Shown here piece by piece: positions 1-64,000 of a DNA stretch of 64,000 bases. This DNA is from Candidatus Nitrosocosmicus arcticus (GTDB lineage Archaea > Thermoproteota > Nitrososphaeria > Nitrososphaerales > Nitrososphaeraceae). Below the pieces are notes generated by a model, which saw nothing but the letters and a program-made list of their open reading frames with translations, was not told the origin of the DNA and did not search any database. Position 1 is the stretch's first letter, and each line of letters opens with the position of its first letter. The stretch covers positions 62,001-126,000 of the forward strand of contig NZ_ML675578.1 of the NCBI RefSeq assembly GCF_007826885.1, read 5' to 3'. The position numbers were made by a program, and so were the translations under genes.

Positions 1-279
1 TCATCAACAAATGCTGATTATACCACGGTTAGAAATGGTAATAACAACAATAATCAAAGTAGGTTAGATTTTACTACTGAGAGTAGTTTAATTGTTAATA
101 ATGAAGTTAAATACCAGCACAAGGGTCTAGGACGAAGCTTGTTAGCTGAAGCCGAAAGGATATGCAAAGAAGAATATGGTTTGAAACATATTTCAGTAAT
201 TAGTGCAGTAGGTACCCGTGATTATTATAGGAAATTTGGATATACTAATAATGGTCCGTATGTTACAAAATTATTATAG
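1..279 (+). CDS. elp3: Elp3-type tRNA-modifying acetyltransferase, C-terminal end (partial)
   Basis: The frame is open from the first base of the window to the TAG at 277-279 and encodes the last 92 residues of a longer protein. The visible part is a GNAT acetyltransferase end: HKGLGRSLLAEAERI matches the acetyl-CoA binding loop and helix, and VGTRDYYRKFGY followed by GPYVTKLL is the typical C-terminus of Elp3. Elp3 combines a radical-SAM domain with this GNAT domain and modifies the wobble uridine of tRNAs; the radical-SAM part lies outside the window. A low-complexity Asn/Thr/Ser insertion precedes the GNAT motif. It stops 5 nt before lysS, so the two are probably co-transcribed, both serving translation. 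Confidence 0.85.
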   Translation, partial: SSTNADYTTVRNGNNNNNQSRLDFTTESSLIVNNEVKYQHKGLGRSLLAEAERICKEEYGLKHISVISAVGTRDYYRKFGYTNNGPYVTKLL

Positions 280-284
280 GACAT

Positions 285-1991
285 ATGAGTAGTTCTCCTG
301 AAAATATAATAGGTAAAGGGACGTGGATTGATAAAATTGCTTATACAATAGTCGAGCGGGAAAAAAAACTCGGAAGGTCAACCGCAAACCTCAACGTTGA
401 AAGCGGATTAGGAGCATCCGGGATCCCCCATATTGGAAGCATGGGTGATGCAGTGAGAGCGTACGGAATTTCTTTGGCCCTGCAGAATCTCGGTTATTCA
501 TCAGAACTGATAGCATTTTCAGATGACTTAGACGGATTAAGGAAGGTACCGGCCGGCCTGCCCGAGTGGCTGGAAGACCACATATGTAAACCAGTATCAT
601 CTATACCTGATCCATTTGGGGACTGTCATGATTCTTATGGTCAACACATGAGTAGTTTACTACTAGAGGGTTTAAATTCCGCAGGAATAAAGTATACTTT
701 TAAGAGCGGTACTCAAACATACAAAAGTGGAATACTAGCAGATCAAATTCACAAGATACTGTCAAATAGTAAATTAATTGGTGACAAGATTGCAGAATCT
801 ACTGGTCAACAAAAATACTTGAAATTTCTTCCCTACTTTCCAATTTGTGAAAATTGTAACAGACTTTATGTGGCTAACTCGATTGAATATTTAGAAAATG
901 ACCGAGCAGTGACTTATTCATGTACTGGCAACACGATTGGAAAAAAATTGATTCAAGGATGCGGTCACACTGGTCGAGTTAAAATAGATAGCGGAAATGG
1001 AAAATTAGCATGGAAAGTTGAATTTGCCGCACGATGGCAAGCTTTTGATATTAAATTTGAGGCATTTGGCAAAGACATCATGGACTCTGTAAAAATGAAT
1101 GATTGGATCTCTGATGAAATCCTGAAATTTAATCATCCTTTACACGCAAAGTATGAAATGTTTTTAGACAAAGGTGGTAAAAAAATAAGCAAATCAGCTG
1201 GAAATGTTTTGACTCCCCAAATGTGGCTCAAATATGGAACACCAGAATCACTCCTATTGTTACTATATAAAAGAATTTCAGGAACTAGACATGTTAGTAT
1301 TGACGACATTCCAACACTTATGGATGAGTACGATCTATTTGAAGATATTTTCTTTGGAAAAGTTAAGGAGCCAAATGATAGTAAAAGGTTGAAAATAAAT
1401 GGGGTTTATGAATATATCAACCACCTTCGTCCTCCAGTCGATGATTCCTCCTCCATACACATACCTTATAGGATACTGATACAACAAGCAAATTTATTTA
1501 AATACCAAATTCAGGAATCAGACCTGCTGCTAAATACTATATTTGATAGGTTAAAGAAATACCGGCTGGTAAAGGAAGAAGACATTAAGAAAAAAGATCT
1601 AATTGATAAAATAACTCTTGCTGTAAACTGGGTAGGAGATTTTAGTGGTTTAACGGAAGATGATGATGTTGATGGTAGTAGAAGCGGTGAAAAACTTGAG
1701 ATGAGTAGTATTCAGAAAGAAGCGATTCTTAGGATAGGCAATGATTTGACCAACTTGATATCGAACATCAATAAAAAAAACAAAGATATTAAATCTCAAG
1801 ATAACGATCTTGCCCAAGAAGTACAAACAATAATTTTCAATAATGCAAAAAACAACAATCTTCAACCTAAAGAGATCTTTAGGATATTATATAAGATCCT
1901 GATAAACGCAGAAAAAGGTCCAAGGCTTGGGAACTATATCGTCGACCTTGGCATAGATAACGTGGTAAAAGTAATAGAGAAGAGAACTTGA
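285..1991 (+). CDS. lysS: Class I lysyl-tRNA synthetase
   Basis: This 568-residue cytoplasmic enzyme charges tRNA-Lys with lysine. It is the class I form common in archaea rather than the class II form of most bacteria. The HIGH-type signature appears as HIGS at residues 49-52, after a Gly/Ser/Ala-rich loop, and the KMSKS-type loop is KISKS at about 300-304 followed by AGNVLTPQ. A Cys cluster in the middle (CENCNRLY, then CTG and CGHTG, about residues 188-230) fits the zinc-binding insertion of the family. Length is normal for the family. The ATG at 285 lies 5 nt after the upstream elp3 stop, which supports this start and an operon. Confidence 0.95.
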   Translation: MSSSPENIIGKGTWIDKIAYTIVEREKKLGRSTANLNVESGLGASGIPHIGSMGDAVRAYGISLALQNLGYSSELIAFSDDLDGLRKVPAGLPEWLEDHICKPVSSIPDPFGDCHDSYGQHMSSLLLEGLNSAGIKYTFKSGTQTYKSGILADQIHKILSNSKLIGDKIAESTGQQKYLKFLPYFPICENCNRLYVANSIEYLENDRAVTYSCTGNTIGKKLIQGCGHTGRVKIDSGNGKLAWKVEFAARWQAFDIKFEAFGKDIMDSVKMNDWISDEILKFNHPLHAKYEMFLDKGGKKISKSAGNVLTPQMWLKYGTPESLLLLLYKRISGTRHVSIDDIPTLMDEYDLFEDIFFGKVKEPNDSKRLKINGVYEYINHLRPPVDDSSSIHIPYRILIQQANLFKYQIQESDLLLNTIFDRLKKYRLVKEEDIKKKDLIDKITLAVNWVGDFSGLTEDDDVDGSRSGEKLEMSSIQKEAILRIGNDLTNLISNINKKNKDIKSQDNDLAQEVQTIIFNNAKNNNLQPKEIFRILYKILINAEKGPRLGNYIVDLGIDNVVKVIEKRT

Positions 1992-2047
1992 CCTATTAGA
2001 AAAGAATTGGTCTCGTTTCAAATTTCTTTGTGAATGGAGGAATAAAC

Positions 2048-3304
2048 ATGTCAATTATTTCACTTCAAGTTTGTAGGGATACTCTTTATAAATATCAAAA
2101 TCTCATCATCGTAATTGGATTAATAATCTCTTTTTCAGGAGGTAGTTGGGATATAACTTTTCATATATTGAGCCAGCCCGAAAGTTTCTTCTCATACCCC
2201 CATACCCTAGTGTATACTGGAATTTTTATAGTGATCAGCATATTTTTTATTAATATTAGAAAAAATATCTCAAATAATAATCCAACTAGGAATGATAATT
2301 ACTTTATTTTATTAGGTGCTGTTCTGATTCTTGCTGCAGGACCAATTGATTTCTCATGGCACCTGAAGTTTGGATTAGACGGTCTTCTTAGTCCACCTCA
2401 TGTTACATTGTTGATTGGGTGGTTACTTGTTGGTCTAGGTAACCTTCGAATTACAAATAATTTAATTAATCTAACCCTGAAGAAGAAGAGATCAAGCAAA
2501 AGCAATTCGGTTGATGGTGGAGACCTAGACTACCAAAATTATGATAAAAATGATGATGAATTACGTTCGGTTAATAATACGGCAGAAAACACTTTTAGAA
2601 AAGAGTTAACAGTTATTAGGTTTCAACTCTTTCTTAATCTATCTTTTATTTTATTGATTTTATCGGGATTTATTTATTTTTTTTCCCTACCATTTTCAGA
2701 AACTCAACATTACAACTACAATCCAGATCCACTAATTGCTTTTTTTGTCTATAGTCTTGGTTTTCCATTTTTGCTTTCTTGCTTTTTTATAAGGATTTTA
2801 AAAAACTATCCTGAATTTGATGAAATGGTCCTTTTAGTAGGAAGTTTTTATGTGATAATCATGCTCTTGACCCAAATCGTTTCAAATCCATTCTTGTTTG
2901 AATACTCTGGGTATTATCTATTAAATATAATACCATTTGTGGTTATCTATTTTCTTAATAAAGTGCAAATAAAGAATAGGTTTACCCAAAAAAAAACTCT
3001 GGACACACCAAGTCTTTCAAACGACAAAGCGAAAAAATATGCAAATATACAATTGTATATTCTCTATGCTTTAATCATTAGCATTTCATTATTTACAATC
3101 TGTTTCCCGCTCAATACTTACATACTCAATGAAGAACTTTATGGATATTTGCTATACCAAAACTTAGTTCCCAAAGTGTATGTTCAACTATTTGGCGACT
3201 ACTTTCTAATAATCATATCTTTATCAATAGTTGGTGGGCTTTTAGGACTTGGATTGGGTATGGGTAAGGGTAAGAGTGCGGCTTCAAAGTATAATCTGGT
3301 TTAA
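2048..3304 (+). CDS. Multi-span membrane protein with conserved His motifs, function unknown
   Basis: The protein has about ten hydrophobic segments. Two similar motifs in the first half, WDITFHI near the N-terminus and DFSWHLKFGLDGLLSPPH at about residues 97-114, place Asp, Trp and His at membrane edges and could bind a metal or haem; this is inference. A charged loop rich in Lys, Ser, Asn and Asp (about 145-190) splits the protein into two halves. A longer frame begins with GTG at 2030, but GGAGG at 2036-2040 sits 7 nt before the ATG at 2048, so the ATG is the better start. It follows lysS by 56 nt on the same strand. I do not recognise a named family. Confidence 0.75.
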   Translation: MSIISLQVCRDTLYKYQNLIIVIGLIISFSGGSWDITFHILSQPESFFSYPHTLVYTGIFIVISIFFINIRKNISNNNPTRNDNYFILLGAVLILAAGPIDFSWHLKFGLDGLLSPPHVTLLIGWLLVGLGNLRITNNLINLTLKKKRSSKSNSVDGGDLDYQNYDKNDDELRSVNNTAENTFRKELTVIRFQLFLNLSFILLILSGFIYFFSLPFSETQHYNYNPDPLIAFFVYSLGFPFLLSCFFIRILKNYPEFDEMVLLVGSFYVIIMLLTQIVSNPFLFEYSGYYLLNIIPFVVIYFLNKVQIKNRFTQKKTLDTPSLSNDKAKKYANIQLYILYALIISISLFTICFPLNTYILNEELYGYLLYQNLVPKVYVQLFGDYFLIIISLSIVGGLLGLGLGMGKGKSAASKYNLV

Positions 3305-3425
3305 ATTTCGTCAATATTTTACAGAGCATAGACACAGCGACGGCAAATAAATCCATTTTGGATACCAGAATGAAAAGATAAACAAAAGGTCTTGAGGACT
3401 GCGATATGATAATAAAACATATTTT

Positions 3426-3785
3426 GTGCGGCTCACACATTCAAATATGAGAAATAACAGACTACCGTCCATTCCTGATATCGCCTTAGAAACAAAGGAA
3501 CAAAGGATTATTTACTATAGAAAATTTTTTGCTGAATTGAGATTAAATAGATTATACTTTCATTTGACAATACTGAATTATTTCTCAAGTCTGGATAGAG
3601 AAGGCAATAGTGAATCATTCACAAGCGAGCTTGACAACTACCTTTCTTTTTTTAAAAAAATGGATAATTGGCTGGAAACTCTAAAACTGGAGGGCTTGTA
3701 CCCCGAGTTTCAAGAACAATGCTTAGATGAAATCAAAGCTATAGAACAGATTATCCGAAGTTATGAGGGTAAGATGAAAAACTAA
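3426..3785 (+). CDS. Small hypothetical protein
   Basis: This predicted soluble protein of 112-119 residues has no signal peptide or membrane segment. It is rich in Tyr, Leu, Glu and Lys and probably mostly helical, for example around EQRIIYYRKFFAELRLNRLYFHL (given here only as its position, about 23-46) and the C-terminal stretch with DEIKAIEQIIRSYEGK. The GTG at 3426 is the longest start; an ATG at 3447 is an equally possible start giving MRNNRLPSIPD. The 3' end overlaps the convergent DUF6659-like gene by 4 nt. I do not recognise the family. Confidence 0.55.
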   Translation: MRLTHSNMRNNRLPSIPDIALETKEQRIIYYRKFFAELRLNRLYFHLTILNYFSSLDREGNSESFTSELDNYLSFFKKMDNWLETLKLEGLYPEFQEQCLDEIKAIEQIIRSYEGKMKN

Positions 3786-4180
3786 AGACCAGGTTTATTA
3801 TCCAATCCACCAAGGTAATTAAGGATAGCATTAACTATTTTTTCATGATCTGCTTCTATCTCAAGCGATAGTCTTATTATGTGTCCACTTATTGGAAAAG
3901 AAAGCATTTTAATTTTTTTTCTGACTGTTAGAGAATAAACTACCTCTCCTAGTTTAGAGTCAAAATCGGTATGTAATTTTGAAATTAATGCAAATTCCAT
4001 ATAAATTTTTACAGATTCAGTTTCAGATTCCAGTGATATTTTTCCAGGTCTCATTCCACCATACACTAATCTACCCATATCATCTATCAATCCTACAAAT
4101 CTGATTCCTTGGTCTAGCCCTATAATATAATCATAAATGGCTTTATAATCTAATTTATTATCATTCATAAATACTTTCAC
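3782..4180 (-). CDS. DUF6659-like (roadblock-like) protein
   Basis: The product of up to 132 residues is a small soluble protein. The order of segments, an N-terminal helix, GIRFVGLIDDMGRLVYGGMRPG at about 25-46, a helical middle, then a hydrophobic strand pair RKKIKMLSFPI and a C-terminal helix, fits the small sensor-like proteins expanded in Nitrososphaerales that I associate with DUF6659, which resemble roadblock/LC7 folds. This assignment rests on recall of the family pattern. An internal ATG at residue 5 (about 4168) is an alternative start. It overlaps the convergent gene by 4 nt. Its partner and signal are unknown. Confidence 0.6.
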   Translation of the reverse strand: MKVFMNDNKLDYKAIYDYIIGLDQGIRFVGLIDDMGRLVYGGMRPGKISLESETESVKIYMEFALISKLHTDFDSKLGEVVYSLTVRKKIKMLSFPISGHIIRLSLEIEADHEKIVNAILNYLGGLDNKPGL

Positions 4181-4692
4181 CGACTAGTTTCCAATACCAG
4201 ACCTCATATTTAGCTTTGCAAGTTTAATGTATAAATCAGCTCCTGATACGGCCGCCACCATGCTCCTTAACCGGTTTGATTCGGATTAGAGAAGAAATGT
4301 TGAACATATCTATAGTATCTATTAGTGAGATAAAGATAATAATCATGTTCTGACTTTAGTAGTCATAGATCTTGATCGACGAGTAGAGTGGGGTTAGAGT
4401 AATCATGTGAGACAAATTCACAAGAGGATTTTTTATTAATAGTACCGTCATTTTGTTTAAAGTGGTCGACAAACATACAGTAAATCTAGCATGTTAATAA
4501 ATAAAAAATTGATTTTAGCGTATAAACTGAAAAAGTAAAAATGAGGTAGGCTGACTATGGAATTAGCACAACCTCACTTCTACTGATGCTTGCCGATCTT
4601 GTTAGACCAGTTCGTACCCTAGCATATACAATAAAGTATAAATAGGGTGATCCTTTTTTCCGCCATTCATTAAGAATTTATCGAGGGGATAA
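4181..4692. other. Intergenic region before the IS element
   Basis: About 510 nt with no convincing gene on either strand. The right end borders the left inverted repeat of the insertion sequence at 4693. Confidence 0.5.
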
Positions 4693-4709
4693 GGGCTCTT
4701 CACTTAACG
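4693..4709 (+). repeat. Left terminal inverted repeat of the IS
   Basis: GGGCTCTTCACTTAACG, exactly matched by the reverse complement at 5349-5365. Confidence 0.9.
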
Positions 4710-5280
4710 GCTTCTAACTCCATGTTATGATGATCTGAAAAGAGTTGTAGCCAATTTCTTACATGCCTTAGTTTACAATTCTTCAACTTGCAAGGAAAGT
4801 AATCGTCGAAACTTTCTGTCCTGTCCTTGATGTATTGCGTTGTCCTTTCTATAAGGCTTTTCTCCCAAGGAATGTACGTGATCATCTAGTTTCAAAAATA
4901 TACAATCTAGTGGATAAAGTTCCACCATCCGTTGATTCAGGGTGTTTCCCATGAATTCTGACTAAATCAGCAATGAATCGTTCTGCTATTAACATGTTTC
5001 TTTCTTTGGATATGTTTAGTGTGAGAATTTGGCTATTTTCTGTCTCTATTAGTACCCATAGCCAGATAGATTCAGAACCAACTTTGATTAGTGTCTCATC
5101 AACAACATACTCTGATATCTTCCTCCTACGCCATGACAACTTTTTTGGACGGTACTTTTGAATCCAGTTCCATTTTTTAGCTAATAAAATATGGTTTCGT
5201 TTGAGAAAGAAAGCAAATCTTTCGGAGGAGGTTTGTCTTGAGGATAAGCCTGAAAAATACAAATACAGACCAGAGCACAC
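4700..5280 (-). pseudogene. IS6/IS240-like DDE transposase, frameshifted
   Basis: Reading from 5280 downward, the first frame carries the N-terminal segment and then YVVDETLIKVGSESIWLWV, the first catalytic Asp region of the IS240-type DDE domain, followed by LNISKERNMLIAERF and HPESTDGGT with the second Asp. That frame runs off to a stop at 4882. The family's C-terminal part continues in another frame from about 4885 as EKSLIERTTQYIKDRTESFDDYF, which carries the final catalytic Glu region. One indel in the T-run near 4905 and probably a second near 4868 explain the break. The C-terminus ends at 4700, inside the left terminal repeat, as expected for compact IS6-type elements. Confidence 0.85.
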
Positions 5281-5348
5281 ATACTATTAAGGTGTCCTGT
5301 TACTATTAATCACCTATGAGATAGAAAATCATCAAGGTATAGGCTTAT

Positions 5349-5365
5349 CGTTAAGTGAAGAGCCC
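5349..5365 (-). repeat. Right terminal inverted repeat of the IS
   Basis: CGTTAAGTGAAGAGCCC, the exact reverse complement of 4693-4709. Confidence 0.9.
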
Positions 5366-5405
5366 CCTCATATTGTAGAAGAATAAAATCGGCAGTGTTT
5401 TGGAC

Positions 5406-5540
5406 TCATGGTTCGATTATAGAGACATTACCGGAAATTTCAGTGGCCGCATAGAGGTTACCATCGCCTGGGTTAAACGAAAGAGCAATCAGTTCTTCTC
5501 CAACATTTGTGGTGTCTTCAATAGTTGCCGCTCAAGTCGC
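5406..5540 (-). pseudogene. Remnant of a YVTN/NHL-type beta-propeller protein C-terminus
   Basis: On the minus strand an open stretch ending with a TGA at 5406-5408 encodes about 43 residues including IALSFNPGDGNLYAATEISG and NVSIIEP. This matches the repeat pattern of YVTN-type beta-propellers (a strand, NPxxGxxYA, then a short strand). Upstream the frame is closed, so only the last blade is left. It lies 41 nt from the right end of the IS, so the IS insertion may mark the place where the gene was lost. The rest of 5366-5672 shows no gene. Confidence 0.45.
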
Positions 5541-5672
5541 TTCGAGCTCTGAGATAACGTATGTGTAGAAAAATGGCTATCCCATCATAAGCAACAATAA
5601 GACATGAACAGGATTTCTGTATTCAATCCCCCCAATACTTTAGAATTCAGTGCAATATTAGAAAAAGTATTG

Positions 5673-6734
5673 TTACTTTGGAGAGACATTCATGTTGTCG
5701 TATTTTACATACGCATCCTCAGAATACATTGATACTGCGCCCGAAGCCAACTTTGGAGACATTCCGGTATCGATATAATCTATCACTAAGTTTCCATTCC
5801 AGTATACCTTGATGTGATTGCTAACCATATCGATCTTGACGTTGTTCCAAGTATTCATCTTTATCGTTGGAGTGGACTTTGTTACTAGGAATTGTTGACC
5901 ATCTACAGGATCGGTGCAGGTGTCGCAATCTTTCTTTCCAAGCTCAATTCCGTTTGGTTTTACTACAAGCCAGTAATAGTGAAATGTATCGGAAAACCTA
6001 AAGAATACCCAACCAACTTCCCACGTATTAGGCGGTGAGTTCTTTCGCAATTGTTTTGCAGTATTTATATCAAACTCCATTGTGAAATCACAAAATTTGT
6101 CCGTAGACGTTACCTTCGCAGCATGTGTTTCAGATGGGCTAGTAGAAGCTTGTGGATACAACCAAAAATTAACCCTCTGGGAGACATCTTGTACTCCTGT
6201 TGACCCATAGCCGGAGTAAACATTCTTCCATTCTCCGTTTGGTGATGTCTGGCCTTCACGCAACAAGTATTGGGGGTAATGAAATTTATCAATCAAACTC
6301 GCTGTGCAAGAGGTATCAGTGGTGGCAGCCAGCTGAGCGGATTGAGAATCAGTCTCCCCTTGCTTATCTAGTGGAGGTAATTCAAATGGAAAGTCCTTAT
6401 CTAGTGGAGGTAATTCAAGTGGTATTTTCTCACCTAGTGGAGATACTTTAAATGGTAATTGATTATCAAATTTTTTCTGAGCGGATTGAGATTCAGAATC
6501 ATCCTTGCTTTGAGTATCAATCTTCTCTTCCTGATTGAGTTGAGGCACTTTAAATGGCAATAGATTACCAAATTTTTTCTGAATATTGTCATAAAATGAA
6601 GATGATATGCTAGAATAGGTAGTATTATATGTATGTATTCCTAAAATTGGAACCAACATTAAAAATGCGGCCAAGATTCCGACCGATTGAATTATTTTGA
6701 AATGCTTATTATTCCGTTTTTTTTGATTGAACAA
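5673..6734 (-). CDS. Secreted or anchored protein with a C-terminal LamG/concanavalin-like domain
   Basis: The 353-residue protein starts with a basic stretch and a hydrophobic segment (about 15-38) that acts as a signal peptide or membrane anchor. Residues about 75-130 form a linker of Pro-rich degenerate repeats (KVPQL, ELPPLDK and similar, several times). The C-terminal 200 residues look like a concanavalin-type jelly roll: FTMEFDINTAKQLR, VGWVFFRFSDTFHYYW, NNVKIDMVSNHIKVYWNG and ASGAVSMYSEDAYVKYDNM are the typical strands of LamG or DUF1080-like folds. Such domains often bind glycans. CTASL and KKDCDTCTDP supply conserved Cys residues. A decayed copy of the same domain lies just upstream at 6985-7445. 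Confidence 0.75.
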   Translation of the reverse strand: MFNQKKRNNKHFKIIQSVGILAAFLMLVPILGIHTYNTTYSSISSSFYDNIQKKFGNLLPFKVPQLNQEEKIDTQSKDDSESQSAQKKFDNQLPFKVSPLGEKIPLELPPLDKDFPFELPPLDKQGETDSQSAQLAATTDTSCTASLIDKFHYPQYLLREGQTSPNGEWKNVYSGYGSTGVQDVSQRVNFWLYPQASTSPSETHAAKVTSTDKFCDFTMEFDINTAKQLRKNSPPNTWEVGWVFFRFSDTFHYYWLVVKPNGIELGKKDCDTCTDPVDGQQFLVTKSTPTIKMNTWNNVKIDMVSNHIKVYWNGNLVIDYIDTGMSPKLASGAVSMYSEDAYVKYDNMNVSPK

Positions 6735-6984
6735 CCGTAATAGCTATAAAATCAATCGAATTAAGAGGAAACGCAGCTATTCACAATAACATGAATCTCT
6801 AACTCCATTGTATGATCTTGTTCACTAGGTTAGTATTATATTTTACTTTTATGGGCTGTTGGTTCAACTTCAAGAACAACGTTCCCTATTTGGTATTTCA
6901 TTTTAATAATTCAAATTGATTTGAACTATTGAATTCCTATTTGATTTTTCGAAATAAAATATTTAAGAGTTTCTCATGTTTATT

Positions 6985-7445
6985 TGGAAGAAACGTCCAA
7001 GTTGTTGTATAACACATAGGCATCCTCGAATATATTGCTACTGAGCCAGACGCCATCTCAGGAGACATTTCCGTATCGGTATAGTCAATATCCAAATATC
7101 CATTAATAAATACCTTGACGTGATTGCCAACCATTTTGACCTTTATATTATTCCAACTACCTAGTCCCATTTTTGGAGTTGATTTTGTTTCTAGATTTGT
7201 TCGCCAGCTACTGGATCAGTGCAATTGTCGCAATCTTTCTTTCCTAGCTCAATCCCGTTTGGCTTAAACAATAGGAATTGATGGTGAAATTTATCCGCAT
7301 ACCTAAAGTCTATCCAACCTACTTCCCATACATAGTGAGGAGAGTTCTTTCGCAATTGTTTTACAGTATTTATATCAAAATCCATTTCAAAACCACAAAA
7401 TTTGTCTGTAGACTTTACTTCATTATGCGTTAGTATTATATGCAT
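6985..7445 (-). pseudogene. Decayed duplicate of the LamG-like domain gene
   Basis: Two adjacent minus-strand frames together reproduce the jelly-roll domain of the neighbour at 5673: KSTDKFCGFEMDFDINTVKQLRKNS and KPNGIELGKKDCDNCTDP in 7191-7445, then NNIKVKMVGNHVKVFING and ASGSVAIYSRMP in the next frame. A frameshift near 7190 separates them, and a second near 7020 converts the end YVxYDNxDVSS into an unrelated tail. The signal peptide, linker and first part of the domain are missing. The copy is therefore a truncated, dead tandem duplicate. The tandem arrangement is seen directly; the order of events is inferred. Confidence 0.8.
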
Positions 7446-7658
7446 TTATGAATTTTAACAATTTGACAAGGGCGTCTTGTTCGGAAGTATGTTATGCATT
7501 TGCCAAGAAATTAAAGATTCCTTGTTCTCTGCCATGAAAAACGTGTCTAGATATTTGAGATCAGACTATGATTTGATACGTACAAGATTGAACTTAACTT
7601 TAATCGGGTAGGCACAACAAGATTATATTAAAGGATCCTTCAATGAAATACAATTCAA

Positions 7659-8225
7659 ATGCAAAGAGGATTTATAGTTTTAATTATATGTGGTGCTCTA
7701 TTTTTGTCTTCAATAATCGTATTCTTTGTGTGGGGAATGTCATTTAGTGGTATGTTTATTCAAAATAATCCAACTCTCTCTACAAACCAAGTCACCCTTG
7801 ATCCTTTAACGTCCTACAATTCTAGTATTTTCATTAATTCTACCGATAAGCTGCTAACTATCACCATTGATTCTATAGACAACGATCAGGTAGTGCTTAA
7901 TGAATTGGTAACTGATCCTGATGGAGAAATAGTTTCCAATTCTACATTTCAAAAAACCTATTTTTCTACTATAACTCCTAATTCAACTGGTAGGTATGAA
8001 TTCTCGGTTTCAAATATGGATCAAAACAATAAAGCCACAGTTTATCTATTTTTCGGGAATTTGCCCTTCATAAAACAAAATGGTGAAATAGACCTTAGCA
8101 GTTTTGGTGGTCTTGTTTTAGGTGTTATATTATTTATTGCAGGGTTAGTGAGTTTCATAATCGGTATAATTTTATATCTTAAAGACAGAAACAAAGAAAA
8201 ATATCGGGGTTTTATACCAAGATAA
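7659..8225 (+). CDS. Membrane protein with two membrane segments and an extracellular beta domain
   Basis: The 188-residue protein has an N-terminal hydrophobic segment (about 5-30), an exposed middle of about 110 residues rich in Ser, Thr, Asn and alternating hydrophobics, and a C-terminal membrane segment (about 148-176) ending in a basic tail (LKDRNKEKYRG). The middle, with LLTITIDSIDNDQVVLNELVTDPDGE and TGRYEFSVSNMD, resembles a beta-sandwich of the type seen in emp24/GOLD-like or other Ig-like surface domains, but the match is only by pattern. The ATG at 7659 follows an AT-rich leader. Function is unknown. Confidence 0.65.
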   Translation: MQRGFIVLIICGALFLSSIIVFFVWGMSFSGMFIQNNPTLSTNQVTLDPLTSYNSSIFINSTDKLLTITIDSIDNDQVVLNELVTDPDGEIVSNSTFQKTYFSTITPNSTGRYEFSVSNMDQNNKATVYLFFGNLPFIKQNGEIDLSSFGGLVLGVILFIAGLVSFIIGIILYLKDRNKEKYRGFIPR

Positions 8226-8566
8226 CCTATTTATTTCGATATTCTTAAAAAGATCCATACAGACAAAATAAAAGCAGGTAAAATATTTATGTATGTATAA
8301 GTCAAATCGCTGAAATTCTTCAAGTCTGAAACGTTGGGGACCAACACAAATAGGCATTCAAAATTATTCTGATCTACCAACCATTGTACGAATAAGCTGC
8401 ATCATAGGCTTTGTATAAGTTACGGAAACAGTGAAACGTTAATTCAATATCCGGATCGTATATTTTAGAATGGGAATATATCATCTAGTGAATTCTAAAT
8501 CAGAGTATCAATAATCAATTAACAAAACTTTTTAAAAAGTAATAACAAACTGAAAGTAAAAAAAAA
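8226..8566. other. Intergenic region
   Basis: About 340 nt between convergent genes with no supported gene. The A-run at 8559-8567 reads as a T-tract at the end of the minus-strand gene that starts at 8818 and could end its transcript. Confidence 0.5.
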
Positions 8567-8818
8567 TTAGTTGTTGTTTTGAGCTAAGCTGTTGCTGCCA
8601 CTGTTAAATTGCCCTTGTAGGTTTACGTTATTACCAGATAAGAAGTTTGCACTACCGACTGATTGGCTGCTTTGTGAGCTAGATTGTGATTGACTAATGC
8701 TTTGTTTTGCTTTGTTACTCTTTTTTGCTAATGCATCTTCAGACATTGCTAATGGAGCTACTATCAATGCAAATGCAATTACGATTGCGCTACAAGCGAA
8801 AACTGTTTTTGTGTTCAT
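8567..8818 (-). CDS. Small secreted Ser/Gln/Asn-rich protein (curlin-like family, member A)
   Basis: The 83-residue product has a clear signal peptide (about 1-31, ending SEDALA) and a mature part of about 50 residues made almost only of Ser, Gln, Asn, Gly and Lys. ISQSQSSSQSSQSV and then VNLQGQFNSGSNSLAQ show the same order of motifs as the other family members in this window: a QSQxSxQ block, a short loop, then QxQxNxGxNxLAQ. This resembles one curlin repeat (Q-x-G-x-x-N-x-A-x-x-Q) of bacterial amyloid fibres. It lacks the Cys pair found in the copies at 29.0, 59.1 and 63.4 kb and lacks their upstream module. An amyloid role is inference. Confidence 0.75.
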   Translation of the reverse strand: MNTKTVFACSAIVIAFALIVAPLAMSEDALAKKSNKAKQSISQSQSSSQSSQSVGSANFLSGNNVNLQGQFNSGSNSLAQNNN

Positions 8819-9159
8819 GTGTATCTCATGTTAGAAGACACACAAATATAAAGTTTATCATATTGGAAACCAAACCCAAATACACACAAAGTACCTAATG
8901 AAAGAGAATAAAATAGAAATCACTACGTGTGAAAAATACTATAATAATAGAATCTATATATTAAATATATAATAGATATGTTAAAATTATATGCTAGAAT
9001 GTATTATTTCTTTTAACTAGAACTTTGTTATATACCAATTCAATGTTGTTTGACCTATACAAATATCATTTAAAATATGCAATGACCTCTGAACAGGAGA
9101 AACACTTCCTTTTATTCAATCTTGAATCTTTTTTAACAACTTTGTGTTTTAGTTGAATA
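8819..9159. other. Divergent intergenic region
   Basis: About 340 very AT-rich nt between the divergent genes at 8567 and 9160, presumably holding both promoters. No additional gene is supported. Confidence 0.5.
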
Positions 9160-9777
9160 TTGGAAGACAATAGAATTTTGGACAGTATGTTTCCCTCGGA
9201 TATACTTCCAAAAGTTTATCCAAAAGAGCCAACTCCGGAAGAAAAGGCTGAAATTGATGATGTTTTAAATAGTAATATTTTTAATGTTATGCTAAACCGA
9301 CGATCGCAGAGAAAATTTGAAGAGAGAGAAATAGAGGGTTGGAAAATAGATATAATATTTGCTGCGGCTGATACAGCTCCCACTGCAGGGGGATTTCAGG
9401 GTTTTGAAATTTATCATATTATTAGGAGCGAATTAAAACAAAACCTGATTAAAGCGGCTAACAACCAGCCTTATGTTAATGCACCATTAGTTTTGGTATT
9501 TTGTTCTAATCCATCTAGAATTAAATTAAATTTTCATCAAGAGATATTGAATAAATTTTCTGTTCAAGACGCCACTCTTGCTGCTGGCTACGCACAGTTA
9601 GCCTCACACGCCTTGGGATTGAGCTCTATTTGGATAGGTATGTTCAATGAACATTTGCTAAAAGAAGTAATAAATACGGACTTGGAGCCCTCCTCAATCT
9701 TATGCATCGGTTATCCAAAAAAAATGCTGATTCCCAAACCAAAGAGAAATCTTACAGACCTGATACATACTGTCTAA
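9160..9777 (+). CDS. Nitroreductase-family protein
   Basis: A flavin-dependent oxidoreductase of the nitroreductase fold, expected to bind FMN and use NAD(P)H. RRSQRKFEEREIE at about residues 47-59 is the family's FMN phosphate-binding start (RRSxRxF), AAADTAPTAGGFQGFEIYHI follows as the next cofactor segment, and the end carries LGLSSIWIGMF and LCIGYPKK, the typical GL...W.G and .GYP motifs. At 205 residues the length is normal. The frame opens with TTG at 9160; an ATG at 9187 (residue 10) is an alternative start and neither has a clear ribosome binding site. The physiological substrate cannot be told from sequence. Confidence 0.85.
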   Translation: MEDNRILDSMFPSDILPKVYPKEPTPEEKAEIDDVLNSNIFNVMLNRRSQRKFEEREIEGWKIDIIFAAADTAPTAGGFQGFEIYHIIRSELKQNLIKAANNQPYVNAPLVLVFCSNPSRIKLNFHQEILNKFSVQDATLAAGYAQLASHALGLSSIWIGMFNEHLLKEVINTDLEPSSILCIGYPKKMLIPKPKRNLTDLIHTV

Positions 9778-10016
9778 CTTTATTCTCTCCAAACCATGGG
9801 TCTTCTTATGTTTGGGATAAATAATGACAGTTGGTTAACCTGAAAATGGTTTTGTGAGTTGATATATCAATCTGATTTTCTACTCCTCAAATTAATTATT
9901 ATATTTGGTGGTAGGTAGTTAGAATGTTAAAGAAAATCTGGCACCATCTTTTTTATTATTCTAAAGTATAGTGATATCAGATCAAAAAAAAGAAAAAAAA
10001 CTATGTGAACTGGTCT

Positions 10017-10595
10017 TCACTGGTTCTTGTAGATTGCTGTATAAGGTAAATCGAACGATTTGTATAATTCTGAAACGTCAGTATTAGTATTCGTGTCTAA
10101 TTGGTCACTTAAACCTATTTCATCTTCAAATATTTGTTTTGAGACAGATTCGGCTGACATTTTATTTTTATCATTATTGGTTTCAAGCGGCTCGTCTGAT
10201 TCTGTGCCCTTATTCAGATTGATTGGTTTTATGATGTTATCATCTGGTGATGCCACTGCGGGACCTGCGGTTAGTACACTGTTAGTCTTACTTTCCACCC
10301 CATTACGTTCATCTGCGCCTTCATCATCATTGGAAGATGCGGCATCGTTATTCATTTCAGATTGGTCTTCTAAATTCTCGGATTCCTTGCTAACCTTATC
10401 ATTACATGACGTAGCATCTTTCATGTCAAAATCACTAGATTCATTTCCAACCTCGGTATTACAATTTAATAAATCATTTAGGGCCATCGCAGAAGAAACC
10501 TGACTTAGTCCAATCGCGATAGTTAAGGAGAATACTGCTGCTACTAGAACACCTGCGTTTTTTGTAGAAAAACTTTTAGTACTGGTCATAGACAT
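10017..10595 (-). CDS. Secreted acidic low-complexity protein
   Basis: The 192-residue protein has a signal peptide (about 1-38, hydrophobic core VLVAAVFSLTIAIGL, ending SSAMA) and a mature region rich in Asp, Glu, Asn, Ser and Lys with no recognisable domain. Two Cys residues, in LLNCNTEV and ATSCNDKV, lie close together early in the mature part and could form a disulfide. The shape is similar to the secreted protein at 16969 (signal peptide, acidic Asn/Ser-rich region, two Cys) but I see no alignable sequence. Function is unknown. Confidence 0.65.
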   Translation of the reverse strand: MSMTSTKSFSTKNAGVLVAAVFSLTIAIGLSQVSSAMALNDLLNCNTEVGNESSDFDMKDATSCNDKVSKESENLEDQSEMNNDAASSNDDEGADERNGVESKTNSVLTAGPAVASPDDNIIKPINLNKGTESDEPLETNNDKNKMSAESVSKQIFEDEIGLSDQLDTNTNTDVSELYKSFDLPYTAIYKNQ

Positions 10596-10894
10596 TTAGA
10601 AATTGATTTTTATAATTTATATCCAATTTGAAGAATGTAGCAGTAAAAAATTGCTAACTAAATTTATTGATTAATTCTTCTTATGAAATCAACCATTTTG
10701 AACTAGACATGAATTTTTAAATTGATCCTTGGATAAAATTGTATTATAGCCCAAATCAAAAGATTCCCACTCTAGTCTAATTAGTATCGAACGGCTGTTG
10801 CGTGTAATATTTCGACAAAATTTATCTTTAACTATTGCTTGCCACCTAAATTTACCGAGATTAGGATAAATACTAAATTAATTATATAACCTAA

Positions 10895-11143
10895 ATGACA
10901 CAATCCCAAAGCATTACAATTGTCTTAGAGGAAGAAAAGCTAATTAAAATGAAGAATATAATTAAGGACCTGTTTAAATCAAATTCGATAAATTCAGATG
11001 AGATTGAGGAGTTTATCAAATTTACATTATTTATTGTTATTGATGAATATGAAAGGGATGTTCCTTCATTAAAAAAATTTTACTCAATGAATTTAGCAAA
11101 GTATCTAGAGAAAAAAGATGGTCAAACTCAGACCAAGTCTTGA
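10895..11143 (+). CDS. Small soluble hypothetical protein
   Basis: An 82-residue protein with high Lys/Glu/Ile content, predicted mostly helical (ILVLEEEKL-like start, IKMKNIIKDLF, DEIEEFIKF), no signal peptide and no membrane segment. The ATG at 10895 follows an AT-rich stretch (aattaattatataacc) that could hold a TATA box directly upstream, fitting a leaderless transcript. I do not recognise a family. Confidence 0.5.
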   Translation: MTQSQSITIVLEEEKLIKMKNIIKDLFKSNSINSDEIEEFIKFTLFIVIDEYERDVPSLKKFYSMNLAKYLEKKDGQTQTKS

Positions 11144-11262
11144 TGATGTTAAGATAATAATGAGAAATAGGATAGCTTAAAAAAAAGATGTTTTAAAAAC
11201 AGATGGAAAGCGTTATAATTTCTGAGTATAGGTAAAAGATAAAAAAAGACCAAAAGTCCCTC

Positions 11263-12246
11263 TTAATAATGGAATACTGTGTCCCCAATTGTTTTCTTCC
11301 AATCAGAACGGATACCTGGCTTTCCTTTTAGTTTTTCAATATAATTAAATGCAGATATGCCTGCAGCTGCACCATCCCCACAGGCCGCCACAATCTGCTT
11401 ATAGGGAATGTTTGTTGCATCACCAGAGGCAAAAATGGCTGGGTGAGTGGTCTTACCTCCATCAGTGACCTCAATTTCACCTTTTGTGTTAAGTTTGACA
11501 AGATGTTTCACAAAATCTAGATTTATCTTTGACCCCATTTCGACAAATAAACCATCAACATTTATCATTTTCTCTACACCACTATTATCTTTGATTTGAA
11601 TTTGCTGTAAAGAATTGTTCCCTGAAACTAAGGTCACAGAACTATTCGGGACTAGTTCGACGTTGTTTTTCTTTTTAATAGATTCGATCATATCCTTGTC
11701 TCCTCCAAGCTGACCACCCCGATAAATTAGGTATACCTTAGACGCCATTCTAGACAACAATATCCCTGATTCTAAAAGGTAGCCTCCAACACCAACCGTT
11801 GCCGTTGTTCTACCTTGATAAAATGGTGCGTCACATTTTGTACAATAATGAACACCCTTGTTCTGAAATTGGATTTCATTTTCAACCCCCAGATTATTTG
11901 GAACTTTCCCTGGGGCAAGGATCAGTGATTTTGTGAGGTATTCGGAACGTCCCGTTTTTACCTTCAGGTCGGTACTGCCTTCGACTTCATCAACCCTTTC
12001 GACGGTATCAAAAGTCATTTCACCATTAAATGTTAGGTACTGGTTTTCCAAGGTTTTAGCAAGGAGAGGTCCACTGGACATTATCGTTCCCGGGTAATTT
12101 TCAAGTTTAGGAATCATGTTCATCTGTCCACCCAAATCCTTTGAAATTAAGAGGCACTTGGCTCGCTGTCTTGCAACAAATATGCCCGCTGAGAGTCCAG
12201 AAGGACCTGCCCCTATTATGATAACTTCATATTCTTCAATTGACAA
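11263..12246 (-). CDS. trxB: Thioredoxin reductase-like flavoprotein
   Basis: A 327-residue FAD-dependent pyridine nucleotide-disulfide oxidoreductase. GAGPSG at 12-17 binds FAD, the redox pair is CTKC at 135-138 in the family context CTKCDAPFYQG, and the C-terminal IFASGDATNIPYKQIVAACGDGAAAG is the second FAD segment. The second nucleotide-binding loop reads GVGGYLLESG, and the stretch that in NADPH-dependent enzymes contains HRRxxxR reads YRGGQLGGD here. The missing arginines suggest that NADPH is not the donor; this is inference. A small RAM-domain protein gene lies 51 nt upstream on the same strand and may be co-transcribed. Confidence 0.92.
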   Translation of the reverse strand: MSIEEYEVIIIGAGPSGLSAGIFVARQRAKCLLISKDLGGQMNMIPKLENYPGTIMSSGPLLAKTLENQYLTFNGEMTFDTVERVDEVEGSTDLKVKTGRSEYLTKSLILAPGKVPNNLGVENEIQFQNKGVHYCTKCDAPFYQGRTTATVGVGGYLLESGILLSRMASKVYLIYRGGQLGGDKDMIESIKKKNNVELVPNSSVTLVSGNNSLQQIQIKDNSGVEKMINVDGLFVEMGSKINLDFVKHLVKLNTKGEIEVTDGGKTTHPAIFASGDATNIPYKQIVAACGDGAAAGISAFNYIEKLKGKPGIRSDWKKTIGDTVFHY

Positions 12247-12297
12247 TCTTGATCATTTCTCCACTATTCTTCTTTTTAAAAAATGCCTTGATTTCTC

Positions 12298-12528
12298 TTA
12301 TGACACAGATATCAAAGTAGTCATGTTCTCTATTCCGTCAATAAGAGGTAATTTTTCGTCTATCTCGCTTTTCACCTGTTGCAAATTATCTGACTCAAAT
12401 ATAACCACTAAATCATAAATTCCATATACCGACTTTACTGCCTTAACTGTTGATAACAGTTTTATTTGATCTATTACACTGGATTGCTTCTTATAATTAA
12501 CATTCAATAACACATAGGCTTCACTCAA
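12298..12528 (-). CDS. Stand-alone Lrp/AsnC ligand-binding (RAM) domain protein
   Basis: The 76-residue product is only the effector-binding domain of Lrp/AsnC regulators, without a helix-turn-helix. AYVLLNVNYKKQSSVIDQI gives the first strand and helix, VKSVYGIYDLVVIFES the second and third strands with the conserved GxYD, and the C-terminus IENMTTLISV the last strand. Such proteins form ring-like oligomers and can bind amino acids or modulate full-length Lrp proteins. The gene precedes the thioredoxin reductase gene by 51 nt on the same strand. The ligand is unknown. Confidence 0.88.
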   Translation of the reverse strand: MSEAYVLLNVNYKKQSSVIDQIKLLSTVKAVKSVYGIYDLVVIFESDNLQQVKSEIDEKLPLIDGIENMTTLISVS

Positions 12529-12626
12529 AATAATCTGTAATTATGGTATTGCCTTTATTAATAAAGATTGATATGCTATACCATATTTCCTTAATGAATA
12601 GATATTATTTCAGAATTTTTGTATAT

Positions 12627-13463
12627 TTAATATTTCAAATCAAGTTTTTTTACATGGTCTATTCCAAATTTCACGGCTGAAAAATAATTTCTATCTGAGA
12701 TTGTGGGTTCAAAACTAATTTTGCCTTTATAATATACTTTTTTTAATGTCTTTATTATTGTATCAAAATCAATGTGACCATATCCAGGCATCTTCCTATT
12801 GTTATCGGCAAAGTGCATGTGAGTGAGACTAGACTGAGATTTTATAATTGTCTCCTCAAAAGAATCTTCTTCAATATTCATATGAAATGTATCTAACATA
12901 AGTTTTAAATCATCACAGCTATCAATCAACCGTATTACATCTGAATAAGTACAACAGTAAGGTGTGGAGTAACGATTGAGTGGCTCTATCATCAAAGACA
13001 CATTTTCTTCTTTTGCATTTTTTAAAAGACGGTTCAACAAAGGCACGCAACTTTCCAAAACTTTGATCCTATTATCTTCCGTAACGTTTCTATGAGTAAC
13101 ATCAAAAGAATAAATAGGATCTGAAAACAAACATAGATTAATACGTTTTCCTCCAAAATAGTTACATAATTTTATGCACTTTAATGTATAATCTTCAGCA
13201 TATTTTAAGAATGATTTATCGTTACTCAGTAGCCGCCTCTTCCACCCATTTGGACTCGACCTACCCCACATCCCAGTGATGCTTATGACCTTTGCCTCAA
13301 ATGAATTTAAAAGATCCTTGAAATATTTCCAGTCTATATCATCGGGTTCTCCAAATAATTCGACTTCAGTTAAGCCTAACTTGCTTAAATTCTCCAACGT
13401 TTCAGCATCGTTTTTTTGTATATTTAAAAATGAAGATAAAGTAATAGAATAAGAAAATATCAT
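12627..13463 (-). CDS. Xylose-isomerase-like TIM-barrel protein (sugar phosphate isomerase/epimerase family)
   Basis: The 278-residue protein matches the AP endonuclease 2/xylose-isomerase-like TIM barrel. Metal-binding positions are visible on successive strands: MIEPLNRYS (Glu), LMLDTFHMNIEE (Asp, His), HMHFADNNRKMPGYGHIDF (His, Asp, and the conserved GxGxIDF) and ISFEPT (Glu). It begins 63 nt after the phosphodiesterase gene on the same strand, which suggests an operon. Together with that gene, the UbiA and TIM-barrel pair at 17.6-19.5 kb and EboB at 36.2 kb it resembles the ebo gene set, where a TIM-barrel protein of this family (EboE) is involved in moving or modifying a metabolite. The substrate is not known. 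Confidence 0.85.
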   Translation of the reverse strand: MIFSYSITLSSFLNIQKNDAETLENLSKLGLTEVELFGEPDDIDWKYFKDLLNSFEAKVISITGMWGRSSPNGWKRRLLSNDKSFLKYAEDYTLKCIKLCNYFGGKRINLCLFSDPIYSFDVTHRNVTEDNRIKVLESCVPLLNRLLKNAKEENVSLMIEPLNRYSTPYCCTYSDVIRLIDSCDDLKLMLDTFHMNIEEDSFEETIIKSQSSLTHMHFADNNRKMPGYGHIDFDTIIKTLKKVYYKGKISFEPTISDRNYFSAVKFGIDHVKKLDLKY

Positions 13464-13526
13464 TTTTACTTTGACTCTTTTTCTCTCTTACAATCCGCGA
13501 ATGTCCAATTTAATTTTCCTATGTTA

Positions 13527-14966
13527 TTAAACAAAGTTATCCCTTACAACGTCAAAAATATCCAAGCAATTTATTACGGGATGCCCGTCAAAATTATCTT
13601 TTCTAATATGTTCAATCTTTTTACTAGACAGAAACGTAGATAATCCTTCACCTGATTCCATATCATATGGTCTTCCATGCGAGCCTTTGATAAGGCGAGT
13701 GTCGGTCGAGATGCACTTTCTTTTTGGATCTATGAACAGATCTAGAGGATCATAACCGGGTTTTCTGTGAATATCTACTGTTCTAGTAAAGCTGGGTGCT
13801 TTGCTATTATCATCAATTCTACCTGCTTCTGGATTAGAGTTTTCTTTGCTTTGGTCACCATACCCCCACCACCAGTAGTAACTAAACCAGCTGTCTTTTT
13901 CCGCAATGGCAATGAGCTCCCCGCTTCTTTCGTGATCAATGTAAAGTTCCTGTTTTTCTTTCTCATCACAAACTTTATCTATTCCAGGAACATTTTCAAG
14001 CACACTCCTTATTTTCGCCTTGTTTTTACTGTTACTGTCCTTTAGATAAATGTGTGCTATCTGATGATCCACCATTGCAAAGGCATCACTATACTCATAA
14101 TCAATATACTCTTTTTCATTTATTGTTCTTACTTGAAGTAATCCATTTTCTCTTAGAATTCTATTTATTGGTATTGCATCTTTAACATCGTTAAATCCGT
14201 ACTCAGACAGAAGGAGAAAATGAGTATCATCAAATATACCTGCTTCCTTAACTTTATCTATTATATTACCAACGCAGTTATCGATTTGCTTTAAATCTTC
14301 GGTCACCTGGGGACTAGATTTACCGAATTTTTGTGCGGTATAATCGAGTTGGGGGAAATAAGCATACATCAAATTTGGACGATGGTTTTTGATAGTGAAT
14401 TGTACTGATTTTGTTATCCATTCAGAGGACTTGATGGATGCAAATGGCCCCCAATAATTCATTAAATTAAATTCGCCCACCTCCTTGCTGATTGTCTCAT
14501 AATAATTTACTGGTTTAGAGTAACACCACATATCCATCTTCCCGTTTTCTAAATGAATAGGACGAGGCGTAACAACATAGTCATTATTTGAATACATCGA
14601 GTTTTGCCAGAATAACATGGCTGTTTTAAGCATACTATTTTTATTTTTTAAAGTATCCCAGATTTTTTCAGACTTGACCAAATTAGTAGATTGCTCCCAG
14701 AATAAAGTCTGCAGGTTTTCTCTATCAAAAAAACCGTTTGAAATAATTCCATGCTCTCTTGGATATTTTCCTGTCAAAATACTTGCTTGGACGGTACTTG
14801 TAACTGATGGGAATACCGGTTTCATATATCCATATTCACCTTCGTTTTGAAACAAGCTGGAGATGTTAGGAAATTTTTGTGATGAAGAATCTAAGTGGGA
14901 AACATCCAATCCCACGATATCTAGAATAATAAAATATTTTGAACTTTTATTATTGTTGTTTGACAA
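13527..14966 (-). CDS. Type I phosphodiesterase/nucleotide pyrophosphatase (alkaline phosphatase superfamily)
   Basis: A 479-residue metal-dependent phosphohydrolase. The N-terminal strand IILDIVGLD supplies the first metal ligand, and FPSVTSTVQASILTGKYPREHGI (about 52-74) carries the nucleophile, probably Thr56, in the family's standard context. Later motifs are YFPQLDYTAQKFG (Asp and related ligands), LLLSEYGFNDV, and KGSHGRP with the late His. No signal peptide is present, so it acts in the cytoplasm. The same family occurs in bacterial ebo clusters, and the TIM-barrel gene follows 63 nt downstream. The natural phosphoester is unknown. Confidence 0.88.
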   Translation of the reverse strand: MSNNNNKSSKYFIILDIVGLDVSHLDSSSQKFPNISSLFQNEGEYGYMKPVFPSVTSTVQASILTGKYPREHGIISNGFFDRENLQTLFWEQSTNLVKSEKIWDTLKNKNSMLKTAMLFWQNSMYSNNDYVVTPRPIHLENGKMDMWCYSKPVNYYETISKEVGEFNLMNYWGPFASIKSSEWITKSVQFTIKNHRPNLMYAYFPQLDYTAQKFGKSSPQVTEDLKQIDNCVGNIIDKVKEAGIFDDTHFLLLSEYGFNDVKDAIPINRILRENGLLQVRTINEKEYIDYEYSDAFAMVDHQIAHIYLKDSNSKNKAKIRSVLENVPGIDKVCDEKEKQELYIDHERSGELIAIAEKDSWFSYYWWWGYGDQSKENSNPEAGRIDDNSKAPSFTRTVDIHRKPGYDPLDLFIDPKRKCISTDTRLIKGSHGRPYDMESGEGLSTFLSSKKIEHIRKDNFDGHPVINCLDIFDVVRDNFV

Positions 14967-15239
14967 GCAAAAGAATCTATTGGCCTTAGTATTTATTAAT
15001 CAATAGACACGCTGTTTAAACAAATTTTGATTAAAGGCAGTATATAATAGGTTCGTTGGCCTAGTACTGTCCACATTACTATTAATTTGGAAAACCAAAA
15101 TAATAGATAGCTACTGGATTTCCGTTTAGTTAATTGCCTATTCCAAAAAAAGAAATAAAGAGATCGACGGACCTAAACAAAAGAAAGAAAAGGAGCCTAC
15201 GGCGTACAGATTCGAAATTAGGTTGTCAATTTAAGCGTA

Positions 15240-15386
15240 TTAATCAATCTTTTGTATTTTCAAAAGTATCTCGCACTTGGGACAACTCAACCCTAAGAAT
15301 TTGAACAGTAGGTCCCCATCCTCAAATTCCTCTGTTATTAATTGACTTAGATTTATTACCTCTTTACAAGATGGACATTTTGCCAT
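15240..15386 (-). CDS. Small zinc-ribbon protein (48 residues)
   Basis: A short frame with ATG at 15384-15386 and TAA at 15240-15242. It encodes MAKCPSCKEV near the start and LSCPKCEILLKI near the end, so two CxxC knuckles are about 31 residues apart, the standard layout of a single zinc ribbon. The middle is acidic (TEEFEDGD). Small proteins of this kind are frequent in Nitrososphaeria and may act in transcription or as amino-group carrier-like proteins; the sequence does not decide this. It lies in an otherwise gene-free stretch. Confidence 0.75.
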   Translation of the reverse strand: MAKCPSCKEVINLSQLITEEFEDGDLLFKFLGLSCPKCEILLKIQKID

Positions 15387-16413
15387 ATGTATGAGATGTT
15401 GTCGGTTCTTATTTAAAATTAGTGAATGATGTTAAAACCACCAACTACCAGCTTCTTGGACAAATATAACATGTTGAATTTTCAATTATCTTTCATACTT
15501 TTTGAATAATACATACTCGGGTATCAAGTTATTTTAGTCCCTGCAGGCTAGACATATTTAGAAAATTACCCACAAAAGGAAATGGTTTTTAGTTAAATGC
15601 ATATTTACTGGGATAAGGTTATTCTTTGTGTCTGGTGAGTATTTTATTTTTTAATGTTAGCCTAATAGATTCTTTATGTATCGGAATCCAATAGAGTGAA
15701 CATACAGAGGGACGATGATGAGCATTCAAGTAAAACTAGTTTTTCTTATCAGCTACTCCATTAAAAAAGATAAAAGAGTTTTGATATCGGCAGCGAATTA
15801 GGTCCATATTTGTTTGTAAACCACATGAATTTGAAATGAAAACTCTTAGTACAATAATTATTTTGGTATGTTTCCCGATATAGTATTGTCTATCTTATCA
15901 TGATAAATAGTAAGTTTTTTTTTTGTTGTAGGTTGAACTTGTATGTTCAGAAAATATGATGGTAGGTGGTATGAAAGTAATAAAGTTATTTGCGGAATTT
16001 AATGTATTAAAATTAAGAGTTTTATTATTGCTTTTGATAATCAAGAAATTGTTTATATTACTGTTAGGTGCACCTAATTTTGCATCTAATAAAGCATTGT
16101 TGTCAAGCAAAAACAAGAACCAAATCCCTTGCTTGATATCCCAATGTCTTACCTGCAAACCAATACACATCTGGAAAATCTGGAAGTTGTTGAAAGGGTT
16201 GGCGGTTGGCGTCACATTATAGCACGATTGGCCTATCGATGGGAAAAGGATGATTTTTTTAATGTCACCCAATTTCCAACTTTCAACAAAACTATCCTAA
16301 TATTAGATTTCATTATCAATTCAGAAAAATCTATTAAATAGAGTCGATCTACACAAGATTAAGGAAAAAAAACCAGGATCATACCTTAATTACTTTTTTG
16401 CATATTTAAAAAT
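15387..16413. other. Intergenic region
   Basis: About 1 kb. Several overlapping frames on both strands between 15898 and 16341 exist, but none has a signal peptide, domain pattern or convincing codon use, and they exclude each other. I see no gene I can support. Confidence 0.4.
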
Positions 16414-16782
16414 ATGAAAGGCTATCAAAAGCTAACTATAATTACTTCTGTTTTGGGACTTATAATTCCGTTTATCGGACTCTTTTTGTATTTTCTGATT
16501 AATAGCTTTATTGGAATTCCAGTATTGGCACTTTTCGTTGGTTGGGCATTACTAATCGCGATAGCTATAATAGCTATAAACGTTGGTGCTATTTTTGCGG
16601 CCTTTAAGTTTAAAAATATGAAAATCGTGGGAGGTATCTTGATAGCATGTGGGGTACTGCTTTTTGCACTCATTCAATGGTTCGCAATACCCGCCTTGGT
16701 ACTATTTGTCATTGCAGGGATAATGGCTTTAAGAGAAAAGAACACGCTTAGTAATCTTAAAGGCGAGAATTTGAAACCCTAG
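16414..16782 (+). CDS. Small membrane protein with four membrane segments
   Basis: The 122-residue protein has four hydrophobic segments (about 8-30, 33-62, 68-84, 86-106) and a short charged C-terminal tail with EKNTLSNLKGEN. The pattern resembles DUF4064-like or similar small integral membrane proteins, with no catalytic motif. The ATG at 16414 is preceded by catatttaaaaat, an A/T-rich element so close that a leaderless transcript is likely if the true TATA box lies a little further upstream. Confidence 0.65.
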   Translation: MKGYQKLTIITSVLGLIIPFIGLFLYFLINSFIGIPVLALFVGWALLIAIAIIAINVGAIFAAFKFKNMKIVGGILIACGVLLFALIQWFAIPALVLFVIAGIMALREKNTLSNLKGENLKP

Positions 16783-16968
16783 TAAAATAGTTTATTATCT
16801 TATGTTTTTTACAGTTTTCGCATAAATTTTTTAGGAAGTATACTAGGAAAATATTTACGGCGCCTATCCCTTTTTAAGATAAACATGGAGATAAAGTAGA
16901 GAATAGTAAATATCTTCAATGTTTTTTTATCTTATCGATTTCGACAAAAAAAACTGACTGAATTTATT

Positions 16969-17520
16969 TCAGTCTTCGCTAAGTTCCTTCTCAGCGTCTT
17001 CACATTCTGACATATTTGCGATACCTGATGACCCCTTCTTTTCACTGCAATTATTTATGTTATAATAATGCATACCGTTATTATCCATCAAGTATTCGCC
17101 TCTTTGTTGAGAATCAGAAAACGTATTATTAGTAAAAACATCATTATTAAAATTCTGGTTTTGAGTATCATTAGTGGAAATTGTCTCCTTTGGAATTGTC
17201 ACCTTGTCTGATCCAGCAACAGGAGAGGATGAGGAATTAGTCTCGATATCACTCTTGGCATTGGAATTGGTACCATTGTTACTGTCAGAATTTTCAGTTA
17301 AATTTGAACCTTTATTGGGGATTATAATTGTAGTAATTGGATTATCTTCAAAATCACTAGCTGAAGAATTTGAAATTGTTGAATTCTTCTCTGGCAGGAA
17401 GGAAGTAGCATAACTGTTTGTTACATCTAATGACCAGTTCATGATGCCTGCTGTTGACACAAGGCAACATACTGTTAGAACTGATGAAAAAGTTATAGAT
17501 TTATTCATAGTAATATACAT
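16969..17520 (-). CDS. Secreted Asn/Ser-rich protein with C-terminal Cys pair
   Basis: The 183-residue product has a signal peptide (about 5-38, core SSVLTVCCLVSTAGI) and a mature region rich in Asn, Ser, Thr and Asp. The last 35 residues differ from the rest and look like a small folded unit: NGMHYYNINNCSEKKGSSG then MSECEDAEKEL, with two Cys that could pair. The Met at residue 5 (17508) is a better start than the first, because it directly precedes the basic residue of the signal peptide. Function is unknown. Confidence 0.65.
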   Translation of the reverse strand: MYITMNKSITFSSVLTVCCLVSTAGIMNWSLDVTNSYATSFLPEKNSTISNSSASDFEDNPITTIIIPNKGSNLTENSDSNNGTNSNAKSDIETNSSSSPVAGSDKVTIPKETISTNDTQNQNFNNDVFTNNTFSDSQQRGEYLMDNNGMHYYNINNCSEKKGSSGIANMSECEDAEKELSED

Positions 17521-17649
17521 TCCGTGAACCTATTTAAAAAAATTTGGAAATAAAGCAGCTTAGTAGAGTTATGCAAGTTTTTTGATTAGTAATTTGTAGA
17601 CGGAAAAAAAGAAATTTAATCTTTCTTTGTCCTATTCCAATTTATCTCT

Positions 17650-18618
17650 TCACGTCATGCTAACCCATTTACCGAGTACTATGCAAGGAATTGCAAGCAA
17701 CGCTACAACAATCCCACTAAAAAATCCGGCTTCCCCAGCGATAAATGCAGAATCTAGAATTATGAGCAGAATTAGCATGTTTTTGACCAGGAATTTAATG
17801 ACTTCCTCGCCTTTGTTATTGTCCATTTTTGAGGCCCTATTAAAAAGTAAATTTATCAAGCACAGAAAGAAAAAGATAAAAATTAAGAAATCCAATTTAT
17901 GTGGGCTTAAAATGATTGCCAATGATAACGAAATAAGTAGAAAGATGAGATATGTGATTTGGATTTTTTGAATATTTAGTGTATTTTTGATTTTTAAGAA
18001 TTCTTGCGTCGTTTCGCTTTTACTAAGGGAAGTTAGGATAAAGATATGAAAATACACCGCGCAGGATGCCAAAGCGAGCAAGAGATAAGAGCTGAAGCCT
18101 GTATTAGGTATCAAAGAGTCTCCATTTTCTAAAGTATTGCTCATCGAAATATCAAATACAAAACTAGCTCCATAAATTACGTTTAACGAGCGGATTCCGG
18201 CCATTAAATATGGTCTGAAAAAGCCATTCTTGATTCTATAATTGTATGCTACTATACCAAACATAAGTAACATTGAGATTCCAAGAGCTGTAGGATTGAC
18301 AAATGCAGCAAGGATTAATCCCAAACTAAACATAATTACAGTAATTAGTAATGCGTTTGTTTTTTTTATTCTGCCTGAGGGCAAAGGTCTGGTGGGTCTT
18401 TCTAGCCTGTCCACTTTGATGTCAAATAGATCATTTAAAACGAGTCCCCCTAGATATAAAAAAACTGAAGAAAAAATCAAGATGACGAGATCGAAAATGC
18501 TATAGCCTACGGATGAGCCAAAGTTAATTGATACTGCCAAAAAACCAACAATTATGTCCGGTGGAATCGTAAAAACATTAGAAATTCTGAAGAGCTTTAG
18601 ATATGGATTTTGAAGCAT
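17650..18618 (-). CDS. UbiA-family prenyltransferase (EboC-like)
   Basis: The 322-residue integral membrane enzyme has about eight to nine membrane segments. NDLFDIKVDRLERPTRPLPSG at about 62-82 is the Mg-binding NDxxDxxxD motif of UbiA prenyltransferases followed by the RPxPSG signature. The second motif region is IRSLNVIYGASFVFD at about 143-157. UbiA enzymes transfer a polyprenyl group to an acceptor inside the membrane. The gene starts 33 nt after the TIM-barrel gene at 18652 on the same strand and is probably co-transcribed. That pairing, not the sequence alone, suggests the EboC type; other archaeal UbiA enzymes, such as digeranylgeranylglyceryl phosphate synthase, remain possible. Confidence 0.85.
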   Translation of the reverse strand: MLQNPYLKLFRISNVFTIPPDIIVGFLAVSINFGSSVGYSIFDLVILIFSSVFLYLGGLVLNDLFDIKVDRLERPTRPLPSGRIKKTNALLITVIMFSLGLILAAFVNPTALGISMLLMFGIVAYNYRIKNGFFRPYLMAGIRSLNVIYGASFVFDISMSNTLENGDSLIPNTGFSSYLLLALASCAVYFHIFILTSLSKSETTQEFLKIKNTLNIQKIQITYLIFLLISLSLAIILSPHKLDFLIFIFFFLCLINLLFNRASKMDNNKGEEVIKFLVKNMLILLIILDSAFIAGEAGFFSGIVVALLAIPCIVLGKWVSMT

Positions 18619-18651
18619 AATCGTTCAGATAGGCCGTCTAATAACCTGAAT

Positions 18652-19470
18652 CTAAATTGAATTAAGATACTTCATCGATATTGAAGCAGCCTCTACCGGG
18701 TTTGTCTTATATGGGTAAAGTTCCACAGTAACATATCCATCATATCCTATTTTATCCATTGTCGCAAGAACTTTTTTAAAATCAATCGATCCGTGTCCAG
18801 GAATTAAATGGTAATGCTTTCTGTTTTTTATATCTGCCATGTGAAAATGTTCTATATACTCTTCAAGCTTAAGAACTAGCATGCTTGGATCCTCGTTAAC
18901 ACAGTAAAAGTGGCCAATGTCAAAATTTAATTTCAAAAATTCAGAATCAAAGTTCTTCATAAAATGCAAAAATTCAACAGAAGATTCGAGTAGTAATTCC
19001 GGTTCTGGTTCAATTAAGATTTTTATTTGTTTTTTTTCAGCTTGAGGAAGGACCTCCCTTATTCCGTTTGCATAAAGTTCCAAATACTTATCCCTGTTAG
19101 AAGGTATCTCCACTGGTCCTCCGGGTTCTATAGAGATATTTTTCGCACCAAGTTTTTCTGCTAGATTAATGCAATCTATTGTATGGTTGATCCTTAAATC
19201 TCGGGCTTCTTTTGTATTTTCTATCCAGGAAGGATGATATGTATCGCCTAACCCAAATAGGGTGAAAGCATTTAGATTTGAAATTTGCATCTTATTATTC
19301 TTTAACGTTTTATTGATTTCCTTAATTTTATCTTCATTCAAATTTGGTGGATATGCATGAGGGACATCGCACATAATCTCAACACCTTCATAGCCTATTT
19401 TGGATATTTCTTCTATTGATTGGATTAAAGGATAATTGGTAAAGGCGTTAGTGCTAAAAGCAAACTTCAT
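18652..19470 (-). CDS. Xylose-isomerase-like TIM-barrel protein (sugar phosphate isomerase/epimerase family)
   Basis: A second 272-residue TIM-barrel paralogue of the gene at 12627. Landmarks in order are YEGVEIMCDVPHAYPP, ISIEPGGP, ILIEPEPELLLES (Glu ligand), LNFDIGHFYCVNEDP (Asp and His), HFHMADIKNRKHYHLIPGHGSIDF and YVTVELYPY (Glu ligand). The complete set of metal ligands is present. It is the first gene of a likely two-gene operon with the UbiA prenyltransferase 33 nt downstream. A role in modifying the product or substrate of that prenyltransferase is suggested by the pairing only. Confidence 0.85.
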   Translation of the reverse strand: MKFAFSTNAFTNYPLIQSIEEISKIGYEGVEIMCDVPHAYPPNLNEDKIKEINKTLKNNKMQISNLNAFTLFGLGDTYHPSWIENTKEARDLRINHTIDCINLAEKLGAKNISIEPGGPVEIPSNRDKYLELYANGIREVLPQAEKKQIKILIEPEPELLLESSVEFLHFMKNFDSEFLKLNFDIGHFYCVNEDPSMLVLKLEEYIEHFHMADIKNRKHYHLIPGHGSIDFKKVLATMDKIGYDGYVTVELYPYKTNPVEAASISMKYLNSI

Positions 19471-19668
19471 AAAAAAAATTATTATCGTTGATTTAAATAG
19501 TTATGTAGTAGTTATTGTAGAGCATCATCTCTGCATAATTAGACGATTTTAGTTTCATAAATTTAGTGCCAGCCTTTATTTAAGATGTAAATCCTCATGA
19601 TTACAAAGGAATCAAATAATTGTTTGAAACTATTTAGGTATCAAAATAGTAAGAAATAGCAAAAAATA

Positions 19669-20847
19669 TTATGATACCACGATACTATGAGGATCTAGAA
19701 ACTGATCATTATTGCTTCCTTTGGATCCCCATTTTGACAAAAATTCACCGTTGCTATCAAATTTTTGAACTCTGAAATTCTGCTGTTCTACCACGTAAAC
19801 ATTTCCTTCAGAATCTACGGCTAAATCATGAGGACTTGCCAATTGTCCATTACCCGGACCTTTGGATCCCCATTTTGACAAAAATTCACCATTGCTATCA
19901 AATTTTTGAATTCGACTGTTACCCGAGTCTGCCACATAAATATTATCATTATTATCAATGTCCAGCCCAGCTGGTTTCTTTAATTGGCCCTCATTTGTAC
20001 CTGTAGTTCCCCATTTGAGGAGAAAGTTACCTTCGCTATCGAATTTTTGAACGTTATTGTTATCAGTATCTGAGACATACATATTATCCAATGAATCTAT
20101 AGCAAGTCCCTCTGGTGCATTGAATTGACCGTCTCCAGTACCCATGGATCCCCATTTGAGGAGAAAGTTACCTTCGCTATCGAATTTTTGAACGTTAAAG
20201 TTAGCCATGTCACTTACGAAGGAGTTACCTTTTGAATCCAATACTATGGTATGAGGATGCATGAATTGACCGTCTCCAGTACCCATGGATCCCCATTTGA
20301 GGAGAAAGTTACCTTCGCTATCGAATTTTTGAACGTTATTGTTGTCCATATCGACTACGTAAACGTCCCCTTTTTTGTTTACATCTATTCCATGGGGTAC
20401 TCCAAACTGACCCTCTGCCTTGCCTTTTGTACCCCATTTTAAGATAAAGTCGCCTTGATTATCAAATTTTTGAACTCGGATATTCTCATAATCTACCACA
20501 TATACTTCTCCATCACCAACGCGCCCATCACCGCCAGCAGTTCCAAGACTACTGGAATTTACAACCGGTGAAATATCATAGTCATTATTAGTAACATGTT
20601 TCTCTAAAGGATTCTGAAACGTTGGTTTTATGATTTCATTAACCTGAGAGTTGACGTCATCATTTATTTCATCAAGTTCTGAAAGCGAGCCTTGCATATT
20701 TGAAGGCATATCAGAATATGGATTGTCAAAGGATAAAGATGGCATTTGGAAATCTGTACTTTGTGCAAAAATCTCATTAAAATTAATCATAATTAAACTT
20801 CCTCCAATAGAGAAGATTAGAAAATATAACGATATCAGATTATTCAT
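19669..20847 (-). CDS. Secreted NHL-repeat beta-propeller protein
   Basis: The 392-residue protein has a signal peptide (about 1-29, ending EIFAQ), a linker of about 75 residues, and six NHL repeats of about 47 residues to the C-terminus. Each repeat contains VQKFDxxGxFLxKWGxxGxxxGQ followed by PHGxxVDxxGNVYVxD, so the domain is one six-bladed propeller. Three central repeats are almost identical at DNA level (a shared block with gatccccatttgaggagaaa recurs near 19.99-20.3 kb), which points to recent internal duplication. NHL propellers bind proteins, RNA or glycans; here the location is outside the membrane and the ligand is unknown. Confidence 0.85.
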   Translation of the reverse strand: MNNLISLYFLIFSIGGSLIMINFNEIFAQSTDFQMPSLSFDNPYSDMPSNMQGSLSELDEINDDVNSQVNEIIKPTFQNPLEKHVTNNDYDISPVVNSSSLGTAGGDGRVGDGEVYVVDYENIRVQKFDNQGDFILKWGTKGKAEGQFGVPHGIDVNKKGDVYVVDMDNNNVQKFDSEGNFLLKWGSMGTGDGQFMHPHTIVLDSKGNSFVSDMANFNVQKFDSEGNFLLKWGSMGTGDGQFNAPEGLAIDSLDNMYVSDTDNNNVQKFDSEGNFLLKWGTTGTNEGQLKKPAGLDIDNNDNIYVADSGNSRIQKFDSNGEFLSKWGSKGPGNGQLASPHDLAVDSEGNVYVVEQQNFRVQKFDSNGEFLSKWGSKGSNNDQFLDPHSIVVS

Positions 20848-21320
20848 AAGTTTAAAATACTAGATTTATTATTATATGATTGGGAATAAAAGACAATTAT
20901 CATCTTTTTGACAAATTTATGATGGATTGGAATATCTAAAGGTTTTAGTTGATTTTATTCTAAGATTCTATGTATATTTTAACTCTATACATCGTTTTGC
21001 CTGATACTATCTTTTTAGAATACTTCTTTTACATCGATTATTTAATAATAATCACAGATTACACAACTACAATCTTGTTGTATCATTGGAAATAGATATT
21101 TTTTTTGATTTAGGAAAATAGAGGAATCACTATAGAGAAATAAAAACATGATAACCCAGTGTAAATTTTCCTTTTTAAAGTAGGCGAATTTTAGTGATAG
21201 AATGGATATACAATTGTTTTTGTATTGAGGGAAGGTATGTATGAATCTGCCAATATTTATTCATAAAATATTCGATTATCTGAATATGTCCTGTAAGGGG
21301 ATCTAATGCAGGACATAAAA
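20848..21320. other. Intergenic region
   Basis: About 470 AT-rich nt with no supported gene or repeat. Confidence 0.45.
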
Positions 21321-21929
21321 TCAAAACAGAAAATATATCGAAACTAAATCATGATGGTTGTAATCATAATTAGTGCTAGTCGTTGTAGTTTGCAGATAAG
21401 TCCGCAACCCCTCAAACGCAACTAAATGACCTGACATATTTCCGCTTCCCCCACCTGCAACGATATCTAACATAAATAGTGTTAGTATAAAGCCAGCTAC
21501 GATGATAGCAAGAATTATTATTTTAAATTTCATTGTCCCTAGTGTCGTTTTACTTTTCTGATCTGGAGAGGATGACGATGATGTAGCGATTGGAGCATTA
21601 ACCGTTCCATTAACTGCAGGATTAGACTCCTTTAGTTCCTCTTTGAGAACTCGCATTCTCTCAGCATGCTTTGATGTATTAAGGACCGGGACTTTTTTAA
21701 CTACTGATCCATCATTTAACGACTTGTGGATCTCATAAAGTATCAGATTTTTACCTTCTTTTGACCTCTGATTAAATAATTCTAAGGCTTCTTCATAATT
21801 TGATAGTTCAATGGTAGAAGTACTTTTAAATTTTCCAGCTATTTCTATTAGGAATTTTTTTGTTATCCCCGTATCATCTTTAGGGTCTAAATTAGAATCA
21901 CTATCATTATTATCTTTGATCCCTTCCAT
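21321..21929 (-). CDS. Soluble N-terminal domain with one C-terminal membrane segment
   Basis: A 202-residue protein. Residues about 24-95 form a compact soluble domain with FLIEIAGKFKSTSTIELSNYEEALELFNQRSKEGKNLILYEIHK, which looks like a small alpha/beta fold with a charged helix. A Ser/Pro-rich linker follows, then one membrane segment (about 131-154, KIIILAIIVAGFILTLFML) and a short outer tail. There is no signal peptide, so the N-terminal domain probably faces the cytoplasm. I do not recognise the family or a function. Confidence 0.6.
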   Translation of the reverse strand: MEGIKDNNDSDSNLDPKDDTGITKKFLIEIAGKFKSTSTIELSNYEEALELFNQRSKEGKNLILYEIHKSLNDGSVVKKVPVLNTSKHAERMRVLKEELKESNPAVNGTVNAPIATSSSSSPDQKSKTTLGTMKFKIIILAIIVAGFILTLFMLDIVAGGGSGNMSGHLVAFEGLRTYLQTTTTSTNYDYNHHDLVSIYFLF

Positions 21930-22079
21930 TTTTCCAATTCCTACCTTGTCTAATATAAAACTAAATATCTCTAGTATTTACGCTAATTGGATTGAAAAAA
22001 TTGATAAGTGTATTGTTGTGTCAAATGCGAAAGCAATGAATCAAGAATTAGGAAGATAAAAAGTTTATGATGCATTGGA

Positions 22080-22470
22080 CGTATAGACCCCCACCCAGCG
22101 TCAAAGAAGTTTATCCCATGCTGAGAAATATTCAAGATTTCAAAATTGGATGGGACCAGGTAGTTAGTCGTAGAAGAAGGAAAAGCCTACTTGAAGGTCT
22201 AGGTTAAAACACTAAATTCTGAATTACTGAAATTGAATATCCACTAACGATATTATAAAAGAAGCATTACCTAAAAAAATAGAATGGAAAAAGTGATTGC
22301 AGAACACAGTATTGATGAAACTCTGCTATAGATTATTGGGTCAGAGTACCTTGTCTATGTTCTTCTAATATCGGGCATAAAAACAGGAAGATTCTTACAC
22401 TAAACCTCTATCCAAAGGAAGAACATTTTTTTACAAATCGACCCTTAAAAAGTAGTCTGTAGATTTATTG
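22080..22470 (+). pseudogene. Decayed IS6/IS240-like transposase remnant
   Basis: On the plus strand, frames broken by stops still spell pieces of an IS240-type transposase: near 22300, EHSIDETLL then IIGSEYL, matching VDETLIKVGSESIWLWV of the element at 4.7-5.3 kb, and further on TSIQRKNI-like residues matching the LNISKERN segment. Stops and indels are frequent. No terminal repeats are visible. The rest of 21930-22627 holds no gene. Confidence 0.6.
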
Positions 22471-22627
22471 TCCACGTATCTGAACAGTTCACTTTTTTGG
22501 ATCATTCAATAAAATAATCTTTGTTTGCTTCTTACATTATCCCATGATCAAAAAATTCTTAGTGGGAGAATAGTATACGCTGTATTATGACTTAGTGCTG
22601 TTATTTGTTGATGGGGTGCCCTACATT

Positions 22628-24487
22628 TCATTTTGGAGAGACAACATAAAGATGAAATAAAGTTCTGACGCATATGAAGAGAATCCACATACATAAAGAA
22701 AAAGCTATCATTTTACCATTATAGGTTTTCATCATTTGCGTTAATGCAATAGCTGCTGGTATTTGGAAGGGAATATCGTAAAACAATCTCGCCTTTAATA
22801 CTTCATCACCAATAAAAATTGGTATTAAGCCCAGAGAGAAAAAAATAAAAAAGAATACATTCCTAGGTTCTTTTATATTACTACGAAGAGCCCAATAAAT
22901 TACGAGTATATAAATTATGAAATTACTAAAAATACCCCCAACATAAATTTGCGTTGAGAAACTCAAGTTCTCCCACCTTTGGTAATAATCGTCAAGACTT
23001 AGTCCATAATTGAAAATATTAATCATTTGTTGAGTGCCACCTGAAGAGGTTCCAGCAAAATATATTCTAATAATATCCAATACTAAGGAGACGGCAATCG
23101 CCGACAAAAGAAAGAATAATTGTTTCCGACTATTATTACCTACTTTGAGACTATATACGATAAGTATAACTAAAACTACAGAAATGATGGCCCAGGTATA
23201 TACATGAGTAAACAGCAGCACAATCATTGATATGAAAAAAAATATGCCAAACCTTTGGGCAGATCCTTTAAGATATTTGAAAAATAACGTAATAGCAACA
23301 TAGCCAACAATCAGAGCTAACCAATTAGCATACAACCCGGCATACATGCCTACTAATAGATGGAATGACGCCCCACTCAAAAAGGCCGAGAATAGTGCAG
23401 CTGTATCGTTTGAAAATAGTTCTTTAGTCAAAAAGAATACTGTTAAAACAAACAATGGTATCAATACCATGGGAAAGTATTCAATAACAGACGGATCATC
23501 CATCGTAGTGAATTGAATTAGTAGCAACAAGAAGAACAGTGTCATTGGTCTATCTCCCATAGCTAAATTTACAAAGCCCTGATTGGAAAAGTTACCAGAG
23601 TTAAAAGAATTAATTAAAATGGATTCCCATTCGATATACTCATCCGTATCTACCCCTATCAACTGCTTAGTCTCATTTACGGCAGGATTATGAGGTATCA
23701 GAAATAATGTAATTGATAATATTATGATCATTAGTAAATAAAAAAATTTTGCTTTTGTTGACAATTGAGTATAGCCAGCTGTAGATGGTACTGATAAACT
23801 AGATCCCTTAAATTTAGACAATATCTTATGCAGATTAAATTTTTTCATCGAGATATTGATGAAAAAAGAGAACATCAATAGGAGGACTAAAACAGGAGTC
23901 AGATTAGAAAATAATACATATGGCGGGTAAGTGTAATTATGTATAGGTATCGAGCTAGGCTGAATCGAAAATAGCAAAAAAGAGGAAGACAAAAAGATAC
24001 CAATAAGAGATGAAATAATTATTATTATAGAAAAATAGTTTATTAGTAATAAGTTGGTATCAATTTCTAAAACCATGTTTTCTTTTACAATTTTATCAAA
24101 AATCAATAACGACAAAATAAATGGTAACGACATGAATACTGTTAGATAATAAAAAAGTGAGAAACCACTGAGACCAGTAGTCATAGCTAAAGCCGTGTAA
24201 ATTAATGATGTAGCGATTCCAAATTTTTTGTTTCTAATTGCTAAAAGAAGCCAAGCAACGGTAAGTGTTATTATAAATAGAGTATCCCAATTTTTATCAA
24301 TCAAATAAGTATTCTCAAAAATAGCATTATATGAATAACCATTTTGGAAAATAACAATAGGAAATTTTAGAAAAGAAGCAATTGAATAAACATAAAAATA
24401 ACATAGAAGTACAAAAGCAGAAGAAGTAACTATGGCTTTGTAGGAGGCGCCAAATCCTAATCCTGCCTTTAAATTTCCGAGTAACAA
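22628..24487 (-). CDS. GT-C-like multi-span membrane protein, probable glycosyltransferase
   Basis: The 619-residue protein has about 13 membrane segments. A non-membrane loop between the two halves carries GVDTDEYIEWESILINSF at about 276-293, whose acidic residues resemble the catalytic Asp/Glu of GT-C glycosyltransferases that use lipid-linked sugars. GDRPMTLFFLLLLIQ and LSGASFHLLVGMYAGLYANW follow the order seen in GT39-like enzymes. The protein lacks a long C-terminal soluble domain. A similar but longer protein is encoded at 46125. The acceptor is unknown, and a non-enzymatic transporter cannot be excluded. Confidence 0.65.
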   Translation of the reverse strand: MLLGNLKAGLGFGASYKAIVTSSAFVLLCYFYVYSIASFLKFPIVIFQNGYSYNAIFENTYLIDKNWDTLFIITLTVAWLLLAIRNKKFGIATSLIYTALAMTTGLSGFSLFYYLTVFMSLPFILSLLIFDKIVKENMVLEIDTNLLLINYFSIIIIISSLIGIFLSSSFLLFSIQPSSIPIHNYTYPPYVLFSNLTPVLVLLLMFSFFINISMKKFNLHKILSKFKGSSLSVPSTAGYTQLSTKAKFFYLLMIIILSITLFLIPHNPAVNETKQLIGVDTDEYIEWESILINSFNSGNFSNQGFVNLAMGDRPMTLFFLLLLIQFTTMDDPSVIEYFPMVLIPLFVLTVFFLTKELFSNDTAALFSAFLSGASFHLLVGMYAGLYANWLALIVGYVAITLFFKYLKGSAQRFGIFFFISMIVLLFTHVYTWAIISVVLVILIVYSLKVGNNSRKQLFFLLSAIAVSLVLDIIRIYFAGTSSGGTQQMINIFNYGLSLDDYYQRWENLSFSTQIYVGGIFSNFIIYILVIYWALRSNIKEPRNVFFFIFFSLGLIPIFIGDEVLKARLFYDIPFQIPAAIALTQMMKTYNGKMIAFSLCMWILFICVRTLFHLYVVSPK

Positions 24488-25564
24488 AGGTATGTAGACC
24501 CTCGTTAAACTTATGAAGTCTTCTTTTATATATTAATCGATAACCTCTTATTGAGCATTATAAGGTAACTTGTGGATATTGTGGGAAATATGGTATTTAA
24601 ACCCATCTTCACAAAATCATATGAGTGCTTATTTATCAATTAGAAGTTTTTGATTTCTTTGAGTGAGGATCGTTAGTAATAGGTCTAAATAGCGAGGAAT
24701 AGAATCTAATCAATAAAATCGGCCAATACCATCTGATCCACAATATTAGCCAATATTAAAATACTTTAGCCTGAAAAGTTAGAAAAATTAGTTTTCCAAT
24801 TGCTATTATAAAATAAAATTTTACAATACTAATTTCTGATTTAATCCCCAACCTAATAAATTCTCATATAATTATCACTGTTCTTCTATGTTTGCTGAGG
24901 CACATAATATCTATAAAGATTTGTTGGTAGCAATGAATATATCTTTAAGATTTGAATATCAAAGTGATAGCGGCCAGCAATTGCAGACTCATTTAAAGTT
25001 ATAATAGAGTATATATCCTTTTTACCTGCTTATTCTAATTGCACCTGGACGTCCTATTTCGCCAAAATGGAATGGAGGCTATAACCCCTCGATTCAGTGC
25101 ATCCGATAGCTGTGTATATTTCCAATGTTCAAATGAGGACCAACTTTCTATTGGATAAGTCAAACTTGTTTTGTTTCATTAACTATTATCGCGTAATCTG
25201 ATAATTTCCTTTTACTACTACAGGAATACTTGGTACGGGGGGGTTAACAACATATCGAATACTTTATCCACTCATGTAGTAACTTGAGAATGTTATACTT
25301 TATTACTAATAATGGAATAGAAGTAAAACCATCAAAATAATATTCAATTTTTAAATTTGATTCCATAAGTTTAATGGTTTTTGGTTCTAAATTGTCAAAA
25401 AGTATGAATTATATTTGATTTAAAAAAAATTTTACAATCCTATTGGACAAAACATTGACCTTTGTTGTAAAAATTTGCTAATGATTGATCAAATTTTGGA
25501 AAATCGTCATCAAAATATATAGTTTAATAACAGAAGTTTTTTATATCGCCAAGTTCTACTTTAT
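24488..25564. other. Long intergenic region
   Basis: About 1.1 kb of very AT-rich DNA between divergent genes. No protein gene or clear repeat is supported on either strand. A short G-run occurs near 25240. Confidence 0.4.
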
Positions 25565-26572
25565 TTGTTGTTAAATAGATTCGGAAAACAAAAACAATTG
25601 ATATTAGTAATAGTAGCATTAGTAGCTATTACATCCATAGTTCTTCCCCTCAGCACTTTAAGTGCTTCTGGTGACGATGACGATGGCAATTCAGTTAATC
25701 AAGGTATAGGTCAATCACAAAGCAATGACCAAGAAAGCGATGTATCATCTGATGGCGATACAGACAATTCAGGTAATAATGACAGCGATCAAGATCAAAG
25801 TAACTCAGGTGACAATGCAGCAGCCTCGAACAGTGATGATGATGAAGACGACTCAAGCAGTAGCAGGAGTAATAGTAATGATGATGATGAAGACGACTCA
25901 AGCAGTAGCAGGAGTAATAGTAATGATGATGATGAAGACGAAGGCAGTTCAGTTAATCAAGCCATAGGACAATCACAAAGAAATAACCAAGAGAGCAGTG
26001 TGAATTCTGATGGCGACACAACCGATTCAGGTAATAATGACAGCGATCAAGATCAAAGTAACTCAGGTGACAATGCAGCAGTCGTGAACGGTGGCGATGA
26101 ATATGAAGGTTCAGTTAATCAAGCCATAGGACAATCACAGAGAAATAACCAAGAGAGCACTATATCTTCTGATGGCGACACAACTAACTCGGGTAATAAC
26201 AACGCTGTTCAAGAACAAACAAACACTGGTGACAATGCAGCACTCGTGAACGGTGGCGATGAATATGAAGGCTCAATTTTTCAAGGGATAGGACAATCAC
26301 AGGTAAGTAACCAAGAGAGCACTATATCTTCTGATGGCGACACAACTAACTCGGGTAATAACAACGCTGTTCAAGAACAAACAAACACTGGTGACAATGC
26401 AGCACTCGTGAACGGTGGCGCTGGTTTCTTTACTACCCAAGGAATAGCTCAATCACAACTCAATAACCAAGTCAGCAATATAGCATCTGGTGGCGACACA
26501 ACCGATTCAGGCAATAGTTACAGCCGACAATCTCAATCCAACTCAGGAAGTAACGTATTCTCAGGTCAATAG
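25565..26572 (+). CDS. Secreted repeat protein of the curlin-like Gln/Asn/Ser family (member B)
   Basis: The 335-residue product has a signal peptide (about 9-34, core LILVIVALVAITSIVLPL) and then five repeat units of about 50-55 residues. Each unit reads (VNQ)xIGQSQxNxQESxxSSDGDTxxSGNNxxxQxQxNxGDNAA, followed by an acidic loop such as NGGDEYEG. The QxNxGDNAA part resembles the curlin repeat of amyloid fibres. A 45-nt block with gatgatgatgaagacgactc repeats in tandem near 25837-25930, and about 125 nt are duplicated at 26150 and 26309, so expansion is recent. Only TTG starts (25565 or 25568) are available in frame. A T-run at 26605-26613 follows the stop. Confidence 0.8.
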   Translation: MLLNRFGKQKQLILVIVALVAITSIVLPLSTLSASGDDDDGNSVNQGIGQSQSNDQESDVSSDGDTDNSGNNDSDQDQSNSGDNAAASNSDDDEDDSSSSRSNSNDDDEDDSSSSRSNSNDDDEDEGSSVNQAIGQSQRNNQESSVNSDGDTTDSGNNDSDQDQSNSGDNAAVVNGGDEYEGSVNQAIGQSQRNNQESTISSDGDTTNSGNNNAVQEQTNTGDNAALVNGGDEYEGSIFQGIGQSQVSNQESTISSDGDTTNSGNNNAVQEQTNTGDNAALVNGGAGFFTTQGIAQSQLNNQVSNIASGGDTTDSGNSYSRQSQSNSGSNVFSGQ

Positions 26573-26604
26573 ACTAGTTGAAACTGCAACTATTCAAACT
26601 CACC

Positions 26605-26613
26605 TTTTTTTTT
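26605..26613 (+). terminator. T-tract terminator after the repeat protein gene
   Basis: Nine T residues 33 nt after the TAG of the 335-residue repeat protein gene. U-rich tracts are sufficient for termination by archaeal RNA polymerase. Confidence 0.5.
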
Positions 26614-27339
26614 AACCAATTACAATTTCTCAACTAGTATATATTAAAAAATTTTAATTCTAAAATAAATAGGTTTTAACAATTCAATTACCATATCTGC
26701 TTTTTTATGTTTCAATAGGTTCTGAAAATTAAGTATATCAAAAGATCTCACTGTCCCACAGAATATGGATTATTTTTTTATCAGCGTTGTACTTCTGATC
26801 TACCAAAAAAGCTTTTTTTCAAGATTATTTTTCCGTATTTTTTTTATTTTTTTGTCAACGCAGCACTAGTTTGATCTAAATATTCTAAGTGCTGTCCCTT
26901 GAAATAAATCTACAATAATTACTAAACATGGATGCCTTTAGAAACCAATCCTGCTGATTTCATGTCTAGGGAATAGGAATAAATTCTATCATACATGAGG
27001 AACGAAAGTTAAATATTACAAAATTTGTTGAATACTTAGATTCGATTCTCATATTAAAATAGGATTATTATCTACACGTTGTCCGGTCGCATTCAGATTG
27101 TCAACCCTTATCTATATTAGGATATCAAAGTGACTATTCTCTTTGAATGTCTAAGATTACTCAATTTAGTGACTCTTGCTTAAGATGACTAACTATCCTA
27201 GATTTTTAATCAAAAGTTTTTTCCTATAAAGGCTAGCCCCGTACTTGTTGACATTAAACAAAAGTTTTTGCCGTCTTTTCGCAATAAAGAAAATATATCT
27301 TTTTTTTATTATTGTTTCTTTCGACAATTCTTTAAGTCA
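26614..27339. other. Intergenic region
   Basis: About 725 AT-rich nt without a supported gene, followed by a transposase fossil. Confidence 0.4.
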
Positions 27340-27700
27340 TGTTCCTCATCATAGCTACATTTCATATTATGAAAAAAGTTTTCATGAATGTTTCCCAATT
27401 ACCTTGACGAAGACCGAAATGAATTCCTTTGCTATTAGCATGCTTCTTTCAATAGATATAGTATGTGCGAGAATCTGATTAATTTTAGACTTTATTGCAA
27501 CCCCGAGCCAGATTTAATAGGACTCGACCCAGATTAAGGAGTCATCAATAATATACCATCACAGCATTCTTCATTGAGGATATCTTTTGAGGTTGATACT
27601 TTTGTATCCGGTCTCTAATTGCAGTATGGCTTCACTCGAAAGACCTAGGCAAGGATTTAGAAGATTTCGTAAAGAATGATCGTTAATATACAGATGTAAG
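27340..27700 (-). pseudogene. Decayed IS6/IS240-like transposase fossil
   Basis: Read directly, the plus strand here resembles the plus strand of the IS at 4.9-5.2 kb: aatgaattcctttgctatta and then gcatgcttctttcaatagat at 27418-27455 correspond to aatgaatcgttctgctatta and acatgtttctttctttggat at 4973-5015. Further matches are gagccagattta near 27505, gtcatcaataatat near 27542 and gttgatacttttgtatccgg near 27592. The transposase would lie on the minus strand but many stops and indels interrupt it. No terminal repeats remain. Confidence 0.7.
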
Positions 27701-27838
27701 GTATAGTTCAACTCCTATAGTCTTGTTCTATTTCCTGCATTACAAATCATGTTTCATTGAAGCAAAGGATCGTTATAGCATTTGGGTTGATTTATAGAGC
27801 TGTGTATGGACAACTCATGTTTTTAGTTAGCTTAATGC

Positions 27839-27850
27839 TTATATTTATAA
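27839..27850 (+). promoter_or_regulatory. Probable TATA box of the C2H2 protein gene
   Basis: ttatatttataa lies 20-31 nt before the ATG at 27870. This is the spacing expected when transcription starts at or next to the start codon, so a leaderless transcript is likely. Confidence 0.5.
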
Positions 27851-27869
27851 CGGATGTATAGTTATTAAT

Positions 27870-28013
27870 ATGGGTACATCTGCTGATCCATCTAACAAAA
27901 CATCTGATAATACATGCCATCTTTGCGGAATCACATTTGCTAATAAGGATGAGAAAGAAGAGCATATGAAGCTTGAGCATTCAGAACATAAACAGCCTAG
28001 TGGTGTGTCTTGA
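27870..28013 (+). CDS. Small C2H2 zinc-finger protein (47 residues)
   Basis: A short frame from ATG 27870 to TGA 28011-28013. After a Ser/Asn/Thr-rich start it encodes TCHLCGITFANKDEKEEHMKLEHSEH, split here as TCHLCGITFANK then DEKEEHMKLEHSEH, which is a C-x2-C-x12-H-x4-H finger with the usual aromatic Phe between the pairs. Single-finger C2H2 proteins are common in Nitrososphaeria and may bind nucleic acids or proteins. A TATA-like element stands at the correct distance upstream. An opposite-strand frame at 27792-27980 was rejected in its favour. Confidence 0.8.
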   Translation: MGTSADPSNKTSDNTCHLCGITFANKDEKEEHMKLEHSEHKQPSGVS

Positions 28014-28956
28014 ATTTCAACTTCATAATTTGATTTTCAAGATAATTTACTTCTTTGGGTTATAAGAAAGGGCTATATCAACCTAGAAATAAGTCAGATA
28101 AACCGAAATAATGAATGGCTAGATTGTAGTCGCGATAGTTTGATTTATTCAGTCAGAATATTAATTTTATGAAATAAAGAAAACATCCTCCTAAATAAAG
28201 ATCCTTATATATTTTAAGAAAATTGTAATCCGTTTTATTTTTTCTGATACTAGAACCAGCATGATAAAGTTAGAGGGAATAGAAATAAAGACCAACATGA
28301 AGAACCAAGGTTCAAATTTAATCCATAACAATGAACACAATTTCCAAACGGACTAATAAATATTAGCATATATACTAGAAGAGGAAAAATTTAGTTAAAA
28401 TATTACCAGCAATCTATCTCATATATTCAAAAATATTTCATTTTGTTCAATAATTTTATCAAAACGCTTTCTTATATATGCGACAATCGTGTAAACGGCA
28501 GTAATGGGTACTTAGTATTCATACTTTTTGTTAGATTGATGAGATTCAATTGTCGCTGTAGTCTGTATAATTGCATGTAATTTTAAATGGACTGTGTGTA
28601 GCACCTCTTCCTAATGGTGCGTCATTTTATTTTGTATAGTATTCAATCCATTTTTACAATTCATCTATAAGAATTCCCCTTTGGAAATTCCAAGTTGACT
28701 ACCAAGTAATTTATAACCGAATTGGCTGAACGCTCTGAATTTAAATTTGCGATAGGATAATTCTTTGCTGTGCTTTTATCAATCCTATTGATCAAATTTA
28801 TGGGACTATCCAGATGCCATATATAAATTCAAAGAATAACTAACATCTGATCATTCATCATTGTCACCAATAAGTGGGAAAAACATATCAGTCAATCTAA
28901 AATGGTTGTTTCATCCAATTACGATAGTTGGTAATTTTTAAGCAGGAATTAATTAT
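28014..28956. other. Intergenic region
   Basis: About 940 AT-rich nt without a supported gene. Its right end is the conserved upstream module of the gene at 29019. Confidence 0.4.
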
Positions 28957-29018
28957 AGTAAGATTATTTTAGAATCTCGTTAAACAATCCACTTATAGAA
29001 TACTAGGGACATATACTC
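28957..29018 (+). promoter_or_regulatory. Conserved 62-bp upstream module, copy 1
   Basis: The block contains AGTAAGATTATTTTAGAATC, then GTTAAACAATCC and the TATA-like CTTATAGAATAC, followed by the leader CTAGGGACATATACTC, and ends directly before the ATG at 29019. The same arrangement occurs before the genes starting at 59395 and 63696, always 62 nt long. The first part has inverted GATT/AATC halves and could be an operator or enhancer site for a shared regulator. Confidence 0.75.
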
Positions 29019-29276
29019 ATGAATAAAAAAATTCAATTGTCAATCATGTCAATCATTATTGCAGCAGCTTTAGTAGGTTCAGCAGTAACCTTTGGAGATA
29101 ATATGGCTTTAGCAACAAAGAAAACAAGTAATGAGGAAGTACAACTTCTAGAACAATTATCAGAAACAGGCCAATTTTCAGAATGTGCAACAGAGAATAA
29201 TACACTTGCATCATGCAACAACGTAGGTTTATCTTTTAACGCACAAGATGGTAACAACGCAGCGGGCCAACAATAA
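29019..29276 (+). CDS. Small secreted protein of the curlin-like family (member C)
   Basis: The 85-residue product has a signal peptide (about 1-33, MNKKIQLSIMSIIIAAALVG start and MALA end) almost identical to those of the members at 59081 and 63382. The mature part has VQLLEQLSETGQFSECATEN, then ASCNNVGLSFNAQDGNNAAGQQ. Two Cys residues 11 apart could close a loop, and the last block follows the family pattern NNVxLSFNxxDGNNAxGQ, similar to one curlin repeat. It lacks the charged Asp/Lys/His linker of the other two members. The upstream module is shared with them, so joint regulation is likely. Confidence 0.8.
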   Translation: MNKKIQLSIMSIIIAAALVGSAVTFGDNMALATKKTSNEEVQLLEQLSETGQFSECATENNTLASCNNVGLSFNAQDGNNAAGQQ

Positions 29277-29773
29277 ATAATCATACTATTTTTAAAGGTA
29301 TTGCCACATCCCATTTTTTTGTACGTCTGCGCATAAAATATTCTATTCTACCAAGTTACTATGTTTAATTATTAAAAAATTATAGCCGTTTTGGCTAGGC
29401 ATTGAATGGTATTTGTAAAGACACAAGCCAACCAAGTATATAGTAGAAAGCGAGATTATTTACAGGTTCCGATCATTCAAAACTTTCTATACACTATAAA
29501 AACACCTACAACCTGCCAATTGTATTGCCATTTCTTAATCCAATACTATCTTTCTCGGCCTCCAAACAGCTTATTATCTTTAAAAGAAATCTTAACCCTA
29601 TGCTTTTTTAGTCTACTTTTATTTTAGAGGTGATATTTGTTCCCAGTATTTTTTATAAATGATACCTTTGATTTTGTCGCTCCCTTCCTAATATGCTAAA
29701 TGTTTGAAGACAAGGATTGTATTTAGTATTCCATAATATAAAAGAGGAATTTGTAATGTTTTAGTAAGCTTAT
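29277..29773. other. Intergenic region
   Basis: About 500 nt. A frame at 29406-29627 has no domain, signal peptide or family pattern and is not supported. Confidence 0.4.
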
Positions 29774-30186
29774 TTGCATATGCTAATATACGAAATGTTA
29801 GGATACAACAATGCTACCAGTAAGAACTGGTGTAAAAAGTACTTTAAGAATCACAATGATGACGATGGTGGTAATGGTAACAGAGCATCACAAGGAATCG
29901 GTCAATCACAATCCTCTAGCCAGAATTCACAATGTGTTTCTAATGGCAGCACTAGTGCTTCATGTAACAACATAAGTGTGCAAAACCAACAGAACAGTGG
30001 AAACAGTGCATTGGCACAAGGTGGAATTGGAAAGGGTGGTAACAAAGCTAGTCAAGGAATCGGTCAATCACAATCCTCTAGCCAAAACAGCCAAGTGGTA
30101 TCAGGTGGGAATACCGTACGTCTGGTAATAACATTAACCTCCAAAATCAAGTCAATACAGGCAATAACGCATTAGCACAAAGATAA
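29774..30186 (+). pseudogene. Frameshifted curlin-like family gene (member D)
   Basis: The main frame carries two family repeats: ASQGIGQSQSSSQNSQCVSN, STSASCNNISVQNQQNSGNSALAQ, then again ASQGIGQSQSSSQNSQVVSG. At about 30117-30121 the frame leaves the pattern; the matching end SGNNINLQNQVNTGNNALAQR continues in another frame to the TAA at 30184-30186. One indel therefore cut off the last half-repeat. The N-terminus has no signal peptide (an ATG start gives MHMLIYEMLGYNN), so that end is damaged or replaced too. The repeats are the clearest curlin-like units in the window. The frameshift could instead be a sequencing error. Confidence 0.7.
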
Positions 30187-30776
30187 TACTAAAACCCTAT
30201 TTCTTTTTTTACAAGAGTTAATCCGATTTTGAGAATCTTTTATGATCTTTATCTAAATGCCTAGACAGGCCTCGCATATTTATAAAGAAATATTAGCAAG
30301 AGTAATTCTAACAAATTATGAAATTTTAGTCATAAAGTTCCGAGATAAAACCTTCATCTAATTAAGAATCCGAACGACCAAAAACTATATAGGAAATATA
30401 CGGCATGCTTCGAAATGGGGCTCGATATGAGCAGGTCGTTTACATATACGTCGTTAAGATCTTTTAAAGGTAATGACTACTTACTAAATCCAGTAACTTA
30501 CGAAGTACTAGAAATCATAAATAAGAGATTAAATTTTATGGATTTTTAATTCCACCTCTAACTATGTTTATTTGTTTGAATAATAACTAAAATCAAGCCA
30601 AAATTAAAATAAAAAATTAGTATAATTATATCTAGAACATGTTTGTAAGTTTTGGGTTCTTTCATTCCCAGATGTTGATATTTATATATTTTAAAACAAC
30701 GATTCAAAACAGATCGTTCTTCAAATTACTCGTATTATTTCATAATTAAGAAAAACAGAAATCCACAATTTTGAGC
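30187..30776. other. Intergenic region
   Basis: About 590 nt without a supported gene. A seven-T run at 30204-30210, just after the restored stop of member D, could terminate its transcript. Confidence 0.4.
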
Positions 30777-31256
30777 CTACTCTTTATAATCTAGCACAAA
30801 TTTATCAAATTCTAGAGCAGTTATGAGACAGGCTCTAGCAACTGTATGAACAGCCTGCATAAATAATTCCCGTGTCAGGTTATCGAAAAACAAAGGATAT
30901 ATCAAAGTGAGCCCTATGGAATTACCCTCATTGTTAGTTTGCAATGAACAAAATACTCCCACCTTTAGCAGATCCATTGTCAGTTGGGTTTGAAAATCAT
31001 TAATTACCTCGTCATTCTTATTCTGTAAAATTTTTCCATCTTGAGCTAAAAGACGAGGCCTAGATATGATTTCAATTCTACCTACGTCAGTTTTATAGAT
31101 GTAAATACCAATTTTGAAATCTTCGAAATAACTTGTATTAATAATGGATACCGTATTATCGTCATCTACTGTTTCTTCCACGCTACAAACTGGATCCTTT
31201 TTGAGCCAATTTATTATATTTTCGTAAAGTGAAGTGACATTTCTAATCTCGGACAT
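30777..31256 (-). CDS. Soluble protein of about 160 residues, possibly DUF2299/secretion-chaperone-like
   Basis: The 159-residue protein has no signal peptide or membrane segment. An N-terminal helix (YENIINWLKKD), a five-stranded core (VSIINTSY, KIGIYIYKTDVGRIEIISRP, VGVFCSLQTNNEGNSIGLTLIYPL) and a long C-terminal helix (MQAVHTVARACLITALEFDKF) give the alpha-beta-alpha outline of class I secretion-chaperone-like folds and of the archaeal DUF2299 family. The assignment is by outline only. It is monocistronic. Function is unknown. Confidence 0.6.
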   Translation of the reverse strand: MSEIRNVTSLYENIINWLKKDPVCSVEETVDDDNTVSIINTSYFEDFKIGIYIYKTDVGRIEIISRPRLLAQDGKILQNKNDEVINDFQTQLTMDLLKVGVFCSLQTNNEGNSIGLTLIYPLFFDNLTRELFMQAVHTVARACLITALEFDKFVLDYKE

Positions 31257-31584
31257 TATTATACTATAATATTATACTATATTAATAACTACTGCGGCTT
31301 TTGAAGGTAGTTCGCACTTTGATGCGCTGTTGTTAAACCTGTAACGAACGCGGTTACGATTAAATTCGATAAACCTTAGTTTTCTTTTAGTTCCTTTTCT
31401 GTTGTCCCCTCTTTTAGTTTACTTGATTGGACACCATTTATGATCTGTCGGATTAAGATTAGGAGATTAAACCAACAATATTTTTTATGGCCATTTTCAG
31501 GAAAAAAAATTGAAAAATTGTTCAATCAAAGTCCACAAAAACTAGTAAGATTGATTTTTTATCATCAGGATTTATGGTGTATCT
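31257..31584. other. Intergenic region
   Basis: About 330 nt without a supported gene. A small palindrome, GTAAC at 31341-31345 and GTTAC at 31353-31357, is visible. Confidence 0.4.
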
Positions 31585-31785
31585 CTAGACAATCTTCATT
31601 TCATGAAGCCTAGGAGTAAATAGATCTGTAATATTTCTGTTTTGATGCACCATATACAGCAAAGGTAGATAAGCAAGTATTGTTATGCATAGTCCAATAT
31701 TTATGAAATATACCTCAAAAACTTTTACTGTGACAGTCTCCGCGACACTGCTCTTTACAATTGTCACACTAAATATAAGTAGCAT
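31585..31785 (-). CDS. Possible small membrane protein
   Basis: The 66-residue frame encodes two moderately hydrophobic segments (VYFINIGLCITILAYLPLLYM in the middle is the stronger) and a basic C-terminal tail. There is no family pattern and it lies beside a decayed gene, so it may not be real. Confidence 0.3.
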   Translation of the reverse strand: MLLIFSVTIVKSSVAETVTVKVFEVYFINIGLCITILAYLPLLYMVHQNRNITDLFTPRLHEMKIV

Positions 31786-31878
31786 ATAATCTCAATGAGA
31801 TAATTCTACGTTTGATCGGGATTCCTTTTTTTCATGATTAGCTAATTCTACCTCCGATTCCTATCTAGTATTTTTAAC

Positions 31879-32455
31879 CTTCCAGATGTAACCGGAACTT
31901 ATACCAATACGGATACCGGTCATAAAATTACTTTTCCCTCTAATTGGACTGGAAAGCAAATATCATTTGTCCAAGATTTGGTAGTGGTTAGTCCCTAGGT
32001 TATTGATGTGGAATCAAAAGTAGAACCTGAAGCTACAATGATGGTAAACACAATTACCCAAGAATATAATGATATGATCAGAAACAATGGGATTAAATTT
32101 TTCTAATAAATCTGATGAGCGGCTTGTTTAACCAAACAGATAACCCCTTTGAACAAGATAATGAATCATGCCGACCACGATCAGCATCTTCTATGGTAAC
32201 CATAACGGTGCAATAGCAGAAGAATATGTGTATAATTGTACAATTGGTGGATCAGCTTATACTAAGGCATACGCTTTTGCAACATCAGATGATATTCTAA
32301 TCGTTATAGCTTTTACAGGAGATCCGACCACTTTTGACAGATACTCACCAGAATTCGAAAACTCCGTGAAAACTGGAGAAATCTCAAACCCAATAGATAT
32401 TACCAAATGTGAATCATATAGTATTATAAAGAGAACGGTAGAAGGTTTTGGATGA
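31879..32455 (+). pseudogene. Decayed PsbP/DUF1795-like secreted protein gene
   Basis: The first frame gives TYTNTDTGHKITFPSNWTGK, the typical start of PsbP-like and DUF1795-like domains (Tyr, then Gly-x-x-x-x-x-Pro-x-x-Trp), then runs through an in-frame TAG near 31996 into KVEPEATMMVNTITQEYNDM and stops at about 32105. The C-terminal part continues in another frame at 32168-32455 with AEEYVYNCTIGGSAYTKAY and IVIAFTGDP, which fits the later strands of the same domain. A stop and a frameshift thus separate two halves of one gene, and the signal peptide is not visible. Confidence 0.65.
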
Positions 32456-32861
32456 TGATTCTTTCTCGATGTGTGACTTTTGGCAGAATAGATATGATAA
32501 TTAACAAACTATCGATTGTAGATTGAAATCAATTATACTAAGAGCTACCTCAATGGTAAATTTTTATTCAATTTAGATGCTATCCACAAGAAGAACATCC
32601 AATTTTACTTTTTATCTTCTAATTCCCATCTTTTTCTTCTACCTAAGTAATGTGATTGACTCTAATTCAAAAGAACTCAGAGTAATCCCGTCGTGTAAAT
32701 CTGATCTCTAATAGATCACAAACCCGCTATGATCTATGATTCAAATCTTTGGGAGTCTTAGTTTGGAACACTCTGGATGTTGAACATTAATTTTATCAGA
32801 TTGTTGTACAAAATGCAGCAATTCACTGGTTGGGACTGATGCAATAATAAATTCTTTTGTA
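32456..32861. other. Intergenic region
   Basis: About 400 nt without a supported gene, between the decayed secreted-protein gene and the end of the polysaccharide genes. Confidence 0.4.
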
Positions 32862-33746
32862 TCATGGCTCCGCATCTCTATCTTTTATCATCTGAGAATA
32901 CCTATCGATTGTCAATTTTAATCCTTCATTTATGTCAATAGTGGGACTCCACTCGAACTTTTTCATTACTTTACCTATATCTGCAACCATTTCGACCACA
33001 TCGTTTGGCCTGAAAGAAGAATTATACTCTATAGATATTTTTTTATTAATAATTGACTCGATAACTCTTAAAATATCCTCTAAATTATAGCTTTTCCCGT
33101 AGCCCACATTATACACGTTATAGCCTTCTGGAAAATTGAGTAAAATTTTATGAACAAGGTTAACAAAATCATCAACAAAGAGAAAATCTCTACGGGTATT
33201 TTTTTTACTTAAAATTACCTTTTCATTGTTCATAACTTTTCTGATGGCGGATGAAATAAAAGAAGAATTGTGTGACGGGCCATAAATATAAAAGGGTCTT
33301 AATGTTACTATATTTAGTTTATAATCCTCAGAGTAATACTTACATAATTTTTCTGAAATCAATTTACTTTTATTGTAAGGCGAATGCGGACATAGTGGAT
33401 GGTTTTCATCGATAGGAATGTATTTAGGGTTTCCATAAGTATAGGTGCTGATATTAATAATATTCTTAATTTTTCTTTTTATAGCGTAATCTAAAATATT
33501 AAGTGTACCAACTATATTAGTATAATAAGTGTCATACGGATTTGAAATGGAATCTAGGATAGAAGTCTTAGATGCCAAGTGAATCACTGTATCTACTTCG
33601 TCAATATCTAGAAGTTGACTTTTTTCTAAAACATTAATTCGTCGTCCATTATTTTTATTAGTTGTAAGGACTGTATAGTTACTTTGTAATTTTTTAACTA
33701 AGCTAGTCCCTATGAATCCTGTATGGCCAGTTACTAATATCTTCAA
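32862..33746 (-). CDS. NAD-dependent epimerase/dehydratase (sugar nucleotide, SDR family)
   Basis: A 294-residue extended short-chain dehydrogenase. GHTGFIGTSLVKKL at 7-20 is the NAD-binding GxxGxxG loop, VIHLASKTS the fourth strand, NIINISTYTYG the catalytic Ser/Thr strand and YNKSK at about 129-133 the catalytic Tyr and Lys. LRPFYIYGPSHN and RRDFLFVDDFVNLV are the standard later motifs. Such enzymes act on UDP-, GDP- or dTDP-sugars. The gene follows the second SDR gene by 33 nt on the same strand, so both belong to one operon. The exact sugar is not decided by sequence. Confidence 0.88.
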   Translation of the reverse strand: MKILVTGHTGFIGTSLVKKLQSNYTVLTTNKNNGRRINVLEKSQLLDIDEVDTVIHLASKTSILDSISNPYDTYYTNIVGTLNILDYAIKRKIKNIINISTYTYGNPKYIPIDENHPLCPHSPYNKSKLISEKLCKYYSEDYKLNIVTLRPFYIYGPSHNSSFISSAIRKVMNNEKVILSKKNTRRDFLFVDDFVNLVHKILLNFPEGYNVYNVGYGKSYNLEDILRVIESIINKKISIEYNSSFRPNDVVEMVADIGKVMKKFEWSPTIDINEGLKLTIDRYSQMIKDRDAEP

Positions 33747-33779
33747 TATGGTCTCATTTTATCCCGTATGATTGTTTCA

Positions 33780-34742
33780 CTAATACAGCCATAACTCAGA
33801 TTTATAATTCCTATACCAATCCATTAGTAACGAAATACCCTGCTCAAACTCAATTTTAGGAACAAAATCCAATGATTTCTGCGCTTTGGATATATCTGCA
33901 AATAATCTTTGAACTTCAGTAGGACGAGCGTCAACGTGAATAGTACTTAATTTTTTTTCATTACCAGAATATTTCAATATCAATTCTGCAATCTCGTTCA
34001 CTGATTTTTCGGTTCCAGTGCCAAAATTAATCCCATATTTACCTGGGTTGTCATTTGATTTCAAAACTTTATCATAAGCATTAACCGCATCGTCAACATA
34101 CATATAATCTCTTGTTTGATTTCCATCACCATATATTATAGGTGGTTTATTCTGCAGCACTCTATTTATGAAAATAGCAATAACACCACCATATCCTGAG
34201 TCCTTTTGTCTGGGTCCATAGAAATTGAAACATCTTATTATATCTATTCCTAAATCGTATGTTTCATTATAAGTATAACATAATCTATCTGCCGCGATCT
34301 TACTCACTCCATAAGGGTGTTGCGCGGCCAACGGATGATCTTCGTCCATAGGAACGTACTTTGCTGATCCGTACACCTCACTTGTTGAAGCAAAAAGGAT
34401 TTTGTTGATATCATTCATACGTGCATATTCTAAAATTTTCATTGTCCCCGATACGTTTATGTCAAAGGTTTCTTCGGGATTTACAATGGAGCGATCAACG
34501 TGGATTTGAGCCGCCAGATGTATTACAGCATCTAGATCGTTTGGAATTTTGCTGTACAAATCCCTGTTTCGAATATCGTCGTGAATAAACTTGAAGTTTT
34601 TTCTATGTAATAAAGTTCGAACATTGTTCAGGTTTCCGTTTAGTAAATTATCTATTCCGTAAACTATATGATCTTCATTTACGTATTTCTCCGACAGATG
34701 GCTACCTAAGAATCCCGCAGCCCCAGTTATCATTATCTTCAT
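33780..34742 (-). CDS. NAD-dependent epimerase/dehydratase (UDP-sugar epimerase or decarboxylase type)
   Basis: A 320-residue extended SDR enzyme. GAAGFLGSHL at 7-16 binds NAD, VIHLAAQIHVDRSIVNP is the next cofactor segment, FASTSEVYG gives the catalytic Thr/Ser region and YGVSK at about 146-150 the catalytic Tyr and Lys. RCFNFYGPRQ and GDGNQTRDYMYVDDAV are complete. The pattern is nearest to UDP-glucose/UDP-GlcNAc 4-epimerases and UDP-glucuronate decarboxylases. It is the first gene of the pair with 32862. It should supply a sugar nucleotide to the glycosyltransferases encoded at 38.8-52.7 kb. Confidence 0.88.
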   Translation of the reverse strand: MKIMITGAAGFLGSHLSEKYVNEDHIVYGIDNLLNGNLNNVRTLLHRKNFKFIHDDIRNRDLYSKIPNDLDAVIHLAAQIHVDRSIVNPEETFDINVSGTMKILEYARMNDINKILFASTSEVYGSAKYVPMDEDHPLAAQHPYGVSKIAADRLCYTYNETYDLGIDIIRCFNFYGPRQKDSGYGGVIAIFINRVLQNKPPIIYGDGNQTRDYMYVDDAVNAYDKVLKSNDNPGKYGINFGTGTEKSVNEIAELILKYSGNEKKLSTIHVDARPTEVQRLFADISKAQKSLDFVPKIEFEQGISLLMDWYRNYKSELWLY

Positions 34743-34903
34743 AAGGCAATATAGCCGAGAGCTGTTCTATGAAGTTTTTTATTTTATAAATCGATATGTT
34801 CAAACGGAATTTGTGATATTAAAGATCTGTCACAAAAGCAAAACTCTATTCGATAAAATTAAACACTATTTCATTAAACATCGTATTTCTTATTACTAGA
34901 ACA

Positions 34904-35053
34904 ATGACAATGAGTTGTAATACATCTTGTATTATGATATCTGAAACATGTTTTGAAAGTTTAAAATTAGTCGTAAGAAGGGAGGACTCAACAGTCGAAC
35001 ATCAAGCCTGGAAAGATAATCTAATCCGCTCTCAGCAGAGTGGTTTGCACTAA
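34904..35053 (+). CDS. Possible 49-residue protein
   Basis: An open frame with ATG 34904 and TAA 35051-35053 encodes a short product with three Cys in the first half (MTMSCNTSCIM, ETCF) and a charged second half (LVVRREDSTVEHQAW). It overlaps the 3' end of the dehydrogenase gene on the other strand by 4 nt. No family is recognised. The rest of 34743-34903 holds nothing I can name. Confidence 0.3.
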   Translation: MTMSCNTSCIMISETCFESLKLVVRREDSTVEHQAWKDNLIRSQQSGLH

Positions 35054-36126
35054 AAATCATTAATAATTGACTTTATCCCAATGAAGGATTCTGATGTATT
35101 GAAAGCCTCTTTTATTTTATCAATAGAATAGGTATTACTAATTAAACTGTGCAAATCAATTTCCCTGGAATCTACAAGGTCCATAGCTTCTTTCAAGTTG
35201 ACTGGATTCGAGCTAAAACTTCCGCTAATTGATACTTGATTATAATGAAGAAAGTTAGGATCTATATTAATTGAAGAAGATTTTTTTTGATGGTATAATT
35301 TATTTTTAAAACCAGAGAATAAAATTATCCTTCCGTTCTTATTTACTAATTTAAGAGCAGATTTTATACACCCTGGGTTGTTATTTGATATGAAAATCAA
35401 ATTAGGCGAAAATCTACCATTAATTTCTTTAATTTGATTTAAACCGTTACTTAACTCTGAATCATCATCAGATAAAATTACTAAATCGGCTCCAAGTTTC
35501 TTAGCAGTTTCCAACCTGTGTTTAATCTTTCCAATCATCGTTACGCTAATTTTTAGAAATCTTTTTAACAACATGAGCTGCATTAATCCAATAGGGCCAT
35601 CTCCAAATATAATAGCAGATTCAAACTCCATATCCTTAACTTGGTTTACACTATTAATACAACAAGCCAATGGCTCAATTAGTGATGCCTCTTCGTTTGT
35701 AATATTATCTGATACAGGGATGATACCGCCGATTTCAAACACCTTTTTTGGAATTGCGATATACTCAGCAAATCCACCATTTATTGTAGAGCCCACTTCT
35801 TTCAAATTATTGCACAGGTTGAATTTTCTCTTATGACAATACCAGCACTCAAGACAGGGGATTACAGGATAAATTGACACTCTCGTTTGAGGTTTTAGAT
35901 ATAAATTACTGCTTTTATATTCCTCCACCAACTCTGCGCAAATTTCATGTCCTAATATTACGGGGGGAGTGACCTTGAAATTTCCATTTCTATAGGTCCT
36001 AACATCGTAACTACAAACAGAGCAGGATAGTACTCTTAAAAGATTCATATCGTTTTTGCACGCTTCATTAAAGTCTAAATTTTCTAACCTAATATCATTT
36101 GGCCCATAATAAACTGCAGCGTTCAT
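35050..36126 (-). CDS. Zinc-dependent alcohol/polyol dehydrogenase (MDR family)
   Basis: A 358-residue medium-chain dehydrogenase. SCSVCSYDVRTY at about 35-46 carries the catalytic-zinc Cys, GHEICAELVEEY at about 60-71 the second ligand region, and CLECWYCHKRKFNLC at about 95-109 the four structural-zinc Cys. The Rossmann domain has AIIFGDGPIGLMQ, with the GxGxxG loop altered to GDGPIG, the form often seen in threonine and sorbitol dehydrogenase-like enzymes. AAGGAGA lies 4-11 nt before the ATG, one of the few clear Shine-Dalgarno sequences here. It is divergent from the eboB-like gene with 66 nt between. The substrate is likely a polyol or sugar alcohol. Confidence 0.88.
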   Translation of the reverse strand: MNAAVYYGPNDIRLENLDFNEACKNDMNLLRVLSCSVCSYDVRTYRNGNFKVTPPVILGHEICAELVEEYKSSNLYLKPQTRVSIYPVIPCLECWYCHKRKFNLCNNLKEVGSTINGGFAEYIAIPKKVFEIGGIIPVSDNITNEEASLIEPLACCINSVNQVKDMEFESAIIFGDGPIGLMQLMLLKRFLKISVTMIGKIKHRLETAKKLGADLVILSDDDSELSNGLNQIKEINGRFSPNLIFISNNNPGCIKSALKLVNKNGRIILFSGFKNKLYHQKKSSSINIDPNFLHYNQVSISGSFSSNPVNLKEAMDLVDSREIDLHSLISNTYSIDKIKEAFNTSESFIGIKSIINDF

Positions 36127-36129
36127 TCT

Positions 36130-36137
36130 TTCTCCTT
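36130..36137 (-). promoter_or_regulatory. Ribosome binding site of the zinc dehydrogenase gene
   Basis: AAGGAGA on the minus strand, spaced about 4 nt from the ATG at 36126-36124. It supports that start. Confidence 0.65.
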
Positions 36138-36192
36138 TTTATATATTAGAGGCGTTATAATTATTATATACAATTTCTAATTAAGATTTTAT

Positions 36193-37002
36193 ATGAGTAG
36201 ATTTTTTGATCCCCACATCCACACTTACTCTCGAACGACTGATGATTACGAAAGGATGTCTATCGCGGGAATAGAAGTCATTGTTCAACCATCTTTTTGG
36301 CTGGGTTCCCCACGTACATCTGTAGGAACTTTTGTGGATTATTGGGAACATCTGATTTCCTATGAGACAAAAAGAGCAAAAGAATTCGGAGTAGAACATT
36401 TTGTCTGTGTTTCGGTAAACCCAAAAGAATCGGTTGTCAGACCGTTGGCAATTGAAGCACTTGAAGTGATGAGGGAGAAAGGATTCATAAACAGAGAAAG
36501 GGTTGTGGCAATCGGTGAAATAGGTTATAATTTAATAAATGATTTAGAAGAAGAGATTTTCATAAGGCAACTAGAGATATGCCGGAAAGAAAAACTATTA
36601 GCATTAATTCATCTACCACACCAAAACAAACGAGAGGGCATGAGTAGAATGGAAAGAATTTTTCAAGAAAATAAATATGATCTCAACAAAATATTGATTG
36701 ATCACAATACTGAGGAAACCATAAAAAAAACACTAGATATGGGTGCCTGGGCAGGCATATCCGTCTACCCTGTTACAAAATTATCTCCGGATAGAGTTAT
36801 CAAAATTGTCGATAATTACGGAAGTGATAAAATAATGATCAATAGTGCAGCAGATTGGGGTATTTCTGACCCACTTAGCGTCCCCCTAACCGCAAGGGAA
36901 ATGAGGAAGAATGGTTCTAAATATGAGGACATTGAAAAAATTACATTTTCGAATGCTTATGAATTTTTTAAACAATCTGATAAATTTACATGGAGACCGT
37001 GA
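36193..37002 (+). CDS. eboB: TatD-like metal-dependent hydrolase, EboB type
   Basis: The 269-residue TIM-barrel hydrolase starts DPHIHTYSRTTDDYERMSIAG, whose HxH at residues 8 and 10 binds metal. The following PSFWLGSPRTSVGTFVDYW is, from memory, specific for the EboB branch of TatD-like proteins. AIGEIGYN (Glu), ALIHLPHQNKRE (His), ILIDHNTEET (His) and INSAADWGISDPLSVP (Asp) complete the metal site. In bacteria EboB is encoded with EboA, C, D, E and F in a cluster linked to export or processing of secondary metabolites. Here the gene stands alone, 66 nt from a divergent dehydrogenase, while other ebo-like genes are 17-24 kb away. Confidence 0.85.
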   Translation: MSRFFDPHIHTYSRTTDDYERMSIAGIEVIVQPSFWLGSPRTSVGTFVDYWEHLISYETKRAKEFGVEHFVCVSVNPKESVVRPLAIEALEVMREKGFINRERVVAIGEIGYNLINDLEEEIFIRQLEICRKEKLLALIHLPHQNKREGMSRMERIFQENKYDLNKILIDHNTEETIKKTLDMGAWAGISVYPVTKLSPDRVIKIVDNYGSDKIMINSAADWGISDPLSVPLTAREMRKNGSKYEDIEKITFSNAYEFFKQSDKFTWRP

Positions 37003-37251
37003 TCGAAATATCATACCATCGTTAAAGTGTTATTTGAACTAACAGAGAAAAAAAGCACTGAATAGATAACAATTTTTTTGGAAAAAATCAACATGCACCC
37101 TTGAACAGATCAAATGTCCTTTTATGATTCGGTTCCAAGTTAAACTACACTTACAATTTACAATTCAGCAGGTCATATCATGACGGATGTTAAGAAATGT
37201 AGATAGATGAAAAGACCTAACCAATGAAATTTCGGTAAGTGTTATATATAT

Positions 37252-38190
37252 TTACTCGTAATTCCTCAACTTTCCTTTAAATAAGGATATTATAGTATGC
37301 ACAATCGCAGCGGTAGCCAGTAAAATAATGCCCAACAATGAAAAGCCTATGGAAATGATTATCATATTTGTGGATACGTACCTCGTTGATGAAAACAAAT
37401 CTAGTGCATTATACAAATAAAATGATGAAAAACACAAAAGTATCAAACCAGGGACGCCGTAAAATAGTAAAGGATGTCTAAAAGATAAGGACTGAATTAC
37501 ATGGCTAATAACGCTCCATCCAAGTTTCAACGGGTTATGAGTAGATTTATCATTTATATCGTATCTTTTAGTAGTTATAGGAACCTCCACTATTCTCAGA
37601 TTAGAATCGTTTGCCTTGAGTAAAATTTCTGTAGATATCGACATTCCATTTTCTACTAAGTGTAATTTAGATAAAGAATTTGCAGAATAGGCTCTAAAAC
37701 CACTTGTTGCGTCAGTGATCTTGTCATAACAACCGGCTTGGGTAAATCTTGTAATAGTTTTAATACCAAAAGTTCTATATCTAGGGACATTTGTCTTATC
37801 AGCACTAGTAAGGAACCGTGAACCAATCACTATGTCAGCTTTATTTTCGAGTAAGGGTTGTAAAAGGCGTGGTATTTGATCTGGATCATGCTGTCCATCA
37901 GAATCCAAAGTAATCACGATATCTACCTTCATGAGAATCGCATTTTGAAACAGCGTATTTAAAGCTCTACCATATCCCCGATTTCTAGCATTTCTAATAA
38001 CTAGGGCGCCATTTTTTTCAGCCACTTCGGCGGTTTTGTCTGCAGAACCATCATCGTAAACTAGAACTTCAGGAGAAAAAGCTTTTGCTTTCAAAATAAT
38101 TTCCGCAATATTTTCTTCTTCATTAAATGCCGGGATCGCTATCAGGATTCGTTTAGATTGATTGGTTTCTGGGGATTGATTTATTGCCAT
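37252..38190 (-). CDS. GT2-family glycosyltransferase (dolichyl-phosphate mannosyltransferase-like)
   Basis: The 312-residue protein begins with a GT2 domain: ILIAIPAFNEEENIAEII at about 15-32, VLVYDDGSADKTAEVAEK (first Asp motif) and VITLDSDGQHDPDQIPRLL with the DSDGQ/DxD motif at about 92-110. IVIGSRFL and ATSGFRAYS are standard later motifs. Two membrane segments (about 240-262 and 270-300) close the protein, as in DPM1/DPMS-like enzymes that make polyprenyl-phosphate sugars. It could feed the GT-C-like enzymes at 22.6 and 46.1 kb. It stands alone between divergent genes. Confidence 0.88.
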   Translation of the reverse strand: MAINQSPETNQSKRILIAIPAFNEEENIAEIILKAKAFSPEVLVYDDGSADKTAEVAEKNGALVIRNARNRGYGRALNTLFQNAILMKVDIVITLDSDGQHDPDQIPRLLQPLLENKADIVIGSRFLTSADKTNVPRYRTFGIKTITRFTQAGCYDKITDATSGFRAYSANSLSKLHLVENGMSISTEILLKANDSNLRIVEVPITTKRYDINDKSTHNPLKLGWSVISHVIQSLSFRHPLLFYGVPGLILLCFSSFYLYNALDLFSSTRYVSTNMIIISIGFSLLGIILLATAAIVHTIISLFKGKLRNYE

Positions 38191-38840
38191 GTCAGTTCCT
38201 CTTAACCGGTAATTGAACCATATCTAAGATGGTCTATCCTAGAATTCCTCTGGCTATTAAAAAATGATGACTGTGTATCAAAAATGGTTAATGTAATATT
38301 TTTCACAATGATCTATTTACCGTTCAATATATATAAAAGGATATGTATTTTAGTATCATTTTAATATGCAGGTTTTCCCTTTATTTCTAAACCTAAATTA
38401 GATCACAAAATCGCTTTTTAGATACTAAACGGAGTTATAGTTGTTTTATTAATTATCATTTCTGTAGTCGCAATTTGATTTATCGAAACTTATTTTTCAA
38501 TCCAAATAGAATCCTAATCTAAAAAATGATATTAAATTTGTATTGAATGGTGTCGATTTAGGATTTCGGCTTAGCTCCAAAAGTTAGTCATGTACCTTAA
38601 TATAGAAAGTGTAAAATATAAAACGGAATTGATAATTGATGCTTAAGCTGTCGATGGTAGTGGAGTAAGAGGAATAATGGTTTGTAACTTATGTTAGTTC
38701 GTTGTTAATGCCCTGTTCATAGCAAAAGAGTAAGAGCGCTAAACCGCATTCGATATATAAAATGATAAATCTAAATAGGTTTACTATCATTGTTTAATCA
38801 AAATTTATATTTAATTAGATGATACAAAATTTAGTTTATA
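38191..38840. other. Divergent intergenic region
   Basis: 650 AT-rich nt between divergent glycosyltransferase genes, presumably holding both promoters. No gene is supported. Confidence 0.45.
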
Positions 38841-40058
38841 GTGACTGATGAAAGACACATCTGTATTATTACCTCAAGTAGTATATCCGAAGATGGAATA
38901 GGTGGAGAAGGTAAATATTCTATTTTATTGTATAATTGGTTAAAAAGTAGAAATATCAAAAGCACTTTATTAGGAAGTAAATCGATAAAAATAAAAACCT
39001 TTGATCCAGCTTACAAATACAAGAAAATAATTTCAGGAAAAAATAGATCAAAAAAAAAGATATCTTTAGCACCATACCCTCTTTTTATGACATATAGATT
39101 GGTTATTTCACTTTTTTTATCTGTAAAAATTTTTCAGTTACACTTTAATTCTCCCATTTCACTCATTCACTCACAGGATACTGGTTATACAGGACTAGCA
39201 GCAATAGTAGTAGGCAAAATACTAAGGGTTCCAGTGATAGTATCTTCACATGGTATAAGGCATAGAACTATACATCACAGTTTAAGAAGCAGATTAAAAG
39301 GAATTATTTTTAGAATTGAACGAAATTTAGATACGTTCACAGTAAAGAATGCAAATGAAGTAATTGTAGACAATGATGCCATAAAAAATTATTTTGAAAA
39401 AATTGTTAAAAAAAGGATTAAAAGTATCCCGATTCCCATTCGATTAGATGAATTTGAATATTCTTTGTCGAATAGAACTACGATAAGAAGTGATCTAGGA
39501 TGTGACGAAAGTACAAAAATTATTGGATTTATAGGAAGATTTGCCCCCGAAAAAAATCTGATTTCTTTATTGACGGTATTTTCAAAATTACTTCAAAATT
39601 CTTTTCAAGCAAAGTTGGTACTCGTAGGTACCGGTCCATTGGAATCGGAGATGAAAAACTATGTAAGCAAAATGAATATGGCAGATAACGTAATTTTTTG
39701 TGGTGTCAGGAATGATATCAACAAGATCCTCTCTAGCTTTGACATCTTTATACTGCCTTCTTTTACAGAAGGTATGTCGGTAGCATTATTAGAAGCTATG
39801 GCAACGGGGTGTGCAATTATTTGTAGTAAGATTCCTACAAATGCGGAGATCATTTCTGATAGGAAAGAGGGTATACTTATTGATCCGCATAATCTAATTG
39901 AAATGGAAAAAGTAATTAGAGAACTGATTGAAGATGATTTATTAAGATCGGAATTGAAATGCAATGCAGAAAAAAAGGCAATTCAGTTTGATATCAACGT
40001 AGTTTTCCCTAAAGTAATCCTTTCATATGATAAACTAATAGGAAGACCTTTACATTAA
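38841..40058 (+). CDS. GT4-family glycosyltransferase
   Basis: A 405-residue GT-B enzyme. The N-terminal half has ISSSSISEDGIGGEGKYS, the glycine-rich acceptor loop typical of GT4 enzymes, and LIHSQDTGYTGLAA; the C-terminal half has IIGFIGRFAPEKNLISLL at about 230-247 with the FxGRFxxEK signature, and ILPSFTEGMSVALLEAMATGCAII at about 310-333 with the EGMxxxxLEAMAxG donor-binding motif. These are complete. GTG at 38841 is the likely start. It belongs to the plus-strand group 38.8-42.4 kb of the polysaccharide region. Donor and acceptor sugars are unknown. Confidence 0.9.
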   Translation: MTDERHICIITSSSISEDGIGGEGKYSILLYNWLKSRNIKSTLLGSKSIKIKTFDPAYKYKKIISGKNRSKKKISLAPYPLFMTYRLVISLFLSVKIFQLHFNSPISLIHSQDTGYTGLAAIVVGKILRVPVIVSSHGIRHRTIHHSLRSRLKGIIFRIERNLDTFTVKNANEVIVDNDAIKNYFEKIVKKRIKSIPIPIRLDEFEYSLSNRTTIRSDLGCDESTKIIGFIGRFAPEKNLISLLTVFSKLLQNSFQAKLVLVGTGPLESEMKNYVSKMNMADNVIFCGVRNDINKILSSFDIFILPSFTEGMSVALLEAMATGCAIICSKIPTNAEIISDRKEGILIDPHNLIEMEKVIRELIEDDLLRSELKCNAEKKAIQFDINVVFPKVILSYDKLIGRPLH

Positions 40059-40165
40059 TGCAATTGAAAGTAGGCATTTTGAGTATTATTGAGAACAAAT
40101 TTGTTATTCGCAAGATTTATAAATAAATTTCAAAAAGACAATAATTCTTAAATGGAAGTTTATAT

Positions 40166-40882
40166 TTGAGATTAATGATAATCTTGCTATTGATTGTTAA
40201 GCATTTCATTGTCCTCTCAAAAGAGATTCTAAATTCATTAACTGATAACTTTAATGATTTCCCAGAGATGTTTGAAGATTATGATAAATATCACTCTAAT
40301 GTTAGCACCGGCAAACTCTTAAGGTTTGAATTAATTAAAAACTGGGTTATTCCAGATTCTACAATATTAGATGTTGGCGTTGGGGATGGTCTAATGTCAG
40401 AACTCTTTGTAAAAAATAAAAATGCTTCAATACTTGGTATGGATATCTCAAATGTTGCCTGTGAAAAAGCTAAAGAAAGAGGTATACCAGTTGTTGTAAA
40501 AGATATTAATAATGGACTCTGTCTGAATGAGGACGAATTTTATGACTATATACTTTTGATCGAAGTGATAGAACATACAATTTATCCACAAAAAATTCTG
40601 CAAGATGCCTTGGCTCATTGCAAAAAAGGCGTCATCGTGACCATACCTAATAGTGCCTATATAAAATGGAGAATCCAGTTAATGCGAGGCTTTTCTCCTA
40701 GGCAATCATTTACACATTTGCATTATTGGTCGATAAATGATTTTAAAATATTTTGTAGAAAACTGGATATTGAAATACTAGACTCTAAATTCTCTCTACC
40801 TCCATGGCTGTTAAGGTTTAACAATTTACTTGCTTGGCAACAGTGTTGGTTATTATCCCCTAAACTGAAGCTTGAGGTTTAG
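40166..40882 (+). CDS. Class I SAM-dependent methyltransferase (MetW-like)
   Basis: The Rossmann-type methyltransferase has motif I ILDVGVGDGLMSELF, motif II GMDISNVACEKAKERGI, and YDYILLIEVIEHTIYPQKIL as motif IV/post-I, which is typical of MetW and UbiE-like enzymes. VTIPNSAYIKWRIQLMRGF and LHYWSINDFKIF follow, a C-terminal pattern seen in methyltransferases of polysaccharide clusters. The frame opens with TTG at 40166, and ATG at 40175 or, more consistently with the family, ATG at 40268 (MFEDYDKYHS) are alternatives, since the hydrophobic N-terminal stretch is unusual. Probably it methylates a sugar of the surface glycan. Confidence 0.8.
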   Translation: MRLMIILLLIVKHFIVLSKEILNSLTDNFNDFPEMFEDYDKYHSNVSTGKLLRFELIKNWVIPDSTILDVGVGDGLMSELFVKNKNASILGMDISNVACEKAKERGIPVVVKDINNGLCLNEDEFYDYILLIEVIEHTIYPQKILQDALAHCKKGVIVTIPNSAYIKWRIQLMRGFSPRQSFTHLHYWSINDFKIFCRKLDIEILDSKFSLPPWLLRFNNLLAWQQCWLLSPKLKLEV

Positions 40883-41163
40883 GTGCTTAATTGTACTAAA
40901 AGATGTTAAAAGCTCCTATTAACTATAGGATGACTCTACCAATACTTTACAGCCTAAATTCTTTTCAAAACCTTTTACTTTTCACTCATCCTAATAAGAT
41001 CATATTTTTGATCTTTTCCTAAATATAGGTTGAGATGTCCTATTGAAGTACAAGCTTTTCCTGTCATCAGAGCTAAAAATTTCAAATTTAATTGGATTAA
41101 GTGAAATTTACCGTTTTGTAAATATTAATACAGGATCTGATAATAAATCTTAAAATTCTTAAA

Positions 41164-42381
41164 ATGTCTAAGCATATAGAATATAATAATATGAAGAACC
41201 ATGTAATGAGTACTCCTATTGTAATAGTATCTCCTTCAGAATTTCCCGGCTCCTCTGGAGATACCTATAACTTTTTAGAATTAATTGATCAATTTCTATT
41301 AGAAGGGTTCAAGGTTTTGTTGATTTGTCCAAAAAGTAGTAAAAACCGTAATCTAAATATTGGACAAAATAACTCCAACTTGGAAATAGTACGAATAAAC
41401 TACAGGCCACCTAGATTGAATGAGTTAGGCAAGCAAATTAAAATAGAAAACTATTTTGGATTTATCTGGTTCTTGTTACTAGAAACTTATACATTACTCA
41501 GAATAATTAAGACTAAGAAGGTTAAGAAGCTATATGTGAGACACAGTATTTTGACAATGCAATTGCCCATACTCTTTAAATTATTGAGAGTGACCACTTT
41601 GGCAGATGGAGAGATTGTAAGCGACACAATTAAACATCTATTGCCATCGATATTTTTTAAATTGTTTTCTACATATGAAAAAAATATAATACGATTGTAT
41701 TCATATTTTAAGGTTTCATCAATCTCACAACTAAAGAATCTTGAAGCTGTAGGTTATCCTCGAGGGAAGATTATAATTCTACCTATTAGTATAAACACAG
41801 AAAAAATAACCAAATTCAGGTTAGAAGAAATTCCTGAACATACCTTTGGGTATTTTGGTGGTTTGGAATCGTGGCAAGGTATTGATGCTCTGATAAAAGC
41901 ATTCAAATTATTGGTTGAAAAAGTACCTTCGGCAATATTATATATCATTGGCGATGGCTCTTTGTTGAATGAGCTGCAGAGAACAGTATTAGAGAACAAT
42001 CTAACAGCCAACATATTGTTTGTAGGTAAAATTAAAAGAGAAAGACTGTGGGAAGATTATTTTGGTAAATTCCGCATCGTCATTATTCCAAGGCAGAAAT
42101 TGAATAATTCGATAGATACGATTCTGCCAATTAAGCTCGTGGAAGCTATGGCCGGAGGCAAGCCCATAATAGCCATGGATATACCAGTTATGAGAGAGAT
42201 TCACGGAAATCCATTAGTATTAGTTCCATCCGGTAATCCCCAATTATTAGCTAACGCCATGTATTCCTTATCAACAAGCGTTGATGAAATGAGGTATAGA
42301 TCTAAACTATCTGGTAATTCTTCTTTAAACTATGACATAAGGAATAATATTAAGAAAATTATTTTAATTTTAAAACACTAG
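41164..42381 (+). CDS. GT4-family glycosyltransferase
   Basis: A 405-residue GT-B enzyme similar in layout to the one at 38841. PSEFPGSSGDTYNFLELIDQF holds the N-terminal glycine-rich loop, FGYFGGLESWQGIDALIKAF the C-terminal sugar-binding start, and GDGSLLNELQRTV plus KLVEAMAGGKPIIAMDIP at about 325-342 the donor-binding E-x7-E region, with LVEAMAGGKP standing for the second Glu. The order and spacing are normal. An upstream ATG at 41164 is followed by an internal one at residue 10. It lies 281 nt after the methyltransferase gene on the same strand. Confidence 0.88.
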   Translation: MSKHIEYNNMKNHVMSTPIVIVSPSEFPGSSGDTYNFLELIDQFLLEGFKVLLICPKSSKNRNLNIGQNNSNLEIVRINYRPPRLNELGKQIKIENYFGFIWFLLLETYTLLRIIKTKKVKKLYVRHSILTMQLPILFKLLRVTTLADGEIVSDTIKHLLPSIFFKLFSTYEKNIIRLYSYFKVSSISQLKNLEAVGYPRGKIIILPISINTEKITKFRLEEIPEHTFGYFGGLESWQGIDALIKAFKLLVEKVPSAILYIIGDGSLLNELQRTVLENNLTANILFVGKIKRERLWEDYFGKFRIVIIPRQKLNNSIDTILPIKLVEAMAGGKPIIAMDIPVMREIHGNPLVLVPSGNPQLLANAMYSLSTSVDEMRYRSKLSGNSSLNYDIRNNIKKIILILKH

Positions 42382-42609
42382 TCTCTTCTGCACTATGAGA
42401 AGCATCATAGATATTTCTATCATTTATGCTGAATTAGACGAAAACCATTTGATATCTCTGTTGACATTATAATATCAAAAATTATATTTAATATACTAAA
42501 ATAACTTGTATTAAAAAAAATAATTCGGTTGAATTAATTAAAAATGATATTTTATTTTATTTTAAAAAATTTCCTTAATATTTTAAATAAAATGAATATA
42601 AGGGTTACT

Positions 42610-43098
42610 TTATTTAAAAGGTAGTTGCGATAATGTGGTTATACCACCAAAAGTAGTTCCCGAATCTGACGTTGCTCGAAACACCGGTATTTGTGTTCCA
42701 TTATCATGTTTTTCCCACCACGTGAAATAGATGTTACGGTTATCCACTAGCATGTTTGGATTCAGAGATTCTGTGACACTGGAATTGCTCAAATTTAATT
42801 TATAATCAAACCCGTTATTCGTACGTTTAGCAAAGATTATTTCAGAATTTCCATTATTATCACTTTCCCATACAAAATAAGTACCATCATTATTGTTAGC
42901 GATAACAATATCTTCATTGGATGATGGGCTGCCTGATTGTGGAAAACTATTAGAGAGATTGTCAGTCATAGGATTACCCGTGTCAAAATTGTTTTCTTCT
43001 AGTTGCGCATAGGATATTTGTAGAAGAACTGAAGCTCCTATTACCGATGAAATTATAGCATATATCATTATGAATAAAGTTGAATGATTTTGATTCAC
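42610..43098 (-). CDS. Secreted protein with part of a sialidase-like beta-propeller
   Basis: The 162-residue product has a signal peptide (about 8-31, ending ISYAQ) and two blade-like repeats, NNDGTYFVWESDNNGNSEIIFAKRTNNG and NRNIYFTWWEKHDNGTQIPVFRATSDSGTTFG. The pattern (xxYxxW, then IxFxRSxDxG, an Asp box-like end) is that of BNR/sialidase-like propellers. A full propeller needs six blades, so this is a short or truncated member of the secreted propeller proteins of the group. No decayed continuation is recognisable downstream. Confidence 0.6.
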   Translation of the reverse strand: MNQNHSTLFIMIYAIISSVIGASVLLQISYAQLEENNFDTGNPMTDNLSNSFPQSGSPSSNEDIVIANNNDGTYFVWESDNNGNSEIIFAKRTNNGFDYKLNLSNSSVTESLNPNMLVDNRNIYFTWWEKHDNGTQIPVFRATSDSGTTFGGITTLSQLPFK

Positions 43099-43554
43099 AA
43101 CAAATGATTATAGACAGTTGTATAAAAATATACTTTGTTAAATTTGTAAGTGCTACTGATTTAGATATGCTATTAATCTCGATTATTGTCATAATTTTCC
43201 GTTCTATGTCAGGTATTATCCAAAGCATTTGGTTCTCACCTTTACATATATCATAGTATTGTCGACAATGCTTTCCTCATGAGAAGAATGAATAATTTAG
43301 TCGAGTGGTAGCAAATGTGGAAGTTAGATTATTTTTCGGTTTGAGTTTGATCTGCTACTAATCCGGACACCTTATTCCGTTTTCTTGTAAATTTCTTAGG
43401 ATTATCTCTTTGAAGTGGTTCCAGAAGAAGATACGATTTCTTTTGACTAAGTGTGATAAAGATATGTTTGATATTCAATTGCTCTACGGGTTTTAATTCG
43501 AGGAACGATTAGGTACTTATAGATAACTTTTTATGTATTAACACATAATTTTGT
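43099..43554. other. Divergent intergenic region
   Basis: About 455 AT-rich nt between divergent secreted-protein genes with no other supported gene. Confidence 0.45.
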
Positions 43555-44733
43555 ATGATGGTATCCAGAAATATTTTAATATTATTATTATTAACTGCAA
43601 CTTTATTATACTCAACTCAGTATTTTTTATTTGAAACATTTGCCCAACGTAGCATAGCCAATTTAGAGAATAACACAGTAACAAGTAATTCCACAATAAA
43701 TGAAGAAGGAAGTGGATCATCTATAATTTCTCCTAGTAATCCCGACCTGCAAAATAATTTTAACAATTGGAATGTTATTTCAGGCATTTGGAATTATTCT
43801 TCATACTTAGAAGGCGGAACAGGAAATGGTACAAGTCCGGTAGATAATACTATAATAAATCCCACAATTGTGGAAAATTTGTCCAGTATTACAACCGCCT
43901 TTAGGATCAATGAGATGGATACAAACTTGACAAATTATGCTAATATTGTATATTCATTCATCGATCCTGAAACCTATAAAAAAGCGGGTATTTATGTAAT
44001 TAATGATGACATTTTTGTCAGATTTGCAGAGATTGAGAATGGATCTGTGGTTCCAGAACCCCTTCATCCCTATATTAGTACAGGATTGAAATGGAAGGTG
44101 GGCAACACCTTTAACCTCACTCTTGATTTTCAAGATAATATTCAAAGTCTGATTCTAAACGGCACTCAGTATGCGGGAAAAATTGATTATAATGTTGATG
44201 GTCTCACAGGGTTAAATTATGGAAGAATTATTGATATGGATTTCTTTAATTTCGCAATTCAATCAATGAATGCGCCTAATCAAAATAACGGAAATGAACA
44301 ATCAATGAATGTGCCTAATCAAAATAACGAAACTAAATCAGTGGCATCTGAGTCTTTGGTTGTGAGCGATTCACAATCTATAATGCTTGGAGAAAAGAGC
44401 CTACCATCAAATAGCTTTATACCTATTTACGATTCTTCGCCTTATAAAATTGTGGAAGGGCATATTGCAGCAAAACTACCTTGCAGTGAAGATAATGCCG
44501 CAGATGTACAAATCGTAATGGGCCAAATTAATGAAATGGAAGTATTCAATTTAGTACCTGTCACTGAATCATCTGATCCCGGAAGTCTGTGTCACTACGT
44601 TACGGATATTATATCTACCAATGAAAGAACAATTACAGATATTGCGATACAAAACAATTCCACGGAGGACGTAGAATTTCCATCTACTAGTTCTTTGATA
44701 ATAAGTGTCAACAAAATAGCAGAATTGTCATAA
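43555..44733 (+). CDS. Secreted protein with LamG/concanavalin-like domain and a novel C-terminal domain
   Basis: The 392-residue protein has a signal peptide (about 1-30, ending ETFAQ). Residues about 65-235 form a concanavalin-type jelly roll: NNWNVISGIWNYSSYLEGG, ITTAFRINEMDTNLTNYANIVYSF, KKAGIYVINDDIFVRFAEIE and NTFNLTLDFQDNIQSLILNG. An imperfect repeat QSMNAPNQNNGNE/QSMNVPNQNNETK marks a linker. The C-terminal part, with VEGHIAAKLPCSEDNAADVQIVMGQ and GSLCHYVTDIIS, has a conserved-looking Cys pair and no family that I recognise. It precedes the C5-epimerase-like gene by about 125 nt on the same strand and may bind the same glycan. Confidence 0.7.
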   Translation: MMVSRNILILLLLTATLLYSTQYFLFETFAQRSIANLENNTVTSNSTINEEGSGSSIISPSNPDLQNNFNNWNVISGIWNYSSYLEGGTGNGTSPVDNTIINPTIVENLSSITTAFRINEMDTNLTNYANIVYSFIDPETYKKAGIYVINDDIFVRFAEIENGSVVPEPLHPYISTGLKWKVGNTFNLTLDFQDNIQSLILNGTQYAGKIDYNVDGLTGLNYGRIIDMDFFNFAIQSMNAPNQNNGNEQSMNVPNQNNETKSVASESLVVSDSQSIMLGEKSLPSNSFIPIYDSSPYKIVEGHIAAKLPCSEDNAADVQIVMGQINEMEVFNLVPVTESSDPGSLCHYVTDIISTNERTITDIAIQNNSTEDVEFPSTSSLIISVNKIAELS

Positions 44734-44817
44734 TAAAACAATAAAATACTCTTTTTCTAGTTTAGTATCAATACTAATTTTCATAATTTTATACTAGCAT
44801 TATAAACCATATGACTC

Positions 44818-44856
44818 ACAAAGGAGATTTATATGAGTAGGTCGGAAATAGGTTAA
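44818..44856 (+). promoter_or_regulatory. Shine-Dalgarno and short upstream frame before the C5-epimerase-like gene
   Basis: AAGGAGAT at about 44820-44827 stands before an ATG at 44833 that starts a 7-codon frame (MSRSEIG) ending with TAA at 44854-44856, 2 nt before the TTG that opens the main frame. It is either a leader peptide with translational coupling or the true start separated by an indel. Confidence 0.45.
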
Positions 44857-44858
44857 AG

Positions 44859-45749
44859 TTGATTAGTTTTTATACGATGATTGCATTTATTTCCATAGTT
44901 TTCTTAATTTCGTTAAAAGTATGCTCCCCCCCACTTGTTGTAGGTAAAATATTCTATGATAAAAATAACGTACCGCTTGTCGACTATGGCGTCATGAGCA
45001 GCATTGATATAGGAAAGCAATACAATCCTATTACCATTTCCCATAATGCTTCCAAATATTACAATGAATATATCAAAAATAATAATGAAACATCCAAAGG
45101 TTATTTTCTAAATCATGTCAATTGGCTTGTAAATAATTCTGTGCAAAAGGATAACAATACATTCTTTGTCTATGATTTTCCTTTTCCTCCTTATTATTTA
45201 AAAGCGCCTTGGTACTCCGCAATGGCCCAAGGAGCGGCAATACAGCCGCTATTGAATGCGTACAAAATAACACACGATAAAGTTTATTTAACGACTGCAA
45301 AAAACGCATTAAATGTTCTTTTTATTGATATTAATGATCCGTGTAACTGCGGAGTAACATATAAAACACCTGGTGAGGGATGGTGGTATGAAGAATATGC
45401 CAACGGCCGTGAAAATGGTCCACGGGTTCTAAACGGAATGATGTTTACTCTAGTTGATATACATTATTATTACAATTTCACGCAAGATCCTGATGCATTA
45501 TACCTCTTTAATCAAGGAATACTATCATTAAAAAATAATCTTCATAATTATGATAAGAACGGAACATATTCCTCTTATGATAAAATCAGGGGATATGCGC
45601 CAATTGAATATCATAATGTGCATGTCTGTTTATTAAATAAATTATATAATATTACAAACGACAGTATATTTAAGCAATATTATGAAAGCTGGACAAAATC
45701 CAACAACGATCATATAAAAATAGATAAAAACAGTGAAAGCTGTTTTTAA
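44859..45749 (+). CDS. D-glucuronyl C5-epimerase-like protein
   Basis: The 296-residue protein has an N-terminal membrane anchor or signal peptide (about 6-25) and then the C-terminal domain of glucuronyl C5-epimerases: FLNHVNWLVNNSVQKDNNTFFVYDFPF, APWYSAMAQGAAIQPLLNAYKIT at about 113-135, GEGWWYEEYANGRENGPRVLNGMMFTL and YHNVHVCLLNKLYNITND. These follow the animal and bacterial enzymes that invert glucuronate at C5 in heparosan or related chains. The start is uncertain: TTG 44859, ATG 44877, or the upstream ATG 44833 after an indel. The gene suggests that the surface glycan contains uronic acids. Confidence 0.8.
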   Translation: MISFYTMIAFISIVFLISLKVCSPPLVVGKIFYDKNNVPLVDYGVMSSIDIGKQYNPITISHNASKYYNEYIKNNNETSKGYFLNHVNWLVNNSVQKDNNTFFVYDFPFPPYYLKAPWYSAMAQGAAIQPLLNAYKITHDKVYLTTAKNALNVLFIDINDPCNCGVTYKTPGEGWWYEEYANGRENGPRVLNGMMFTLVDIHYYYNFTQDPDALYLFNQGILSLKNNLHNYDKNGTYSSYDKIRGYAPIEYHNVHVCLLNKLYNITNDSIFKQYYESWTKSNNDHIKIDKNSESCF

Positions 45750-46124
45750 TTTGTTTTCAAAATTTTATAATTGACTACTTTATTGCAAGAGCAGGTTATT
45801 CCCAAAATTTTTAGCTAACCTATTTCCTACAAGCATGTGATGCTAAGAGAAAAGATTTTCAAGTATGGAAGGACAGCGTAGGATTTTTTTTCCATCCTCT
45901 TCCTTTTTCTTCTGTATTGATCCAAACATAAGCAAAGAATTCAAAAAGCTCTAATTCTATCGGGTTTCGTACTCACAATAAGTTTGAACCTAACAGTATT
46001 TTTAAACCCATTGTCACTATCAGGGATAAAAAATATTGTTTCGTTTGACAAACTATACTCTTTAAATGTTTCTTACCCATTTAGAATGGATTTTCTAAAG
46101 GGTAATCCTGTTAATCTTCTAAGA
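45750..46124. other. Intergenic region
   Basis: About 375 nt between convergent genes. A frame at 45984-46169 overlaps the end of the next gene and has no family pattern. Confidence 0.4.
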
Positions 46125-48194
46125 CTATCTCAGTGTAAATACCATTACACTGTCATTATAGAAATCTAGTCTGAAATACTTCTCATCATAAAATTTCTCA
46201 ATACCTTCAAAATACTCGAAGTCTTTTATAGGGGCTTGGATAAAGAATTCCCTCCCTGTGAGCCATTCAGATGTTCTTGGAGTTATGACTATGGTGGTGT
46301 CATTACCATGGTTTGTCACAATACTTTGATAGGCATAAGTGGCATTTTCAGAAAGCAAAACGGACCTGACCTCATAGGCAGTAGTAGTGTTCCAAGCGAT
46401 ACCCTCAATATTTGGCCTGTTAGATAATCCACGCATCTCTATAACGGTTGAAGGGTCGGAATAAATTTTATAATTTTTTGGAGTATTTTCTTTAATCCAC
46501 TCGGCCGCAGACAGCTCTCCGAATGTGTAATTTGTAAAATCGTAACCTTGGGTTGTGTAAGGGTCAATATAGGTATCAAAAGGTAACATCAGAACAGGAA
46601 ATAGTATTGCAAATACCACTATAATATAGATGTTCAGTAATTTCGAGTTCTTCTCGTATGTGTGAAATAAACCCATTCCATTAGTTAAAGCAATAGATCT
46701 AAATTTTTCAATAATTGTTTTTGAATTTTCTTTGTTATTGTTTATAGCTGCTTCATCTAATTTACTTGATTTTATTTTTTTCAAGTTTTTAGGGATCAAA
46801 TGACTAGCCTGGATTTTTTGAGTTAAGATGATAATCGGCAAAGTTATTGTTGTTACCGCCCCTAAACCTATAAAAGACCTTTCCAAAGGCATAATTCTGT
46901 GAATATCACTGATCTGTTGAAAATAGGTTAGCAACATGACAATACCTATGAAATTTAAAATAACAATGTTTTTGTTTTTATAGAATGATAGGACAATGCA
47001 ACCTACGATCGAAGCAAGTAGGATCTCTTTGGTATACCATTCTTCCAGAATGTTTACTTTAGTAAAGGTGTTATACAAGTGATAAGATTCAAACAAGTTA
47101 CTTTGTATAAAATCCATTTTAAATTGAAATGTCATATAACCTAAGCAATACGCTAAAAGAATTAATGCAAAAGCAACTGTAACCAGTCTGAAAGTAAAGA
47201 ATAATCTGTCTTTTTTAAATAGAATATAATAACAAAAGACATAGAGAGAGAGCACAAGGGATACTATGAAACCGATATAGGTATGTATTAGTATTAAAAC
47301 TGAAAAGATAACGATAGTTAACACTATGGTTACTATCTTGTTGCTCTGTACTAGTTTTTTCCACAAATAATCAACGGTAAAAAACATCAATGGGAAAATG
47401 CTCATTATGAATGAAGCAGGGTAAAAAAATTGCAAATTAGTAGCAAATCCCATTTCTGTTAGCGGTAATGCGATAGCGGTACCTAATATTGCCTGCGCAT
47501 TGTTTTTTAAAAAATAATATAGCATAACATAGCAAGACAAAGAAAAAAGCATACTCAGAAAAATTGATCCCATCCAGAAAACAGAGTTTAAGTCGGCATT
47601 AAATGTGGATGAACCCAAAGCAATAATTATATCAAAGGTGGGAAAATAAACAAGCGGACTATTGGAAGGCGAATTGTCTAAAATGCTCTGAATAACATAC
47701 ATATGATTGAAAACATCAATCCCCGGTGACAACGGGTATGGGGAAAATGAACGAACGTATAACCCGAAACACATTCCCATAATCAATATCAAAGCCATTA
47801 TCAAATGATATTTTTTGAAAGATTGTATTGATCTGGAATGGTTAAACACAAAAACAGATCCTACTGATAGCACTAACAATAATGGGCCGATGAAATTTAT
47901 GATATTAATATTGATTATGAATATCAAGTACACAATTGTTGAAATGACAAGTATTCCAACAAACCAGTGTATTATCCTGCCTTCAATCCCGATAGATTCA
48001 ATACTTGAATTTATCTTCTTAAAACGCTTTCTAAGTATTTCAAGAATTAAACTGCCAATAGCATTAGGAACATATAAAAACCAACACAATGAAAGGATTG
48101 TGGATAAATAGACAGGGAAATCATATATTTGGGAGATTAGAAACAGCCCAACCAAAACCAGTCCAGCTATTTTATTTACTGAGTTAAACATCAT
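46125..48194 (-). CDS. GT-C-like membrane protein with C-terminal outer domain
   Basis: The 689-residue protein has about 13 membrane segments and a C-terminal outer domain of about 135 residues (from YTTQGYDFTNYTFGELSAAEWIKENTP onward). In the first half, SPGIDVFNHMYVIQSIL at about 153-169 lies outside the membrane and may hold the acidic catalytic residue of GT-C enzymes. The outer domain, with AAEWIKENTPKNYKIYSDPST, is typical of the GT39/oligosaccharyl transferase-like proteins of archaea. It closes an operon with the membrane-anchored protein 24 nt upstream and the flippase. A role in polymerising or transferring the lipid-linked glycan is likely, but not proven. Confidence 0.7.
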   Translation of the reverse strand: MMFNSVNKIAGLVLVGLFLISQIYDFPVYLSTILSLCWFLYVPNAIGSLILEILRKRFKKINSSIESIGIEGRIIHWFVGILVISTIVYLIFIININIINFIGPLLLVLSVGSVFVFNHSRSIQSFKKYHLIMALILIMGMCFGLYVRSFSPYPLSPGIDVFNHMYVIQSILDNSPSNSPLVYFPTFDIIIALGSSTFNADLNSVFWMGSIFLSMLFSLSCYVMLYYFLKNNAQAILGTAIALPLTEMGFATNLQFFYPASFIMSIFPLMFFTVDYLWKKLVQSNKIVTIVLTIVIFSVLILIHTYIGFIVSLVLSLYVFCYYILFKKDRLFFTFRLVTVAFALILLAYCLGYMTFQFKMDFIQSNLFESYHLYNTFTKVNILEEWYTKEILLASIVGCIVLSFYKNKNIVILNFIGIVMLLTYFQQISDIHRIMPLERSFIGLGAVTTITLPIIILTQKIQASHLIPKNLKKIKSSKLDEAAINNNKENSKTIIEKFRSIALTNGMGLFHTYEKNSKLLNIYIIVVFAILFPVLMLPFDTYIDPYTTQGYDFTNYTFGELSAAEWIKENTPKNYKIYSDPSTVIEMRGLSNRPNIEGIAWNTTTAYEVRSVLLSENATYAYQSIVTNHGNDTTIVITPRTSEWLTGREFFIQAPIKDFEYFEGIEKFYDEKYFRLDFYNDSVMVFTLR

Positions 48195-48218
48195 ATATAC
48201 AATTCTGTTCCTTAATAT

Positions 48219-49475
48219 TTAGTTAAGATTGGAAAAACTTTTTCTTTTGTGAAAAGTCAAGGTGATCAACAATACTAGTATAGATAAAAACAATATATCT
48301 TTCGGGCTTCCGAAGTGCAACAATGAATTATGTATGTCTAAGTGAGGAATAACTTTCAGAATAGGCAAATCCCAAAGCGGTATGTTTTTTTCAGATATTA
48401 AACTGATATACAAATTATTTGTTAAATTATCTTTCGATTTGTTTATTTTCTTAACCTCCCAATTATTAGCCGCTATAATATGATGATCCGAAGGATTAAC
48501 TATAAACTCCTGGTTCAGGATCTGTTTATACTCCCAATCTTCAAATATATATTTAAAATCATTAGAGATAACGTTGTCCTGAAAAACAAATCCATTTACA
48601 AAAAAAGATGACCCATCATCGAGGATCTCAGGGGTGTTTATCGTTGATTTTCCAAAATCAATTCTAAATGGAAATGAACCTATTTGAGTGTCCTTTTCTA
48701 TATTTATATATATTTTATCCAAATTCAAAAACTTGTCTCCTTTGGAAGAAATTAATTCAACAAGGTCAACTAATTGACTGGAATTGCTTGTTATTTTTCT
48801 ATAAAGATTATTTTCCACCCAGCCCTCAGTTCCTAATCTTCCATTAACAAAGATGAGATGATATTTGCTTAGTTCTCCAACTACTTCCAACTGTATAGCT
48901 ACCTGAGCCGTCTCAGGATATTTATAAATGCTCCCGAAATTCAATGAAATATATCTATCAGTATAATTAAGTGAAGAGGACTCAAATCCGGAAGGACCAC
49001 CATAACTATTTCCATCAATATTAAATAATTTGATGTTCTTATTTGGTCCCGAAAAATTATAAAGATTTAAGTTGTTCGGTATGCCCCACTTACGCAATTC
49101 TATGTCTTCAGCGTGTAAATTTTTTGAAATTACTATTCCATTGTATATAATAGCGGGGCCCACATTGAATTTTTCAACAAAATGGATAGGGTAGGGAAAG
49201 TTGTTTGTAATTAGTGATTTATATGAACTAAACAGTTGGGTTTCATTTGCAGGTTGCTCCTCTTTGACTGAGTTTGTGACATCTGAATTTTCTCCATATG
49301 TTAATTTAATTGGTACAAGGTTATTATGACATACAACCATTTGGCTTATTAAAATAAAAAAGATACCTATGACCAGCAGGGTATAAATTGTATATAGGTC
49401 AACACATTTTTGTTTTAGTTCCAGATATTTTTTTACTTTCGCTTTTTTTACAGTATCTATTTCCAAAAAGGTCAC
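48219..49475 (-). CDS. Membrane-anchored outer protein of the flippase operon
   Basis: The 418-residue protein has an N-terminal membrane segment (about 33-54), an outer region of about 320 residues rich in beta-strand pattern, and a second membrane segment near the C-terminus (about 390-408) followed by a basic tail (HKRKSFSNLN). In the outer part YISLNFGSIYKYPETAQVAIQL, RLGTEGWVENNLYRK and VNGFVFQDNVISNDFKYIFED resemble jelly-roll carbohydrate-binding strands. It lies between the flippase (32 nt upstream) and the GT-C-like gene (24 nt downstream) on one transcript. I do not know the family; a partner of the polymerase or ligase is a reasonable guess. Confidence 0.65.
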   Translation of the reverse strand: MTFLEIDTVKKAKVKKYLELKQKCVDLYTIYTLLVIGIFFILISQMVVCHNNLVPIKLTYGENSDVTNSVKEEQPANETQLFSSYKSLITNNFPYPIHFVEKFNVGPAIIYNGIVISKNLHAEDIELRKWGIPNNLNLYNFSGPNKNIKLFNIDGNSYGGPSGFESSSLNYTDRYISLNFGSIYKYPETAQVAIQLEVVGELSKYHLIFVNGRLGTEGWVENNLYRKITSNSSQLVDLVELISSKGDKFLNLDKIYINIEKDTQIGSFPFRIDFGKSTINTPEILDDGSSFFVNGFVFQDNVISNDFKYIFEDWEYKQILNQEFIVNPSDHHIIAANNWEVKKINKSKDNLTNNLYISLISEKNIPLWDLPILKVIPHLDIHNSLLHFGSPKDILFLSILVLLITLTFHKRKSFSNLN

Positions 49476-49507
49476 TTGACATCACTTTAAAAGATTGTTA
49501 AAAGTCA

Positions 49508-50992
49508 TTACTCTCTCTTTTTAGTTTCTATTTTACGTACTAGCCAAGAGAGTGATTCAGATACTTTGTTAGGGAGCAAGTTTTTCAAGTCTATTACATC
49601 TGCACTGTTAAATATATTTAACTTTATCAAAAGTAAATATGACGATATTAGGGTAACAGGAATCGCGATAATAAAATTCAATTTAATCAAATTCAGAATT
49701 AAGAGAATTAAAATAGGTATGACGAACGTAAAGATAACATCTTTCCATTGTATGGTCAACTGGTTTTTCTTCGAAACTTTCAAACTAAAAATAAATCCTA
49801 TAATTGTACCCACAGTGTAGCTGATAGCTGCCCCTACACCTTCTAATGCTGGTACTAGAGCAAAATAAAGTATAGTTCTAGGTATATTAGATGATAGTCC
49901 TATAGTTAAGACCTGTTTATAATTGCCATACGAATAGGCCAAATTATTGATTCCGGTGGTAATTGCCATAGGCAATGTGGACAAGAGGAGTATTTCCAAT
50001 GTTAGTGAGCCTGTGTCGTAAGCCGGGCCAAATAGGCTTAGAATTTCTTTTGAATAGAATAACATACATGTTGAAAAAGGTAATGAAATAACCAAGCTAA
50101 GTTTGATAATTCGCCAAGTGAACCTTTTTCTTCCATCCTGCATCGAACTTTGTATAGGATAGGCGATGGTAAACAAAGAAGAGGTTAAGGCAGTAATAGC
50201 CATAGACAGAGAGAAAGCAATAAAGTAAATGCCTGCTTCCGTGGATCCATGAGCACCAAAAACTAGTAAAGTTCCAAGATGAGATCCGATGGTATATATA
50301 ATTGTAGGAATCCAATTCGCTAAACTTGATACAAATATATCTTTATAATAATTTATTATGTTATCTCTAGAATTTTTCTTCTCTGATTTTACCATTTTAA
50401 ATAATATGATTGAATAAAGAATAGATCCTAAAATCGGCACAAAGATAAAACCTGTCATTATTCCAAGTGCACCGTTGTCATTTACAACTAATGCGTATGC
50501 CAATAATATTTTAACGAATGTTCCAATAATCATTATCAAAGGTAGCATTTTGGTATCTAGCGATGAAATAACAATAGAACGGAATAATGTCATAAACGTA
50601 GTTGATGTGATTAGAATAATCGATAAAATTAATAATGAAAAATCTAGACTAAATGTTTGATATAACCAACTCTGTAATATAATGAATATTATACTACAAA
50701 TAATTATACCAAATGAGGTCAAAATAAATGATGCTTTCACAAATTTCTTTGTAACATCCAAATTCTTTTCCGAAAAGCTTTTCCCTAAAAATCGTTGGAC
50801 TCCCATAGGGATTCCAATCGAGGCAATGGTTGAAAAAATTACAGTCAATGATATTACTGTAGAAGAAATACCAATAATTTCTGGGGATGATATCTTTGAC
50901 ATTATAAACCAAAAAATGTAACCTGAACCCATCGAGATCAATGTTTCTATATAAATAAATAATGCGCCTTTTGCTACAATTTTTTTACTCAA
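49508..50992 (-). CDS. Wzx-type oligosaccharide flippase
   Basis: The 494-residue protein has about 14 membrane segments in the MOP/polysaccharide synthase arrangement. The N-terminal AKGALFIYIETLISMGSGYIFW and GIPMGVQRFLGKSFSEKNLD, and the later HGSTEAGIYFIAFSLSMAI and PMAITTGINNLAYSYGNYK, are typical of archaeal members of this family. These proteins move lipid-linked oligosaccharides across the membrane. It is the first gene of the minus-strand operon with 48219 and 46125. With the glycosyltransferases on both sides it supports a flippase-dependent surface polysaccharide or glycoprotein pathway. Confidence 0.88.
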   Translation of the reverse strand: MSKKIVAKGALFIYIETLISMGSGYIFWFIMSKISSPEIIGISSTVISLTVIFSTIASIGIPMGVQRFLGKSFSEKNLDVTKKFVKASFILTSFGIIICSIIFIILQSWLYQTFSLDFSLLILSIILITSTTFMTLFRSIVISSLDTKMLPLIMIIGTFVKILLAYALVVNDNGALGIMTGFIFVPILGSILYSIILFKMVKSEKKNSRDNIINYYKDIFVSSLANWIPTIIYTIGSHLGTLLVFGAHGSTEAGIYFIAFSLSMAITALTSSLFTIAYPIQSSMQDGRKRFTWRIIKLSLVISLPFSTCMLFYSKEILSLFGPAYDTGSLTLEILLLSTLPMAITTGINNLAYSYGNYKQVLTIGLSSNIPRTILYFALVPALEGVGAAISYTVGTIIGFIFSLKVSKKNQLTIQWKDVIFTFVIPILILLILNLIKLNFIIAIPVTLISSYLLLIKLNIFNSADVIDLKNLLPNKVSESLSWLVRKIETKKRE

Positions 50993-51263
50993 TTGAAACC
51001 ATATTCATAAAATAGAAGTGTTATATAATAAATGTTGAATAATATTATAAACTAATTTAGTTATGGTATGTCCCCTCGAGGTAGACCCAGATATACCTGG
51101 TGTAATAGTATGCAAACAAACCATGTCATTGTTTAATATGATTTAGTTTACAATTTTTTTCCTGGACTGGAACTGCAATCATCAAAGCATCCGTTGTTAG
51201 CATCTTTTAAAAAGTGCATCGGCAACCCAATGAAACTTTTCTAAAAAGAAGAATGAGGATAGT
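50993..51263. other. Divergent intergenic region
   Basis: Part of a 545-nt gap between the flippase and a GT4 gene (both divergent). No protein gene is supported; a structured element follows at 51264. Confidence 0.45.
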
Positions 51264-51335
51264 GTGTTGATTTAGGAACCCGCATGCTTGCGGAGGATAA
51301 ATCGGAGCCTACCGGAACGCATTATATATCAACAC
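51264..51335. other. GC-richer element with closing palindrome and inner hairpin
   Basis: GTGTTGAT at 51264-51271 is the exact reverse complement of ATCAACAC at 51328-51335. Inside lie a hairpin CCGCA-TGCT-TGCGG at 51280-51293 and a short CGG/CCG pairing at 51303-51314. The 72-nt segment is richer in G and C than its surroundings. It could be a small RNA or the leader of the GT4 gene at 51538; no known class is recognised. Confidence 0.4.
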
Positions 51336-51537
51336 AGGTAGTAACACATATTGTTTATTCATTCTTTACAATTTTTGCAAAAGTTTTAATATATATGTCA
51401 TAATCTTATTTTAATAAAAATTAAATAAAATAAAAATTAATAAAGTCATTAGATATACAAATGACGAAATTATTTGGGGTACCCTCAAATAATACAATAC
51501 AAATGAATATATCAATAACCGAATTACAAAGTATTAT

Positions 51538-52752
51538 TTGGATCAGAAAAAAACTATCTGTCAGAAAGAATTAAAAATATTACATGTTACTCCTTTTTTT
51601 CCTCCATCTATCGGCGGGATAGCTAATCTGGTTTATAATCTTTGTAATGCACTTAAATTTGATAATAATATACATATAATTACAGCCAGAAATAAAAATA
51701 TAAGAAATAGTGATAGACATAATGAAAGTATACCAAGAGAATTAACTGAAATTAAATCAATTTATTTTCCTGGTTGGCCCTACTCCACTTTAAGGAATTT
51801 TAGTGTTCCATTAGACTTAGGGATAAAAATAAATTCAATTATAAAACATGGTCATTTCGATATAATACATGTGCACGGGCACCACTATCCGATAAGCTGG
51901 ATTGCAATCCGCTCGGCCTATCGATACAAAATTCCTACCGTATTATCATTGCATGGCACATATGCGTTAAATCCCAAGGCCTTGGGTGGGCGATCATTAA
52001 TAGAAGATCTATTTAATAAATATATTTTCAGAAAAATTTTATCTAAATGTAATGTAGTAATTGGCGGTACAAAACAAATAATAGAATACGCAGAGAAATA
52101 TTCAACACCATACAATAAATTTAGGATAGTTCCGAATGGAGTAAATACTCATAATTATATTACAAACCTAACGAAGAAAAAAGAGTATCGTTCTAAATTC
52201 AATATCCATCAAGACAAGGTCGTTATACTTTTTTTGGGGCGATTTGATGAATCCAAAGGAGCTCTTGACTTCGCAAACGCTGCAAAACTACTCTTAAAAC
52301 AGGTTAAAAACAAAATTGAAGTGGTTATGGTGGGAAAAGGAGAATTGGAATCCGAAATCAGAGCATGTTTAAAGGGAATGACAAATATCAAAATTATTGA
52401 ATGGCAATCTGCTGATAAAATACATGAAATTTATATTGCATCAGATATTTATGTACTACCTTCAAAATTCGAGGGTTTGCCGTTGACTATTATAGAGGCA
52501 ATGACTGCTAATTTGCATATTGTTTATTCAAATGTGGGGGGAGTTCGTGACATATTACAAGGATATTCAAAGAAGAGTATGCTTACACATGCTACTCCGG
52601 AGGAAATAAGCAAAACTTTAGTAGATTTATGCAAAGATGGTTCCTTAAAAGAGATTGATAACCTGTCGACCACGTATGTACAAACTTTTGATTGGTCTAA
52701 AATAGCGGGAGATTTGAGTCTTATTTACAAAGAACTAAAATTAATGAAATAG
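51538..52752 (+). CDS. GT4-family glycosyltransferase
   Basis: A 405-residue GT-B enzyme. HVTPFFPPSIGGIANLVYNL gives the N-terminal glycine loop, HVHGHHYPISWIAI the first domain's donor side, LFLGRFDESKGALDFANAA at about 230-248 the linker to the second domain, and VLPSKFEGLPLTIIEAMTANLHIVYSN the donor-binding EGLPLTIIEAM motif at about 315-335. Only a TTG at 51538 is available near the expected N-terminus; an ATG at 51503 is in another frame. It lies 73 nt before the wecB start and probably shares its transcript. The acceptor sugar is unknown. Confidence 0.88.
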   Translation: MDQKKTICQKELKILHVTPFFPPSIGGIANLVYNLCNALKFDNNIHIITARNKNIRNSDRHNESIPRELTEIKSIYFPGWPYSTLRNFSVPLDLGIKINSIIKHGHFDIIHVHGHHYPISWIAIRSAYRYKIPTVLSLHGTYALNPKALGGRSLIEDLFNKYIFRKILSKCNVVIGGTKQIIEYAEKYSTPYNKFRIVPNGVNTHNYITNLTKKKEYRSKFNIHQDKVVILFLGRFDESKGALDFANAAKLLLKQVKNKIEVVMVGKGELESEIRACLKGMTNIKIIEWQSADKIHEIYIASDIYVLPSKFEGLPLTIIEAMTANLHIVYSNVGGVRDILQGYSKKSMLTHATPEEISKTLVDLCKDGSLKEIDNLSTTYVQTFDWSKIAGDLSLIYKELKLMK

Positions 52753-52825
52753 TTTATCAAGTTAAAGTCATATTAAATTAAACAATATAATAATAATAAA
52801 ATATCACTAGTACCATTTTAATTTG

Positions 52826-53927
52826 ATGAGGGCTTTTATTAAAAAATTGTAAAGTCGTTTCTGTTGTCGGCGCACGACCCAATTTTGTAAAATTAAAACC
52901 GATTCATGACGTTTTAGAAAAAGTCTTAAATCATGAGATTATTAATACTGGGCAGCATTATGATTTTGAATTATCCGAAATTTTTTTTAAAGAATTCAAT
53001 TTACCAAAGCCCGACTACGATTTAGACATAGGATCCGGTCTCCCTGGCCATCAAGTCGGAGAAATGATAAAGAAAATTGAAAAAATATTATTAGAGAACA
53101 AGTACGACCTGGTTCTGGTTTATGGCGATACAAATTCAACATTTGCGGGTGCATTTGCCGCTATCAAAGCTAACATCAAAGTAGCACACATTGAATCTGG
53201 ATTGAGAAGCTTTGATAGACGGATGCCTGAGGAAACAAATAGAATTTTAACCGATAATTTAAGTCATTATTTGTTTGCTTCAACTAAAACAGCAAGAAAT
53301 AATCTAGAGAGAGAAAATGCATTTGGGAAAATATATGATACTGGAGATTTGTCAGTTGAGATAGTTTCTAAAGCTAAAAAATTAGCTTCTAGGTCAACGG
53401 TTATGACGGATTTGGATCTGGATCGTAAGAACTATATCGTGTTCACGATGCACAGAGCCGAAAATACAGAAATTGATGGTAGTTTCCTTTCCATTATCAG
53501 CGCCTTTAAGGCTATACCAGATGTGAAGATTGTTTTTCCTATCCATCCCCGTACGAAAAAAATTCTAGTAGAAAAAAAATTATATCAAAAGTTAGAGAAC
53601 TGCCAAAATGTCTTAATGATTCCTCCTGTTGGTTATATAGACTTTATTCAGTTGGTCAAAAATGCAGAAAAAATAATTACTGATTCCGGAGGTTTGCAAA
53701 AGGAAGCTTATTTGCTTTCTGTCCCTTGTATTACAATCAGGCGGAATACAGAATGGGTAGAAACCGTAAAGGAAGGTTGGAATGTTTTGACCGATACCAA
53801 TACTACAGATATAGTATCCTGTGTTAGGGATTGGAATCCTAGTAAAATAGCTCAAAAGCAACCTTTTGGCAAAGGGAACACATCAAAAGTAATCAAAAAA
53901 ATTATCATAGATGAGATACTTCATTAG
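52826..53927 (+). CDS. wecB: UDP-N-acetylglucosamine 2-epimerase (non-hydrolysing), with apparent frameshift at the start
   Basis: This enzyme converts UDP-GlcNAc to UDP-ManNAc for surface glycans. The first ATG inside the main frame is at 53064, but homology clearly extends upstream in the same frame to about 52848: KVVSVVGARPNFVKLKPIHD, NTGQHYDFELSE and SGLPGHQVGEM are the family's N-terminal motifs. Later HIESGLRSFDRRMPEETNR, FTMHRAEN, PIHPRT and ITDSGGLQKEA complete it. The proper start ATG at 52826 (MRAFIKK) is one base out of frame; removing one A from the A-run 52841-52846 joins the two, giving about 366 residues, the normal length. Either a sequence error, decay, or slippage explains this. 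Confidence 0.85.
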
Positions 53928-54258
53928 TTTGAATTATATCCATTGGAACTGGCTCCAATATTTTTTGATACTTGAAATATGCTGTTTAATTATTTTTCTG
54001 ATCATTTATTTCTGTTATTAATTCCTTTTTTAGGGAATCAAATGGTAATGTTGATTAAGTCAAGACCATTTAGGTAAGCTTATCGATGACTTTGAATGTC
54101 AGAATCGGCTTTATCCGTAGTAGATGAATTAGATGCATTAATAACATTCATAATTATTATAAAGCACTTTGTTAAATATTAGAGAACGATCTCGACTTGC
54201 CTTATCTGCATCGAACATAGAATTATGAAGAATGTTGCTATTAGAGTTTGAATATGAA
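53928..54258. other. Intergenic region
   Basis: About 330 nt between convergent genes with no supported gene. It marks the end of the polysaccharide region. Confidence 0.4.
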
Positions 54259-54648
54259 TTATCTTCTTCGTTTATTTCTTATTCCATAATATTTCCTTAC
54301 ATGAGGTCTGTACATATAGTAAATGATGACAGAGTTATAGATAACTCCAATAATTGATATAAACTGCCCATTCACAACATTAAGTAAATATCCTGCTGCT
54401 CCAAATCCTGACAGTACTAGTAAAAGTTTCCATGACCAGTTCTGTCCTCTATACAATCCATACGCTGTAAATAATGATGTTACTCCCAAAATGAATAAAA
54501 AAGCTGGCCCCATAAGATAAATCCCACCTAGGGGCAATAACAGATTAAAAGTGTAAATTGACATCATGAGAAGAAGTATACCGCTAATTACTGTAAGTAT
54601 AGTGATTATCAAAATTCCTCTAGGAAGCTTTTTGTTTACTTTTTCCAC
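54259..54648 (-). CDS. Small membrane protein with four membrane segments
   Basis: The 129-residue protein has four hydrophobic segments (about 10-32, 36-56, 62-84 without strong charge, and 90-112) and a very basic C-terminus (RPHVRKYYGIRNKRRR), which by the positive-inside rule lies in the cytoplasm. GGIYLMGPAFLFILGVTSLFTAYGLYRGQNWSWK resembles DUF2127/DUF7144-like small membrane proteins. It is divergent from the SIMPL gene with 111 nt between. Function is unknown. Confidence 0.6.
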   Translation of the reverse strand: MEKVNKKLPRGILIITILTVISGILLLMMSIYTFNLLLPLGGIYLMGPAFLFILGVTSLFTAYGLYRGQNWSWKLLLVLSGFGAAGYLLNVVNGQFISIIGVIYNSVIIYYMYRPHVRKYYGIRNKRRR

Positions 54649-54759
54649 TTTTTTATCTAAAAGTTGTGGGAATATAACTTTATAATAAATGGCTTGAAAA
54701 TTCTATAAATAACCTATACTAATAATAAATCTTAAATAACTATTTAATCAAAATTTTCT

Positions 54760-55533
54760 ATGGAATTCAACAGGAAATTATTCCCCATGCTGACACTGAT
54801 AGTTATACTCCCTCTTTCGGTCTTAACTTCGAACATCTCTATTGTTGACGCACAAAATTTTGTAATTCCAGAAGAAAAACCTACCATTTCAACAAGTGGA
54901 AGTGCAGAAAAGGAGATTCCTTCTGACGAGTCAAGAATTTCATTGGCGGTAGAAAATACTAACGCAAATGCAAATACTGCAAGAAAAAATAATGCCGATA
55001 AGATGAACACCATAATAGATGTTCTAAGAAAGGCTGGGCTTACAGATGATAATGTTACTACGTCTAATTTCCAAATAACACCCAATTACGACTATGAAAC
55101 TAGTAATTATGACAGAATAATTTCATACACTGCTATGAATAAAATAGAACTCAAGACTTCAGCCAATGCAAATATCTCCAAATTCATCGATATAGCCGTT
55201 AATAACGGGGCAAACAGGGTTGAAAACATTGACTTTGTTATCTCAAAGAAAACATTGGATGAGAACAGTATGGAGCTCTTGAAGGAGGCTTTTAGGAATG
55301 CCAAACAAAAGGCTGAAGTATTAGCTACAGAAGGGAACTTTACAATTGCAGGTGTAAAAAAAATTGATACAAATTCGGCAGGAGGATATTCCCCACCAAC
55401 CTATTTTTACGATAATTACGCTGGCGATGCTGCCGAAAAAATGCCGGCCCCATCAACTCAGATAATACCGCAAAAGAACAAGGTGACTATCACCCTTCCG
55501 GTAGTGTTTTATATAGGCGATCAAACAGGATAA
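54760..55533 (+). CDS. Secreted SIMPL-domain (DUF541) protein
   Basis: The 257-residue protein has a signal peptide (about 1-31, core LTLIVILPLSVLTS, ending IVDAQ) and one SIMPL domain to the end. The start ISTSGSAEKEIPSDESRISLAVE, the helix MNTIIDVLRKAGLTDDNVTTSNFQITPNYDYE, and the second half with ALKLAFxxAKQKAEVLA-type helix (LKEAFRNAKQKAEVLATEGN) followed by KKIDTNSAGG are the standard landmarks. These outer proteins often form oligomers; their role is poorly defined. A T-run at 55546-55553 just after the stop fits a terminator. It is likely monocistronic. Confidence 0.88.
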   Translation: MEFNRKLFPMLTLIVILPLSVLTSNISIVDAQNFVIPEEKPTISTSGSAEKEIPSDESRISLAVENTNANANTARKNNADKMNTIIDVLRKAGLTDDNVTTSNFQITPNYDYETSNYDRIISYTAMNKIELKTSANANISKFIDIAVNNGANRVENIDFVISKKTLDENSMELLKEAFRNAKQKAEVLATEGNFTIAGVKKIDTNSAGGYSPPTYFYDNYAGDAAEKMPAPSTQIIPQKNKVTITLPVVFYIGDQTG

Positions 55534-55545
55534 AATAAACTATCC

Positions 55546-55553
55546 TTTTTTTT
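55546..55553 (+). terminator. T-tract terminator after the SIMPL gene
   Basis: Eight T residues begin 13 nt after the TAA of the SIMPL gene. Confidence 0.5.
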
Positions 55554-56455
55554 AATATTATGATTTCGATAAGTAAATACCAGGATAAATCTTCTCGAAA
55601 GCTATAGTATAGATGGCTAATTGCGTATAAACAACCATTAAAATACTCTTTTTTCATTATACCCACGGATGTTTGCTTGGAAATAAAGGCCCAAATTCAA
55701 GTAAGGGCGTTTCATTATGCGACCGCAGCCTGCTCCGCCAAGTTATGACAACAAACCAAGACAAGGGCATGCACTTTTTTGACTTGCGAGGTAATAATAT
55801 CAACATTTCGTCTTATTGCATAAGCCTTTTATAGAATAGGGGTGAATGACATGGTAGGAAATTTTAGGTTATACTCTTGACTAAACTGTATCAGAGGTAA
55901 GCACTGGTTTTAGATCCGATTGGACAGGTTAGTACTGCACTCACACGTAGCAGGACCTTAAGATCGTGTCTGGAGTTTCTTTAAACAACTTACCTTCCGT
56001 GCACGCTTGCACCTTGGGACACCAAAAGTGATTGTTTACATGCGTAAAGCCCTAATCGACATTACGGATCAATAAATTAAGTTGGAAGTATCAAACCTGA
56101 TTTCATAATTCTATACTCTATTATGATGTCTTGCGACTCGAATGGTAATGTATGATTACGAAGCCATGATTTCAAGCTCGGAAGAAACCTTGCTAAATTT
56201 GCAATCCCTAACCGCATTTACCGGTTAATCAGATAAGTCTAGAACTGCTTCTCATTAAGCAGAAATATTGTGGGCTATGAGGATACGCATAATCTTTGTG
56301 GCCGAGGTAGTTGAATGATCATTTGATTTAACCACCCTTCAAAAAGAAAGACTACAAATTGAGAGTTTAGTTGCTTGGAAAGTTAAAAACACCAAGGTCA
56401 TAGTCAGAAGGTTAAACACTTAAAAGATATACCTTTTAAAATCTGTCAGATATAA
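55554..56455. other. Long intergenic region
   Basis: About 900 nt with somewhat higher GC content near 55700-55800 than the other spacers. Broken frames suggest decayed coding DNA, possibly of a mobile element, but I cannot name it. No intact gene is supported. Confidence 0.35.
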
Positions 56456-56857
56456 TTGAACAAAACATTATTGGACATCCTTGTTTGCCCCTTTGACAAA
56501 GTATCCACCTTAGAACTAATAGAGTTCAAAACCCTTTCAAATTCCAGTATAGACAGTTCTCAATCTCCGCCTATAAACGATCAGAGCGCTTTCACAAAGG
56601 ATAGAGTTTACAAAGACAATAATAACACAAAGAATCAGGAATTACCAACCACGAAATCTGCTATAGCTTCTGAAATTATCCAGGAGGGCCTACTACTATG
56701 TAGAACCTGTATGAGATTCTATCCTATTACTGAAGAAATTCCAATAATACTGCCTGATGAACTAAGAGATAAAAAAAAGGACATTGAATTTTTACAAACG
56801 TGGAATAAGTCAATTCCAGAATATCTCTTAAAGAATCTAAAACCATGGACTTTATGA
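56456..56857 (+). CDS. Trm112-like zinc protein
   Basis: The 133-residue protein starts LLDILVCPFDKVSTLELIEF, the first half of a Trm112 zinc fold with the first Cys, and ends EGLLLCRTCMRFYPITEEIPIILPDELRDKK, which gives the CxxC pair and the IPxLLPxE(L)R-type signature. A Ser/Asn-rich insertion of about 40 residues separates the halves. Trm112 proteins activate several methyltransferases that modify tRNA, rRNA and release factors in eukaryotes and archaea. The TTG at 56456 gives the expected N-terminus MNKTLLDIL. Only three Cys of the usual four are visible, which is common in this family. Confidence 0.85.
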   Translation: MNKTLLDILVCPFDKVSTLELIEFKTLSNSSIDSSQSPPINDQSAFTKDRVYKDNNNTKNQELPTTKSAIASEIIQEGLLLCRTCMRFYPITEEIPIILPDELRDKKKDIEFLQTWNKSIPEYLLKNLKPWTL

Positions 56858-57402
56858 AAACATAACAAAAAAACAGCATCCATGTTTTAGACAGAGTGAA
56901 GCATTTTTACAGAACAACAATAAATTAAAGATTCAATATTCCTCTGCGGATTTGAATCAATTCTCAAGAGACAATGATGGACTACTGGAACTGCTTTTAC
57001 AAATATTTATCGAGATTCAGTCCTCACAACTTGCTTTTACTTAGAGCTAATTCTGAATTATATCCAAACCTTGACTCAATTTTGTAATCTCGTTTTCGAT
57101 AAGGCCTTGGTCCCCTTACTCCTCACAAAGTAGTTTTAATAGTCTTTGGTAGGTTTTGATTTGATTTGTGCTCTTAACAGGCCTTCCTAATCGAAGCATA
57201 AGGTATGAGCAGATTCTATAAAGTGGTAAGTAACATTTCTGGTTTTCCTATAATTGCACCGAGTCGTTTCGGCTTCCACTAGTAATCCTGTTTTTGATCC
57301 AACATTTTGAATCCTTTTACACCGTTGAAAAAAGGAGCAACTTCGTATAAAACGATAAAACGATGATCAAAATTTTTTATACCATTTGAATATACCTGTG
57401 TT
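56858..57402. other. Intergenic region
   Basis: About 545 nt without a supported gene. Confidence 0.4.
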
Positions 57403-57687
57403 ATGAATAAGAAATTTACTCTATCTGTATTCGGCTTCCTAATACTGGCAACCTCTGTTGCATATTACTTCCAAAATGAGTTTCCCACCGTTTCGGGCAC
57501 TATCATTAATGCTAAAGACCAACTAATGCCTTTCGACATGAAGGAGATGCTTGGAACAGGGCAGGATCAGAATGATACCATAAATAATTCCTCAAATGTA
57601 GTTGCTGATGGTAATTTGAATAAATTAACAGATTGCGAAATGCCGCCATGTCCACCTGGAAAGGCCTGTATACAAAGTTGTCCCTGA
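57403..57687 (+). CDS. Small anchored protein with C-terminal Cys/Pro motif
   Basis: The 94-residue product has an N-terminal hydrophobic segment (about 5-25, TLSVFGFLILATSVAYYF) that is a signal peptide or anchor. The outer part is polar, and the end is remarkable: CEMPPCPPGKACIQSCP contains four Cys in 17 residues, flanked by Pro, like a small metal-binding or disulfide-rich tail. No family is recognised. The ATG at 57403 is preceded by a TATA-like stretch (ttttttatacc) at about 57371-57382, a suitable distance for a leaderless transcript. Confidence 0.6.
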   Translation: MNKKFTLSVFGFLILATSVAYYFQNEFPTVSGTIINAKDQLMPFDMKEMLGTGQDQNDTINNSSNVVADGNLNKLTDCEMPPCPPGKACIQSCP

Positions 57688-57836
57688 TTTTTGAATTTTG
57701 ACGTAACAGAAGATATTTATTTCTTCAAGTAATTTGCAATTATTTTATGCTATGGACGTATACGATCACTGTGGACGTATAAGTTCATCTTCCATTCAAC
57801 GATATAACAATAGACTTTAGATGATCGATATTCAAA

Positions 57837-58697
57837 TTAGTGATTAAGGTCGATCCCAGTGTCTAGTATTGCAGCGTCAACATCAACGCTACCTGTCCCA
57901 GTCCCAGATTTGGTGGAACTAAGGTCCGCATCAATCCTGTCAATTCCACTTGGTAATGTTTGGGCAAAAGCCTGAGCCATTACATCTTTTTCTACATAGT
58001 CAACCATTGGAAGTTGCTCAATGGCTCCAATAACTTTGTCATTTGGTACTCGAATAGCCAATCCGTTAAGAACACTTTCATAAACTTGAAGCAGTTCGAT
58101 ACCACTGGTACCAGATTCACTTGAAACCATTGAAAAAAAGTCAGAGACGGTTGTATCATCGTCCTTAAATACAACAATGTATTGACCAGGGATCACATAG
58201 TCATTAGAAATCTTTACATCGGAAACGAATGTAGAAGGAATGTCAGAATAATCACCGATTAATGGTAAAGTATCAGGGAGTTTTGATGAATCTTTATTAA
58301 CATCATTTGTGTTTTCGTTTTCGTTACTATAAACTGAATTCATCATATTTGACGGAAATGGAAGAGATGTAGACGGGGGTTGAGTATCCACATCTTTGGC
58401 TTGTTCATCGATATTTCCGCTGATAGCGGTCTCTAATTCAGAATATGAATTATCATCGTTCGCTTCTTCACCAGAATTAGATTTTGGAATAATATTTTTG
58501 ATTGTTTTAAAGTCAATAATATAAGAACTATCTGCTTGAGGAGAATTACTTTCAAAATTAAAATTAAAGAACGGAATATCAGGTAAGCCTATGTTAAATG
58601 CGTCAACACTTTGAATAACGCTTGTGCTAAAAATACTCGTAAATATCATAAACGGAATGAGGATAAATTTAGCATGTTGACGGCTTTTGCTATTCAC
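57837..58697 (-). pseudogene. Truncated S8 subtilisin-like protease (propeptide and first catalytic motif only)
   Basis: The 286-residue frame has a signal peptide (about 12-33), an acidic Ser-rich linker, an inhibitor I9-type propeptide (VIPGQYIVVFKDDDTTVSDFF, VYESVLNGLAIRVPNDKV, PMVDYVEKDVMAQAF, about 166-243) and then only the first catalytic motif VDAAILDTGIDLNH, where the Asp of DTGID is the first triad residue. The frame then stops. In another frame the sequence continues LNIDHLKSIVIS for about 15 codons and also stops. The His and Ser motifs are absent, so the gene is truncated by indel and loss of the rest. Confidence 0.75.
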
Positions 58698-58792
58698 ATA
58701 TTAATATCGACGCCCGATCATTTATGAAATATTGTATATTTTATCTTCTCATAGTATCAGATCTTGATTATACAACACTCGACAAATATCAA

Positions 58793-58831
58793 ATTCTGGT
58801 ATAGTTTTATGATAGATAAAATTACTAATGA
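58793..58831 (+). repeat. 39-bp direct repeat, copy 1
   Basis: The unit begins ATTCTGGTATAGTTTTATGA and ends with ATTACTAATGA. It is identical to 58859-58897. Confidence 0.85.
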
Positions 58832-58858
58832 GGAATTAGTCTATAGATAGTATATCAG

Positions 58859-58897
58859 ATTCTGGTATAGTTTTATGATAGATAAAATTACTAATGA
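58859..58897 (+). repeat. 39-bp direct repeat, copy 2
   Basis: Identical to 58793-58831, with starts 66 nt apart. The 27-nt spacer between the copies is different. Together with the neighbouring sequence this occupies the 58698-59080 gap, where no gene is supported. Confidence 0.85.
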
Positions 58898-59080
58898 AAA
58901 AATTAAGTTAACTAATATGCATCTCCAAGATGGTAATATTTCTAGGTCCTAGCAGGATAGCGAATGGTCCTTTCTAACCTTAAAAGGCAGATTTATTCAA
59001 AAAATCGCGGTTTATAAAGTTATATGAGAATATAGAATAGAATATACAAAAAGTCTGATTTTTAAAAATAAAAAAAGGTC

Positions 59081-59395
59081 TTATTGTTGACCTAATGCGT
59101 TGTTGCCATCATTTAAGTTAAATGACAAGGCTACGTTGTTGCATGATGCAGTTGTATCGTTACCAGAACCACATTCTGAAAGCTGGGCTGTTTCTGTACT
59201 TTGACCTATTCCTTGTAATGCTTCATTGCTGGTTCTCTTTTTTCCATCGTGATGTGATTTTTTATCTTTCTCTTTATCGTCATCGTGATCGTTTCCACCT
59301 GCAAATGCCATATTGTTACCAACTGCTGCTACTGAGCCAATTAAGGCTGCTGCAATGAATATTGACAAGATTGAGACTTGAATTTTCTTATTCAT
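59081..59395 (-). CDS. Small secreted protein of the curlin-like family (member E)
   Basis: The 104-residue product has the family signal peptide (MNKKIQVSILSIFIAAALIG start, MAFA end), a charged linker with NDHDDDKEKDKKSHHDGKKR, then ALQGIGQSTETAQLSECGSG and ASCNNVALSFNLNDGNNALGQQ. Two Cys residues are 11 apart. The last block resembles one curlin repeat. Except for about 45 nt in the middle it is nearly identical to the gene at 63382, so the two arose by recent duplication or are kept alike by gene conversion. The upstream module is shared. A run of six A after the stop (59071-59076) reads as a T-tract on this strand. Confidence 0.85.
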   Translation of the reverse strand: MNKKIQVSILSIFIAAALIGSVAAVGNNMAFAGGNDHDDDKEKDKKSHHDGKKRTSNEALQGIGQSTETAQLSECGSGNDTTASCNNVALSFNLNDGNNALGQQ

Positions 59396-59457
59396 GCAAG
59401 ATAATGTATCGTATTATATAATTGGATTGTTTAATCAGATTCTGAAATAATCTTACT
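59396..59457 (-). promoter_or_regulatory. Conserved 62-bp upstream module, copy 2
   Basis: On the minus strand it reads AGTAAGATTATTTCAGAATC, then GATTAAACAATCC and the TATA-like AATTATATAATAC, and ends at the ATG of member E. The first 40 nt match copies 1 and 3 with very few changes; the last 15 nt before the ATG differ. Confidence 0.75.
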
Positions 59458-60075
59458 AAATATGATTCTTGAATAAGAATTCTCCATAAGATTCCACTAC
59501 AATCTATCAGGTGATTTCTTGTTAGACTAGGAAGAAGACTAGATTTCGTATTTTCTGTTAAAAACATCACCGTGCACAGATTTCAGTCTGAAATCTATGA
59601 CCCCTAAAAGGTTACTAAGGACTAGTACTTATTCCACTTATGAGTTTTTTTCTAATTCCATAAATTATATTTATTTCTTTTCATAATTATCCCTTTCAAT
59701 TTCTATTTATCTATCCCGACAGTTTTTATATAAGGTGGCCATAAGGAATTGGTCAACTATTCCTGGAATGACATGCTTGACAAGCCAACAGAAGACCATT
59801 CTGATGCTTTCTTTTGAATAACTTGATTTAAAGATGTGATTGTTTTTTGAGTTGCCCTGAGGTAAGTTTTGAGAATTCTTTGGATTTTTTACCGCATATA
59901 ATATTTCAGTGCCCAGTCATCGTTTTGAGCAATTAAATGAAACTTGATCATTTGAAAATAAGAGCCCGATAATAGATTGAAATTTGTATAGCTACATTAT
60001 GACTAAGTAGATCAATTAATTATAACCTGATATTTTAATTTGAGAGTAATGCCGAATATAATAGGACTTAAATAG
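59458..60075. other. Intergenic region
   Basis: About 620 nt between divergent genes. Similarity to the region upstream of member F continues for about 30 nt beyond the module. Otherwise no gene is supported. Confidence 0.45.
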
Positions 60076-62370
60076 TTGCTTTTTTTTTATTTAATATTGA
60101 ACAAGAATTTCATACTTGTGTTTGTCTTAATATTATCAGCTACCGTGTATATCAATTATTCAGCCTGGTCTGACGTACACGCACAAAATAACGGTTCTCA
60201 GACTCTTGATGAAGATACTCCAATAATCGACATCCCGGATAGCCCAGTAATTGCGGAAGCAACGGGACCGCAAGGTTCGATTGTTTCATACATCGTTACT
60301 GCCACAAATGCGACCGGTTCTCCTCTCGATGTTATCTGTACACCACAAAGTGGCAGCACATTTGAGCTGGGAACCACCAAAGTAAATTGCACCGCAATAG
60401 ACGAAGCAGGAAATGAAGCAACAGCCTCTTTTGAGGTGTTAGTTCAGGATACAACCCCTCCCACGTCTGAGCTTGGAATTAGTAAAACAGACTGGATGGG
60501 TATAATAAATAACAACGATTTTACAAATTCTGATGACATTGGATTTGCGTTTACAGGTTTTGATCTAGTAGGTATCAAGGGCTTTGAATGTCAACTAGAC
60601 GATAACAACTGGCGTCCAAGCACAATAGATTACCAAGCGGATGGTAAATCAGGTTGTTATTATATGAACCTCGAAGCAGGACCACATTCATTTCAAGTTA
60701 GAGCTGTGGATACATCAAACAATAAAGATCCAAACCCCCAGTTCTTTTCATGGACTATTATATCTCTTGAAGATTCAATAGTAAACCTTCGTGATTTTGT
60801 ATCAACACTCGTTATGCCTCCTAACCTTCAAGAAGAATTATCAGACTCACTAAACAATGCAATCAACAATATCCAAGATGATGGAAGCTACGATCATCTT
60901 ATTTGCGAATATCTAGATTCGTTTAGCTACGGTTTTTCAAAGGCCTCGGTGTTGGATTTGTTTAATCAAGATGTTACTAATTTTGTCGATAACTCCTTCA
61001 CATCAATTAGGGACAGAACAGGCTGTAACCCACCAGTCGTAAGTCTAGAAAATGAGGTTACAGTCGAGGAAGGGCTTAACGGTGTGATCTTGGACGCTTC
61101 GGGCAGCTTTGATTCAAAAGACGGAAAAAATCTAGCATATGAATGGAGTCAGATTGCAGGTTTAAGAGTAGATTTATTTGACATTTTAAAATCAAAGGCA
61201 TCCTTTAATGCTCCACTTCTTGAAGGAACTACAAATCAAGTCATGGTTTTCAAGGTTAAAGTAACTGATAAAAATGATCTATCCTCGGAAAAAAATATTA
61301 AAGTAACAATTCAAAATTTGTTACCATTTAATCAACCACCGGTAGCTGAAAAACAGAGTGTAACTGCAAATACGGCTGATCCAACAGAAATAACTCTCAA
61401 GGCTACAGACCCACAGGGTAATGCTTTGACATATGCTCTAGTTTCAGAGCCACAATCAGGCACCATCACAGACCTTAACGAAGAAACAGGTAGTTTGGTC
61501 TATACATCTGATGCTGGATTTACAGGAAAAGACAGTTTCACCTTCAATGCCAATGACGGAACAGTGGATAGCAATACAGCCACTGTAACAATAACTGTGA
61601 ACCAAGTCAATCAACCACCGGTAGCTGAAAAACAGAGTGTAACTGCAAATACGGCTGATCCAACAGAAATAACTCTCAAGGCTACAGACCCACAGGGTAA
61701 TGCTTTGACATATGCTCTAGTTTCAGAGCCACAATCAGGCACCATCACAGACCTTAACGAAGAAACAGGTAGTTTGGTCTATACATCTGATGCTGGATTT
61801 ACAGGAAAAGACAGTTTCACCTTCAATGCCAATGACGGAACAGTGGATAGCAATACAGCCACTGTAACAATAACTGTGAACCAAGTCAATCAACCACCGG
61901 TAGCTGAAAAACAGAGTGTAACTGCAAATACGGCTGATCCAACAGAAATAACTCTCAAGGCTACAGACCCACAGGGTAATGCTTTGACATATGCTCTAGT
62001 TTCAGAGCCACAATCAGGCACCATCACAGACCTTAACGAAGAAACAGGTAGTTTGGTCTATACATCTGATGCTGGATTTACAGGAAAAGACAGTTTCACC
62101 TTCAATGCCAATGACGGAACAGTGGATAGCAATACAGCCACTGTAACAATAACTGTGAACGCAGTTGAGCCAGAACCCGAAGCTGACACAGACAATTCAG
62201 GTGACGACAGCACACCTCCAGCTACAACTGACGACAGCACACCTCCAGCTACAACTGACGACAGCACACCTACACCTCCTCAATCAAACGCTACAAACAG
62301 TAGCGGCGGCCTGTTCTCAGATAGTTTTCCAGGATTCACAGATAGCATGAAAAACCTATTTGGCAACTAA
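60076..62370 (+). CDS. Large secreted adhesin-like protein: HYR, PKD-like and three identical Ig-like repeats
   Basis: Up to 764 residues. A signal peptide ends near DVHAQ; TTG 60097 (MNKNFILVFVLIL) is a better start than TTG 60076. Order: a HYR domain (about 45-130, VSYIVTATNATGSPLDVICTPQSGSTF), a middle region with paired Cys, a PKD/Ig-like domain (NEVTVEEGLNGVILDASGSF), and three consecutive 93-residue Ig-like domains beginning NQPPVAEKQSVTANTADPTE. The DNA of the three, starting at 61330, 61609 and 61888, is the same base for base as far as I can read it. A Thr/Pro/Asp-rich tail (DDSTPPATT repeated) and a short hydrophobic end follow. It resembles surface adhesins and lies between two curlin-like genes. 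Confidence 0.88.
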   Translation: MLFFYLILNKNFILVFVLILSATVYINYSAWSDVHAQNNGSQTLDEDTPIIDIPDSPVIAEATGPQGSIVSYIVTATNATGSPLDVICTPQSGSTFELGTTKVNCTAIDEAGNEATASFEVLVQDTTPPTSELGISKTDWMGIINNNDFTNSDDIGFAFTGFDLVGIKGFECQLDDNNWRPSTIDYQADGKSGCYYMNLEAGPHSFQVRAVDTSNNKDPNPQFFSWTIISLEDSIVNLRDFVSTLVMPPNLQEELSDSLNNAINNIQDDGSYDHLICEYLDSFSYGFSKASVLDLFNQDVTNFVDNSFTSIRDRTGCNPPVVSLENEVTVEEGLNGVILDASGSFDSKDGKNLAYEWSQIAGLRVDLFDILKSKASFNAPLLEGTTNQVMVFKVKVTDKNDLSSEKNIKVTIQNLLPFNQPPVAEKQSVTANTADPTEITLKATDPQGNALTYALVSEPQSGTITDLNEETGSLVYTSDAGFTGKDSFTFNANDGTVDSNTATVTITVNQVNQPPVAEKQSVTANTADPTEITLKATDPQGNALTYALVSEPQSGTITDLNEETGSLVYTSDAGFTGKDSFTFNANDGTVDSNTATVTITVNQVNQPPVAEKQSVTANTADPTEITLKATDPQGNALTYALVSEPQSGTITDLNEETGSLVYTSDAGFTGKDSFTFNANDGTVDSNTATVTITVNAVEPEPEADTDNSGDDSTPPATTDDSTPPATTDDSTPTPPQSNATNSSGGLFSDSFPGFTDSMKNLFGN
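61330..62166 (+). repeat. Three identical 279-bp tandem repeats inside the adhesin gene
   Basis: Copies begin at 61330, 61609 and 61888 with aatcaaccaccggtagctga. The period of 279 nt equals 93 codons, so the frame is kept. No differences were noticed among the copies apart from the extreme ends. Confidence 0.9.
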
Positions 62371-62766
62371 ACTATCACATGCATCAATTTGAGCATTGAA
62401 TTAAAGAAATTATATACAGGAAAAATTAAAATCCTTTATTTCTTTGTTTTTTATTGAGTATCTAACAGAATATACGAGCACTGACAAACTTTTAAAAAGG
62501 GAAAACTTTACAATTGAGGGATCCCGCAAACACAGTTTTACAATCAGTTGTTATAGATTATCAGTGTACCGATCAAATCCCCGGATAGTAACCGCGAGAA
62601 AAATAATACCCATACAATAACCTTAAGCCAAGTTCATGGACGGATGTATGAATTGATGCATAGATTTTATAAAAAAGGTGATAATAAATATGGTATGAAA
62701 TTCTTTCATCAAATTAGGAAAACAACGTGAAGAAAACCTTAGATAGTAGTACAAAAAAAATTATGT
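62371..62766. other. Intergenic region
   Basis: About 395 nt without a supported gene between two plus-strand genes. Confidence 0.4.
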
Positions 62767-63009
62767 ATGTCAATACCTGATCCAGAACCTAAACCAATGA
62801 AATTACCTTGTTCCAATTGTAAAACCGATGGAGGAGACTTTTGGACTATTACACCAGATTTGCCATATACCCTGCCGAGTAGAGAAAAGAAAGTTCCATC
62901 TCATGGGATGCCGAAAACACTAATAACGACCTCTACCTGTCCCTTGTGCAATACAGTAAATGCAATATACTGGGATGTCCCTACAAACCCCCGTGAAAGG
63001 GTCATATGA
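62767..63009 (+). CDS. Small zinc-ribbon-like protein (80 residues)
   Basis: The product has LPCSNCKTDGG at about 13-23 and TSTCPLCNTVNAIYWD at about 57-72, two CxxC knuckles with about 43 residues between, the layout of a zinc ribbon with an inserted loop. The loop is rich in Pro, Thr and Lys (TPDLPYTLPSREKKVPSHGMPK). There is no signal peptide. ATG 62767 is chosen; an ATG at 62763 is in another frame and gives nothing recognisable. A DNA/RNA- or protein-binding role is likely, but the family is not recognised. Confidence 0.7.
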   Translation: MSIPDPEPKPMKLPCSNCKTDGGDFWTITPDLPYTLPSREKKVPSHGMPKTLITTSTCPLCNTVNAIYWDVPTNPRERVI

Positions 63010-63381
63010 TCTGAATAAATCCCAATAATGCTTCTCTTTCCGAAAAAAAATATTCGCTCTTACTTGCTATCAGCGCGGCTTATCAGAAAAACAACCCCTT
63101 TTAGCCCGTCAAACTCTTCATTTTACCGGCTACAAAATTGAATAAAATACATTTGAAATAGCATTGATTATTTCATTTTTACAACATCAATATAATTAAA
63201 AGGATCTAACTATGTGGACTGATCAGAGTTGATTCGAATATTACCATGATTCTGTAAGTGCCTTCGCAGATACTATCCTTAGTAACTTTACTGGGAATAA
63301 TTATTTCTTCTTCTTTAATAAGTATGAATTTCTGTGTTTTTAAATTGTATAAAAGGTTAATTTAATAAAAAAATAGGTCGT
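63010..63381. other. Intergenic region
   Basis: About 370 nt between convergent genes without a supported gene. The A-run at 63367-63373 reads as a T-tract at the end of member F. Confidence 0.45.
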
Positions 63382-63696
63382 TTACTCTTGACCTAATGCG
63401 TTGTTGCCATCATTTAAGTTAAATGACAAGGCTACGTTGTTGCATGATGCAGTTGTATCGTTACCAGAACCACATACTGAATCTTGAGCAGTTCCAGAGA
63501 ATTGTTCTATATCTTGTAATGCTTCATTGCTGGTTCTCTTTTTTCCATCGTGATGTGATTTTTTATCTTTCTCTTTATCGTCATCGTGATCGTTTCCACC
63601 TGCGAATGCCATATTGTTACCAACTGCTGCTACTGAGCCAATTAAGGCTGCTGCAATGAATATTGACAAGATTGAGACTTGAATTTTCTTATTCAT
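63382..63696 (-). CDS. Small secreted protein of the curlin-like family (member F)
   Basis: The 104-residue product has the same signal peptide and charged linker as member E at 59081 and the same end, ASCNNVALSFNLNDGNNALGQ. The central stretch differs: ALQDIEQFSGTAQDSVCGSG here against ALQGIGQSTETAQLSECGSG there, and the final residue is Glu instead of Gln. Nearly all nucleotide differences lie in this central stretch of about 45 nt. The Cys pair is kept. The copies stand on both sides of the Ig-repeat adhesin gene, in the same orientation, 4.3 kb apart. Confidence 0.85.
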   Translation of the reverse strand: MNKKIQVSILSIFIAAALIGSVAAVGNNMAFAGGNDHDDDKEKDKKSHHDGKKRTSNEALQDIEQFSGTAQDSVCGSGNDTTASCNNVALSFNLNDGNNALGQE

Positions 63697-63758
63697 GTGT
63701 ATATGTCCCTAGCATAATATAACTAGATTGTTTAATCTGATTCTGAAATAATCTTACT
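63697..63758 (-). promoter_or_regulatory. Conserved 62-bp upstream module, copy 3
   Basis: On the minus strand it reads AGTAAGATTATTTCAGAATC, then GATTAAACAATCT, the TATA-like GTTATATTATGC and the leader CTAGGGACATATACAC to the ATG. The leader part is shared with copy 1 (29.0 kb) and not with copy 2. Confidence 0.75.
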
Positions 63759-64000
63759 AAATATGATTCTTGAATAAATTAATATCATAAAATTTTATAG
63801 TACCATTTGTAGATTCACAACTAGTCAAGAATTTTACTAATGTACTTTAATTTGCACTTGTCATGATGTAATAGTTGTAAGTAAGCTTAGTGGCATAGGC
63901 AGGATTTTAATAGCCAATACATTAGCACTGTACTTATAGTCTTGATTTTCAGCAACGGTTAACTAAAAGAAGGGGCAAAATTGACCTTAATATTGTACTG
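63759..64000. other. End of window, no gene seen
   Basis: About 240 AT-rich nt upstream of member F. No frame or repeat is supported apart from about 20 nt of continued similarity to the upstream region of member E. Confidence 0.4.

Follow-up and report, generated by a model that had tools for sequence, protein, structure and literature searches.

The ebo cluster of bacteria moves or makes a metabolite. The bacterial operon comprises eboABCDEF (PMC5133447). In Nostoc, export of the scytonemin monomer depends on all of the ebo genes tested, and in ebo mutants the monomer builds up in the cytoplasm (PMC6282210), and UbiA-297, an EboC member, farnesylates quinoline acids in vitro (PMC9235831). 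The open-licence papers in which ebo terms occur deal with bacteria, algae and scytonemin and hold no description of ebo genes in archaea; the Yurchenko paper uses the word "archaea" solely when listing UbiA roles and to label a colour. Three open-licence genome papers on Nitrosocosmicus or Thaumarchaeota make no mention of TatD, UbiA or prenyltransferase, nor does that on N. arcticus.

Six genes in the window, the 64,000-nucleotide stretch of the Candidatus Nitrosocosmicus arcticus genome analysed here (22 contigs totalling 2,644,860 bases, with a completeness of 98.28%), very probably form an archaeal variant of the ebo system, composed of EboB, EboC, EboF, two TIM barrels (TIM1 and TIM2) and a zinc dehydrogenase (ADH), without EboA, EboD and EboE. 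They make up three units within 24 kb, with intra-unit gaps of 63, 33 and 66 bp (Table 1). The initial annotation had correctly placed the TatD-like hydrolase, the UbiA prenyltransferase, the phosphodiesterase and both TIM barrels. The ADH, which it did not include, is divergent from EboB and accompanies the set in relatives.

Table 1. Genes of the archaeal ebo-like set in the window, with family assignments and profile scores.
Gene	Position	Strand	Family	Profile match
TIM2	12627..13463	-	Xylose-isomerase-like TIM barrel, ketose 3-epimerase/IolO-like	PF01261, 99.6 bits
EboF orthologue	13527..14966	-	Type I phosphodiesterase family	PF01663 (Phosphodiest), 216 bits
EboC orthologue	17650..18618	-	UbiA-family prenyltransferase	UbiA Pfam, 66.6 bits; best NCBIfam NF035940 EboC, 144 bits
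TIM1	18652..19470	-	Short xylose-isomerase-like TIM barrel	PF01261 (AP_endonuc_2), 142 bits
ADH	35050..36126	-	Zinc-dependent MDR dehydrogenase, sorbitol/scyllo-inosose dehydrogenase-like	PF08240 + PF00107
EboB orthologue	36193..37002	+	TatD-like metal hydrolase	PF01026 (TatD_DNase), 53.7 bits

Like bacterial eboABCDEF, the set of the ammonia-oxidising archaea (AOA) has orthologous EboB, EboC and EboF and a sugar-acting TIM barrel, and is contiguous in most related archaea. However, it lacks EboA, EboD and EboE, adds TIM2 and the ADH, and is scattered over 24 kb in the window genome. EboA (NF035938) was absent from 12 AOA genomes (the window genome and 11 relatives) but present in four bacterial controls, and the EboD sugar phosphate cyclase (PF01761), strong in four bacterial controls, gave no match over the cut-off in the 12 genomes. 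Neither TIM barrel is EboE, a TIM barrel of about 390 residues: TIM1 reaches 33 bits on NF035939 (cut-off 250) and TIM2 has no match. No small gene was found between EboB and EboC in the related loci L055-L057 and L060-L062. The full ebo set that the comparison in the initial annotation might imply is thus not supported, and a six-gene ebo operon was rejected because EboA, EboD and EboE are missing.

On the evidence of trees, shared motifs and clustering, EboB, EboC and EboF are judged orthologous to their bacterial namesakes, beyond broad family membership. The window EboB is 36-46% identical to bacterial EboB and falls into one clade with seven bacterial EboB proteins (support 100/100) when set against three other archaeal TatD proteins, bearing out its description as an EboB-type hydrolase. 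Its metal ligands H10, E109, H140, H171 and D221 are invariant. EboB-like TatD proteins in distant families of the phylum are not accompanied by ebo genes in the surrounding 1.5 kb or so and were counted as other TatD. In the UbiA tree, 12 AOA, four haloarchaeal and five bacterial EboC proteins form one clade with SCO3242 (99/98), to the exclusion of 12 other archaeal UbiA proteins of lipid or quinone type. As read by eye, the second Asp motif of the lipid-type enzymes (REVVK...DVEGD) is gone from every protein of the EboC clade, and all of these proteins have a T-x-x-[AS]-[KR]-x-E-like stretch in common. Assignment of the window UbiA as an archaeal DGGGP synthase or a quinone or haem enzyme is excluded by the tree, and the motif RExxKxxxDVxGD is absent; the protein groups with EboC, as the initial annotation had supposed, and co-occurs with EboB, the reverse of the outcome named there as refuting.

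Identity between the window EboF and its bacterial counterparts is 36-39%, across 80-91% of the query, and the private motifs SEYG, DHQxAH, DIHxKPGxDP and GSHG are common to it and all other EboF, which supports orthology; the EboF tree was built without an outgroup. In a phmmer alignment to ENPP2, V18, Q212, E254 and Y255 of EboF replace four metal ligands (Asp, His, Asp and His), while the nucleophile position T56 and D208 are retained. The replacement is consistent across 21 EboF sequences where the region is present. Because four metal ligands are lost, the classical two-metal phosphodiesterase reaction is doubtful for EboF of every lineage.

Of the 120 class genomes, 12 have strong EboB matches (counted within the order), and these are precisely the 12 with strong EboF matches (Fisher p ~1e-16, phylogeny ignored); EboC is located together with both. 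Since EboB and EboF mark exactly the same genomes, the grouping is not due to chance. An accidental gathering of unrelated members of large families (a TatD nuclease, a lipid prenyltransferase, sugar isomerases and a phosphodiesterase) could draw on the very common folds involved and on the missed NCBIfam cut-offs for EboC and EboE; the window EboC scores below the 250-bit cut-off of NF035940. However, genuine EboC proteins from undoubted ebo operons score lower still (Mycetohabitans 113, Deinococcus 107 and Azospirillum 89 bits), so this cut-off is not decisive for membership, and the curated EboC and EboE cut-offs were set aside as a test of it. The identical presence pattern, the EboC and EboB clades and the contiguous, collinear arrangement in relatives also stand against accident, which is refuted by this clustering and is given hardly any credence.

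In two AOA loci (L055 and L056, the latter with a shorter TIM2 reading frame), the genes form an unbroken ADH | EboB-TIM1-EboC-EboF-TIM2 block, and a third (L057) has EboB-TIM1-EboC-EboF-TIM2 at a contig end, without the ADH. Three further loci (L060, L061 and L062) carry TIM0-EboB-TIM1-EboC-EboF with a different zinc dehydrogenase, only 24-27% identical to the window ADH, lying convergent at the far end. Contiguous blocks also occur in Nitrososphaerales archaeon TH703 (L089) and Thaumarchaeota REEA70 (L090). TIM2 lies immediately beyond EboF in L055-L058, L063, L064 and L066, and the ADH is the divergent neighbour of EboB in L055, L056 and L063-L067. The Nitrosocosmicus relatives (L063-L066) keep the gene order but spread it over 12-18 kb in the measurable genomes, against 24 kb in the window, where the ADH-EboB pair is inverted relative to L066. 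In one genome (G082), the set is split into two units about 90 kb apart. The three window units amount to the single block of other AOA, broken up by insertions. The dispersion reported in the initial annotation therefore stands for the window's genus and one other genome, but not elsewhere, the genes being contiguous in relatives. An NHL beta-propeller gene (19669-20847) adjoins TIM1 in four of five genomes of the genus, and its best NCBIfam match is ScyF (240 bits vs a cut-off of 350). It was rejected as a ScyF equivalent, the link being unspecific, with many NHL matches elsewhere in the genome, some of them better.

The distribution of the set is patchy: in the window's family, 8 of the 9 genomes sampled have it, and a second family adds four genomes from three genera. 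The EboB of one second-family genome (G079) is 67% identical to the window EboB, nearly as close as those of the window's own family, which suggests horizontal transfer.

Inositol-3-phosphate synthase (MIPS) sets one kind of ebo cluster apart from another. Among 104 loci, a sample skewed to Bacteroidota and Streptomyces, with many near copies and several loci cut by contig ends, EboD was present in 57 (55 also with EboE, 54 also with EboA) and MIPS in seven (three actinobacterial, three haloarchaeal and one deltaproteobacterial, L107), and none had both. TIM1 occurred in all seven MIPS loci and in none of the 57 EboD loci. Searches of plasmids were in agreement, with MIPS beside EboB in Streptomyces, Embleya, Nonomuraea and haloarchaea, and EboD beside EboB in Mycetohabitans, Ketogulonicigenium, Salipiger, Deinococcus, Azospirillum, Gloeothece and Aureibacter. 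Most simply read, this would mean that equivalent cyclitols are supplied by EboD and by MIPS. All AOA clusters have TIM1 and none contains a cyclase gene; by gene content, the AOA set is thus assigned to a second ebo branch, marked by TIM1. MIPS is encoded elsewhere in all 12 AOA genomes with the set, and the window genome has a single copy (G000:C1:356084), about 230 kb from the window. As 118 of the 120 class genomes have MIPS, whether the cluster is present or not, its presence was rejected as support for an AOA pathway, and the housekeeping enzyme of these archaea is only permissive.

Two kinds of cluster in the second branch resemble the AOA set closely. The actinobacterial SCO3242-type cluster (MIPS-SCO3242-TIM-EboA-EboB-EboE-EboF; L078 and L188) shares with it an EboC-clade prenyltransferase, EboB, EboF and a short, TIM1-like TIM barrel, but has MIPS, EboA and EboE, none of which is found in the AOA cluster, whereas the latter adds TIM2 and the ADH. 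The haloarchaeal plasmid clusters (L073, L074, L075 and L082) have the same EboB-TIM1-EboC order with EboF nearby, likewise without EboA, EboD and EboE, and the TIM barrel between their EboB and EboC is 38-43% identical to TIM1. Unlike in AOA, MIPS adjoins EboF in three of these four clusters, a TIM1 paralogue (TIMb) stands in place of TIM2 as the second TIM, and no zinc dehydrogenase was found in them. Haloarchaeal sequences form a branch separate from AOA in all three trees, that of EboF being without an outgroup. It is possible, though on balance rather doubtful, that the two branches differ chemically, one using EboD and the other, marked by TIM1, inositol, and that archaea hold the inositol branch and make a prenylated inositol-derived membrane cofactor, of a kind not known in archaea.

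The genes would fit a pathway from a cyclitol to a prenylated membrane molecule, a chemistry proposed tentatively and held slightly short of an even chance. It would start from an inositol-like cyclitol (phosphate) that the ordinary inositol-3-phosphate synthase of the cell provides, and the zinc dehydrogenase would oxidise the cyclitol ring. TIM1 and TIM2 would epimerise, isomerise or dehydrate the oxidised cyclitol, EboC would add a polyprenyl chain, and EboB and EboF may trim or process the product at unspecified points. The putative product, a prenylated cyclitol or aromatic molecule, would be bound to the membrane. At the cell surface it may act as a carrier or cofactor in the movement or oxidation of a metabolite, comparable to the role of bacterial ebo in scytonemin monomer export. 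Both archaeal families have a zinc dehydrogenase, though not the same one, which suggests that the dehydrogenase step may be required. The identity of the gene set and the proposed chemistry, taken together, are considered evenly balanced between holding and failing.

The TIM barrel and dehydrogenase annotations are at family level, every score being under the curated cut-off. These genes score best on IolM, IolO (131 bits for TIM2 in NCBIfam, below cut-off) and D-psicose epimerase; the nearest solved structures of TIM2 are TM_0416 and D-tagatose 3-epimerases, and those of the ADH include ketose reductase and sorbitol dehydrogenase. Such matches would suit a catabolic inositol or polyol pathway (IolM/IolO/IolE-like) to which the prenyltransferase and TatD were attached secondarily. 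However, EboC is flanked by TIM1 and EboF wherever the cluster is contiguous, EboB, EboC and EboF are constant while their TIM and dehydrogenase partners change by lineage, and the AOA blocks hold no recognisable transporter for sugars or inositol, making a catabolic role improbable. A somewhat better, though still unlikely, explanation is a membrane assembly that exports another metabolite, following the Nostoc translocation model, and has no biosynthetic pathway of its own. The cytoplasmic retention of the scytonemin monomer in Nostoc ebo mutants (PMC6282210) speaks for such an assembly, as does the lack of canonical catalytic metal ligands in EboF. On the other hand, EboA, its proposed organiser, is absent from the 12 AOA genomes, metal ligands are kept in EboB, TIM1, TIM2 and the ADH (whose zinc ligands are invariant among nine homologues), and prenyltransferase activity is established for the EboC-type UbiA-297 (PMC9235831).

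Read as an archaeal ebo variant, the six genes would extend the ebo system to ammonia-oxidising archaea and haloarchaea, for which the open-licence literature yielded no prior description. The mutual exclusion of EboD and MIPS, together with the lack of EboA, EboD and EboE in archaea, would leave EboB, EboC, EboF and a TIM barrel as the conserved core. It also suggests a cyclitol as the starting compound, by which the product would become open to labelling and lipidomics.

The TIM1-EboC unit has an NHL beta-propeller gene directly upstream, the product of which begins with a stretch resembling an export signal, and this position is kept in four of the five genomes of the genus. However, further NHL matches are numerous elsewhere in the genome, and the link of this protein to ebo is therefore not specific. 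Two low-complexity, repeat-rich proteins of secreted appearance are located in the stretch that separates one half of the gene set from the other, and an ORF resembling the start of a subtilase-like protease is possibly truncated.

Features in and beyond the window
Feature	Location	Strand	Remark
NHL beta-propeller	19669-20847	-	Best NCBIfam model ScyF
Repeat-rich protein	25565-26572		SQSNNQES-type repeats
Repeat-rich protein	29774-30175		SQSNNQES-type repeats
Subtilase-like ORF	57837-58697		Ends soon past DTG motif
Second ADH-EboB pair, divergent	L067 8444-10527 (G000:C6:10444-12527)		Same genome as window
MIPS-TIM1-EboB-EboC	L107		Deltaproteobacterial MAG
ScyD/ScyE-family protein	L188 3082-4281		Adjoins Streptomyces MIPS-type ebo cluster

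The EboB of the second ADH-EboB pair is 67% identical, and the other genes of the set are absent beside it. Four metal ligands that are canonical in ENPP-type phosphodiesterases are missing from all EboF sequences compared, archaeal and bacterial.

The ScyD/ScyE-family protein represents an occurrence outside cyanobacteria. The deltaproteobacterial locus is without EboA and close in gene content to the haloarchaeal type, which comprises compact ebo-like clusters on haloarchaeal megaplasmids (L073, L074, L075, and L082), ordered EboB-TIM-EboC-TIM with EboF nearby and including MIPS in three of the four. These haloarchaeal clusters are apparently new to the literature.
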